Assembly (NCBI GenBank): GCA_001642005.1
Contig: LWCA01000007.1
Coordinates: forward strand, 41,675 to 105,674
From: Intoshia linei
Taxonomy: Eukaryota > Orthonectida > Rhopaluridae
Length of the DNA stretch: 64,000 nt
Direction of reading: 5' to 3'
Below, in pieces: positions 1-64,000 of the stretch. The position numbers and the translations under genes are program-made. Within the stretch, counting starts at the first letter, position 1. Each line of letters starts with the position of its first letter. The notes beneath the pieces are model-generated. The model saw only the letters and a list, made by a program, of their open reading frames with translations, was not told the origin of the DNA and did no database searches.

Positions 1-1075
1 CTCCTAAAACGTGTCATCCTATTGTAGACGATGAAACAGTTTGTAAAGTTAAAAATGACAGGAATTTAATTTCCTTTGAAACGCCAAGTGTTGAGATATT
101 CAATACTAAAATTAGTGACAAACAAAATAATACAAATTCAGTGGAAATTCCTCACGAAACAAAAGAAAATATTGGAAATTTTAATGTTCATATCTATGAA
201 GATATTTCAGAAACAGTATCCGATCATGTAAAAAGAAGTAACAGTTTGAATGAAAACTCATTAATTTGTGATATTCCAATGACTACATCAGTGCCTAATT
301 TGATAAATGAATCACAAATGAGTGTTTGCATAAAAGAAGAACCATTCAGGACAAGAAATGGTTTTTATTTATATTATTTTATTAAATGGAAAATATTTTT
401 TATATTAATTTAACAATGTTAATACACCCGATAATAGGGAATTTTGTGGGCATACCAATTAAAATTATTTTATAATTTCTATGAACCCATTTCACTAAAT
501 AAATTTTATTATAGGTATGAATAGAACAATAAAAGAGTTTGACCCTCCTTATGCATGTAAAGAGCATGTGACAGAATCGGTTGTAAATTATATCAGTGGT
601 TTTTAACTACAATTAATGAATTATGTATTTATTAATGAAATGTCTATAAAACAAAAATACATTAACTGGCCCTAATGTTAACTTTTGCAACATTTTTAAT
701 ATACTGACAGATTTGGAGACTAATTAAATTGACCAGATCAGATACTTGTAAATTTTTTTAATTAAAAAATGATCATTTTAATAAGTTTTCTATGTTTATG
801 GTCGAAAATTAGAATGTCCAAAAAAATTATGGGTAGGTTCTGACCATTACATACTCTATTAACAATCGGTTTAGAATCACTGAAGTATACATAAATGTAA
901 TTACATTTTATAAATGTTTATTTAGTCGTCGGAAGATGAATTTAAATATCGAATGGAAATCCATCAAACACTTTTTGAAATGGGATTAACAGATTTTAAT
1001 TACAACAACAAATTAATCCTGAAACACAACTACGATATAAGCAAGATAGTAGAGGAATGCTTCGATTACAAATAA
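1..1075 (+). CDS. NBR1-like autophagy receptor, C-terminal part (5' end outside window)
   Basis: Three exons can be joined: 1-360 (reading frame from base 3), 515-582 and 926-1075. Introns are 361-514 and 583-925, and both junctions keep frame (phase 1, then phase 0). The first part is hydrophilic, acidic and Ser/Asn-rich with no domain I recognise. The last exon encodes a compact C-terminal UBA domain (LFEMGLTDF, then KHNYDISKIVEEC) that closely resembles the UBA of NBR1, where human has LFEMGF and KKHNYNI. NBR1 binds ubiquitin through this domain and links cargo to ATG8-type proteins in selective autophagy. The PB1, ZZ and FW domains expected upstream lie outside the window, so the assignment rests on the UBA alone; another UBA-ending protein is possible. 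The stop codon is 128 bases from the stop codon of the convergent SPT6 gene. Confidence 0.6.
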
Positions 1076-1117
1076 TGTACAAGTATGGGATAATGTAAAA
1101 ATGAAAATTAAAAAATT

Positions 1118-1164
1118 AATAAACTGTACTCTTGAGATAAAACATATAACGGGAAGAGTTTAAT
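1118..1164. promoter_or_regulatory. Facing poly(A) signals of the NBR1-like and SPT6 genes
   Basis: AATAAA on the plus strand at 1118-1123 lies 43 nt after the NBR1-like stop codon. On the minus strand an ATTAAA variant (TTTAAT on plus, 1159-1164) lies about 40 nt past the SPT6 stop codon. The two signals face each other, so the 3' UTRs of the two genes probably overlap or nearly touch. Confidence 0.5.
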
Positions 1165-1202
1165 ATGAAATTAAAATGTATACACATGATATAAACAAAT
1201 GC

Positions 1203-4200
1203 CTAAATGACATTGTAGGTTGGAACTGTTTGAAACTGTTTGTAGGATTTGACACATTTATAAGATTCTCTATAATGTTCCTTAAACCATTTTAATAAAT
1301 CAGGCAAAGTGGCAAACATTTTTTTCCTATATCGTATTCCATTCACAGTTATAGTCAAATACTCAATTTTAGTTTTGGTTGTAGGACAGTACGCCAATAT
1401 AAACTTTCCAGGGTACTCATGTGACGCAATTAATTTGTACGGTATGCGACTAGGTTGACTTCTTTTTTCCAATAGAATAATTTTCTCAATCTCTGCATTA
1501 TTACTATTTTGCATAGCAAGATAATATTTGTGAGTGACAATATCCCGAATATAAGATGCCATTGGTTGAATATATCTTGCAGTAATTTCGTCAAGATCTT
1601 CATAATATTCATTTTCAATTTTTAGTTTTCGACCAATACTAAAATTATTTGTTTTATCAAATTCAGAAATGTCGATATGACGATAAATGTTTTCAGATAT
1701 TTTCCAGGTGGCTGTCAAGTGATCACTAGCTTTACTGCTAGGCCGATACATGACATCACCAATATTACATTCTTTTGACATTATATCAATACAAGAGCTG
1801 TATGGAACATTTTTAAAAAGAGAATGAACTATGACCCTTTTAGTGTATTGTTTTTGTTTATTAGCTCGGCTGGTTTCCTGACGATCTTTGACAATATCCA
1901 AATATTCTTTGCAAGAATCATAAAACCTGTCTCTAGCCGGTTTCCATTTGTGATCTTCATCTGTTAAATCAGAGGTCCTACATGTAACTTCAACGGAAAA
2001 TCGAGTAACGTCAATTTTTCTTACTCTGGCATGAATTAGCATGCCTATTCTGACTTTCTTTTTAGGGTTTGATATATGATTATCACTGAGATACATGAGT
2101 GGAATATATCCAGTAAGGCTGTTTTCAAGTCGAATTCTTATTCCAGTAATTGTTCCGAGACATTGGTTTGATTCATAATGACGTAATACTCCGCTAATAT
2201 TTTTAAAATCTTCGACAAAACAGTATTGACACATCCAAGTACCACAACTCTCGTTCTTTATAGGTTGTGCTACTTTAATACTTTCTTCGTTAAGCCTACG
2301 ATACGAAAACCCAACAACAATACATGTGACTAATTTTCCGAGGCAAAATGTTTCAGGGGTTTCGTTAATAGTCATTTTAAACAAACTATCCGGGTTCGGA
2401 GATCTGTAAGGAAACCTTAAATCTTGATATGGACTATAAAATTCAGCTTTAATGTCTTGTAATGTAATCATTTTATCAAAAACTACACTACCCTCAACTT
2501 CACAATAGTTATTTAAATCAATTTTGTTTAAAATTGCAGCATTTTTGAAAGTTCGATAAATTAAAATGTTATCATTTTCATTCTCACCTTCATCTTCGTC
2601 ATCGAAATCTTTAACGTCTCGAATAATTTTTTTGGCAATGTCATACATTTCGGGGTGAATTCTAGTAACGTCGAGTAAATGCGTATGCGTTTCAGTAGCA
2701 TTATCAACATCGATATTTGATAGTTTCAATTTTATAAAACCACTGCAATTGACAAAAATTTTCGCAGCAATGCCGCATCGAATAACAAGATAGGTACGAT
2801 TATAAAGAAGATCTCTAGACGACCTAAACTTTTTCAAAATATGACTTGCTTTTCGAGGTCCTAATCCACTAACAAACTGTAAAACACAATCCTTATGTAC
2901 ATTTTCGATAATGTCGTTCAAATCTACTCCAACTTCGTTTACTCTATTGGTAAAAATGATATTGTATGCATCCATCAATTCCTTTTTATCCCCAGAAAAC
3001 CTCTTTTTCGAATAATTTACATTCAAAATGTCATTATCTTTGTTAAATAAACGAGATATTTCAGTTAAAGGGTCTAATAATTTACGGCACATGGAAACGG
3101 CTTGTCTTTCTAGAATGTGCATATTCGACAACTCTTTTTTCCCGAAATTTGAATTTGAAAAAGCTATGCAAGTTTCCTGGTCGACAACATCAATTTTTAT
3201 AGATTTAAAGGCCCTTTTGTCTTTCTTATTTGTTTCAAAATTGGCCAAGTCAATAACCAAATCTTCAATTTCTCTTGCCAATGAAACGGAATTTCTGTTT
3301 GTTGCTCCAATACCGATGAAATGAGGTTTATGGGTTTCTACAAACTCGCCAAGATTATGAATATCCTTTCTACGATTCTTTGCTAGTAATGAAACTCCGT
3401 CTCGCGCTAATCTACTCATATATACATGCAAAGCTTGGAACGTAACACTTTGCAAAACATCTCCATTACTATTACACAACACACCAAAAGTTTCTTCGTG
3501 TTCGTTATCAGAATACACTAAACAAAATATCCTTAAATCGTCTTCATGGTCCCCTTCAAATGTAAATTCTCGTTTTATTGGAGCCACACTGATATCGTTG
3601 TAGAGCAAACGAGACGCGTCACTAACAACAAAATTTTTACCTTCTTGTATAAGTTTTAACGTAACCTCTTTTTTTAATTTGGGATACAAGCAATTATAAA
3701 GAGCACTTTTAAGTCCTTTTTCGCGAATATCATTCCATTCCTGAACGGCATAATTATATTCATCTTTTAAATACAAGTGTTTGATTTTTTCGTAAAAATT
3801 AATTTCCTTTTTGCCAGTATTGTCCATGTGGATATCGTATTCAATTAATCCATTCTCATAAGCTTGGTGTAATTTCCAAAATTGATCATGATGAAATGAA
3901 GATATTGGCTTGTTGGTAAGATACATCATGGAAAATATATCATGTGATTCGTCAATTATTGCCCTTCCCTTTTTAGTAACACTGGCATCAACCAATGCTC
4001 TTTCAAAATAAACACTTCGAACAATCTTAGCAATGAGAGGTTCAATCGAAAGTGTTTTTGAAATATAACTAACTAGCAACCCTTTAATCACATCATAATT
4101 TTCATCAGTGAAGCGCGAAAATAACGTTTTGGGTATTTCATCAGAACTAGTCACATCATTATGCTGGAAATTGTCTCTTAAATTTTCAGCAAATTGATAA

Positions 4201-5607
4201 GGTTTCATGCCGATATGTTGTATTGATTCTTTAAACCCCTTTTCGTAAAAGTATTGGCGTATATTGAATTTTGCTCGTTTAAATAATTTTTTATCTAGAT
4301 TCGGGTCTAACTCGTCAACATGTGTTTCGTTACAATTATCAAATTCGCCAAAATAAAACAATAAATATTTCGTAAAATCGTCAATTTCGTCAACAGTCTT
4401 GAGGTTTTTCAAAACATCGACAATTTTTATCCCGTTAATCATATCCACTAATTCTTTACTATTTTCCGTTAAATCTTTAGAATCGAAATAAATTTTAATT
4501 TTATCAAAAAGATTCGAGACGGCTTTTTTTCTATTAGTAAAATGAATCCATTTTTCGTCATATTTGTAAATGGACCACAAATCTTCCATTTGCAATTCAG
4601 GATGAATTGCCTCCTTTCGATAGAAAGCAATAAATGGAATATCAAATCCTTCCAATTTAATAAATTTCAAAACATTGCAAATTTTTTTAGACAACTCTAA
4701 AGTAGATGTACGTTCCATAGCTGACCGTAAATGCATATCGTCTTGACTGGACAATGATTTAGTATAAAAATAATTCAATTTTATCCATTCTGCTTCTTCT
4801 TCAATTTCTTCCATATCAACTGTCGCTACAGGGTATTTTCTCAGTTGAAACCTTTCGGGAATATCACTAACACTAATTTCAACATTTTTTTGACTCTTTT
4901 CCAATCGATCCATTTCATAAGGTTCAAATATGTTATTTAAGTTGAATTTTGTCTTTTCTAAATCTTCCAAATCATCGTCAGAAGATTCAATGTTTTTGAA
5001 ATCATCATAGTCAAAATTTATTCCAAATATTTCTTCAGCATCTTTTAAACCTTCAATCATATCTTCATCAATTTCTGATTTTGATATTGCTGCAATTTCA
5101 TCGCGTGTATTGAAATTTTCAATTTCTTCGTCAATGGAAGAATCTACCTTTAATTTAGGATTATCATAAAAATAAATTACCGTCCATATCGGGATTCGTG
5201 TAATTGTAGTTTTGTTGTACTGGTATAGATTTTGCACTTAGAGCTGCACTCATTTCTTCATCTTCGTCGTCGTCAGCCATCATGATACGGCGTCGTTTCT
5301 TTTTCCTGTTTACTTTAATACCCAAATTGTCTTCTAGTAAATCCAAGTCTTCGTCGGACAGAGAATCGTCAGAGCTACTTACATGTTTTTCTCTTTTCGT
5401 CGATAATTCCGCAATTTCTTCTTCAGTGTCATCATTAATCAATCCTGGCAAGTTGATGTTAATTTCTTTGTCATCTAAAAAATTACGTTTAAAATTTACT
5501 TTAATAATTTATTTTCGTTTACCTTCTTCGTCGCTACTCAACTGGGACAGTTCGTTTTCGTCACAAGACGATAATTCAGCTTCTTGATCAAAAAATTCAC
5601 TCATCAT
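1203..5607 (-). CDS. SUPT6H: Transcription elongation factor and histone chaperone SPT6
   Basis: Three exons: 5523-5607, 5181-5474 and 1203-5143, with introns of 48 and 37 nt; frame is preserved and the product is 1439 aa. The start is the first ATG of an acidic MMSEFFDQEAE leader, which matches the acidic SPT6 N-terminus. SPT6 travels with RNA polymerase II in the nucleus and rebuilds nucleosomes behind it. Landmarks in order: acidic region (1-150) with INDD and LLEDNLG blocks; IPERFQLR near 240; YqgF-like RNase fold near 655-800; helix-hairpin-helix with GLGPRKASHIL near 885; S1 domain near 1160 (IGMLIHARVRKIDV); tandem SH2 from about 1225, including YRPSSK and WKISENIYRHIDI, which bind phosphorylated polymerase linker. 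The protein stops right after the tandem SH2, so it lacks the long low-complexity C-terminal tail of vertebrate SPT6 (about 1,700 aa). The identification is not in doubt. Confidence 0.97.
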
Positions 5608-6689
5608 TAATTTTTGTGATATACAAATATTTAATACTTAAAATGACGATTAAATTAAATATATGTTTCTATGGTGTATATATTTCGTTGTTATTGAAAC
5701 GAATATAAACAGTAACTTTATTTTTGAATAAATTATTACATTTTTGCACAAAATTATACAATTGTAATTATAATCCCTACTTATATAAAGTAAATTAGTT
5801 AAAAGTGTATCTGTCAATTTATTGAATATTTACATTTTCATTATTAATTTTAATACACTTGTACAAACATTTGAAAATATTGGTTGATAATTTATTAAGA
5901 TATTGGTATCCAGGATTGCGTAGATTTCTGGGGCTGAAATTTTGTATTTACATCAACTGGACTAAGCTGTATCAGCATAATCTTTTTTTTAAATTTAGGA
6001 CCATTAATTATTTCAAATTTTTTGTTATAATAAAATAGTTTCATAATAGTAGTAGAAAAAATGAATACTAAAGTGTTTTTTACAGTGAAGGCGTCACTTT
6101 GTTACATTGACATTTTTTTGTGTGTATTAATTGGATATAACTGTCAACTGTAAATTTTTTTAAATTACACAGTGCGCATTATGAAAAACACACAACATTG
6201 GTATATCACATTAAATAAAACTTAACTTCACGATTAAAAAGAGCCATATATAACCGTCGGTTCTGGTTGCTAAAATATTAAAAACGAGGCTTGAACATTA
6301 TTACTTATTTGTGATTTATGATGTTAACGTTCACATGATTTATATATTTTAATATTATATTACATTAAATTGTGTATATATCAATATATAATTAAAGCGA
6401 AAAAATATTTTTTTAATATATACATTTTTTTCCGTATATGGGGGTAAAACCACCGTTTTTCGAAAAAGAAGAACACCTAACACGTGACGTATGATATACA
6501 TACTCAACATATGCATGGTCATTAGTCCATGTTCTGCTTATAAAATTTTGGTCGTATTAAATAATTACAAGTAATTTAATAATTTGAAAAAATATAATAT
6601 ACAAAAATTAAATATTTATTTATGATATAATGATTTTACAGTCCATAAATAATCACATATCATACTTATATCATGTTTTTTTTTGTATC

Positions 6690-7022
6690 TTATGTTATGT
6701 TTAATAAAATTTTGGGACATGTTTCTTTTTTAAAACAATGTGTAATTTGTGGTTTTGACCGTGAAGGTATGCGTTCTGAGTCTGAGATGTACGACAATGT
6801 TAATCATTTTAAAACGCGTCCCAGAATGTATGTTTTATTAAATGTTTGGGTTGATTTATTTTTTTAACAAAAAGAAAAATGGGGTTTTTGGCCCTGAAGG
6901 ATTAAATCTAGGAAACTGAAAAATAGATATAAACACGCTTCGGGAAAAACACTATTTGAAATTGGGTTTTTTAAATAAACGTCATCACACATAGACACAA
7001 AATCACATTCAATTTTATATAA
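6690..7022 (+). repeat. Dispersed repeat family A, partial copy
   Basis: The core, around 6795-6900, has AATCATTTTAAAACGCGTCC followed by a run of T/A and then GGTTTTTGGCCCTGAAGGATT. The same order appears at 18080-18432 (same strand) and reversed at 26478-26970 and 55010-55340. The right edge, TTTTTAAATAAAC ... CATTCAATTTTATATAAG, is also shared. A 64-codon open frame across it is a by-product of the repeat. Confidence 0.6.
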
Positions 7023-7839
7023 GTAATAGATAGCTTTATCCGAAATACAATTTAAGTTTATAAAATTCAATTACATATTGTATATTGACATATTTTATAG
7101 CTCAACAAAAAATGTAGGCGATGAACGTAAGACCACTCAAAACATAACTACCAGATCTCATCATAACATTCCAGTAAATAAAGTTATATTTTAGTTTTTG
7201 TAAACATTTTTATATGAAATTTCTAAAATGGCAAGCTCTTTCACTAAAAATTTTCTTCTTTTCACGATTTCTAATGGTATTAATGAAATATAAGGTTATT
7301 AAATCTGAAGTTCGAAGAATCTTGTAGATTTAAAGCCCGAATCTAACATAATGAAAATAGAAATACAAATACATGTGCTCAAAGAAGTTTATTAATATTA
7401 AGGTGAAGTTACAGTAACAGTTCCAACTGAACTCTAACTTCACTATCACAACATGATTATCATAAAAGTATGACCCGCAATTTTATCAGTATTTGGACCA
7501 TGAAATTTCGAAAAAAAGTATAAAAAATTACACTCCGAATGTTGACATACTGTTAACAATCCAATTCAACTGACAAAATTACATTTGGGCGTGGTTAACT
7601 AATACGCGTCGGAAATGTCAAACATTTATTGCATTTTGTTAGACAACCATCGCGGGCCAGAATTTTGTCACCTCTCATGTAAGCTATTTAAAATTTTATT
7701 GTAAATATATAAATTCTAAAATTCGTGTTATTCATGACGAGTTTTTTTGAGTGTAATTAATTGGATTGTTTTTAGTATTATACATCATACTTTATAATCA
7801 ATTAAAAAATCCGTTTTAAATTTAAAAAGTTGTCCTCAG

Positions 7840-7892
7840 CAGAGCTAGCTACTTTTTGCACTGAGTACATAACAGTCAAACTAAATAATATA
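7840..7892 (+). repeat. Hairpin repeat (end of family A), copy 1
   Basis: This copy has AGAGCTAGCTACTTTTTGCA followed by GAGTACATAACAGTCAAACTA. The two halves are imperfect inverted repeats. It matches four other copies in the window. Sequence similarity to the copy at 56036 extends upstream to about 7720 (TTCGTGTTATTCATGACGA). Confidence 0.6.
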
Positions 7893-9110
7893 TTTAATAA
7901 TAGACATTTATTATAGTGCATCATTTATATATTAAAATCGTGTTGTATCAAATGTCATGTTAAAGTATATTTATGTTGAAACGATTACAATGCATTATTT
8001 TGAAAGGTAATTAACCCTTGATTCGCATAATGATGTTATAAAAGTAACCTCAATATATCAAATAATAAATAATCATAATACAGAATAAACACATGTTATG
8101 TAATATTTGTTGACAATATTCCGTAAAAAGAAATAATAAACATTTTATTTTTTGCACATTGTACGAACATTAAACATTACTCACTAAATAATTATAATTA
8201 ATTAATAAATGTATGCAAATTAGTTCAAATTATAAGGAAGGTTGTAGGACATTTTCAATATTCTGTTTAATATACAACTTATGTGAAAAAATAAGTGTAA
8301 CTAATCAATATAATATATTATATAATAAATCATATTATGGTATTCCCTAAAAATATACAATACACGTATACAATAAATTTGCCACATTTACCAGTTATAT
8401 ACAAATATATACAAACGTTGAACACCATTATAACTTTTTTCCTTCCTACTTTTTTTATTGTTTGAATAGTCTCAAAAAGTGAGACATGGTAATTACATAA
8501 TCGATTTGATAACATGATAATATCTAATTATGATTGGGTTAAGATTCATAACTTATGAATAACATTTTTCGTGTGAAAATATAAGTGATTAGGAAATAAT
8601 TATAAAAACTGTATCTGCATTAATTTTGATTGCATTACACTATGGAAATGTTGATAAGCCTTAATTGAATAAGTAATACAAAAAAGTACAAATAATTGTT
8701 TTAATTATTAAGTCACCTATTTTAAACATTAAATTTGGTTTTATTGTTTTGTATCCAATCAATTTGGAAACGGTAGAGAAGATTGTGAAACAAAACTGTA
8801 ACTATAAAACAAAAAGATATAAGATAAATTTCAAATCTAAACAAAAAGTATTCTGTTCGACATGAAACAATACTATTTTGACAAACAATTGCTTTAACAT
8901 TAAATACGAAATATAATGGTTTGTTTATTACCTGTTTAACTTTACTAATACATATGCATTGTTTCGGTTTTGTCGAAATAAATTTAAATTTGGACGTAAC
9001 TTAATACATGCATTAATTTTGAACATAATGAAATTGAGTTAACGCAAATTATTCAAATCACACATTACAATTGTCAGTAATACGTGTCTTTTTAGTTATT
9101 AGTTTCATAA

Positions 9111-12100
9111 ATGGAACGAACTGTACGATCCCACAGTAAAGCCAGAAATGAAATATTAATAGACTCTAAAAACAGGTAACATATTACATTACCAAGAATC
9201 ATTACATTGATACGTCAATGACATGTGTCATTTTCAAATATTAAATGATAAATGCATTTTTAGAGAAATTTTAAAATTAAAACCAGGAAAACATGGAGGA
9301 CGCTATCGTACACCTTCTTTCCATGGAGGTCTTTTGGCAACATTTCCTAGCAATACATTTTCTAAGCACGATATAATAACATTTAAATTGGTAAAAAACC
9401 CAGAAAGATTGAAACATTTCGAACAGGATCTCAATAGACATTTTAGTGAAAATGACAGTCTTGCTAGTGATATTTTTCAAATTAATTATTATCATAAAGG
9501 CAAGCAAATTTCAAAAATTAAAAAAATGATTGAAGTTGAAATTCCGTATTTTGAAAATATTTCTGATGCCAGTCATTACACTTTTACGCTTTTATCAAAA
9601 TGTAATGATCTCGATGAATGGAATAGTATTGAGAATTATAAAGTTACGGTAACATTTAATTTGATTTAAACATTCTAAACATTGAAAAACCTTTACGTTA
9701 TTATTATTATTATTATCGTGAAAGCTTGTATCTGTAGTTAGTATTAGTAATTAGTAGCAATGCTTTTGAGAAAATGAAATATTGATTGGATTTTAGTATG
9801 TCAGTAATGATAATCAATACATTTGTACATTTGTAAATTTGTATTATTTTCAGTCTAATCAAAATATTTCTATATAATTAATCATTTTCAATTATTAATA
9901 ATTATTTAAAATACATTAATAGTATTTCTAACATATTATCGAAACTCGATAAACAATGAGAAAGTCACGGACAGTGTCTAACCCACCGTTCCGGCACCCC
10001 TCTTCGGGAGGAGTCTCGACACCATTTTTGTAAAATGGAGGCATTATTTTTTCAAACTAAGCAATGTGTGAAATCGTTTGTGAAAATTTATTTAGAGGAA
10101 TATTTTCCATTTTCGGGCGAACTTATTGAAGTACATTTGATATCATCATCTTTTATAAGGGAAGTTGTCACTTAAATAAATATTTTGTATTTTAAAGTGA
10201 AAAAGACCCCAAAAAATCGTACAAAATCAAAATTAGCATTTATAATGCATTTTAACAATATAATTTAAATTGTATAAAAAATTGTTGGAATGCACTGTAA
10301 TTCGATTTTAGACTTTATTATTATGTATTTTGTATATTAACGTATTTTTAGTCAAAATTTATTTTTTTTAAGCCAATATAATTGTTTAATTCCAGCCATT
10401 GAGTCTAGACTCTAGACTCCAGTCAATTTAAATTTAATCCTTATATGCAACTTTTAATAAACAAACATGTTACAAAATATGTACTATATTCAAAATTCAT
10501 AGTTCAATATTGTCATGATTATAAAAAATTTTCCAGAATTGGTGTTTTTTAAAATTTTAAGACTCTTTTCATTTTTGAAAAAAAGGAGTAATTTGTGGTT
10601 TTGACGGTGAAGGTAACAATTTTTAAATTTGAAATTTATCTTAGTTTCTGCCAGGAAAAAACTAACTTGGAATTTGTGTTTTTAAAATTTGTGGGCTGCA
10701 AGATATCTTAATAATGATTACCAGACAATTTTTCTGAGACAAATTAATTAACCAGACAATTTTAGCAACTTTTACGCTGTATAATTTGTTGTAATGTAGG
10801 GAACTAAATTAAATCATTTATTAAATTCTCAGTAACAAGTATACTATAATAAGACTCATAGAAATAAGAATATTGTAAAAAATTCTCCGTAAATCCTCGT
10901 ACTTTATGAACTTGAAGACAGGCTAATTCCTATTAAACGGAATTCATCGTTAACGGATAAAAACACTTGACTAACGGACTTTCAATTATTTTGAAGTAAA
11001 AATTTGCGTTAAATTTTAACTTAAAATGTAGTATCAGTGGCTTTTTATCTAGGATTTTTAGCCAGGGGGGCGAAATAATTATTGCCTCCCTGCACCCACC
11101 TAGATCCGTTACTGACTATCATAATTATAGTTAAGCTTTTTCGGTTCAAAGTAAAAGCTTTAGATACGTAAAACATTTTATTTTCTTTCATGATTAATGA
11201 TGATAATAATGGTTACATCTAGAAACTCTGTAATAAATATTAAAAATTATCCTATAAACATAAACAAAAGTTGGTCAAAATTTTTCAATATTTTATTTGA
11301 ATCTCATGGACCGAGGCATATAATTTTGGATCTCAATCGAGAACCACTGTTTTAATTTATACATTATTGATAAACAATTCCTCGTTGACAGAATGAGATT
11401 TTGTTTCATGACCAATTATTCCTTTAACGAGGAATTAACCTGTATAATATTATTATTTTAATTTTATATCTAATCAGTTTCTTTCTTTTTTTATTGTGTT
11501 GCATTATACGGACGTATATTGTATATCGTACATAAACTACAAACTAGGATTTGATTCAATTTTAATTAAATTTATAGTTTTTAAAACATTTTAAGAGAGA
11601 TACACCTGTATAACTTTTTTTGTGTGAAAAAATAATTTAAAATTAAAATTTAAATTTAAAATTTAATTTAATTTAAATTTTGAATAAAAATACAAATGAA
11701 AATGAATTATTTTTCAGACTAAAAAATCTTATCGAACCGTGGTTTTCAATTCAACAGTACTTTGTTTAAAAGCAGAACCGATAAAGGAAAATGTTAGTGT
11801 TTTTATCAAAGGGTGTATGCATACAAGTGTGATAAACAAGAAACTAACATTACGAGTTCCGAAATTTGCTTTAAAACACGACAATGAAATTTCTATTACG
11901 GTAATCCCTCATTATACGCCGATATTTAATATATTTAGACTAAATTCATTGACGAAAGAGAACTAGGAAAATTACGTGAAGAATACGAATATGACATGAA
12001 AAGTTTGAAATCTATGTCTCCAATTTACACGTTTGACTTTGTCAATACAAAATTAGATGTAAAAACTCGAGCAGTATCATTTGCCAATATAAAATCTGAT

Positions 12101-13808
12101 GAAAGTGTCAAGTCCATTATAAATTGTGCAATAAAAAGAAACTTAACCATACAGCTACCACTAAATTCTAAGCTTAATAACATTCCTGAAGATTCAAACA
12201 CTAACGACATTATTGGGGTTTTTAGTCTAGATTCGGATGAAAATCGTTGGAAAATGTTGAACACAACCATGAATATATCGAAAAGTACGGTTTCGTTTGA
12301 CACAAACAAGGTGGGTAGTTATTGTGTGGTATCAACGCATGATAACAGCAGCAAGTACAGCTTAACAGAAGCAATGCGATGTGTCAGAATGTATGAACTG
12401 TATGGAAGTAGTGGAGATGTTCTGGCCTGGTTGAAATTGGAAGACAAGGATTGGAAATTAAAAATTGAAGTTAGTTTATTAGAAAACATTGACACTATTA
12501 AAATGTTAAGAGAAAAAGAGGGGTATTCATCTGTGAAATTGGAAATGAATGATGTGGCAGCCGTTTCACAGCAAAAGTCCACTCTATTGCCTTATGGAAG
12601 ACGTAAAAGTTGGAATAGACGAAAATCGACAATAACTGACGATCGAAAATCTTCAGTTGCCTCGTCAAATTCATTATTTGATAATGTGAATTTAGAAAGA
12701 AGTGACTTTACCTTACTACGATTGGAAGATTTCATGAAATTTAAAATTATACTATCAAATGATTCAAAAGCAAAATTTCGACAACAACCAAGCTGTGATA
12801 GAAAAATATCTCTGGATGGAGGAAATTTCATTGAATCAGTTTCTAATTTTGATGAAAATGAAATAAATTTAGTATTTTATAAACACTCTTTAAACAATTC
12901 AATAGTAATCGACATTGAACCTAGTTCCGAATGTGACCAAACTAATGAATGCTTATTGAAATTGGAGATTACGGGAGAACGTCGAAATAATGTAGAAAAA
13001 GGATTAGAATTACGTAGAAATATAAAATATTCACTAAATTATACAATTCCTTCCGATACTGTCCATGAGTATTTACACGAAAAGGAAGTAATTGTAATTA
13101 CCCAAGAAATTCCAAAAAGACTATCAAGTGTTACTATTGAAAGAAAATCAATTTCAGAAGCTTCTACACCCGACATCAAATCGAAATACAAAAAAAAAAG
13201 ACGAAGTATTGAATCCTTCATGCGACTCACAAAAAGAACACGATCACCCATTAAATGTAAATTTTAAGATATCTTGTGTATTATGTATTTTTTCTTTTTT
13301 AACATTATTTATTTTAGTAACAAAGGAGTCAAAAGTTTTATCTCGACAAAGTATATCAATCATGTCCGCACATATTATCCATGGATTAACATTGGGAGTA
13401 CAACTAAATTTAGATGATAGTACCATCACTGGTATAGGTTTTGACGCTTTAGCTAATGGATTTAATCTACAAAACATTACTTATAGAATTTTACTTTTAT
13501 GGAAAAGAAGAACCTCGCAATATGCATCTCAACAAGTCGATATATTATACAATGCATTATGTAAAATGAATCTAAGTAATGTCGCCAATGTTATAAAAAT
13601 GTTTGATAGTAATAATTGTGAACTAGTTGAAGGTTGTTTCGATCATTGTCTTGAACCCGATGAAAATACAATTGGAGATAAAACTGAAACAAAAACTACT
13701 CAATCTCCTACCAATACAGATAAAAGTAATTTCTCTTCTACTCAAAATGATTCAATGTATAAATCCATCAACAAATCCAAAAATACATACCATACTGACA
13801 AATTATAA
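9111..13808 (+). CDS. ZU5-like and Death-domain protein, DTHD1-like
   Basis: Five exons join in frame: 9111-9175, 9264-9648, 11718-11900, 11939-13256 and 13318-13808, giving 813 aa. The start ATG is preceded directly by an in-frame TAA. Introns are 88, 2069, 38 and 61 nt. Residues 22-60 (KPGKHGGRYRTP, then GGLLATFPSNTF) look like the start of a ZU5-type beta domain. A second module (YTFDF, TIQLPLN, ENRWKML, VGSYCVVS; about 230-335) resembles the ZU5/UPA region of UNC5, ankyrin, PIDD and DTHD1 proteins. A basic, Ser-rich linker follows. Residues about 660-740 fit a Death domain: helices around IMSAHIIHGLTLGVQLN, then ITYRILLLWKRR, then LYNALCKMNL. The tail is Asn/Ser/Thr-rich. There is no signal peptide or membrane segment, so this is not a UNC5 receptor. 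Length and layout suit DTHD1; an ankyrin- or PIDD-derived adaptor is the alternative. It would be expected to assemble signalling complexes through Death-domain contacts. Confidence 0.72.
9975..10060 (+). repeat. Dispersed repeat family C, copy in Death-domain gene intron
   Basis: CTCTTCGGGAGGAGTCTCGACACC is followed by ATTTTTGTAAAATGGAGGCATTATTTTTTC. A similar block occurs at 21575-21650 (CTCTTCGGGTGTGGGAAGGATGG, then TTTTTGTAAAATGGGGGATCATTTT) and at 62395-62485 (ATTTTGGAAAAAGGTGGCATTATTTTTCC). Confidence 0.5.
10535..10625 (+). repeat. Dispersed repeat family A, short fragment
   Basis: AAAAAAAGGAGTAATTTGTGGTTTTGACGGTGAAGG matches the central block at 6725-6770 and the reverse of the block near 55290. 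Confidence 0.5.
11035..11114. mobile_element. hAT-like MITE, 80 bp
   Basis: The left end, CAGTGGCTTTTTATCTAGG, is mirrored at the right by CCTAGATCCGTTACTG, followed inward on both sides by G/C-rich runs (CCAGGGGGGCG and CTCCCTGCACCC). The CAG...CTG ends and ATCTAGG inverted repeats are typical of hAT MITEs. I could not find an intact 8-bp target duplication, so it is probably an old insertion. Confidence 0.55.
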
Positions 13809-13815
13809 TTTCTAT

Positions 13816-13821
13816 AATAAA
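13816..13821 (+). promoter_or_regulatory. Poly(A) signal of the Death-domain gene
   Basis: AATAAA lies 8 nt after the stop codon at 13808, giving a very short 3' UTR. The 13822-14204 stretch before the convergent phosphatase gene is AT-rich spacer. It has a fragment like family C at 14180-14203 (GGACCATATTTTGAAAAAGGTG) and nothing else I recognise. Confidence 0.45.
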
Positions 13822-14204
13822 AATTATTTTCCGTTTAATTAATTTACCGTTAAGTAATATAATAATTTGTATCATACATGAATAAGAATATGATTATGTG
13901 ATGGAAATAATTGTTACATGATTTCTTGAATTTCGATTACAGTTCTCTATTTATAATAATAATTATTTTTTGTCTAATAATATGATTGTCAATTATCCAG
14001 TATTAATGATATATTTTTAAATTTTTTAAAAAAATTTTATAAAAAAATTTATTTTACAAATTTATGTTAGGGTTTGTTGTTTCTTTCCCGATTTTAAAAT
14101 GCTCTCTAGTTGTATTTTGTCAGATTCATTTACTTTTAAATTGACCTAAATTACATTAATATATAGTAGGGACAGATTAAGCGGACCATATTTTGAAAAA
14201 GGTG

Positions 14205-14911
14205 TTAATTTACCATATCCACATCGATATTTTTTAATTGCAGAGCAAAGTAGATATTAGGTTTGGCCACAGGTCTGATCTCTCTCAAAATAGCCAACGC
14301 ATGATCAAAACTGCATTTCAAGATAACCATGATATAAGCAATAATCACAGACGAAGATCGAGATATTCCAGCAAGACTAAAATCAACATAAACAAACATA
14401 AACATAAATAAATGTAGTATAAAATAACATCAACTAATCCAGTGCTTCAAATTCAAATCAAACCGTACACTGACACAATATCAGGTACACGTATACATTT
14501 TTTGAAAATTGCAAAAAATCCACAATTCATTTTAAACAACTAATGTATGTACCAAATCATACCAGTGAACTAAAACGCATTTATTGTTAACTCTAGCATT
14601 ATGAATAAACTTTATACATCCGGGCAAAACGTGAGATATTTTGGTTTTGCAATTATCCGAAACATTGACAATATGATAAACAAAATTCTATCAAGTGTAA
14701 TTTAAAAAATATTAACCTAAACAAAAAATGTTAATTAACCTCATGCATATTTTTGGCTCTATCATGAATAGCTAAAATATGAGTAATATTGTGTATTTTC
14801 AATTGTTCTCGGTTTAATGCATCTCTAATGTTTCCGATATATAAATTTGGCATTACCTAATAATTTATATTTAAACACCGTACAAACAACCTTTGTCATA
14901 GGAACGCCCAT
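14205..14911 (-). CDS. Atypical dual-specificity phosphatase, DUSP15/DUSP22-like
   Basis: Four exons: 14891-14911, 14740-14856, 14563-14687 and 14205-14376; introns are 34, 52 and 186 nt and all phases agree, giving 144 aa. The 21-nt first exon encodes MGVPMTK, matching the MGxGMTK start of DUSP15/22 with its N-myristoylation Gly2. LYIGN and ITHILAIHD follow. VNVSDN supplies the general-acid Asp. The active site VHCLAGISRSS (Cys-x5-Arg) is split by the last intron, whose donor falls inside the Cys codon. A helix follows with RPVAKPNIYFALQL. These phosphatases dephosphorylate Tyr/Ser/Thr on signalling proteins and act on JNK pathways at membranes. The domain is complete; the C-terminal extension of vertebrate DUSP22 is missing, unless an unseen exon follows a possible donor at the last codons. 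Confidence 0.93.
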
Positions 14912-15222
14912 AATTGTCGATACAAACTTTGGTACGCAAGTGAAATCTATTTGTATTTGACTTAAAATTGTATGATATCGAAACAATTTGTACAATATTT
15001 ATTTTAGATACAATGTTAAAAAATAACTCAACAACTATATACTGCAGCATGTTGCCTATAGAGATTTTCCAAATATGGTGTCTTTTCCATTGAATTCAAG
15101 GGATTTCAAAATTTTCAAAATACAAGTTTAGTTATTTTATTTTTTTCACCCTAAAATGACTTTAACCTAAAAATGACTTGAAAAAGTGAAATATCAATTG
15201 AAAATATATATTTATTACAATA
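14912..15222. other. Spacer between the phosphatase gene and the 3' end of the giant gene
   Basis: Both neighbours are on the minus strand. The spacer holds the giant gene's likely poly(A) signal (AATAAA on minus, 15211-15216, 7 nt after its stop codon) and should hold the phosphatase promoter. Nothing else is recognised. Confidence 0.5.
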
Positions 15223-16326
15223 TTATAAATTTTCAATGTCGTTTTTCGTTTTTAATAATTTAATCAAATTAGATTGATCCATGTAATGAATAAGTTTGTC
15301 AATTTTCTAAATAAAAAAAGTTTTAAAAAATATAAAATCTTTAGAAATTACCTCATAATCAAAATCTGTATAAAAATTGTTGAAATCATCATTAAGCACA
15401 AAAACTTGACCGCAAACCACTTTAAGTATCTAAATAATGATATTATTAACATGTAAATATGTACAATAACGGTTAAAATAGTACCTTTTGAAAAACCCGA
15501 AAGAAAGTCACATCAAAGTCGTCATTCATATTATTAGCAATAATGTGTGATGCACAATGAGTTAGGATGAATAAAAATGATCCGACATTAGCGCAAATCT
15601 CTTTTCTAATGTATAAAATATTTTGTTCATTTTGATAGTGAATGCAATATCTGAAACAATTTTGCAAATAATTATTGGGAGGAATTTGAGAGGCAAGTAG
15701 AATTTTAAAATTTAAGTTTAAATTGAGACAATTAATGAGTCTTTTAAAGATTGTTGTTCCAAAATTATAAATAATAAAATCTGTGCAGTCTAAACTTGAA
15801 GCAGGAATTATCTTGAGTTTAGAATCGAAATGATTGAAATTACTGAATAACGTAGTATAAGATTTGCAGTTTTTATATTTATTCAATGCAGTTAAACCGG
15901 GGTTCGAAGTGTTGATCATATTTGAAATATTTTCAATTTTTTTATATAGTACAGAATTTTGCAATAAATTCATGTATTGTGATTCCAGACATTTTTCTTC
16001 TTTGTGTGGATTATTATCTTCAAGTTGTTTAATTCTATTTGTTAGATATGAAGAGTTTTTATCAAAATTTGTTTTATAATTTGACATTAGTTTTTCGTGG
16101 TTTGTTTTAGATTCATTTAGTAGTTTTTCTCTTTCGTCTTCTTCTATGGTAGATTCTTTTATTTTTTCTCTTTCGTTTTTTTCATTTTCTAATTCTCGTC
16201 TCTTTTTTTCATTGAAATCATCATTTAATTGGTTTAATTCGTCTTCAATTTTTCTAATTTTTCTAAAAAATAATACATTTTCAACACATACAATACATGT
16301 ATGATTAATGTTTAAACACCAAGAAA
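15223..16326 (-). CDS. Giant protein: C-terminal coiled-coil exons
   Basis: Exons 15485-16326, 15352-15429 and 15223-15306. A highly charged coiled coil of about 80 residues (RKIRKIEDELNQL, NEKKRRELENEKNEREK, EEDEREKLLNESK) is followed by a globular segment with scattered Cys and His (NCFRYCIHYQ, LTHCASHIIANN). The final helix, KIDKLIHYMD, ends with the stop codon. The junction to the upstream exon uses donor 16664 and acceptor 16327 and closes in phase 1 (338-nt intron). An alternative is that the upstream reading frame simply ends at 16567 and this is a separate product. The phase match and shared strand favour one gene. Confidence 0.65.
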
Positions 16327-19300
16327 CTAATTTCAACAAATTTAAAAACACACCCATTGCCGTACACCAGGACCATGGAAAACCAGAAGTAGGTCCAATC
16401 AGATGGAAATTGTAGGCCCTACAAAAATATTTTTACAAAATGGACCTCTATACATTGCTTAACCGATCGTTCATTGCCTAAACATTAAAAATAACCGTTG
16501 GAAATTCTCCAAAATAACCTATTAATACATTAAAAAAGTAGACCCCTCATGATTGTATGATCCGGTCTAGGGAATTATACTTAATTTCAAAAACAAAATG
16601 TAGTGGACTTGAGGATTGTAATTGATTGTTGAAATTGTAAGTTTCAATGTTATAAACCGTTTACCGTGTGTATATATAACATACCCTTTTATGTCATCTG
16701 ATTCTTTAATTATTTTTGTCTGACCATGTTGATTAATTAATAAATTATCATATTCATTAATTTCAACCAATTTTTCAGTTCCACCCGATGGACCTTTAAC
16801 ATTTGTATTGTAAATGCAAACAATCAAATCATTTAATAATTGATCCAATTCTTTCGATACATAAGCCTGAGATAAAAAAGTAAATTGTTCAGATTTGAAG
16901 TGTTCGTTAAATATACTATAACTGTACAAATAAAAAAAGTCGTTACATCTATTAGAAATAGTTCGTTTGAGATATAAATAAAAACTTTTTTCAATCAACA
17001 CCTGTTGAGTTAAAGAGGACAAAGAAAATATAAAATCATTGTAAACGCTTCTGATGTTTTTAATATGATCCTCCCTATCAGAATCCGTATACCTTTCAAA
17101 CAATTGTTTCAATTCATAAAAAATTGATTTCATTTTGTTAAATGAATTCTCCAAATTAGACAAATGATTTACTTTCTGAGAAATCAAATTTTTAATTATA
17201 TAAGAATTCAAATAAGAATTATTCACATTATATTCAAATATAGTTCCATGAAAAGTTTGATCAATCAATTCATCAACTTTGCCAATTTTCACAGAAAATT
17301 CTTGCAATAATTCCATATTCATTATAACATTTTTAGTTGATTTAAGAAATGGATCCATTTGTGGTAAAAATTTTTCCACCCTTCTTATTGATTCCAAAAC
17401 GTTGCTAGACATGATTGCAATAGAACCTCTTAAATGAAGACCTTGAGGTGGAGGGCATGTCGATTGGACTGTCTTACACACCGTGTGACAATTTTTATAG
17501 TCGTATTCAACACTACATACTTTTCCAATACCCAACGTATTATAATCTATAGTCATTTTTCCAAATTCAATTGGTATTTTTTCAGTTTTATCTATTGTGT
17601 GCATTAATCCACACAATGGGAATAATTTGTCCTGAGATGTATCGTACATTGTTCCAAGAATATGTGCGTTATTCATTTTATTTTCAATGTCGAAATATTT
17701 TGACCCGATTAGAAGAGGTATTTTTACATTTTCGTCTTGGTTTATCCTGTAGAATCCATCACATCCTCCAGTTTTAGACATTCTTGAAAAACAATGGTAC
17801 ATACTGGACCAATAATTTAACTTGTTTATAAAACTGTTGGACTTTTCGGTTTCAACGTTTTTTAAGCTCATTAAAAAGTTTTTTGAATTTTCACATATAT
17901 TACTCAAATTTGATAGGCTTTCTTCAGAAAATATTTGATCCTGTTCCATAGTTTTTATTTTTTCAAAATTTTTATCCGAATAATCAGAAAGAATCTTTGA
18001 ACTAAATGAAATAAATATAAACAATATAATTAATTGCGAATTATTTAAAAAATCTGAGGTTTTTATCTAAGAAAATTCACTTTTTTGATGTTACGATTTA
18101 TGAAAATCTAAATGATTTTAAAAATAATTCAAGAATTTATGGGTTATAAAATTGTAGAAAACGGGGTTATTTAGGTTTCTGAGGGTGAGATTTACTAAAA
18201 TGTTAATGATTTTAAAACGAGTATCAGTGTTTATGTTTTATAGAATTCTAAGGTTGATTTTATTTTTTAAAAAAAGGAGGAATTCGGTGTTTGACCCTGA
18301 AGGACTCTATTTCCAAAGATAAAATGTGGATTAAAACATCAATCTCGAAAAATTATAGCAATAAGGGGTTGTATTAAATTCTAGAATTGTTAATTGTTTA
18401 AATAAACACTAACATATACTCCCTGGCATTCAATTTTATAAGTAACAAATTTGTGTCAAATGGTAAAATGCGTTTTTGACCGTTAAAAAGCCAATTAATA
18501 TTATTAAATTTGATAATAAAACATTATCAGTAAAACAGTGTCGTAAATCATAAGTTTTATAAAATTCTAGGACTATTAGTTTCTGAAATAAATGGTAACA
18601 CAGAATCGTACCATTTTATATACTGATTTTTTTTACCAAGGATATTCAAAATATGCCGAGTCGTATACTACGATTCGTATTATAGGTTTTGCACTGTATA
18701 CAGTAATGTATTGATTTGTGAGGTTCATTTTTATAAATTTTTATTATTAACAAAATTGACAAGACCAGACATTATCAAGTTAGTAATGTGGACTCCCAGG
18801 AGTCTCAATAAAAAATTTAGATTATATATGGTTTTTCATTATTTTCAAGTATTAATACTGGAAATCCATGTCAATTAAGATTTAATTAGTACTCAGTATT
18901 TTAAAATTTCTCCTTGCCACCATCACAATGTAAAATCTAAATGAGCCAACATAAAAAAAGTTTTATGAATATTTAATTATTATGATGACAAACCAAGAAT
19001 TGTTAAGGACTCGCAGCGCAACAAAAATTGAGAATATCAGAACTAGATGATAGAAAGAGTTTTATTTGGTAGTACCAAATTGGTACTATAAAACTTTTAT
19101 TCAATATTTCACAACTCAAATACTAATCCAACCCACGAAACCTTAAACATAATACCTACCACATCAAAACATAAAAGTTGTCATCCATCAAAATAAAATT
19201 CATTGCACATGGTAAATTTTCAAGCTGACCAGACTGATATTTAAGTGTTTTTGCACAAACGTTTCCACTTTTAAATTTGAGACCAATACACACCTCTAAT

Positions 19301-22300
19301 CCGGATTTTGTTTGCAAACATGAACCAACAGTTAAGGGATGAACTAAATTGGTAATTGGATCAATAAAAGTTTTTCCTAAAGCTATAAAATGTTTGCACT
19401 TGAAACAAAACGTTACAGCCAAAGTGGGAACATAAAATCCATTTTCGTAATCTAAAAAATAATAAGTGAAAAACGAACCAATAAATAATTATTAAATATA
19501 AATAAACTTACCAATAATGAAACCATCTGCAGACAAATAATCATTTTGAGTATGTTGATGCACATGAAAAGCAGTCATTTCTTCATTATTCACATCCACA
19601 GGCATTGGAATAAATGGGATTAACACATTTTTTCCATTATTGGAATTATTAATCAAAAGTTGATAATTATCGAGATAATTGACAAGTTTTTTCTGAACAC
19701 AATCATAAAACACATTACCTTCAATTTTCGAAAAAAAGCAATATTTTTTAGAGTAAAAGTAAGCATCTCTTTTGTAACATTTATCATTATTCGGATTAAT
19801 TAATGTGTAATCTTCTTTAAGCATGTCCAGTCCCGTCAACTTGTCGAAATATGTAATTGTATCAATATCATCTTTAATGGGTAATGTGGTCATGTGTCCA
19901 TCTGAATCTTTAAAATTTTTAATTTTTTTGTCCAAATTTATAATAGATATGAGTCTGTTCATATAATATTGTCTCATATTAGAGATTAAATGAACATTAC
20001 TGATTAAAGAGTTATATAAACTTGACGATGCGTCATTTTGAGATTTGTTTATTTTTATTAATTCACAACAATGTATTATGGCACTCAAAGTCGAATGCAA
20101 ATTAGAATTAAACAAAAAGTTTTCTTTATATATCCCCGTTATATAATCTTGTATTTGTTTGGATATTTTTGTAACTATTTCAGCAAAATATTTTCTTCTA
20201 ATAATTTCCTGGTTTAACATTTCCAAATGTTTATTTAATCTATAAAAATTAACGGTGTACGTTTCAGGTTGAGAGTCATCTTTAATTTTATTGACCATCT
20301 TTTCCAGTTTAGTTACATTTTGTTTTATATTACTGTAAAATGTACAAATTTTATTGTCAAAACTTTCAGATTTAAGTAAAATGTGGGCAGATTGCTTGTT
20401 TAATAAATTGTAAAACGTTTCTTTATTAAATTTATCCAGATCCAAATAAACGTTTCGCATTTCACTCAATTCGTCAATTTCAAAATCGTCAATATTTTCA
20501 TTACAATTTGCGTATTTATCTACACTTTCCAATTTTGTACCTCGGCTAGCTAATTTTGATAAATCAAACTTTTTTCCATATTGTCTGCCTTTCAAAGAAA
20601 CGTTACCCTTCTTCCATCCAAATCTTGTAAAAATTATCTAAATAAAAGTAAATACTTGCCAATATAAAACTTACATTTATTACGATAATCAACACGAAAG
20701 ACACAATGATAGTTATTATTGTTAAAATAAAAAATAGTAAATTTGATTTGACCAAAATATCTGTATTGAACGAAAATTTCATTGTATAAAAGTTTTGTTG
20801 CGTTTGATGCATAAATTTTTTATAACTTTGACATTTACTTGAGGCAGACATGACTGCTATGTAAATTTTTTTTCCGTGGTCCACACTGTGTTTAAATACA
20901 AATACTCCCGGTTGCATGAATCGATAGGGAAATATATTGTATGATTTTGTATTTGAAGTGTTTGTCTTAACATTTTCTAATAAATCAAATGCCTTTGTAT
21001 CCAAATTTGAAGTTGGAGAATTGAATAAATTTAATCTATACATTTAATAATTTTAGTATAATTTAGTGTATGTTATTTATAAGGGTTTCTCAACTTATGG
21101 TTCCCCGGGACGAAAAATAACTAAAATTATCAAATATGATTAGCTTATTAAAAAATTTTCGTATTAGAAGTTAGTTTTTTTAAATAATACGAGTCTTACT
21201 TTTTTAATTAAATGGTAACACAGAAATTCATTTATACACAAGTCACAAATTATAAAATTTTAAAATTTCATAGATTCAGGGGTTTAAAACCGCAGAAAAT
21301 TTGACCATCAAATTTTTTTATAAACTTTTTGTATAGCAACAAAAAAATGTTTATACTATTCAGGTTACTTGGTTACATATACCAAAAATATCTTAATTTG
21401 GTGATTCCCACACTATTTCACGACGATTGAATAAAAAATTATAGTTCAGAATTAATTTAGCGAGCTAAACTGAATAAGACATGCATAAATATAATAAAAA
21501 AATTTACGGCGGGTACGCACGGTTTTCGAAAATTTTGACGTTCTTGGATACAATTACGAACATAACTTACCGAAAAACTCTTCGGGTGTGGGAAGGATGG
21601 CTTGACAAAATTTTTGTAAAATGGGGGATCATTTTATAAATTTATATTAAAAAATTATATTCTTGAATATCATAACTATTGTTTTAAGTTTGAAATATCA
21701 ACTGAAGAGTCAAGAAGTAGTTAGGGCTATAGGACACTATATTTTATGTATATTTTTTTAGGGTCCAAATTTTCATTTTCTTCTCGTCAAAAGCTGGGTA
21801 GGTTCGGCTCTGGTTGAATGGATAGAATCTGATAATGTCGTCCCGTGTATGAGTCTATTTTATCAGTTTTTTTAATAAATATTTGACATGAATAAAATTT
21901 ATTATCATCGTAATTGTAAAAAAACATATTTTTAAAATAAAATTTGCTCTAAATAAACTAAAATTTATAGTAAGTTTTTTCTGATTACTTCAACTTAGTT
22001 ATATTCATAGACTCATATCTGGTCCAGAATCTGAATTCCAGATCATCTGGTATTTGATTATTTGTATTGCATTTTAATGTAATGCATTTTTAGTAATTTT
22101 CCAAATTTAATTTTTATTTTAGTCCAAAACTATTTGGGAATTTTAAATTTAAACCAAACTTAAAATACTACTAAAGGCTACCCGGAAGTATTGATATCAA
22201 AAAGAACTACTGAAGCAAATATTTTTTTAAACTAATGATGGTACAGTAATTAACACATTCTTTAAATAACTAGTTTTGTCAATACATGCGTTGGTGAATA

Positions 22301-25300
22301 AAGAATTAAGTTTATATGTATAGTTTGATTTTATCATTTTAATAAAATGTATTTTTATATGACATGAATACTGCTACAAAATTGATGTCCTTGTGGCGCA
22401 ATGGATAGCGCATCGGACTCCTAATCCGGAGGTTGCGGGTTCGAGTCCCGTCGAGGACTTTTTTTTATTTTAACATTAAAAGAATACAATTTAATTTTAC
22501 TCAATTTAGAATGTATATTTCATCCAATTAATTTGGACAGAGTTGCAACCTTATTACTATATAATAATTATAATTAATAAACCTATCAAAAATGGGATAA
22601 TTTTGATCATTGTGAATAAAAATGATAATTTCATTAATTTCCAAGCATACAATAGGATTATGAATCCCAGAAAATTCATTCTCTGAGATGACGCCATCAA
22701 ATTTAGATTCCGATGAGCATTCTGAATTTTGATTAAACAGTTTATAGAGCACATCAGTATTATAATGTTCAACGCCTATAATGTATTTATCAATCAAAAC
22801 TACAAAATTGAGAGGTTCCACGCGATCTATATGATGGGAGCAATATTTTTCACTAAGACTATATTCATAATTGGGAATATTTAAGCAACTAGTCAAAACT
22901 TTTTGCTTCCCAATTTTTACATATGACCGTTTTACAAATTCTCCGTTTCGACAATTTAAAGTTAAGTCATTGTTGATATTTGATATACATTTTGTGTCAC
23001 AAAACGTATTACGTTCCATTATTTTGCATAAACAACGACCCAATTGAACATCGAATCGAATAAACAAATTTGAAGAGTCACAAACCTATAGATAAAAAAA
23101 TGTCACTAATAGAATTGATATATATGTACCTCATTTTTACAGTGTTGATCAAGCCAATCGATAGTCACACAATCACCATACTCATTACGAATTAAATGAT
23201 TATCGCAGTTATTATATACATGTCTTTTACATTGATAGTAACCGTTTATTTTTGCAGTGTCTGATAAATACGTACCTATTTCACAAGCACATGAGCGACT
23301 ACTCGTCTAAATTTTTGTTGTAATTGTTAATATACCAATTTATATACCTGATAGTACAAATTTTTGTTAGGTGGGCAAACGCACGAATTTTTTGTTATCA
23401 AACTATGCGTTCTTTTGCTTCCACAGTGTATACAGCTGGACATACCAACCATGTGCGTAAAGTAATTTGATTTGCAAGGCAAACATTGTCGTACATCATC
23501 CTTTCCAATAAATCGGTTAAAATACCCAATAGGACAAGGCGTAGGAATTCCACTTCCCATGGGACAATAATGACCTAAATCAGATTAAAAATGTAATTTT
23601 AATTTCTACCTATTGGACAAATGTATGATGTGTTCTGTAAAGCCCAATTTACACTATTCGCAATCGTAGAAATGTTGTAAGAAATTGTCGCCGTCGGACA
23701 AACTTGTTTACTCGGGCATAAATTACATTTCAGTCTTGTTTCGTCGCCATAGTATCCTGAGGGGCAAGGTTGACAGGTATTCTTAAAGGAATCTTGATTG
23801 GAACCAATAATATACCTGTACCCCAATGGACATTTGATCATACTAACAGCACCGCTGTTTTCTCCCAATGGACAGTAATGTGCTATTGGACATTTTATGG
23901 GTATCTCCTAATTTAAATATTTTAAGTTTTCAATTTTATCTTAATCTTTATCATAATATTTTAATTCGTACCGAACTTACAGGACAATAATATCCAACAG
24001 GACATTTAATTTTTTGAATTATTTTAGGACAAAAATATCCTAAATTGACAATTTTAAGTAAATTGAGTAAAATAATTTCACTTCATTGTTAAAGTAAATA
24101 AAAGTATTACCAATTGGACAATTGGAAGGAATTATAGTACCAGTCGGGCAATATTTACCGCTATTGCATTTATTTAGAGGAACATTCAACGCGACTTGAT
24201 CACAATCTATTTAAACTAATATTATTTGAAAAAACCAACATTATTAATTGTTAATTAATTACAATATCCTTCAGAACAAGAGAAACAGTCAAAATTTGAT
24301 TTTCCATGAGTATTATTTCTAAATATACAATTTCAAGGCGGTAATTACAACACCGGGGGATAAAGTGCTAGGAAACTAGAAATTAAAATATCTTGGTGTC
24401 AATAAAAATACTATGAAAATTTTGAAGTACTACAAAATCTTAAAAATGACAGTATAGCTTGTTTGTTTTCCGCCCTCAGTAGAGCTAGGTGCTGTTTGTA
24501 CAAAGCAAAAACAGTCAAGTTAGTATAAAATGCTATAGAATGTATACCTGAATGTAGAGACGACGCAAGGCTTGATGGAATCAGCTTTAATTGGACAATA
24601 ATTTCCAATTGGACATTCCGTTAATTTATACAGTACAGTAGCTTTTCTTGAACAAATATACCCTGCAGGACAAAATTTACACTGAAATATAGATTTTGCT
24701 TCTTCAAAATCCAAATAAGTACCCTTTGGGCATCCGACCATATTTCTAAGAAAATATATATAGAAATATAATTATCAATACTTATTATATTCACAATAAT
24801 GGCCAACACTACACGGTTTAGGAATGACAGCTCCAATTGGACATTGTTTTCCTTTATTTGAAAATTATAAAATTACATGAATATAAATAATACCAGCAGG
24901 ACAAAAATCACAATCATTAATAGATTTCGCGCCAATCATGTTAATTACTTTACCGTCCATGCATTTTTCAGGTTTTTTACAGCCTTAGTAAATTAATTAA
25001 CATACATGTATTATTAATTAAAATATTTTAAAATAAATTAATTGAATTGAAAATACCTATTGGGCACCAATATCCATATGGACTAATCATAATTTAAATT
25101 TTTCATTAGAAAAATTACCATAAACTACCAATAACGGGATATGATGAAACTTCTGGATTTGAAATTTTGTTTCCAGAAACACAATAAAACCCAGCATCGC
25201 AATCACCAGTAATTTTACCACTTTGACAATATTTACCTAACGGACATATGGTACATTGTGAGGCATCTTCAAGTTGATCGGTAGTTGCGTCAGTAAATGT

Positions 25301-28300
25301 TCCTACATTATTTGGATATTTTATTTTTAATATAATTTTACCATCCGGACATGTTATGGGTTCAACAGAAGCCAAAGGACAATATGAATAAGCTGAACAA
25401 ATTGTTGGTTTAATTGTGGCTAAATCTTTACAAAAAAATCCTAAAATTATAAAAATCAAAAATAAATCAGCAATGCTCATAAATTCATAAACGTCAATCT
25501 TGTTTAAATTTGTAAAGATTTGAAAGGTTACCTTTTGGACATTTGATACAAACAGTACTTTGTATGGAAGGTTGAAAGTATCCTAGTTTTATTTTACGTA
25601 TTCATTTATAATAATTTACCTTTCTGACATTTTAAAGGTTCTAAACTTCCGACAGGGCAATAATGACCTAATAATAAAATAATCATTAAACAAAATTGAA
25701 CCAAGTAATGAAACGTTCATTGAAAACGTAAAATACCTTTAGTACACTTATGATTGGTAGGTCGAGCTGTAGATCTAAGTTCGTTATCGGGACAAAAGAA
25801 CCCTGCAGAGCATACATCAGTAGGTTCAAAACCACCAATTTTATCACAATAATGCCTTCCTATGCAGTTTAAACATTCAGATGCCTGTTTGGCACCAATA
25901 TTTGATAAAATCATTCCTATTGGACATGGTGTACCGCTTATTGCGCCTAAGTTAAATGGATTATAATGATACAAAGTCATTATAAATAATTACCAGCTAA
26001 GCAATAATTTCCTTTTGGACATGGTATGTTAACATTATCATTTGGAGAAATAGATTTTGATCCGCTTATACAAATATATCCAGCAGCACATGAACCGGTC
26101 GGTGCAGATAAACCATCTATATTATAAGTATACATTTATATCAACTATTTCATCAAACCAGAATCACAGTATTTACCCGAAGGACAATATTTACATGCGA
26201 TTTCACTCCTACCACCAACATTGGGGTTAAAAGTTCCTAAAATATAACATAATTTATAATTTTTTAAATTGGTCATGCTCAATAAAATATATGCATCAAA
26301 GTTAACTAGTACTAGTACCTTTGGGACAATTAATAGAATTCTTAATAGTGCCTTCTTTGCAGTATTTACCAACTTCACATTTTATTGGAGTTATTGTTTC
26401 TAGTTCTGGACAACGAAGGCCAGATGGACAAATTTTACAGGCTCCTAAATTGATGAAATATTAATAATCTTTTACTTGTATAAAATTGAAAGTGTTTGTG
26501 TGTTTACCGTTTATTTAAAAAATTAAGTCACAGAATTTAAAAAATCAAATTATAAACAGTTTTTTGTGAGTGTTTACCCAAGTTTCATTGTCCGAAATTG
26601 AGTCCTTCAGGGTCAAAAATCAAATTTACTCATTTTTTTAAAAATAAAATCAGTCAAAAATTTTAAACAAACATTAACATGAAGATTAAATCATTAAAAT
26701 TGTCGTAAATCAAACATTTTTTACATTATACACTCATTCTCACTAATGAATTAAATAAATTGAATGGTAATGTGAAATGACCGGTCCGCGGTGAAAAAAT
26801 TTTTGGTACGAATCAGTTAAACTTTAAAGGATTGAACATATAGTATAGTACCATTTTTTGAATAAGATTTTATTCAATTTATTTTTTTGGTAGAATTATA
26901 AAAGTTCGCCCTCGGCAGAACTAGCTACTGTTTGTACGAATTTCATAACATTCAAACTAGTTCTTTAATAATATTTTGTTTTTAAATGACAAAAATTTAA
27001 GCAAATAATAAAATTACCCAATCCAATAATATCAGCATAAGTACCTATATTCGAAGATTGATATAAACATTATATTAATAATTTGATACCTGCAGCACAC
27101 TTTGTTGGGTTTATTGCTCCTTCCGTACAGTAATTACCTTTAGGGCATGCATATCCTAATATTTTGATTAGAAATTAAAAAATCATAAAAATTCTATATA
27201 CAAGGTTTGTAATGGTGAACATTAGTTATATAAAAATATGTATATACATTGTACACGTATTTCAGATTTCTTGTCCGTTTGCAACCATTTATTTAAGAAA
27301 AGAGTCCAATAATTTTAAAAAACACCATTTCTAAGACATTTTTTTCAGAATATTTTATTACCCCTTTCAATCAGAGCAATTTACATTGTCATATTCAAAA
27401 CGCATTATTTTAATAAATTATTTCAGCAAAAATAAAAAATATTCAATAATGATAATTGATAGCCCTAAAATTAAATAAAAGGTTAATTGTAACCCATATC
27501 AGATTTTCTGCTGTTAAAACCTTGTGACAGTTAAATATTTTTACACCTGTAATTTAGTTAATATTAATTTCTTGTTAATTAAAATATGATCACGTAATTC
27601 TCCGCTAAAAATTGCATACACATTGAAAAAAAATTGAAATAGTAAATTAAAAATTAATCAACTAAAATTAATTGAAATAACTTAGTTGTTATGATGTTGT
27701 TAATTAATATCTTTTAATTTAATAATGATAGCGAACTGTAAAATTAAAAAGAGAAATATTATGTTGATCACGAAAATTTTAGCTTTTCAATCGTACAAGT
27801 TGGTATAAGTCGCATTGAGGTTTTCGGAAATTTTTTTTCATTTTATTGTGCAGTGTTACAATAAAACTGTTTTCCGTTTAAAATATATTCAAACAAACCT
27901 ATGACATTATCCGTTGGCGCCTTAATATACGAACCGGTCAAGCAGATGTAGCCAGCTGCACATTTCCTCAAATTTACTAAAAAATTAAAATTAGAAGAAA
28001 TTTGAAAATCACCATTAAATATGCATGCAAATAAAAATGTTGATATAATAAATAAAATACATATTGAGTCTGTTCCAATTTCACAATATCGACCAGCTAT
28101 ACACTTTGTACATTCTGAAGATTTAGTGAGTCCTTTGGTAATTGAATAAGTTCCCTTTGGACAAGGTGCAGGATATAAAGTTCCTTCTAAACAAAAATAT
28201 CCCAATTTACAGATATTGGAAGCTAATTTTGGATTTGATTGACCTCCACTACAATAATATCTAAAATTGACATTTAATAATCCATTAAAAAATATCAATA

Positions 28301-31300
28301 ATTTATACATAAAATTGTATTTGCTCTTACATACACGACCGCAAAGAGGGACTACGGGAGCATGCGACGGACCTATGTTTGTAAATTAAGAGGTGATATT
28401 AGAAAAAAGTTTAAAACCGTTGAATTAAACAATGAATGGAGGAACGAAATAATGTTTTTTGTAAAATAAAATAATGGTTGCATTTAAGTAAACACCCATT
28501 AAAAATTAGGTAAAAATCCACATTTACAAACCCTAAGGAAAAATCCCAATTTTACCAACCTTTATGGGAAAACTCACTTTTACCAACCTTTAATGGAAAA
28601 TTCCAGTTTTACCAACCTTTAAGGGAAAATCCAATTTTACAGAATTGCGAAGTATCCCATAAAAACCGGAGTATCAGCCATAAGGGTTGATAAAATTGGG
28701 ATTTTTCCTTAAGGTTTGTAAAAGTGAATTTTTCCCTTAAAGGTTTGTAAAACTGGAATTTTCCCTAAATGGTTTTTAAAACCGAATTTTTCCTTTTAGG
28801 GTTGGTAAAAGTGGGTTTTTCCCTAAGGGTTGGTAAAATTGGGATTTTTCCTTATGTGTTTGTAAAAGTGGATTTTTCCCTTAAAGGTCCGTAAATTTTG
28901 ATTTTTAGTACTAATGGTTGGATTTAAGTAAAAATGGTTGAATTTTAGTAAAAATTGGTTGGAAATAAGTAAGATAGATAAATAGATAAGTAAAGTAAGA
29001 ATATTCTCTATTTTAATTTATAAATAGAGGGACCTACAAATGTCATCACATTCGGATCCATTGTTGACTGTCTACGGGCCTCTTCCTTATATAAAGTAAA
29101 AATTGCTAAAAATGAGTCTGCGTGTGTATAACAATTTATTTAAAAAATTGACAGTTGCAAAAATTTAACAACAAAAATTTGAAAATTTTAAATTTACAAA
29201 TTTAATTTTTCATAAATATACTATTAACTAAAATAATAATAATACTCATTAACTGAAATACAAATTGATTATCATTTTTAAATTGATTTGAATTTGGAAT
29301 TATAAAAATTTCAGTTAATTTAATTATTAATTAATTGCCAATAATTATGTATAGACGAAATACGTGTATCTAACATAATAAATGAAATAATTTAATCATA
29401 CCCTGCTGTACACTTTGCAGAATAAGCTGACATTCCAATAGAGGGGCAATAATATCCTAAAATTTGTAAATTATTATTTTAAGAATCCAATACCGATAGG
29501 ACATTGTTTGCATTGATTCACAGATGCTGCAATTTCGTTATCATTATATGTACCTAAATAAGTTACATTTAGAATATACTGTTATCTCATCTAAATTCGG
29601 CAATATTGGCACCGTAAATAATGTTCACATGGAAGAGAATTTATAAAAATAAAGAAAAGACTACTACCGAAACCACATAAAACTGTTAATTTTTTCATAC
29701 ATTGGTCTATGTTATCTACATCTGTTACATATGTTTAAATAAACTTTTCTGAACATGTTATAGAGCTGTGGAAAATTGGAAAACTACGGAACTGGCTAAA
29801 AATTTTCAAGACATTTTCAGAGTCTCTGATTTACCGTTTGAAATAATAATCAAAATCGTTTGATTGTATAGGCATACCGCCGTTTATGACAGGGATGGCC
29901 AATAAGGCCAGTAGGATAGAATCATTATTATTATTTGTGTTTATAATTTAAATTGTAAATTATACCAATAAGACATGGATATTTTTTGTTGCTTGTAGTT
30001 TTCAATGGACAATAATACCCTTTTGGACATTTTGATAAATACGGATCGATGACAGGGTTCAAAGTAGCATCACAAAAGTAACCAGGTGGACAATCTTCAC
30101 ATTTACTACTCCCTAGTTTATTTTGATATGTTCCTGACTCACATGGCACTGGAGCAGCAGACCCTGTGTAAATAATAAATTAAATTTTAATTGTTGTTTT
30201 CAATTAATATATAGTACTTTCTGTAATTGTAATTTTCCGAAAAGTTAAAAACGGCTATACATTGTTTAATTGTATTTTGTAAATTTTATTGTTTTGGAAG
30301 ATATTAATTTTTCGGAAAATCGTCGTTGTGTATGATGGTTTTCACCAGTAATGACTCATCACCCTTACTGACAGATGGCCACATTTATAATATTTTTTTA
30401 TGGTACAATTTGTAGTAATTTTATTATTAGAGTCCTAGAATTTAAATAAACCTAAATTTGGTGTCTGAGTTTTTAAATAATTTTTAATCTATAAATTAAA
30501 TGTAATTTTATAGTTGACAATAAAATAAATTTGATAAAAACACGGGAATTTTTTTTTATATAAACTTAAATATTATTAGTTACGAGAATGAAGACTGTTA
30601 TAAATAATAATAAAATTGAATAGCAAATAAACATTTACATTTTAAAATTAAATTTAATTATTTTCAACTACCTTAAATTAATAATTTTTGTAATTAAAAT
30701 TACCTTCAACACATTTATGACCTTTTGTACATTTCAATGTAAACGTAATAGTTTTTGTAGGACAATAGTAACCTGTAATTTGAAGTTATAAATAATATTA
30801 TTTAAAAATTACAAAAATGTAAATATAAAAATACCTGACGGGCACAGACCAATTGGTTTGTCAATTCCAGGCATACTACAATAATATCCAGCTATACACG
30901 ACAAACAATCGCTCAACTTTACTAACCTAAGCATATTAGAGTAGGTTCCTGCAGGACACCGTGTTGGATAATCACTTCCTGCTGTACAGTAGTGTGCTAA
31001 AAAAGGCAATACGAGTGTATAATCCATAGTTTGTATAGAGAGTAATTCAAATAAAATTTGAAATGATGTAATTTCAAACAATCAATCTAATGGGCAGTAA
31101 TACGTTTAGGGTTTTCAAATATAAAATTCATTATTTATTAGTAATATATATAACTCTCCCACCGGTCACGCAATGGGTCGTTGGCTTATTTAAATTAAAA
31201 ATACCTATTGGGCACGGCTTTTCAAATCTTTAAATAAAAATTAAAAATATATGCTTAAGAATTACCTCGATTTAGAACCAATGGGACAATAATATCCTTC

Positions 31301-34300
31301 ATTACAATCACCAGAAACTTTGGATAAAACGGATCTATCGCAGTATTTACCAGCAGTACACTTAAAAGCAAAAGAAGATCCAAGCGGGCAATAAAACCCG
31401 ACTTTACAAAATCCTCCATTGATGTATGGCTAAATTGTTATATACAGCTTTTAAATTAACACATAAAAGCATGGATTTGATATAAAAATACAGATGGGCC
31501 TGCTCAACCAAAAATTATATACTCGAGCCTTCCCGTCTGCCCGAAAATCAAAAATAAACATCTAACACGATGTGTAGTGTCATATAACCTTATCCACCCA
31601 ATAATCATGCGAGACATCAATTAAATCACAAACATCAAACATGTCATCAATTTTTACAAAATTGGCACATTATCACACTTGGTGACACGAGTTGATAATT
31701 TGAGAAAAATTTTTATAAATGTAATAAAAAATTTTGATCCTTCGTTAAAATTCTAGTTGAAAACCATTAGTTTAGGATAACACAGTTTAATTTTCATATC
31801 GATAAATAAACGATTAAAAGAAATACCAACAAATACCTTTTTTGAAAAAACTCCAGATTCACAGAAATATCCTTCAGCACAATCTCCAGTTGGACCAACA
31901 TTTCCGACACCTTCACAATATTTACCGACTGTGCACAGTTTACATTCAGTTGATATTTTTAATCCTGTGACATCGGAATATTTACCAGCTTCGCATGGAT
32001 TTGTATTTTTGTCAAAACTACGTTTTGGACAGAAATGCCCCTTTGGACATATTATTGGGTTGACAGTACCCAAAACACAATAATATCTAAATATTAATTG
32101 TATTATAATGTAGGTAATTGTAATGTATTACTTAGAGTAAGTAAAACTTTAATTCATAGAAAAATCCTAAATAAAATCCTTTTTACAACTTTTTATACAA
32201 ATTGATTATAATGACTTTTTAGTATAACAAAATAAAAAGTAAAAAATCTCAAAATTTCCAATTTTTAATAATTTCAAGATAAAAAAAAAGTTAAAAAGCT
32301 CAAAATTGGCCAAATGTTTTTAATTTTCAGTTCTCCGTATAAATACTAGAATAAATACTTTGCAGGACATTCTTGACATTCAAATTGTCCCAACAAATCA
32401 GTATAGTAGCTTTCCGCGCATTTTATAGGAACACTGGCAGCTAAAAATAAATATTATCGCCTTTATATGTATTTTTATAACATATTCGAAAAGGAAACAC
32501 AAAATTTCTGAGGGACCCTTTCAAAACTTTGATCAACTTAAACACCACACCTCATGGTGTCTTATCTTTGATTAATTAATCTAAGGAAGTGAATCAACAT
32601 TTCTGAATCTGACTACTGTTAATAATGTTATTAATAATAAAGATTTAAAATAGTCATAAATTAAAAATATAAAAATAAAGAAAATATAATCAAACCCAAT
32701 AAACAATAATGCCCTTTTGGACACTGTCCAGCGTCTTCAGTTGACGAAACTAGTGTACAAGAATTTACAGCAGTTATTATTGGTGTTTCGGAAAAAGAAC
32801 CTATTTAAAATGAGTATATTTTAATTAATTAATTTATAATTATATAGTATCAAAAGTATTATCAAATAATTAAAAAAGATTACCTATTTTACAATAAAAA
32901 CCTTTTTTACACGGACCCTTGACGCTTAATAATCCAAAACCTAAAAAAAATATTAATTTTTTATTATAATATACAATTTAAATAATTAATATCAAATTAT
33001 TTTACAATTACCGTCACAATAAAATCCTGCTTTACAGGGAATGCAATCACTAGCCTTTGTGTTTCCATTATCACTTGAATAAGATCCAGGGTAACATTTT
33101 AAGCTATAGTACCCTGTACCAGCCAAGCAATAGTAACCTTTTTCACAACTTATTTTAACTGATGATAAACTGTTCAAAATTATGGTTTTTGTCAGACAAT
33201 AACTACCTATTAAATTTCAAATAAATTATTCAAAATATGAAAATTATAATAAATAAAAGTAAATATTATTGTAAGAGTACTATTTAAAATACAATGGTCG
33301 GGGTCGTTGAGAGGGATAGGGCCATACGACGAGTGTACTATTCTAAATTAATCGCTGATTTTAGAAAATATTTTCGTATGGTGACTCGCATTTTTTTACT
33401 CTGCAGAGTAACACTGAAAAAAAGTTTTGGAACTGCTGGATTAAATAAAGGATAGACGAACGAAACCAGTTTTGGATATATGGATTAACAATTTTCATCA
33501 GACTAAGGCTCAGTGTCGGCTGTCCATGGTCCTTAAAAATTTTCTGAAATTTTTGAAATAACTTGTGACCCTTTAAAAATATCAATTACATGCAATGATC
33601 ACGGAACCAAGTTTGAGAATGGAAACATGACTATCCAGAGTTATCACTCATATAAAGGGTTCCTGACTCTCAGTTGAGATTATATTAGTTGAAAATAACG
33701 ACATCATTATACGACTAATTGTTTTCATTTTACACTGTAAAGTTTACAGTTTAATATATATCATCTTGATAAAATGTAATTACCAGCTGGACATTCTAAA
33801 CATTTATCGGAATTGGCTATAGATGTAAATGTTCCATCTTGACATTTAATAGGTTCCGCAGATTGTAAAGGACAATACTGGCCAATAACACAATCAATCT
33901 CTTTATCTGTTTTAGAACCAATCGGGCAGTAATATCCTAAAACATTTTCAGAATTTAATTACATTTAGATTACCTGCTGAACATTTTCCTGTTGGAGCAG
34001 TTAGTGCCTCCGTTTGACAATAAAATGAACTTGTACACAACAAGCATTCACTTTTTGACTTTATCATTACAATATTGGAAAATGTTCCGATAGCGCACTT
34101 AGTTTCTATTGACGTGCCGGATGCACAATATTTCCCAGATGCGCATTGCTGAGCTGTAGCGATGCTAGAGCCTTCTGGGCAGTAATACCCTGAAGGACAT
34201 TTCAATGTTGAATCAGTCATGGCTAAAGAATTAAGTAAAATTTGAATACTATACCATATAAAATGGTTCAACATTTTATAAACAAAACAATATATACCGA

Positions 34301-37300
34301 TTGTAGGGCAGTAATTTCCAACAATACACTTCTTACATTCAACAACTGCCTTTAAACCACGGTTTCTTGAGTAAGTACCAATAGGACAAGGTATGGGAAC
34401 AGCAGTTTCTAAATTTATTAAATTATATCACATGTAAATTAAAAATTTTCATATAACATACATATTAGGGATGTGCAGTTTTGGAATTTTTTTAGAAAAT
34501 ACAAAAGTACATTCACGTACGATAAAGAGAAGATTCAATACTACACAATCTGAAAAAAATAATTCAAAAATGATTAAAAAAATCCTCGGAGCAAAGCACT
34601 TCAAAATTTAAATAATTAGTAGTAGTGTAGTATAGTAGGGTACTTTTGATATTAAAATTTTCGCACACACCTAATACATCATACATATACATCAATGGGT
34701 CGAAACTTTAGACTATAAATCTGGGTGATATCACCTATATAGTTTGATTTGAGTATTTAAGGTAGAATTCGGCAACCTCCCTCGAAATCTAACTCACATC
34801 TTACGGGTCAAAAAGCCCAATTGTCCTTTTTTTTGAAAATCAAACGAGTTCGAGAATTTAAAAAAATATATACTTTGATACGGATTTTAAAATGATAAAT
34901 ATTATCATAAATTTAAATTTAAAAAAAATATGATATGACTGTTCCACCTAAAACAAGTTTCGGAACCACTCCTTGAAAGGTTTGATAATAATGAATAATA
35001 GGATTTTTAATTTAGATTATCAATGTGAATTTATTTTTTGGTAGAATAAACATGTGCCATCGTTAATGTTGTTTGTACGTAGTACATAAAAGTCAACCTA
35101 GTTATATACACATATATTATTATATATATATATATATAAAAATACCTATTGGACAGTAATAGCCAGCTGGACAAATGCTTGCTAAGGCTACATTAAATAT
35201 ACATGTAGTAAAATATATCATATAATTTACCCAAATTTGGTGTTAATGTATTAGCACCGTATTTGCAATAGTAAGTAGCAGGACATTTAACAGTTGGTGT
35301 ATGTGTCGTGACTTGATCGCATACTAAACCACTTGGACAGTTTTTGCAATAATCCTTGGATATAGCATCTTTAAATTTTTAAATAAAGATAATTTATAAT
35401 TATATAATTACTGAGTTTATCATTATACGTTCCACTAGAACAGGAAACGGCTTGTTGGGATTTATCAGTGCAGTATTTTCCTGAATTTTAAAATATGTAG
35501 ATGTGTTATATTATATACTATGTAGTTTTGCAACACGATTAAAACGTTAATTTTAAAATTTTTGAAAACAATCAGAGTTTTCACCAATTACCAATAACAA
35601 TTAATAATAATTAAAAAATACAATATAAATTATCATGGAGAATATCGAAAATTTTTTCATAGACATTTATACCTGCCTAATACAATTATTTTAAAATTTT
35701 TAGAATAATCTATCATGTCGAATAGAAGCTATAGTCATGTAAAGTAGCCAATTTCTGGTTAAATTTGAACCATAGATTAATATATTTCCAACACAAATTA
35801 TATTTATGCAACCATAATATGTATGTATAAAATTATTTCAAAAGAACTTTGTAATTAATTATGCAGGTATTTTGTAATTTTTAATTAATCAATTAAAATG
35901 ATTAATCAAATTGTATACATATTTACACATACATCGTCAGCACCATTCGATACGATCGTGCTGCATAAATCTTTTTATTAATTAATAAATAATACAAATA
36001 TTAACCTTTATCGCAATTTAATATTCCAGTTGGATTAGTTAATGTATTAATACTGCCATTGCAGTAATATCCAGCGAAACAGTTTTTACATGTAGAAGAC
36101 CCATCTTCATCCTATTTAAAATTTTGTATTAAAAATGTTAATTTTATAAAACATAATATTACAATAAACTTAATAATATAGTGTAATTATTATTAATTAT
36201 GTATCTTCATGTAAATATTAATTACCTGATATTTACGACTCTCACAAGGTCGAGGTGAACTGCTAGATTCGGTACAGTAATGTCCAATTGTGCATGGAGT
36301 TTGTTGTGAAAGTGAGGCACCCGTAGGGCAGAAATATCCAGCTTGACACTAAATTATCAATTTTATAATATAAATGTGAATATAAATATATAATTAATAA
36401 TTTATAAGAATAGCTTACATTTCCAGTAGGAGTTGTCAAAAATTCAGAAGAACAATATTTTCCTAGATTATAATAATCACCGTTAAAGAAATTAATTAAA
36501 AAAATTATTCATAATTTAATTTATTTATAAATGAATGCACCTGATTTGCAAAATATACAATTTGTACTGACAGTTTGACCTTTTGAAGATAAGTATGTAC
36601 CAACCGCACAAGGCAATCCATATTTTGATCCTTTTTTTAAAATGTATAACAGTTGTTTTTAAACTTAAATCTCCACGATTCTTATTCCCCTATTCCCCTA
36701 GAGACCTAAAACTAAGACCCTTAAACAATTCATAAATCACTTAATGTACTAAATATTTGATAATAGCAATATTATTTTGATAATATTATAATTTTGTAAT
36801 TTTTGAATGTGAAAGTGAAAAAGATTTTTGAATTCTCGGTAAAAAAGTTTACCATGGATCAGATACAAACTACGATGCTCAATTTCCACCAAAAAAGATA
36901 CCTAATCATTACTTGCAAATGATGGATAATGCCATACAATCCCAAACCACCTTTCAAGCAGAGCCGTTTTAAAGCATGGGCAATATAGGCTGTAGCCCAA
37001 GGCCCCAAATTAATAAAAGTACTTTACATTTATATCTTAAGAATCAGTTTATAAGTTTTGAAGTTTATTGAAGTTTGAACTTTTTCTAAACTAAAAATAA
37101 TTAAGAATGAACTTCGATATTTCTTAGCTCAACCTCGTTTGAATGTGCTCTTCTTAATGTCAATTGAGAATATCAGTTTTGATAATATGATATTTGATTT
37201 CTCTCAGAAAATAGTGAGAAAACTACATTTGTGAAGAATTGTCAAGAATTTTTTGTGACTGCATGGTGCATATTTTCAAATGAAAAAGTAAACTTTGTTT

Positions 37301-40300
37301 ATTAATTAATGTAAGTAGGTTTTTGTAAAAGAAGTAAAAGTTACTAGAAACCCACATAATATCTTTTAATGCCTTTATTAATACTCAATGAAATAAAACT
37401 CTAAGTCTCCAACCAACAGTATGCCCTGTCTTCTAAACAGGGGACCTAATTTTTTTTATCGCTTTGCTCGAAATTTTAAAGGGCCCCGAAGTGGCTTAAG
37501 ACGACTCTGCTTTCAAAGAGTCTCGACGTAAAATTTAAATTTTACACACAAAATAGTTATGATGGTTAAAAAGGTATTTTTTAAGGTTTTCATTTGGAAA
37601 AATAAGACCTTATTTTCCAAACATTTTAGTCTAGGTCCAGAAAAAAGGGTTACGGTAAAGTAGATTTGGCTCTCCTATCGATATTTATGATTTTTATTTT
37701 TTTGTTTCAATTTAATTTAACATTTTGTAGATAAAAAATTTTTTGTCGATAACATGTTTGTGAAATGTTTTTGACTGATAAGGGGTAAGTTTCTGTGGTT
37801 CAAATTTTTTTTTGGTTTTAGGTTCAAAAATCTAGGTTTCAAATTGAAATTACATGTTAAAAATTAATCTCTTACTTTTTACCATTATCCAAGTATTACT
37901 CCAATAAATGTAATAGCCAATTTTAAAAATTTTTAAGGGGACCGTTAACAATTTTTAATGAAATAGGAGATTCGTGGAGTTTTGATTTTAAGAAACATTA
38001 ATATATAATATACATATGTATTATTATTCAGACAATAATGACTTATTTTATTACTATCATATATTTAATGATTAATAATAATTAATATTTAATAATATAA
38101 ACCAGATTATAAAAATATTTATATTACAAGAAATGCTTGTTAAGCATATAACGTACCGATTGGACAGTAATACCCTTCAAGGCATATATTTCCAGTTACA
38201 CCATCCATTGGCGTACTTATTTTAGTTCCAATTGTACAGTAATGACCTTAATTGTGGATAGTAATATTAGGAAAAAAGTATCCAACCTTTCTGACAATCA
38301 GCTGTCGGTAAAAGTAAACCAACCGAATCACAGTATTTCCCAGGTGGGCAGATTATTGGAACTGCAGAACCTTCAGGACAATAATAACCTATGAAATAGT
38401 AACAATTTAGTATTAAAATCAAAAATTAAAATATATACAGCTATAGTACAGCTTTAGTGTACTTATAAATCAATAAATTACCAATTGGACAGATATCTCC
38501 GATATTTTCCAATTTCGGATCTTTCGTGGTTGCACTTTTCATACAGTAATAACCGCCAGAACTAAATAATAATCAAGTTTGTAATTATATTGATATTACC
38601 ATTTTTTTATGGGTAAAACCAACGCTTCGACATCACAGTAATATCCAGGTAAACATGATAAACAATCGGTCAAGATTTTTCGATTTTTAAGTCTATTAAA
38701 CGTTCCTACCGGACATTTCAGTTCAGTTGCTGTTTTGGTTCCCTACAAATATTATATATCACCTCTAAAATACACTATCATTGACAATAAACCACCCATA
38801 TTTCAATAAAGAGAACTGGAACGTATTATTTATAATAAATAAAAACAGAGTACATTTCCGTATGATATAATTATATTTAATTCACAATGTGCCTTGCACA
38901 TTGTGCACCATGTTAATTTACCTCTGGACAATAATGACCTTGAGGGCAATCATTCCCAATAAAGGTTGAAATAGCAGCACCACAAAAATATCCTAATAAA
39001 TTATAATAAATAAATTCGAAAATGTATTAAAAAACCTGCAGGACATTTTTTACAACTAGACGATCCTTCTTCATCCTGGTAAAATCCGGCTAAGCATGGA
39101 ATGGGTTGATCTTTACCGGTACAATAATTTTTTGTTGGACATATAGCACCTAATCAAATAGATTTAGTACACAAGTATGTTATTTGAAATCCTAATATAA
39201 CAATGCAATATCAACACATACCAATACTAGTCAGAGTACACACATTTGGAGAAGAAATAGAAGAACTAGTAACGCAATAACTACCAGCTTTACATGATCC
39301 AGTGGGTTTATACAAGTGTAGATTGTCACAATATTCTCCAATTTTACATTTTGTACATTGGGAAACCTGGCGAATTATAAATTATACAATTAATATTTAC
39401 TAGAGTAAGTTTAGAAGTGGTTGAGAAAGTGGAAATTGGACAGGGTTTCCAGTTTAATGCTGTACCCGCTTCACAATAATATCCTATCAAAAGCCGATTA
39501 AAAATGTAAAAAATTTAAATGTAATCTAATTTACCTATAGGACAATCATATCTTAGATGTTTGATAATTGGTTCCGTTTTATAGTCATGAGTTAAACAAT
39601 AGTATCTAATTTTTAATTAAAAGTTCAAATTTAAAGATTGTATATTATCATTTACCCAGCATCACAAATTTTACAAGCAGATTGAGCTTTAATGTCAGTA
39701 TAATAACCTGATTTACAACTAAATTTATAAGGATAGTTATTTCTAGAGTAATGGAATAAATTTGAATATAATACCTCATTGGCTGAATTAAACCGGTCGT
39801 TGGACACTGGTAACCAATTGGACATTCATTTGTACTGTAATCAATGGTTCCTAAAATTTAGTGCATTCACTATACAGTACTAGTATACTAACTATATTTA
39901 ATATTGACAATAGCCAATGGTATATTAAAAATTAATATTTTTGATTTTTTAAACCCTGATGAAGTGAACTGGAGTAAGATTCCTTCGATACATCATAATG
40001 TAAAATTTAAATGTTAAAGTCAACGCGTCAATATAAATTTTTGCAAAAAAAATTTATATAACTCAATGTTATACCTTCAGGACAGAAATATTTGGCTGGG
40101 CATTTGGCTTTTGGTGCAGCCAAGCCAGCAACATCACAATAATAACCAATGGTGCATATTTTGCATTGATTCACATTTGATAGTCCAACCAAATCAGACC
40201 AATATCCGGCAGGGCAATCTAAAATTACATATATTAAAAATTACATAAATAAAATGTACTTTGAGGAGAAGTCGAACTTGCAGGACAAAAGGTACCTAAA

Positions 40301-43300
40301 TTATAAATTATCGTTGGACAAATAAATATTAGATAATTATAATTATGTATTTTGTACCTGCAGGTGCACACACTTTATTATTCTCTATTTTTGATCCTGA
40401 TTCACAATAATAACCGGCTAAGCAATTTCCAGATTCGATAGTTGCGCCAAGCTTATCGCAGTATTTTCCTAAGATAATTAATAAAAATATATAAATGTAT
40501 TCATAATGTCATAGTTAGCGTGAGCCAGCAGTTTATCATGTGGATCGGTAAAGGTAGGTGTTTTGAGGAGCCGATGAAAGTTTTGTAATGCAATAAATTA
40601 TGAACTTATATCGAAATTATCTCGAAAATGTTTCACTTGCAATTATAATATATCATAAACAGCTCAAAATATTTTATATATCAGACGTCTCAATCAGCGA
40701 CTTTCAAATGCCGGTCCATGAAATAATTTTACCGGTCCATGGAAAATGTTTTTGAAAATTGAAATACAATTACAATTTGAAATATTATAATGTACAATAG
40801 TTTTATAATATTTTTTTAAATTTTTCCTAATACTTTCCTTTTAGTTGTTCGTGAGAATTTCATAGTAAATTATTGGTATGTGCTGAAAAAATTGTGGAAA
40901 CCTCTGATCAAATCATGTGTAAATGATAAATTTTAAACACCTTGCGTCGATGAACCTATGTGGTGAAGGTGCTCCGTAAAATTTTTAAGGATTATTTTTG
41001 ACACCAGCTCAGTCACATTTATCATGTATCATATTAATGAAAATAAAAATTTACCTGCGGTACAATCAGTACATTGAGATAATAGTGATAAACCAATAGC
41101 TGCTGAAAAGGTTCCAACAGGACAAGGTATCGGCTATAAATTCATAATTATTATATGATTAAGTATGCAATTGTAATATTAATGATACAGAATATATTCA
41201 ATATATAGTATATACCTCATAACTACCCAATGGACAATATGAACCTAAAATATGTATTAACTAAAATAAAAAACACTAATCAGGAAGTAAAATTTATTTA
41301 AATTATGTGATCAGTTTTGGCAAACAATACTAAATAAATACCGGCAGTACAGCTTAAAGGATTTTCTCCAAATCGACAATACGAACCAGCAGGACACTTT
41401 TTTGTAGGTATCACCAATCCTAGACTGTCGCAAACATAACCATCTACAAATATAAATTTGAAAGTATATACTATTAATATGTGCATTATGATGTCAACAT
41501 TTTATACTTTTTAACTATTTTATTAAAACCAAAAATTTGAAATATCACAATAATTAATGGTCCTAAAATTTAAAAAAAATATATTATTCTTATACAGCTT
41601 ATTCGCTTTGATATATACCTCATTTGAACCTCATAAATCTACACTTTCTCAGTCAACACCAACTTTTAATATACTATCAGCCAATATTTTTCAAATTTTA
41701 ATAAATTCAAATTAAAATTAAAAATTAAAATGTAAATATTCATCCTACAATTTTATAACATAACAAAACAGTAGTACCTAACAAACTAGCTAATTATAAA
41801 AAAAAGCAATCCGATTATTTTTTATTTTTATTAGAATTTAATATACCTTTACATTTTTTGCAACCAACCGATGATTTTGCCATAATTGCATCATTATATT
41901 TTCCTAATTTAAATGTTAATAATGTAAATAAAGCATTGATATTTAAACATAATTTAACAAATAAAAAATTATTCGTATAAACTTCACTGGAGAAAAAAAT
42001 TACCTAATGGACAAGGACTTTGATTGGATGTTTTGGTTCCCATTAAACAGAAATAGCCTAACATAAATGAAATTAAATTACGCTATGATAATAGTAAATT
42101 ACATTAGTTTAAAAGTAATTATAATAATAATTTAATGATGTAACGTAATGTAATATAGTGGCATAATTTAAATACCCTTTGGACACGGAGATGTGGATAT
42201 TGTAATGACTGGTGATCCGCCAGCATTGTTACAAAAATAACCAGATTTGCATTGCTTACAGGAAGACTGGTGTGTGTTGAAATTATATTGTCTGAAATAA
42301 AAAAGTAATAATGTATAATACTATCAATAATGTTTAGTACATTGATTTAAATCGTATTTACTAAACAGTAAAGACGTTAAAACTTACCCGGAAGGACACT
42401 CAGATTTGTCTGTAGCAGCTGATTTGCAAAAGTAACCTTTTGGGCAAAATGCGGTCTTTGGTTTTGGACTAACAGTACCACTTTTGCAAAAATATCCTAT
42501 ACACATTCGATATGATGAATATTACGTTAGTCTTATTAATTACCTGATTTGCATGTTCCACTAACTTCGATAAGACCTGAACCAATACAGTAACTTCCTA
42601 AATATAAATATAGTATTCAATATAGTAATATATGTATTCTTAATAATATAGTAATATTGATCAACTGAAACATTCTTAAATTTGTAAGTTTGCAAATTTA
42701 CCTGCTGTGCAAGGTAAACAATCCGATAAAGCTTTAGCATTGGTATTTGGTTGATATGTTCCTATATATTACATTGCATTTTAAAATTATTATTATTTTA
42801 CCCGGTGGACAGGCGACTGGAATATAACTTCCAGCTAAGCAGTAAAATCCTTTATCACAAATATTTCCTAGAAAATAATACTATTACCCATACATTTCAA
42901 TTTAAAATAATATAATAAAACTTATTTCCTTTAACTTGTATTTTAATATTTTTTATTGTATCATGTTTACCGTTCGTTCCGGTTGGTGTTTTGGAAGAAG
43001 ATCCAGATGTGCAATAATAACCAGCATCACATAAACCAGTAACGACGCTTAATGATTTGATTTCACAGTACATACCAGGTGAACAAGCTAAATGGAAATT
43101 ACCAAATTGTAGATACATTTTTGGGACTTTAATCAACATTTTTATTTATTATTATTATTATTTAAATCGTTATTAATAAACATTACTAATCGGTTCTGCG
43201 GTGCCAATTGGACAAAAGAAGCCTATTAATAAAAAATATTAAAATATTAAAATAAAACCTATCGGACAGTCTATTTCAACAGTAGTCCCTTGAGGGCAAT

Positions 43301-46300
43301 AAAATTTAGCTGAACATTTAGTTTCACTTGGAGATGATGCTTTTATTTTGCAATAATATCCTTTTTCACATGACCCCGTGGGGACCAACAATCCTTTAGT
43401 TTCACAATATTTTCCTAATTAACAAGTAAAATTGAAGTAATCAAAAGTTTGTATTTGTTTTAATAATCTTAACCTGCTGTACAATCTGTACATTCCGTTG
43501 CAGTTTTTAATCCAAACGAAGAAGAAAATGATCCAATTGGACATGGAATAGGATTTACGGAGCCTACAACACAATAGTGTCCTGGTTTGCATATATTTGC
43601 CAATAAACTTTGTGTTGGCGTAGCTGTTTTCGCGCCAAGTATGCAATAATATCTAAAAATAATTATTGCTGTGCTAAAAAAATATAAATGTAAATGTATG
43701 TGTAATAATAAGCTATATGCTATAAAAAAGATCTAAAAAGTAAGATACAAAACGATTTTCTTTGGAAATGTAAATTTATATTGTACTTTGTACAATGCAA
43801 TCTTTACAAAGAACAAAAAATTGTTTCATCATTTTTCAACATTCAGCCATCTAACGCGGGTCGCTAAAGTTTTTTTGTGGTAGATCCCAAAATCGTTGAA
43901 TTTTTTATATAAAAATGTAATTAACCTTAAATAAATAAATTTTTTAAATTCAACATTAAATATACTACATGATATGGAATGAAAATGAAATTTTTTCATG
44001 GAGCCATGGGCCATATCGACCTTTTTCGGTCCATTATCGAACAATACAAATGAAAATTTGGTGAACCCACACCACAATTTAAATTTTCTACTTGAAAACC
44101 TTCATGCACATTTCATCATTTAATTTAAGTAATATCTGTATCGAACTCATCCAAATAATGGGCCAACACAATTAAACATTTTATGTATCATAATTATACC
44201 CTGCACTACACTTTTTGGTTGGAGTCACAATACCAGTAGTGTCACAATAGAATCCACCGGGACACGGTTCACACTGTGATATATCCAATGAACCAACTGC
44301 AGATTTATATGTGCCGATTTGACAAGGGTATTGTGTCGAACTTGACGTACCTTCTCGACAAATGTGACCTAAATTAGAAAATATAATTTTAATGGTTCAT
44401 GTTGTAATTCATGATGTAAAATGTACATTTAACTAAAAAAGTTTTAATTTAAAGTTAATTTTAAAATAATTTTATTACATTAATATATAAAAATGACATG
44501 ATGAATAATACCTTTAGGACATAATGTAGCATCAGATAATGTGATTGCTCCTCCACTATTGTCACAGAAATTGCCTATATTTTTAATTTAAATAGATTTA
44601 TGTATAATTTAATAAATTTTCTGTAGATATCTCTATGATTGCATAAATAATATAATATACAATGTATATTATACATATATATATACTAGATGCCGGGATG
44701 GTTATTTATCTTTGTATGATTGCACAGGGTTTAAGGAATTTTTATGCCCGCACACATTCAATATACTACTCTATTACTGCGTGTTTACTTTTTTGTTTAG
44801 CTGAAAAACCTCAGAAAGACTACTAAAAAACTACTGTAGTCCTTTTCACTTTTCCAATTCTTTCTATTGTAATATCTAACTCATAACGGAAAATTTCCAT
44901 ATACAGTGATTAAAAAAATTAATTTATCTTAATTATGATAAAATTGCACTACATGTATATGCGGTGTTCCTATTAAACTTTAACTAGGTATGAATAGTTT
45001 ATTAATGTATTACTTGTAGGACATGGAATGCAAGAAGATTGTCCAACTTGAGGTTGATAAGTACCACTAGCGCATATAATTTGAACTGAGGATCCCTCAG
45101 GGCAATAATATCCTAGTTTTATGTTAAATATTATTGTTTTGTTTAATATTTTAAAAAAATAAATAAATTTACCAATTGGACAAACATTTCCTACAAGTGA
45201 TGCCATTATTGAATTTTCTGGACAAAAATACCCAGCTTTGCATATTTTAACACTTTGACTATTAGCAATACCATCACAATACTTTCCAGTAGGACACTTG
45301 GCACAGTCACCCACAAGTTTAGCTCCAGTGGTACTTCTAAAGGTTCCACTTGGACACGGTTCCGGTAAAACTGTGCCACTGGTACAAAAGTGACCAATTG
45401 GGCAAATGTTTCCTATAATAAATTTTAATTTTAAATTAATTTTTATACATGGATGAGGCACCCTAATATATACTGTATATCCAATATATTACCTTTAGTA
45501 CCATCCGTTGGATTTTTAACTTTTGATAAACCGTTACAAATATAACCAGCATCACAAGACCCATTTGGCGTTGCCAAACCAAGACCAGAGCAATATTTAC
45601 CGGCTGAGCATTCTTTCATATATTTGGAACCGATAGGGCAATAATATGTATCTTTACACTTTCCGTTCAATGCAGTTTCGGGTGGTGTTTTACTTGTAGC
45701 CTTTGCAACACAATAATATCCTTACATAAATTTAACAAAACACTATGGTTAAAAAATACCTGCATCGCATTTAGTTGTTATCGTAATTTTGGCCATTGTA
45801 TCACAATAATATCTAAAAAATATTTTTGAAAAAATTAATTCAAATAAAACCCAGATGTACAATCCAGACATGAATTTATGCTTTTTTGTTGTTCCAGTGG
45901 CTAAATTATGTTTAGTTTCAAATTCATCAATATTTTTACATTGTAAGTTCCAATCGGACATTTATACGCAGTATATGTGGAAATACCTAATGTATATTTT
46001 ATTTATTGTTATTTACTATTATTTTTAAATTTATATTGAAATTTATTAATTATTTCATTATTACCATTGGGGCAGTAATAACCTAAAATAAAAATTAATT
46101 TAATTTTTATTCTTCTTATATGCGAGGTATACCTTTGGGACATTTGATTGGATTTGTAGATGCAGCTGGACAATAAAAACCACTTTTACAAACTTTACAT
46201 TCACTTTTTCCTATTTCATCTTGATATGTTCCTGCTTTGCAGCTTATTTCAGCTGTTGTTGCCTGGGTGCACATTTTACCTAATCCGCATAAATTTCCGC

Positions 46301-49300
46301 TCATGCCGTCAACAGGAGTCGTTGTAATTGACCCAGCTTTACAAAAAAAATTTGCTAAACAAGGTAATGCGTTATTTGTTGAAGTTGTTGCTTTAAAAGG
46401 ACAGGCGTATCCTGCTGAACATTTTACACAGCTCGCTATACTTGTTTGACTCCAATCTTTTCTAAAATAACGTAAATATTTTTTTAGCTTCATTACAGTC
46501 CAAATCTCATTTAACGAAAATGGCAAAACGTTAAAATTGCATATTCGTTAAATGAATTTAACGAAAATATTAGAAATGTAACTGTATTAGAAATGTTCTG
46601 CTGCACACCTGTCTTAAATTTATCAAAAGTATATTTAATATAAACAAATAATTAAACTTTTTATTATAATAATATCTTACATTGATACTTTATTATAATT
46701 TTATATATATAAAAAGATTCAATGACTTTTTAAAAGAGACAATCTAATATTTAAAGCCAGATCACAAGGACAGATTTTAATATTTATAGTGAATAAAAAG
46801 ATTTTAAATGTATATTTTAGACATACCCATAATATCCTGATTTACATTGTATTGGCTTTCCACTACCCAAAGGACAATAATGCCCCCTTGGGCACCTTCC
46901 AAAATAACCATCCGCACTGTCTGTCGGCGTGGAAGATGATGCAAGTGTATATGCCCAATAACCAGCAGCGATATCACCAGTCACTGCGGATAAACCTATT
47001 TAAAATATTTATTAAGTTTTCATATTAGAATCATTCAGTGATAATTAAATGTTACCAGTTGCATCACAATATTTTCCTGACTTACAAGGTATACAGTCAT
47101 CAACGGTACTACGTCCGGTTAAACCGTTGTAGTATCCGATTCCACATTTTATTGATACCTTTAATTTATAATCAACTGTACTTTTGGGACAATAACCACC
47201 TATATTGCAATGTTTACTCAAAATATTCTCAATTTGAGATACCTGATGGACATATTGCTAGTTTCACTCCAGCCAAACAAATATACCCTAGATTTAAGTT
47301 TTCATTTCATAATAATTATAATTTAGCATACACTCTAAAATTTTAAAAGGGACCCGTAGGGTCCACATCAACCACATTTAAAATACCTCAAATAGATGAT
47401 CCAGTATTATTACTTAACATGTTAAAACTGAATTCCTTCAATAAACAATATATAAAGATTTCCCGTGTTCGATCGAATAGTTTCAATACAACAAAATCAA
47501 TATTAAATCTTTCAATTATTTTTATGAGCTCATTTTTTAAATTTTTAACCTAATTTCATGTTAAAGGGACAGTGTCCTACAAATTTTTAAGAAATTCAAT
47601 TAAAAAAATTATTTTTTTTATTATCATTTATCATCTCGTAGTTTGTTAGTTTACCTGTTCAAGTTTACTATATAATAATATTATTAGTATATATTAAATA
47701 ATATTATAAAAACAATACATTCTACTTTTTAACAATTAAAATTATATTTCTAACCATTCTTGCAAAGAATACAAGCAGATGAACCCTTATTATTGTTGTA
47801 ATATCCGTCTTCACAGGGTGTAGCAGAAGATGAACCTGAGACGCAATAGTTGTATACTGGACAAATATTTCCAGTGGTTCCGTCCAAAGGTGTCAATGTA
47901 AAACTTTTTAATGTACAATAAAATCCATCACTACATTTATCTAAAGATACATTTGTATATACATTTGTAGCATTTGAAATTTTAAATTCTAAACATGCTA
48001 ATAGACATGACATAAAAAATTACTGGCCGGACTAGTCATTCCAGAATTTGGACAATACATGCCTTTTTCACACGACAAACAATTTGTAAGACTCGTTCCA
48101 CCAAAGTTAGGATTATATGTTCCAATCGGGCAAGCTATTTTACAGTATGAATAAATATGCCATACGCGAATTTAAATTGTTAAAAAAATTTACGTATATA
48201 ACTGGATGATCCTGCCAAACAGTAATGCCCTTGTTTACAAATGTCTCCATATGTAATAACGGCCTTACCTCCTGAAACATCGATATTATAAACGGGATCT
48301 TCTATAAGTGCGTAACCAAAACAGACATGTCCTAAAATAAATGATGTACTATAATGGCCTAAATACTAAAAAATAAAGTATACCTGCTTTACAAAGTCCA
48401 TAGGATTGACTTGCGCCTTTATTAGAACAGTACTGCCCCGGTGGACATGATATACAATCAGCAAACGATATTTGTCCATCAAATTTGGAATAAGTTCCAG
48501 GTGGGCATTCTTTCGGTACCTGTGAATTTAATAATGATTATATACATTATTAAAATTAAAATATTCATATATTAAAAACGGTAGATAAATTATGAAAGGA
48601 ACATTTGTAAATTACTATTGTTTTTGTTGGACAATAAAAACCAATTGGACAAATAACTGGTACAGACATCTTTAAATTTTCACAATAATATCCTTTATCA
48701 AATATCAATTAAAAAATCAATATAAAATACCCGCTAGACAGTCTACGCAAGCAGCCATACTCGGTTCCGGTGTAAATGTTCCAATGGGACATTCAGTTTG
48801 TACCGCAGAACCCTGTGGAGCATAGTACCCTATACAACGTTAGTTAATGATGCTAATAATCGTAATACCCGGATCAGTTGCTAATTGTTTACTATATTGC
48901 GCAGCGTCAGGGCAATAATAACCGGCATCACAAGGATTTGTAACAGCTACTGCTCCAAGAGAGGAGCAATAGTAACCAGCATCGCATTTTTTACATTCTG
49001 TAATGCCGTTCAATCCTTCTACGTTACTATAAGTCCCTACGGGACACGGCAAAGCAATTTCAATTCCTGCAAATGCATTAATTAACATTATAAACCAGTG
49101 GTTTTCAACCGGGGGTCGCGAAATTTATCAGGGGGTCGTGAGAATTTGAACACAGTAAAAAATATAAATTAAACTAAATATGCTTCTTTAATATTTTCAT
49201 TTATGTGAATTAATAAGATGTTTGGAGTACATGTTTGGTGTATGTAGAAAATTTTTTATGTTTATCAGGGGGTCGCGCACACAAAAAGGTTAAAAAACCA

Positions 49301-52300
49301 CTGTTATAAACTTTAAAAATATTAGTTTATATACCTTTAGGGCAATAAAATCCTTTCGGACAAATTTTTCCTGTAGTTCCGTCAATAGGTTTCTGTATTT
49401 TTGAACCAGAAATACACAAATACCCAGAATCGCATTTTCCAGTGGGATTTGTTACACCAGGCTGAGAACAAAAGTAACCAGGGTCGCACTTTTTACAGTC
49501 TGCAGAACTACCCTTACCTAAAATAAATATGTATATCAAATCAAAAGATTAATATGCCTTCAAATTCATTATAACTTCCAACAGGACAAGCGATAGGCGA
49601 AAATGTGGAAATTGGACAATAATGCCCCGCAGGACATATTAGTGGATTAACAGTTGCAACACCACAATAAAAACCAGATGTACAAGCTATACAGTCTTCT
49701 AGTTTTGATTTTTTATAATAAATATTGTATGTTGCTTGTGGACATTTTATTTGTTTTGGTCCGTAAGAACCAATATTTCCGTATGAATTTGAAAATGGAT
49801 TTGCAATGTTTGATGGGCAATAGTATCCTTTATCGCTATAAAAATATATATAAACCGTTGATTTATGGTTTTTTGAATTACCATTGACCATCTGGGAATT
49901 GTTTTCCACCGGTACAATATTCACCACTTCTAAGATTCATAATATTAATATTGTAAGTGCAATGTACTTAGTATATATTATTAATAAAAAATTAAGATCT
50001 CACGTCGTTTCAAGGTGAACGATAGTGATATGCATTTATAACATGTTAAAAACATTTTACCTACACATTGTACATTCACTAATAGATTTTAAACCTTCGG
50101 TGGCCCCAAAAGTTCCAGCTGGACATGATATTGCCACGTTTGTACCTATAAATTCATATCGTATAATATACATATTTGTGAATTATTGCATTAATTATAT
50201 CAGTTATTATTATAGCATTTTAAAATTAAATAATATATTTTAAAATTTAAGTAATGTTATTAATCAATATATAATCATACCCTCTAATGAATATTTTCCA
50301 GGTTTAACAATTTCTGCAGTGGATATGTCTATTGTTCCAGCTTTACACAAATAACCTATTGAGAATATTACAGTATTACTTTAAAAAATGATCAGAAAAA
50401 TAAAGTTAATAATATGATAATAATAATAATATACAAGCGTATTTCTATATTAAATATCTCTAATATAGAATCTACATTATACTACATTGTATACATTGTA
50501 CTACTTTATCTTATATTAAATATGTATATACCTGCTGTGCATTTCGCTGTAAGCATTGTTGTTTTAGATGTAGTAGTTGATGAGCACATGTACCTAAATA
50601 CATAATAAACGTAAATACGTATAACAAAAATTTAAAGAAAATACCCTTCCAAGCACGTTTCACATATTGTACTTTTGGCCAAACTATACATTCCTTTACC
50701 ACACTATTTATTATATATAAATTGAGTTATAATAAAATCAAATTAAAAAATTACTGATGTTGTTTATTAATAATAAAATTTGACAAAATAAATAATAATA
50801 TTACTGCTATTGCAACATTAGCTCCCTTTTTGCATATACTACCTATTTGTATACATAATAAAAATTCATAAAGTTAATAAAAATAATATTATCAATAAAG
50901 CTGTAATTATAACCTGCCGGACAATCTTGACAATCTTGTATTTTTGAAGCTCCAGTATTACCTTATTATTATTATATAATCATATATTATATTGTATAGT
51001 ACCTGTTATAGTTAACGGAACATAAGGATTTGTTTTAGATGACTCGACAGTTACTCCATCGGTCATAAACGTTCCTTCCGGACACATTATTGGTTCAATC
51101 TGTAGATTTTTAGAGTTTATTTATATAAAAATATTACAGTAGACACTCGAAAAGTGACAACTTCGTATAGGTGACCACTTCCCAAAAGTGACCACTTTTT
51201 AAAAATATATATAAAAAATCCATACTAATATAAATAAATTTCTCTTCGAAAAAGTGACCAAAAATATAAATTAAAACATGTCAATTTTATTGAAGACCAA
51301 ATTAATGACGTTACTGACAATAGCAATATAGGAGAAAATGAAGAATAGAAAGATTTTGAAGAATTAAGAAAGGATGTCAATTATTAGCATGCAATATTTA
51401 ATAATCTTAGAAATTATGCAAAACAACATTGTCCAAAGAATCTAGAACAGTGGTTTTGAAATGAGGGGTCGCGAAATTTATTATGGGGGTCGTGAGAATT
51501 TGAACACAGTATAAAATATAAATAAAACTGAATACGCTTTTTTAATGTTTTCATTTATGTGAATTGATAATATGTTTGGAGTATATATAAAATTTTTTAT
51601 GCTTATAAGGGGATCGCGAACACAAAAAAGTTGAAAACCACTGATCTAGAAGATATATTTATTGGAAAGCAAAATGATACAATCCTCAGGTGTTTCAAAT
51701 GAAACCACTCTGAAATATTTTTGTATAATAAACAAAGAATATATAAGCTTAGAAATTTCTCGTTTGATTTTTAATATATTTTCAAGGTCATAGTCAACGT
51801 AATTAATAATTTTAGTCGATTAATCAATCAGCTTTTGTTTCAGTTATTGTTAAAATGATAAATATTATGGTATGTAAAATGAATGAAATAAAAGTGATGA
51901 AAAAAAATGAAAAATGAAAATGAGATAAAATGAATACTATATTTTAAATAACATGTAACTATAGTGATATTATCATTTCAACTTTAGTGGTTAAAGTGAC
52001 CAAGTTGCCCAAATAAGTAGTCACTTTTCGAGTGTTTACTGTAATAATATTGTACTTAATTTTATTAATTTATAATTGTAGAAAGCAGGGATATAACATA
52101 ATTATAGTAAAACACATATATCAGTGTAAAGTACATACCGAACTTTCGGTGCAATAGTGACCCTGAAGACACTTTCTGCATTCTGCTGCTGATTTACCAC
52201 CGTAATCTGAATTGTATGTTCCTGCCAAACATTTTGCATTGTTTGGATTTTTTGAGCCCGCCACACAATAATGCCCAGGATCACATCTTCCTGAGGTCGT

Positions 52301-55300
52301 AGTTTCCCCTTTTCCTATAAATTACAATTTTAAGCTATACATGGTGATATTTAGCTTACCTAAGCAAAACTCACCAGCTGGACAAGTCACACAATCGGAT
52401 GATTGTGAATAACCTGCCGCGAGGCCATATGTTCCAGGTGGACATGGATATGATTTAGCATATCCTGTTGAAGTTGGACTATACATCGTTTTAATTTAAA
52501 AAAAATTGCATAATACCAGTAGTAACCCTTTGGACACTCTAAAAAATGAATCAAATAAAATAACTAATTAATAAAAAAAAAATTTTATAAAAGTTACCTA
52601 TAGGAACGTTTTTACATCCACTCAGTGTTGATTTACCTAAATTATAGATATGCATTTTTATGATAATTATGATATCATTAATATTCCACCAAATTGACTT
52701 TTTAATTATTTTTAAATTTTTACTTAAACTTTTTGACAATCTATTTGACAAATGTCTTCTGATGACAATTTTTAAAAACGTTATTAAATCAAATAAAATT
52801 TACTCTAATAAAATGTAAAATATTAATTAGTATTATGAATTATATCGAAAAAATTACAAGTTGAATCTAAGCAATAAAATCCTACTGGACAAGAAGAACA
52901 TTCTGTTGATAGTTTTAGACCCATAGTATTGTCGACAGTGCCACTTGGACAAGAAATTGCTCTTGATTTTTTTGAACCAGTCGGACAGTAATAGCCTAAA
53001 ATTTCAATATTTCATCAAAGGAAATTAAAATATAATTACCAGCTTCACATGTAATTGATAACGAATTTAGACCAATCGAAGGACAAGAAAATCCAGACGT
53101 ACAAGGCAAACAATCTGACAACAATTTTGATCCAATATTAGAATTATAGGTCCCGGTGGGACACGGACTAAATGTTGGTTAATAATTCAAAATTGAAAAC
53201 TATAATATACGCAACAAATTAAAATGTTACATAGCATCCACTATTGGCTTGGTTCGACTTCCTTTAGGGCAATAATGTCCAGCTATGCAATTTAAACATT
53301 TTGAAACCGCTAATAATGAAAATAAAAATTATTTAATTTATTTGCAAATAATAATATAATTAACAGTCGTAATCATATGCTATATAAAATATATCACGTC
53401 TTAATGCATTGGCCGTCACACTCGTTTTTTTATCACCACCCTGCAGAATTAATAAACATTTTTCCACGTTTTGAATTAGTTATACGACAGTTATTATTAG
53501 TGGTTTAAAGATGTAGAAAACTATATAATTATAATATTCGAAAAAATATCTTTCATTTAATTTGGTCAACACTGTCTTACTGCATGATAATTATGATAAA
53601 ACGGATATTTTTTATTTATTATTTATGTTAATTAGGTAAATTAATTATTTATTAAAGAATAAATATCACCGTCTGCCTGGATGCTATTTCCATAAGTTCC
53701 TTCAGGGCACAATTTGCCTTGCGATGAACCTAAAATTTTAAATAAAACTTTCATTATAACATTATGTAGGAAAATAAAATAATTATATAATGTGACGTAC
53801 CTAGAACACAGTAAAATCCTTTTGCGCAATTTCTCGGAAGATAACTGCCTAAAAATTAAAATAATTGTATTATTGTTAAATTGCATATTATTAATTTGAA
53901 ATAGATGAAAAATTTACCTTCTAGACAATACGACCCGGCAGGGCATATTGTACATTCATTAGCTAAACACATGTATAAATGTTATCGTATAAATAATTAA
54001 TATTTTATATTACCGGCTGTAAGAGAAGTTGATGCACTATACGTTCCCTCTAAATTAAATTCAAATAAATAATGAATCAAAAACAATTAAATAAAAAAGC
54101 TAAATTTAATTAAAAGAAATAAACCTTTACAAGGAAAATCCATACAATTTGTTGTTCTTTCAGGACAATAGTAGCCTTTCACACATGGAGAGGATGCTGA
54201 TGTTGATAAAGCTGAGGTAGAACAACATGTTCCCGCTGGACATGCTTGGCAAGCGTCTATTGACGAGGAACCAGTATTACCATTATATGTTCCTAAAATT
54301 ATTAATTTGTAACCATTAACAAAGTTTTTATACTCAATTTATATCAATTTTATGTGAATCATTTTCACAAATTGAAAAACGAAAATCTATCATATGAGTA
54401 AAATGTTACCAATAGGACATTTGAAAGAATCTTTTCCATCACAATAATGTCCAATTTTACATAATCCAGCAGTTGGGTTAGGAACAATAGATCCAGATTC
54501 ACAAACATAGCCAACGGTACAAATCGTACAATATAGTGACCCAATAGATGAATATGTTCCTTTATCGCATTGCTTTTTTTTATAATCTAATTCAAATATA
54601 TATTATTTTAGTGATTATTGGAAATAACCTTCAGTATACAAACAAGCATAGCCTAAATTATTTTATTAATTGAATATTTTTTGAGAAGACAATGTCTGTT
54701 AGGCATTGATTAATTAAGAATTAATTATATTACCAGCTTCACATTGTATACATATTGTTTGTTTTTTGGCAGAATAATAACCAGAACTGCATTTAACAGG
54801 TCTTAGTGTTTTAGTTGCACATTTATAACCGGATGGACAATCAATACAATAATATGAACTTCCCAGAGAATACTGTCCAGCATCACAAGCAGTTCTAAAC
54901 TCGTACTACAAATGATGAATTGAATTCGAATGCAGATGGCGGAATCATTTATTCGTTAATTTATTCGAATTATTCTTATCATCCTTTTCATAATTATAAT
55001 CGTTTACTTATATAAAATTGAATATACGTGTGGGTTACCGTTTATTTAAAAAATTATCAATCCAAGAAAAATAACCCAAATTTTCATTCAGGTTTTTGAA
55101 TGTCATGTTTTAATCCAAGATTCATTTTCAGAAATTGATTCTTTCAAGGCGAAAAACCCAATTTCCACTTTTTTTAAAAAAATAAAATCAGCCCTAGAAT
55201 TTTCAAAAACATAAATTGCAGGACGCGTTTTAAAATCATTAACGTTATTGTAGAATTTTTTTGAAAGAATTTTCCAGAAACGTACATTTTAACGTTAAAA

Positions 55301-58300
55301 CCACAAATTACCCTTTTATTGAAAAATTTAATAGCCCTAAAATTTTAAAAAAAATTACATTTCATTTAGTTGTCTCCAGTTAATACGCATTAAAAATTTT
55401 AATTTCACAAAGTAATGCTTTCACGGCCAAAAAATCACTATTATTTTGTAACTATTTTATTAACAAACATGTAAAACAAAAATTTTTAAATAATTAATGA
55501 TTCTATAATTTAAAAAAAACTATTCTAATACAGCTTATTCCAGGTAATATAGACATAAAATTTTAACCTCAGAAATCTACGTATTCCCGGTGAAAAATAA
55601 TCTTGAATATATTATGAACCAATATTTTTCAAATTTTTGAATTAAAATTTAAATATTGATCCTACAATTTCGAAAAAAGTGGGAATTGACGGTATGGATA
55701 TTTAAAATACAGTAAATATGAATTTCAATCTCATGAATTGATGAATTATGTTTTTTTATCATTTCTACGCAATTTCTAATTTTCAATAACTTTCAAAGTT
55801 TAAAATCAACTTTAATTACAAATATAACTTTGATAATATAATTTTTAGTTTTATTTCAATGTTGGTAGCATTACTTTATCCTAAATGTTTGATTGAAGAA
55901 AAAGTATGTAAATTAAATTTTAAATTTTATTGGTATTTAAAATTTTATTTTTTCTGGAATTCATGTTATTTATGACGATTTTTATGGTTGTTTTTAAAAT
56001 AATACAATCACTTTCTATAAATAATCGAAAATTCAGCCCGGTAGAACTAGCTGTTATTTGTACGAAGTACATGACAGTCAAGCTAGTTTATTATTATTAT
56101 TATGGTGAATAATATAATTAATTTGGCTTACACTATCGCTGTAGTCGTAGATGGACAGTAAGACCCAGCTGGACAAAGTGTACAGGAAGTACTACTTGCA
56201 AGTGCGTATGATCCGAGAGTACACTTTGTTATTGTGGCTAAATATTTTTTTAATAAATAAAATATGTAAAAAGTGTGTGCAAAACTAAACCTATACTCTT
56301 AGATGGACATATACTTCCGGCTACACATACATGGCATTTATCGTCGCCAGCTACCGAATATTCGCCAGAATTACATTGAGTTTTCGCAATCGTTGTACAA
56401 CTATAACCGGCTGGACATATGATACACTCTTCTAATCCCACCGTTGAATATGTACCATATTTACAATTGACTGGCAAATAGGCTCGATTTAATATGAATT
56501 TTCCTAAATTATAATTATTATAAAATGTATAATTACAAAATTTTAAAACAAAAAGATCAGTTATATATTTTCAAAATAACCTGCAGGAGATATAGTACAT
56601 GTTGTACTCAAGGGTAAAGCATAGTGTCCAAATGCGCATGAATACTCTTTAAATCTATTTCATAATTAGTAATTTACCATATAATGCATACCCGTCTGTA
56701 TAGTAGCCACCTCTACTAGGAATACAATACATATTTCCAGCTTCCGAATAGTAACCATCAGAACATTTCGTTTTAGTTACATGACATCTATAACCTTCTG
56801 GACAATAAATACAACTGGTTGATTTAACAGCACTGTAATATCCTATAAACATCATATACAATATGTTATGTTTCATGAGTCAGCAATAGGTAACATTTAT
56901 CAAAAGTACGTCAGGTACTACGATAAAGTGGGACAATTTTCACATAAATTATTAAATTATTACCTTTTTCACATAAAATAGGAATACTATAAGCGTTTTT
57001 ACAATAGCTACCGGCTAAAAATTACAAATAAATTTTTTAAATCAAATCTAGGAATTGATGAATATTACCGGGACAATCTGTACATGCAGTAGCTGTTGGA
57101 GTTTCAACGTTATACGTTCCTAATTTATTCAATTATTAAATTTAATACTGTTTAATACATTCCATGTATATTGAATTTTGATATAATATACACATTGTAC
57201 AATGTACAGGGGATAGATTTTATTGTCAAAGTAATGATATTTTTTTATTTAAACTGATACATACAAATCCAATTCGAAGGCAACCCAAAATAAAAACCAA
57301 TTCAGAATCACCATTAATTCATTAGAATTAGCTTCTTGATGAGACAATGGTGTAAATTAAATTACTTTTACTTACTATTTAATTATACACTTTATAATGT
57401 ACATTAAATTTAAATTAATTGTTTATGTAATTTGTAAGGTAGACGAGTACATAATAAAGTAAAAGACATTTCAGTATGGAACTCATTTAGTCCTAGATCG
57501 GAATGTTTATAGGCAAAATTGTGAAATAATGTACCATGTAATAATGTGTCGTTATTATTTATTGTTTTTAAATATACCTGATGGGCATGGAACAGGCAAA
57601 ACATTATTATTAGTACAAAGATTTCCATCCGGGCATAATGTACATTCTAAAAATAAATATAAAAATAAAATTTTGAAATAAATACAAATATTTCATTGAA
57701 ATAAAAGTTTTATAAATAATAGGTTTAAAAAAATAATATAGTACAATGTACATAAACAATTGTACAACACCAAGATATATTACTAGATTTTCCAGTTAAA
57801 GAATAATATCCAGCAGGACAAACAACAGCTTTTTCGTTATTTTGACAATATGAGCCAGCCGGGCAAATAATGCATAAATCGGTGCCTAATAAAGAATAAT
57901 AGCCTTCTTTACATTCTTCTGCTTGTCTTTTTTCGTTGCATTGAGAGCCAACAGAACATTTGAAGCATTTTATTTCTATTAAACGTAAAATTAATTGTTA
58001 CTACATGCATTATAATATAATGCTTACATTAATCATAAATACATTAAAAATTACGTCCAAATTGAGACGTATAACCAGTGGCACATGCAATCGGAATTAC
58101 ATTATTGTTTAGACATGAAAATCCAAAGGGGCATGTTATACATTCTATTGCCTTTGCAAGTGAATAAGTACCAACATTACAAGCTGATTCGGTAATTTTA
58201 TTAGCACAATGATATCCAGCTGTACAGGGTGTACACGTATTTTCACTTGTTGCTGAATAATACCCATAATTGCATGGTGTAGGGTTTGTACTAAAAATAT

Positions 58301-60273
58301 AAAAAAATAATCAAGTCATTAAATCTTATCAAATATATTGAAAATATAAAATACCCAGATGAGCAGTCAAAACCACCAGGACAGTCATAACATCCTGTTC
58401 CCATAGCATTTATTATTTTTCCTATAAATTAAAGTATTGTAATTTACACGATAAAATAGTAATACATATAGTAATAAATGTATGCTTTTTTGGCCGGGTA
58501 GATGAATGTTTATAAGATTACAATTAATGATATGCTCAGGTTTTATATATCTCAGATGTTGTGTTATTTAAAATTCTAACCCCATAATTTACAAACAGAC
58601 AGATAAGTAGACAAAGTCTAATACTATACATCATGGGTTCTTAACTTTTTTCAACTTGGCACCACTTAATTCAATAAAATTCAATTTGGCACCCCTAGAA
58701 TGTAGTAAACTTAAATTTAAAAAAAGTTAATAATATCATAATAATATACGGTAACAAGAAATTTCTAGTTGAAATGGCTAAAATGGCTTTAAATTTAAAT
58801 TATAAAAAACATTTGAACATAAAAAATACTGTGGTTTGTACGATTTATCAGTATCATTTATTTTAGTATCGTTTAATATTAACCGATTTGATTTTTTTGA
58901 TAAATTCTTAAAATCAAAAAAGGCATCCACGTGCAAAATAGGTTTTTCTAATAAAAAAAATTGGACACCCTAATATACATATTATAAATATTTAATATTT
59001 TAAAAAGTTAAATTAATAAATAAAATTTAACTTAATTTTCGAAACTTCATTCAACTTTAAAAATTATAGCTACAAAATCATTTTTATTCAAAAATTTTCT
59101 GGTACCCCCCAAAAACCGGTTTTCATTCCAGCACTCCAGGTTAATAACCAATGCTATTCATTTTAGATATTTTACTTTCAATAGGTAAAGATGAATTATA
59201 AAGTCATTATTTTATAATTTTTAATATTTTTTTAAATTACCGGCAGTGCACGAAGTACATGTAACAACACCAATATCGGAATATTCTGTGTCAGCGCATT
59301 TCGTTATGGTTGTCGTTGTGCATTTATAATCAACTGGGCACAATTCACAAGTTGTTGCACCTGTAAATGTTAATTATATATTTTACTAATATTAAAACTA
59401 ATATTAACTTGAAAATAAGAACTTAAAAACACCCAAAATGAAAAAATTGAGTAAATTTAAAGTATTTTTAAAATTTTGTATCATTCATCATAAGTTTTCT
59501 ATAACCATTCACTAGTTCAGTGGTTCGTCACTCCTCTGCAGCGCCATGTATTTTTATCAAAAAGTATATTTTATTAGTGGGAAGTTCCCATTGGGAACCA
59601 AATACGAAAAATTTTCTAACAAAAATGAATTGTATTATACATGGTATATATTCTTATCCTTTCTCTATTTCTCTCTATTGGTGAATTAGATAGATAATAC
59701 TGTATTTGCTTAATTTGCTTATTTTCTTCATGTATTATAATGACTGAGCATGAAAAATCGTTCAATATTTTTAGTTTTTATTCTAACCTGTAGTTAGAGA
59801 GTATTGATTTGCTGGGCATGCGATATGGTTTGATAATCCATCGGTAGGACAATAAAATCCAGATTCGCAAGTTTTACCTTAGAATAAAATAAATTAAAAA
59901 TAATGGATTTATAATAAATTTAAATACACGTTTTTCCATCAGAGTAGGTGCCAGCCAAGCAAATAATAGGCTGAAAAGTTCCTACATTTTCACATTTATA
60001 CCCCGGTTTACACGTTGTGCATGATGTAGAACCAGAGGTATCGGTATATTTTCCAATTATGCAGTTTACACAAGCCGTTAAACTTGTTTGAGAAGTGATG
60101 GCATTGCTTGTACCAACCGGGCATGGTATAATTGATATAGTACCATCTGGACAGTAAAATCCTTTTGGACAAGTTTGACAATTTAATGACGTGTCTAAGT
60201 ATTTACCGCTAATGCAGGGTGTAATGGAATAAATTGATTTAACAATAAGAAAAAATAATAATAAGCGAATCAT
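15223..60273 (-). CDS. Giant GCC2/GCC3-repeat single-pass membrane protein (whole locus)
   Basis: One minus-strand gene of about 45 kb with dozens of exons. It starts at 60273 with a signal peptide. It continues with a very long array of cysteine modules (CPxGxY ... CxxCxxGxYC, GCC2/GCC3 or ephrin-receptor-like type), by eye well over 100 CxxGxYC half-modules. Near 23.3-22.6 kb is a non-repeat Cys-rich region. A cupredoxin-like module is split between exons 22583-23085 and 20675-21035, a transmembrane helix follows, and the cytoplasmic tail ends at 15223. From 23085 to the stop codon I checked every splice phase and all close. Introns in this part are 1547, 37, 60, 1158, 338, 55 and 45 nt. 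In the ectodomain most modules are cut by 40-100 nt introns; exon edges there are approximate. I recall a similar architecture in large uncharacterised proteins of marine invertebrates, so this is probably a conserved metazoan surface protein of unknown function. An alternative is two or more adjacent genes, but I see no second signal peptide. Confidence 0.82.
16665..18001 (-). CDS. Giant protein: cytoplasmic exon with short DxxT repeats
   Basis: A single 1337-nt exon. After an acidic helical start it has four tandem units of about 16-17 residues between 17510 and 17730: IGSKYFDIEN, ILGTMYDTSQDKLFPL, GLMHTIDKTEKIPIE and FGKMTIDYNTLGI. Each is a hydrophobic pair plus Gly, then Asp, a turn, and a hydrophobic-Pro-hydrophobic strand. 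A Cys-rich loop (KNCHTVCKTVQSTCPPP) and a long helical region (to 16680) follow. The repeats resemble the DPxTG...P units I associate with the tails of large invertebrate GCC2/GCC3 proteins; this is from memory and unverified. Confidence 0.75.
18080..18432 (+). repeat. Dispersed repeat family A, copy in giant-gene intron
   Basis: AATGATTTTAAAACGAGTATC, AAAAAAAGGAGGAATTCGG and TTTGACCCTGAAGGACT occur in the same order and spacing as at 6690-7022. The right edge, TTTAAATAAACACTAAC ... CATTCAATTTTATAAGT, is also shared. It lies in the 1158-nt intron 18002-19159. The rest of that intron is AT-rich, with a 9-bp-arm palindrome TAGTACCAA/TTGGTACTA near 19065-19083. Confidence 0.6.
19160..20637 (-). 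CDS. Giant protein: membrane-proximal cytoplasmic exons
   Basis: Exons 19512-20637 and 19160-19451 are joined in phase 1 across a 60-nt intron. They begin just inside the membrane with TRFGWKKGN and continue with KKFDLSKLASRGTKLESV, an acidic segment (ENIDDFEIDELSEM), a predicted helix around FNKETFYNLLNKQSAHIL and further helical coils. They end in beta-type DPxT units (FIDPITNLVHPLTVGSC, GFYVPTL). The order Trp-rich junction, basic stretch, acidic stretch and FY..L helix appears characteristic of this protein family, in my recollection. Confidence 0.8.
20675..21035 (-). CDS. Giant protein: second half of cupredoxin-like module and transmembrane helix
   Basis: The exon begins with LNLFNSPTSNLDTKAFDLL, then IFPYRFMQPGVFVFKHS and KKIYIAVMSASSKC. 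The F-Y-F-xxPG-x-Y/F-xF pattern is typical of cupredoxin-like beta sandwiches. It then runs into a hydrophobic helix of about 23 residues (LLFFILTIITIIVSFVLIIV), the only clear transmembrane segment outside the signal peptide. The exon ends in phase 0 at a 37-nt intron (20638-20674). I cannot confirm copper ligands; the module may be structural only. Confidence 0.8.
21575..21650 (+). repeat. Dispersed repeat family C, copy
   Basis: CTCTTCGGGTGTGGG ... TTTTTGTAAAATGGGGGATCATTTT matches the block at 9975-10060. Confidence 0.5.
22387..22459 (+). tRNA. tRNA-Arg (anticodon CCT)
   Basis: The full cloverleaf can be folded. Acceptor arms GTCCTTG and CGAGGAC pair over 7 bp with one G-T. The D arm lies in GCGCAATGGATAGCGC. 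The anticodon stem CGGA/TCCG encloses loop CTCCTAA with anticodon CCT, which reads AGG as arginine. The T arm GCGGG-TTCGAGT-CCCGT carries the B-box motif, and TGGCGCAATGG forms the A box. No intron is present. A run of eight T follows from 22459, a standard RNA polymerase III terminator. The gene lies antisense inside an intron of the giant gene. Confidence 0.97.
22460..22466 (+). terminator. RNA polymerase III terminator of tRNA-Arg
   Basis: An uninterrupted T tract starts at the discriminator base and runs to 22466, followed by A. Confidence 0.85.
22583..23310 (-). CDS. Giant protein: non-repeat Cys-rich region and first half of cupredoxin-like module
   Basis: One exon covers about 23130-23310 (SCACEIGTYL, GYYQCKRHVYNNC, GDCVTIDWLDQHC) and one covers 22583-23085 (VCDSSNLFIRFD, LGRCLCK, CDTKC, LNIPNYEY). 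The periodic CxxCxxGxYC pattern stops here. The exon finishes with GIHNPIVCLEINEIIIFIHN and YPIFDR. This reads as the first strands of a cupredoxin-like domain that continues after the tRNA-bearing intron. Confidence 0.78.
23320..28265 (-). CDS. Giant protein: ectodomain repeats, membrane-proximal block
   Basis: Many short exons encode Cys modules. Good examples are 23340-23570 (GIPTPCPIGYFN, QCLPCKSNYF, CVCPPNK), 23605-23870 (CQPCPSGYYGDET, CNLCPSKQVC), 24540-24741, 25120-25440 (CTICPLGKYCQSG, CDAGFYCVSG), 25735-25950, 26145-26450, and 27895-28263 (APCPKGTYSITKG, CTKCIAGRYCE). Intervening introns are mostly 40-100 nt. The larger ones (24230-24540, 26470-27020, 27160-27890) hold repeat sequence or AT-rich filler without recognisable content. 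Confidence 0.78.
24471..24524 (+). repeat. Hairpin repeat (end of family A), copy 2
   Basis: CCTCAGTAGAGCTAGGTGCTGTTTGTACAAAG ... AACAGTCAAGTTAGT. The middle is the least conserved of the five copies. It lies in an intron of the giant gene. Confidence 0.55.
26478..26970 (-). repeat. Dispersed repeat family A, apparently complete short copy
   Basis: It starts TATAAAATTGAAAGTGTTTGTGTGTTTACCGTTTATTT, which matches 55015-55060. It passes through GAGTCCTTCAGGGTCAAAAATC and TTAAATCATTAAAATTGTCGTA (core of the family). It ends in the hairpin GCAGAACTAGCTACTGTTTGTACGAA ... CATAACATTCAAACTAGTTC (26908-26964). The copy is about 490 bp and fills one intron of the giant gene. Confidence 0.6.
28340..29090. 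repeat. Inverted array of 28-30 bp tandem units
   Basis: It lies inside the intron between about 28264 and 29400. Four units of the type ACCAACCTTTAAGGGAAAA-TCCAATTTT run from 28508 to 28640. About eight units of the opposite orientation (GGTTGGTAAAAGTGGGTTTTTCCCTAA) run from 28685 to 28905, around a 40-bp centre. The array could fold into a long hairpin. Flanks at 28340-28480 share words with 33300-33540 (GGACGAAC-GAAA type), suggesting that the array sits inside a larger mobile repeat. Confidence 0.75.
29400..36640 (-). CDS. Giant protein: ectodomain repeats, central block 1
   Basis: Short exons with Cys modules. Clear ones are 29960-30160 (CESGTYQ, CEDCPPGYFCDA, CPKGYYC), 30835-31000, 31830-32085 (CPKGHFCPKRSF, CKLCTVGKYCEG, CAEGYFCES), 33010-33170, 33785-34230 (CPSGYYCPEGS, CASGKYCASGT), 34300-34410, 35140-35490, 36005-36115 and 36225-36640. 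Introns over 300 nt are at 29570-29950, 30180-30700, 31440-31820, 33200-33780 (a copy of the flank of the 28340-29090 repeat), 34430-35140 (family A fragment ending in a hairpin, and a TA microsatellite at 35119-35139) and 35490-36000 (nothing recognised). Confidence 0.75.
33295..33545. repeat. Dispersed repeat related to the flank of the 28340-29090 array
   Basis: AGTTTTGGAACTGCTGGATTAAATAAAGGATAGACGAACGAAACCAGTTTTGG corresponds to AAAACCGTTGAATTAAACAATGAATGGAGGAACGAAATAATG at 28410. GAGGGATAGGGCCATACGACG corresponds to GAGGGACTACGGGAGCATGCGACG at 28342. This copy lacks the tandem array. Confidence 0.5.
35053..35104 (+). repeat. Hairpin repeat (end of family A), copy 4
   Basis: TTGTTTGTACGTAGTACATAAAAGTCAACCTAGTT keeps the GTAC-GTAC core and the right arm. 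The left arm is eroded. A family A core fragment lies upstream (about 34800-34870, GGGTCAAAAAGCCCAATTGTCC). Confidence 0.5.
36959..37509. mobile_element. Non-autonomous hAT-type element, 551 bp
   Basis: The left end is CAGAGCCGTTTTAAAGC, followed by GGGC and a CCCAAGGCCCC block. The right end is GGGCCCCGAAGTGGCTTAAGACGACTCTG. Reverse-complemented, the right end starts CAGAGTCGTCTTAAGCC and matches the left. Flanking 8-mers are CTTTCAAG (36951-36958) and CTTTCAAA (37510-37517), a 7 of 8 match to the hAT target duplication. No transposase frame is present. It sits in the largest ectodomain intron (about 36645-38155) of the giant gene. Confidence 0.78.
38155..43660 (-). CDS. Giant protein: ectodomain repeats, central block 2
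   Basis: Exons with Cys modules occur throughout 38155-40485 in dense array, with introns mostly under 120 nt. They continue at 41055-41450 (CRFGENPLSC, KKCPAGSYC), 41850-42060, 42175-42600, 42700-42870 and 42970-43660 (CSPGMYCE, CDAGYYCTSG). Introns over 300 nt: 40490-41050 contains a relic with GCCGGTCCATG / ACCGGTCCATGG direct words, perhaps a decayed hAT end; 41490-41850 contains a repeat shared with 55450-55650. Confidence 0.75.
41494..41720. repeat. Dispersed repeat family D, copy 1
   Basis: It shares with 55450-55650 an ordered series of words: TTAATGRTYCTAWAATTT, ATTCTWATACAGCTTATTC, CCTCAKAAATCTAC, CCAATATTTTTCAAATTTT. Both copies are in introns of the giant gene. Confidence 0.55.
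43670..44200 (-). other. Intron of the giant gene, about 0.5 kb
   Basis: It contains AT-rich sequence with decayed words resembling hAT MITE ends (ACGCGGGTCGCTAAAG near 43857; ATGGAGCCATGGGCC near 44000). An 82-codon open frame across it shows no coding character. Confidence 0.35.
44200..51105 (-). CDS. Giant protein: ectodomain repeats, central block 3
   Basis: The best-preserved stretch of the array. 45010-45420 encodes at least four modules (ICPIGHFCTSG, CPSGTFRSTTG, CAKCPTGKYCDG, CPEGSSVQIIC). 45500-45700, 46125-46460 (CSAGYACP, CKAGTYQDEIG, CKVCKSGFYCP), 47755-48010, 48025-49080, 49340-49520 and 49550-49920 continue the pattern. 50060-51105 is similar but more broken up. Introns over 300 nt: 44590-45010 and 46470-46825 (no recognisable content) and 47340-47750 (two small palindromes, GGGACCCGTAGGGTCC near 47349 and GGGACAGTGTCC near 47567). 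A hAT MITE fills the intron at 49082-49330. Confidence 0.78.
49096..49303. mobile_element. hAT MITE, 208 bp, copy 1
   Basis: Terminal inverted repeats CAGTGGTTTTCAACC and GGTTAAAAAACCACTG are flanked by a perfect 8-bp target duplication TTATAAAC at 49088-49095 and 49304-49311. The interior carries GGGGGTCGCGAAATTTATCAGGGGGTCGTGAG near the left and GGGGGTCGCGCAC near the right. It lies within an intron of the giant gene. Confidence 0.92.
51137..52041. mobile_element. pogo/Tigger-like element, 905 bp, interrupted by a hAT MITE
   Basis: The left end CAGTAGACACTCGAAAAGTGACAACTT and the right end, read in reverse as CAGTAAACACTCGAAAAGTGACTACTT, match over about 27 bases. TA dinucleotides flank both sides (51135-51136 and 52042-52043), as expected for Tc1/mariner/pogo insertions. 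Between 51270 and 51700 are broken coding remnants (for example FEELRKDVNY, NNLRNYAKQHCPKNLE) that might be the C-terminal part of a transposase; this is tentative. The whole element lies in one intron of the giant gene. Confidence 0.8.
51448..51643. mobile_element. hAT MITE, 196 bp, copy 2, nested in the pogo-like element
   Basis: Ends CAGTGGTTTTGAAATGAGGGGTCGCG and GTTGAAAACCACTG are flanked by a perfect 8-bp duplication ATCTAGAA (51440-51447 and 51644-51651). Its interior is about 85 percent like copy 1 by eye. It splits the pogo-like element's coding remnant. Confidence 0.92.
52100..54904 (-). CDS. Giant protein: ectodomain repeats, distal block
   Basis: Short exons with Cys modules at 52135-52310, 52370-52530, 52595-52640, 52865-53340, 53650-53740, 53800-53850, 53920-53965, 54015-54055, 54125-54290, 54410-54590 and 54735-54904. 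Many cover only half a module, and introns repeatedly fall near the CxxC pairs. The intron at about 53460-53640 and others are AT filler. Confidence 0.72.
54905..56131 (-). other. 1.2 kb intron of the giant gene filled by repeats
   Basis: It contains family A core (55010-55340), family D (55450-55650) and the hairpin end (56036-56090), in that order. These may be parts of a single long repeat of about 1.1 kb, of which the other copies are deletion derivatives. No coding remnant is seen. Confidence 0.55.
55010..56095 (-). repeat. Dispersed repeat family A, longest copy
   Basis: Start TATAAAATTGAATATACGTGTGGGTTACCG, core GATTCTTTCAAGGCGAAAAACCC and GACGCGTTTTAAAATCATTAACG, family D words at 55450-55650, hairpin GTAGAACTAGCTGTTATTTGTACGAAGTACATGACAGTCAAGCTAGTTT at 56042-56090. 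Confidence 0.55.
56132..59880 (-). CDS. Giant protein: ectodomain repeats, N-proximal block
   Basis: Exons at about 59789-59878 (KTCESGFYCPT), 59241-59362 (CELCPVDYKC), 58355-58425, 57780-58300 (several modules), 57575-57650, 56950-57125, 56665-56840 (CIYCPEGYRC), 56255-56500 (CIICPAGYSC, CHVCVAGSIC) and 56132-56240. Introns over 300 nt: 57160-57570 (palindromic TACATTGTAC-type words near 57190 and none else), 58430-59240 (a block of ACTTGGCACC words near 58655 and a ACCCCCCAAAAACCGG block near 59105, possibly the two ends of a decayed hAT element) and 59365-59785 (CAGTGGTTCGTCACTCC near 59519, a likely isolated hAT end). Confidence 0.72.
59928..60273 (-). CDS. Giant protein: first coding exon with signal peptide
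   Basis: It starts MIRLLLFFLIVKSIYS, a typical signal peptide with a basic residue, a hydrophobic core and a small residue at the likely cleavage point. Three modules follow at once: CISGKYLD, CQTCPKGFYCPDG, CPVGTSNA, CVNCIIGKYTDTSG, CTTCKPGYKCE, CLAGTYSDG. The donor at 59927 leaves phase 1 and joins the next exon through a Cys codon (GKTC then KTCESGFYC). This is the only start in the locus that has a convincing secretion signal. Confidence 0.88.
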
Positions 60274-60883
60274 TTCAATATTTAATAATCCCTCATAATA
60301 TTTACGTTGTACATATTTTAATGACTAATTTGTATATTAAAGTGTATCAACCGGTATACTTATCAACAAATAGTGACCAACGCAATTTATTTTGAAATTC
60401 CGTTGTTAAATTCCAAACAATACTAATTAATATTATAAAAGTCAATAATTTGACTGTATCTAACGTACGTGTGTATATGTTTATGCAAGTTCAGCAGTAT
60501 TGTTTTTAACTTTTGAACATTATAAATACTAAAAATTGTAGTTAAATTTAGTTATTTTTAAATGCGGCTCAAATGAATTTATAATAAATCATAATTTACA
60601 ATACGTTAAGGTGAGTTGGAGACTTCATAAACGGATTAAAAATTATTTTATAAACAAAAATATAAAAAAAATCAACTAAAACGATATTAAACACTGGTTG
60701 TCATATACTAGAAACGACGAAGTTCCAACGAATTTGAATATTTTTAAAATAACACTCCAAATACAATTGAAATGTTACAACTTGTATAGCAATAAAATTG
60801 TATCGCACTTGATAAACCAGTATAATTGAAACGCAGTAATATTTAAAAACATATAGTGACATATAGTGACTTAAAAATATATA
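60274..60883. other. Divergent promoter region between the giant gene and the serpin gene
   Basis: 610 bp with no coding character. A short direct repeat ACATATAGTGACATATAGTGAC lies at about 60849-60870, directly before the serpin start, and TTAAAAATATATAATGG surrounds the serpin ATG. No other element is recognised. Confidence 0.45.
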
Positions 60884-61945
60884 ATGGACATTTACGATGA
60901 CATTATGGAACGAAACAGGCAGAACAAGCCAGGAAATAATGTGACATTTGCGCCAGTTGCAATGGAAGTTATAATTCATATGATAAGCGCTTTCTTTGAA
61001 GATGAAAATAAAAACCCCTTTACTAAATACTTAAATTTGAATAAAATACACTATAACGCACTTGATGAATTAAGAAAACGAAAGGTATTATTTGAGAAAA
61101 GTCAATTTTACGTTAATATTGGTACATCATTATTTTATAACGAAAATTTCAAATTTGAGAAAGAGATACAGGCTAAACTTTCAAGTTTTGAATTTAATAC
61201 ATTTTTCCAGGAAATTGATTTTAAAAAGAAACAGGCAAAGGATTTTGTATACAAATTTATAAAAATAATGTTGAATGAATCTTATCAACCTCCAGTTGTC
61301 ACACTTTCACCTTACAATGATATGAAATTATTAGTAATCAATATGTTTACTCTATGCGTACCGTTCTATCACGGGTTTAATATTGAAATGACGGAATATA
61401 GAAGTTTTTTTTGTTTGGGAACTAGAAAATACACTCGAGTCGAAATGATGTGTGTTAATGCCAAATTAAATTGTCAAAGAATTGATAACATGTCAATTGT
61501 TGACGTTCCTTTATTAGTGGATGGTTTAAAAATGCTTCTTGTGCATAGCAAAGATAATACTTATAAAATGGATAGTCAAGACATTTTAAAACTTTCAAAA
61601 AAAGATAATTGCAATCTCAGAAAAGATTATACATTGTATGTGCCAAAATTTTTTCTAGAATCAAATTTAGACATTGAAGAATCTTTTAATAGCTTGGTTG
61701 ATAAATTATTGATTCGCCCTGATTCAGTAAACCTTTCTAATATTACGCACATTAGTAAATTAAAAGTTAATGAAAGTGGAGTTAATGTTACTATTAATAA
61801 GAATCAAGCATCTAAATATACCAGATTTTATGAAGATATAATTATTGATTCTTCGTTTTATTGTCTCATTTTATTTTATCCACCTACTGCACTTTCTTTA
61901 CCTGAACCCATCATTTGTCAATATGCTTTCATCGACAACCCATGA
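60884..61945 (+). CDS. Divergent serpin-like protein, single exon
   Basis: 353 aa without introns, starting at an ATG that fits the fold. NNVTFAPVAMEVIIHMIS matches helix B of serpins (usually N-x-x-x-S-P-x-S). VPFYHGFNIEMTEYRSFF matches the strand 3A region with its W-K-x-x-F and T motifs. IVDVPLL, then LYVPKFFLESNLDIEESFNSL, match the s2C/s6A block. VNESGVN matches the hinge V-N-E-x-G. The reactive-centre loop that should follow is short: about 17 residues lie between the hinge and SSFYCLILFYPP, against about 30 in inhibitory serpins, and there is no small-residue hinge stretch. There is no signal peptide, so it is probably intracellular. It is unlikely to be an inhibitor. Length (usual 350-400) supports a complete fold. 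Confidence 0.78.
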   Translation: MDIYDDIMERNRQNKPGNNVTFAPVAMEVIIHMISAFFEDENKNPFTKYLNLNKIHYNALDELRKRKVLFEKSQFYVNIGTSLFYNENFKFEKEIQAKLSSFEFNTFFQEIDFKKKQAKDFVYKFIKIMLNESYQPPVVTLSPYNDMKLLVINMFTLCVPFYHGFNIEMTEYRSFFCLGTRKYTRVEMMCVNAKLNCQRIDNMSIVDVPLLVDGLKMLLVHSKDNTYKMDSQDILKLSKKDNCNLRKDYTLYVPKFFLESNLDIEESFNSLVDKLLIRPDSVNLSNITHISKLKVNESGVNVTINKNQASKYTRFYEDIIIDSSFYCLILFYPPTALSLPEPIICQYAFIDNP

Positions 61946-63323
61946 TTTTGTATTTACATATTTATTAATAAATGTTGGTATTTTTTATACATTGAGTTTT
62001 ACATTTTACATTTTTACATTACATTCATTATTAAAAGAGGGTCTTTTATCAACATCTTTATTCTAGCACATGCTAATTAAATCAAATCTAAAAATTTTTA
62101 GAGTTTAACAGTTGCTGAATAAATAAATTAATCGATAAAAATCTTCAATAAACTTTTTATATTACCTGACATCCTTTAAATTCGAATAAGATCGATTTCC
62201 ATTACTGAATAATTTCCAAACTAATACTCCGTATATATTATTATTTATTATAATATTTATTAGTAATATAATAATTACTACTAATAACCGTAATGTTTTT
62301 AGTTACTACTGAATAATTCAGTTTTTCTAAACTTAATTAATAACAATAAACATAATAAGCAACTTAAACATAATAACTTAACTTAAACCTGTACCCCATC
62401 ATACGAACCGAACCTACCGTAAACGAGGCATAGACGAAATTTTGGAAAAAGGTGGCATTATTTTTCCAAATTGAACATTTAAAAAAAAATAATATTTTTG
62501 AAAATCGAATCTATTTTTTGATTAAAATTTAAACTGTCTAGACCAGGCATTTTCAACCCTTTTTCGCTGTGGACCCCCAAAAAATTAAATAATAATGACA
62601 ATTTTTAATAAATCATTACATTTAGGTGGAACAAATGATGTTCAAAAGACATATAATACTCTATTTTTGCGAGATAATAAACTTGATGAACTATTAATAT
62701 TAACTTTTAACCCGTCAATGTTCACAAAATAGAACATGTTTTTCAGGTATTGTTTACAGTACATTATTAATTGTTTACCACATATTTTATTGTAGTGTTT
62801 ACATATTACATGTTTTTTAAATTCTAGTACACTTAATTTTGTAATTAAACGGTATTACATTCAATTTTATATAAATAAAACATAAATTTGGTACTCACGA
62901 AACTATTAATATTACTGAATTTGCCCATTCGTCAAAAAAAGTGAAGACCCCTAGTTTATAAGTAGATAAAAATTAAAGTATGAAAATAATTTTGCTTTCA
63001 TTTTTTTTGAATCGTCCAGATCATTTTTAATACGTTATAGTTTTGAAGAGCAATAATTAACTGATTAATTCTAATCTTAGGGACATTATTATAAAAGGTG
63101 GTAGGTTGAAATCACTATTTTAGCAAATCAAAATAAATTGTTATAATTATTGACATTCGTGGAACAATTTAATTGGATTTGAAATATTTATTTTTTTAAA
63201 CTCCTTTCATAAAATGTCCTTCAATAATATTGAATCAATATCATCAGTCAAATGAACTATTTAAATTGTCTTTACTTTTCCCATAAGAAACGGTACCCTA
63301 TTAAACAATATTTTTTTAATTAC
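61946..63323. other. Spacer between the serpin gene and the kinase remnant
   Basis: It contains a likely serpin poly(A) signal AATAAA at 62118-62123, a family C repeat at 62395-62485 and a hAT-like end CAGGCATTTTCAACCC with GTGGACCCCCAAAAA at 62545-62585. A sequence like the family A edge (TACATTCAATTTTATATAAAT) lies near 62848-62872. No kinase exon with a DFG motif was found here, although it would be expected if the neighbouring kinase were intact. Confidence 0.5.
62395..62485 (+). repeat. Dispersed repeat family C, copy
   Basis: CCGAACCTACCGTAAACGAGGCATAGACG then AAATTTTGGAAAAAGGTGGCATTATTTTTCC corresponds to the block at 9975-10060. Confidence 0.45.
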
Positions 63324-64000
63324 AAACAATTTCGAGTTGCCAAATCTCTGTGAACGTATTTTTCATTAGCAATATAATTCATTCCTTTTGCAAATCAGTC
63401 ATAAACTTGTACAAAATATCCATTTTAATATCCTACTGTATCATAAATATCATAAATTATGTAAATTTTAAAAAGTTTATGGATTTACCGGATTAGACTT
63501 TAAATAGTTGTTTAAATCTCCACAGTTCATGTAAGGAGTAACAAAATAAATTCGATTGTCTAAAATACTGACACCAATCTGTTTGAGTAAATAGTTTTCC
63601 TCACATAATTTAGCCATTATGGCAGATTCAATCATAAAATTTTCGATGCATTTTGAATTAGTTTCTATTAAAAAAATAAAATGTACATTGTACACGTTAA
63701 AAATATTTACCTTTAAAAGTTTTTAATGCAACCTTATGGCATTGGTAAATACCAATATACACGCAACCATATGCACCTAAAAATTTATATGAAACTACAA
63801 TTAAATTAAAATAATTTTACCTGATCCAATTATGTTATCGAGTAGTGTAATTTTAGTTGAAAATAAATCGTATTTTTTCTGAATAGACTTTTAGTACTAT
63901 TATTAAGATATTAAAATATTTTTTAAATTAAATATATTTTTAAACTTACAGTGATAATAATTGGACTTTGTGATAGCATATGAAAGTTCCGTGACATTTC
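63324..64000 (-). pseudogene. Tyrosine kinase domain, partial, with a frameshift
   Basis: Exons on minus: 63950-64000 (continues beyond the window), 63821-63887, 63711-63776, 63489-63664 and 63324-63432. The first four join in frame. They encode the glycine loop IIGSGAYGCVYIG, the ATP lysine in VALKTFK, the helix C Glu in IENFMIESAIMAKL, and VTPYMNCGDLNNYLKSN. The last exon reads DIKMDILYKFMTDL and then needs a +1 base near 63390 to reach KGMNYIANEKYVHRDLATRNCL, the catalytic loop of tyrosine kinases (HRDLAxRN). No DFG or activation-segment exon was found downstream. The domain is therefore either a decayed kinase gene or an intact one with a sequencing or assembly error. GDLNNYL and IMAKL suggest a receptor-type tyrosine kinase; the subfamily is not clear. 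Confidence 0.8.

Follow-up and report, generated by a model that had tools for sequence, protein, structure and literature searches.

Does a 45 kb stretch of the Intoshia linei genome encode one giant receptor-like protein and, if so, what might such a protein do? The window, by which we mean the whole 64,000-nucleotide stretch of DNA that was analysed, has a GC content of ~28% and lies on the contig labelled C895 of an assembly of 34.65 Mb in 1,319 contigs. It reads as animal genome by its SPT6, serpin and Death-like-domain genes, the last of which has what we take to be an ankyrin/UNC5-like look. The main features are the following.

1203-5237, minus strand: SPT6
9211-13808, plus strand: ORFs with a Death-like domain (E 3e-4, just short of the Pfam cut-off)
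15223..60273, minus strand: whole giant gene, modelled CDS (136 exons, 6,423 aa)
22387..22459, plus strand: tRNA-Arg (CCT), on the opposite strand within modelled intron 22582-21036 of the giant gene
60875-61945, plus strand: serpin ORF (356 aa) in head-to-head arrangement with the giant gene

The gene was modelled by a Viterbi procedure with intron penalties of -3, -5 and -7, using splice-site weights trained on 193 introns from the region and other loci (donor AG/GTA, acceptor TTTAG/). In the joined model the gene runs on the minus strand from an ATG at 60273 to a stop at 15223, with a median intron of 71 bp, and 94 of its 135 introns are in phase 1, against one third expected by chance (binomial P 8e-18). 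A sequence-only reading had proposed one giant receptor-like gene here, and the 136-exon model supports that proposal, with the array-tail join made by hand at weak splice sites. The same reading had taken the size of the gene as a sign of selection, an argument that is weak because the CDS (19,272 nt) fills 42.8% of the 45 kb in the model and 57% of the span is intron. From the N-terminus to the membrane, the predicted protein is laid out as follows.

60226..60273, minus strand: signal-peptide-like start MIRLLLFFLIVKSIYS, a likeness read from sequence alone
23486..60225, minus strand: GCC2/GCC3 (Ephrin_rec_like) array of ~100 whole or partial modules, introns mostly phase 1
22660..23485, minus strand: non-repeat Cys-rich region downstream of the array, alignable to the paralogue on contig C10
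22583..22659, minus strand: first half of a cupredoxin-like segment (C10 alignment; resemblance in pattern)
20831..21035, minus strand: second half of the cupredoxin-like segment (hand-made splice from 22583 to 21035, phase 2)
20678..20734, minus strand: single predicted transmembrane helix FFILTIITIIVSFVLIIVI (hydropathy scan)

The start at ATG 60273 agrees with the signal peptide proposed earlier, and the huge Cys-module array holds up well. It occupies residues 17-4754 and contains 506 Cys in 4,738 residues. A module profile gave 100 rows at E<=1, 93 of them under 1e-3 and 71 under 1e-9; the rows overlap and, because the profile was built from this very array, it gauges regularity rather than homology. 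Independently of that profile, Pfam Ephrin_rec_like (PF07699) exceeds its cut-off at three places on the contig within the gene, which places the module in the GCC2/GCC3 family: the cut-off was passed in two of the three array ORFs scanned, and in another scan was reached by one of two. The expectation of an ectodomain of more than 5,000 residues is likewise matched, with 5,127 residues preceding the transmembrane helix in the model. A Hydra table seen in an excerpt of PMC6019070 includes an entry named ‘gcc2 and gcc3 family protein’ and gives no further information on it. One modelled array intron of 1.1 kb also carries tandem repeats of 28-29 bp and 20 bp (28513-28972).

A hydropathy scan of the 6,423 aa returned one strong segment, at 20734-20678, apart from residues 4024-4042, which we judged to be a retained intron and set aside; the model thus retains the one transmembrane helix first suggested. 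The cupredoxin-like module fared less well, as its identity was not confirmed: there was no Pfam match at E<=10 and none of 11 PDB profile matches was a cupredoxin, so that it remains a resemblance in pattern. A PDB match to Cdc6 (E 0.006) was discarded as chance because it lies mostly upstream of the cupredoxin-like half.

The critical point of the model is the junction between array and tail. The join of 22583 to 21035 was made by the unforced model at none of the penalties -3, -5 and -7, and was set by hand in phase 2 from coordinates in an earlier note. At penalty -5 the unforced model produced two chains, one of 130 exons starting at ATG 60273 and ending at 22528, the other of seven exons starting at 21043 and ending at 15223; at -3 the array chain stopped at 21773 and a second gene again began at 21043; at -7 there were four genes. 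This splitting at -3 and -5, the ATG at 21043, the low scores of the junction splice sites (0.7 and 0.2) and the tRNA-Arg at 22387-22459 would all suit two or more genes, namely an array protein that stops at 22528 and another protein, with the transmembrane helix and tail, that starts at 21043, the tRNA gene lying between them. Against this, joining 22583 to 21035 yields a single open frame, the frames meeting exactly, and the halves align across the junction to C10, where the counterpart segment, from the PIVCL to the PGVYV motif, is uninterrupted in one frame. Over 187 aa, the transmembrane helix among them, the alignment shows 31% identity, and the segment alone scores 83 in local alignment to C10, a value reached by 0 of 2,000 shuffles (maximum 74). 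It was this unbroken C10 frame that led us to adopt the join; we take array and tail as one gene in the model, and consider separate genes very unlikely.

Beyond the membrane, the modelled tail comprises the following.

15223..20677, minus strand: cytosolic tail, 1,277 aa past the transmembrane helix (gene model)
20637-19512, 19451-19160, 18001-16685, 16418-15485, 15429-15352 and 15306-15223, minus strand: main tail exons
16022..16213, minus strand: long predicted helix or coiled coil upstream of the conserved domain (AlphaFold helix 2-65)
15400..15826, minus strand: conserved C-terminal domain with a predicted zincin fold (candidate pseudo-metallopeptidase); the 3D-modelled part ends at 15476
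15545..15559, minus strand: HCASH, an HxxxH motif with Cys at the metallopeptidase Glu position

Most of this tail resembles little else. Pfam gave only weak and inconsistent matches to tail exons and ORFs, a PDB search by sequence returned nothing credible, and two tail exons matched only themselves in their own genome. Searched against 5.8 billion proteins, the window tail drew 919 candidates, none at E<=0.01, and a second search drew 351, again with none. The short repeats reported in the tail were not borne out, as self-BLAST of 1,273 aa found only the self-match at E<=1 and TRF found none at 15-21 kb. Between the window and C10 tails, only approximately the last 230 residues align clearly (E 4e-10), with one more match at 0.011.

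The lead for the tail search was our assumption that large invertebrate proteins with such a layout end in a characteristic stretch. The query, a hand-written consensus of ~125 residues that carries a mild motif bias in that it contains HCLAH, retrieved 128 candidates, of which 82 matched at E<=0.01, mostly with 55-70% identity to the query; the stretch is therefore real and conserved. To keep this consensus out of the test, a profile was built from the 82 database proteins alone. It matched the window ORF 15476-16432 on the minus strand at 140 bits (E 1.9e-41), with the next unrelated ORF at E 2.4 among 3,555 sequences, and the match takes in the helix pair and coiled coil that precede the domain. 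The window's domain thus belongs with the si:dkey-103g5.4-like proteins both by the profile of other members and by its HxxxH without Glu. Five of the 82 relatives carry a species name, four from sharks or rays and one from a lizard, all annotated ‘uncharacterized’, and the other 77 are unnamed.

si:dkey-103g5.4, Heptranchias perlo
LOC134340886, Mobula hypostoma
LOC122540626, Chiloscyllium plagiosum
a Scyliorhinus torazame protein
LOC117060321, Lacerta agilis

No family was common to the members in Pfam (52 aligned members; 24 families, one member each) or NCBIfam (30 members; three families, one member each). Pattern searches of genome contigs and viral contigs gave 39 and 74 matches, none of them confirmed. 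No account of the tail-domain family was recognised in the literature searched; its thin coverage of subscription journals means that this is no proof of absence. The suggestion of a conserved and undescribed metazoan system is therefore supported for the tail domain, which other animals share in conserved form and which seems to have no earlier description.

The predicted structure of the domain has a zincin fold of the minigluzincin/Wss1 type. HxxxH is present in all 82 database members, with Cys in second position in 71, Ala in 10 and Thr in one, and HExxH occurs nowhere in the sequences of any of them. The family consensus has no His at the Wss1 spacing for a third zinc ligand, and D233 is nearly invariant. 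In an excerpt of PMC5557861, the Wss1 mutant E116Q is said to be inactive, yet self-cleavage of that mutant during crystallisation is also reported. Because Glu is absent from 82/82 members and Wss1 E116Q is described as inactive, the simplest reading of the family is as pseudo-metallopeptidases. Most members could still bind zinc, which is unlikely for the C10 copy. Residues invariant in 52 aligned rows include Y150, G153, A175, P179, N186, L201, G212, H220 and H224, and the inclusion of A175, P179, N186 and the HxxxH helix suits a retained function better than decay.

At least four copies of the tail domain exist in this genome, the window copy included. With the P0002 query, the window matched at 5e-24, C563 at 3e-17, C1022 at 4e-15 and C10 at 4e-9, and the 82-protein profile confirmed C563, C1022 and C10 (4.9e-33, 5.5e-35 and 2.1e-18). 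The motif reads HCASH in the window, HCLSH in C1022, HSLSH in C563 and NGLSF in C10.

C10 (L015, L016, L026-L028), C1022 (L029, L030), C563 (L031) and C626 (L011, L012, L032-L034): more array and tail-domain copies
C610, C973, C1065 and C612 (L018-L021, L023): other Ephrin_rec_like arrays, with several long open frames of up to 1,808 aa, presumably in another style, like that of SVEP/SCUBE

On C10 the array is followed on the same strand, in this sequence, by the Cys region, the cupredoxin-like segment, a transmembrane-like stretch and the tail domain. Its gene model links array to domain through 68 exons, some tiny and weak, and skips the hydrophobic stretch, which was read by eye; the C10 models hold two array genes in tandem. 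The domain copies of C1022 and C563 lie close to contig ends. The expected linkage of the tail to GCC2/GCC3 arrays in homologues thus stands within this genome only, in the modelled C10 with its weak exons.

Taken together, the reading we favour, and regard as probable, is that a single gene encodes a giant surface protein that crosses the membrane once, with a GCC2/GCC3 stalk outside and a pseudo-metallopeptidase tail that docks a partner. The ~100 small disulphide-bonded modules would form a very long stalk outside the cell, with a Cys-rich cap and a small, probably beta-sandwich module beside the membrane; inside, the long tail would lead through a coiled coil, which could pair two chains, to a zincin-fold domain that keeps both helix His residues and lacks the catalytic Glu. 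The density of Cys (506 in 4,738 residues) and the single transmembrane helix would suit long-range contact or tension sensing, most likely as a tether or in adhesion to matrix, cuticle, a neighbouring cell or a cilium. The tail may act as a non-enzymatic docking domain whose old substrate groove, perhaps with a metal, grips a peptide belonging to a partner and in this way couples contact or tension outside to a scaffold inside. More tentatively, and as a possibility we hold to be somewhat doubtful, the gene may represent an undescribed class of giant receptor without kinase or channel, in which the stalk relays contact or tension to the pseudo-metallopeptidase and the HCxxH site reads a partner peptide, possibly through a zinc/cysteine switch.

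Other roles deserve consideration. The protein might be a structural matrix or cuticle component, anchored and sorted by its transmembrane helix and tail, with a space-filling array and a relic zincin-like domain; the great length of the array, the decayed C10 motif and a tail that for the most part cannot be aligned between paralogues would fit, but the invariant residues from Y150 to H224 in 52 rows are not expected of a relic, and we think this rather unlikely. A surface molecule of the parasite that faces host tissue would be in keeping with the 34.65-Mb assembly, the GC content of ~28%, the at least four domain copies and the short introns (median 71 bp here versus 57 bp for an orthonectid in an excerpt of PMC6543705). 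The presence of the tail family in free-living vertebrates indicates, however, that its basic role is not parasitism, and this explanation seems improbable. By analogy with BlaR1, the tail might instead be an active metallopeptidase in which Cys or another residue replaces Glu and which is released or switched on by engagement of the ectodomain. The loss of Glu in 82/82, the lack of both His residues in C10 and the inactivity stated for Wss1 E116Q in the excerpt of PMC5557861, despite the self-cleavage reported there, make such activity distinctly improbable.

The wider interest lies in a domain for which we found neither a Pfam family nor a described function, which occurs at least here, in four species of cartilaginous fish and in one lizard, and which may be far wider spread, given the 77 unnamed relatives. 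Animals have reused several enzyme folds as non-enzymatic signalling parts, including kinases, phosphatases and rhomboids; if the tail is a pseudo-peptidase on a giant surface protein, zincins would join them. The HCxxH groove offers a concrete handle for finding a partner, and the idea would be amenable to testing in a laboratory vertebrate, including zebrafish should the name si:dkey-103g5.4 point to a zebrafish orthologue.

Our comparison with known systems recognised no established receptor architecture, in line with the view that the combination is not a known signalling receptor. Ephrin_rec_like (GCC2/GCC3) modules occur in Eph receptors, SCUBE, SVEP1 and apicomplexan CRMPs. The giant gene shares this Cys module with them, but has ~100 copies, and scans of window ORFs turned up neither a kinase nor a VWA or sushi domain. 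Eph receptor tyrosine kinases have a cytosolic kinase domain, whereas none appeared among the Pfam matches (E<=1) of four tail ORFs. BlaR1, a sensor of bacteria, carries a zinc peptidase on its cytosolic side; the giant protein differs in its single transmembrane helix, its lack of HExxH and its unrelated ectodomain. With the minigluzincins (abylysin, jannalysin and selecase) and Wss1/SPRTN the tail domain has its predicted fold in common, the HxxxH helix lying about where expected, and no sequence similarity was detected; unlike these zincin metallopeptidases it has HCASH in place of HExxH, lacks the catalytic Glu in 82/82 members and sits on a receptor-like tail. The shark, ray and lizard proteins, whose database entries of 294-463 aa fall inside the length range of the search, share with the window both the C-terminal domain and the HxxxH motif without Glu.
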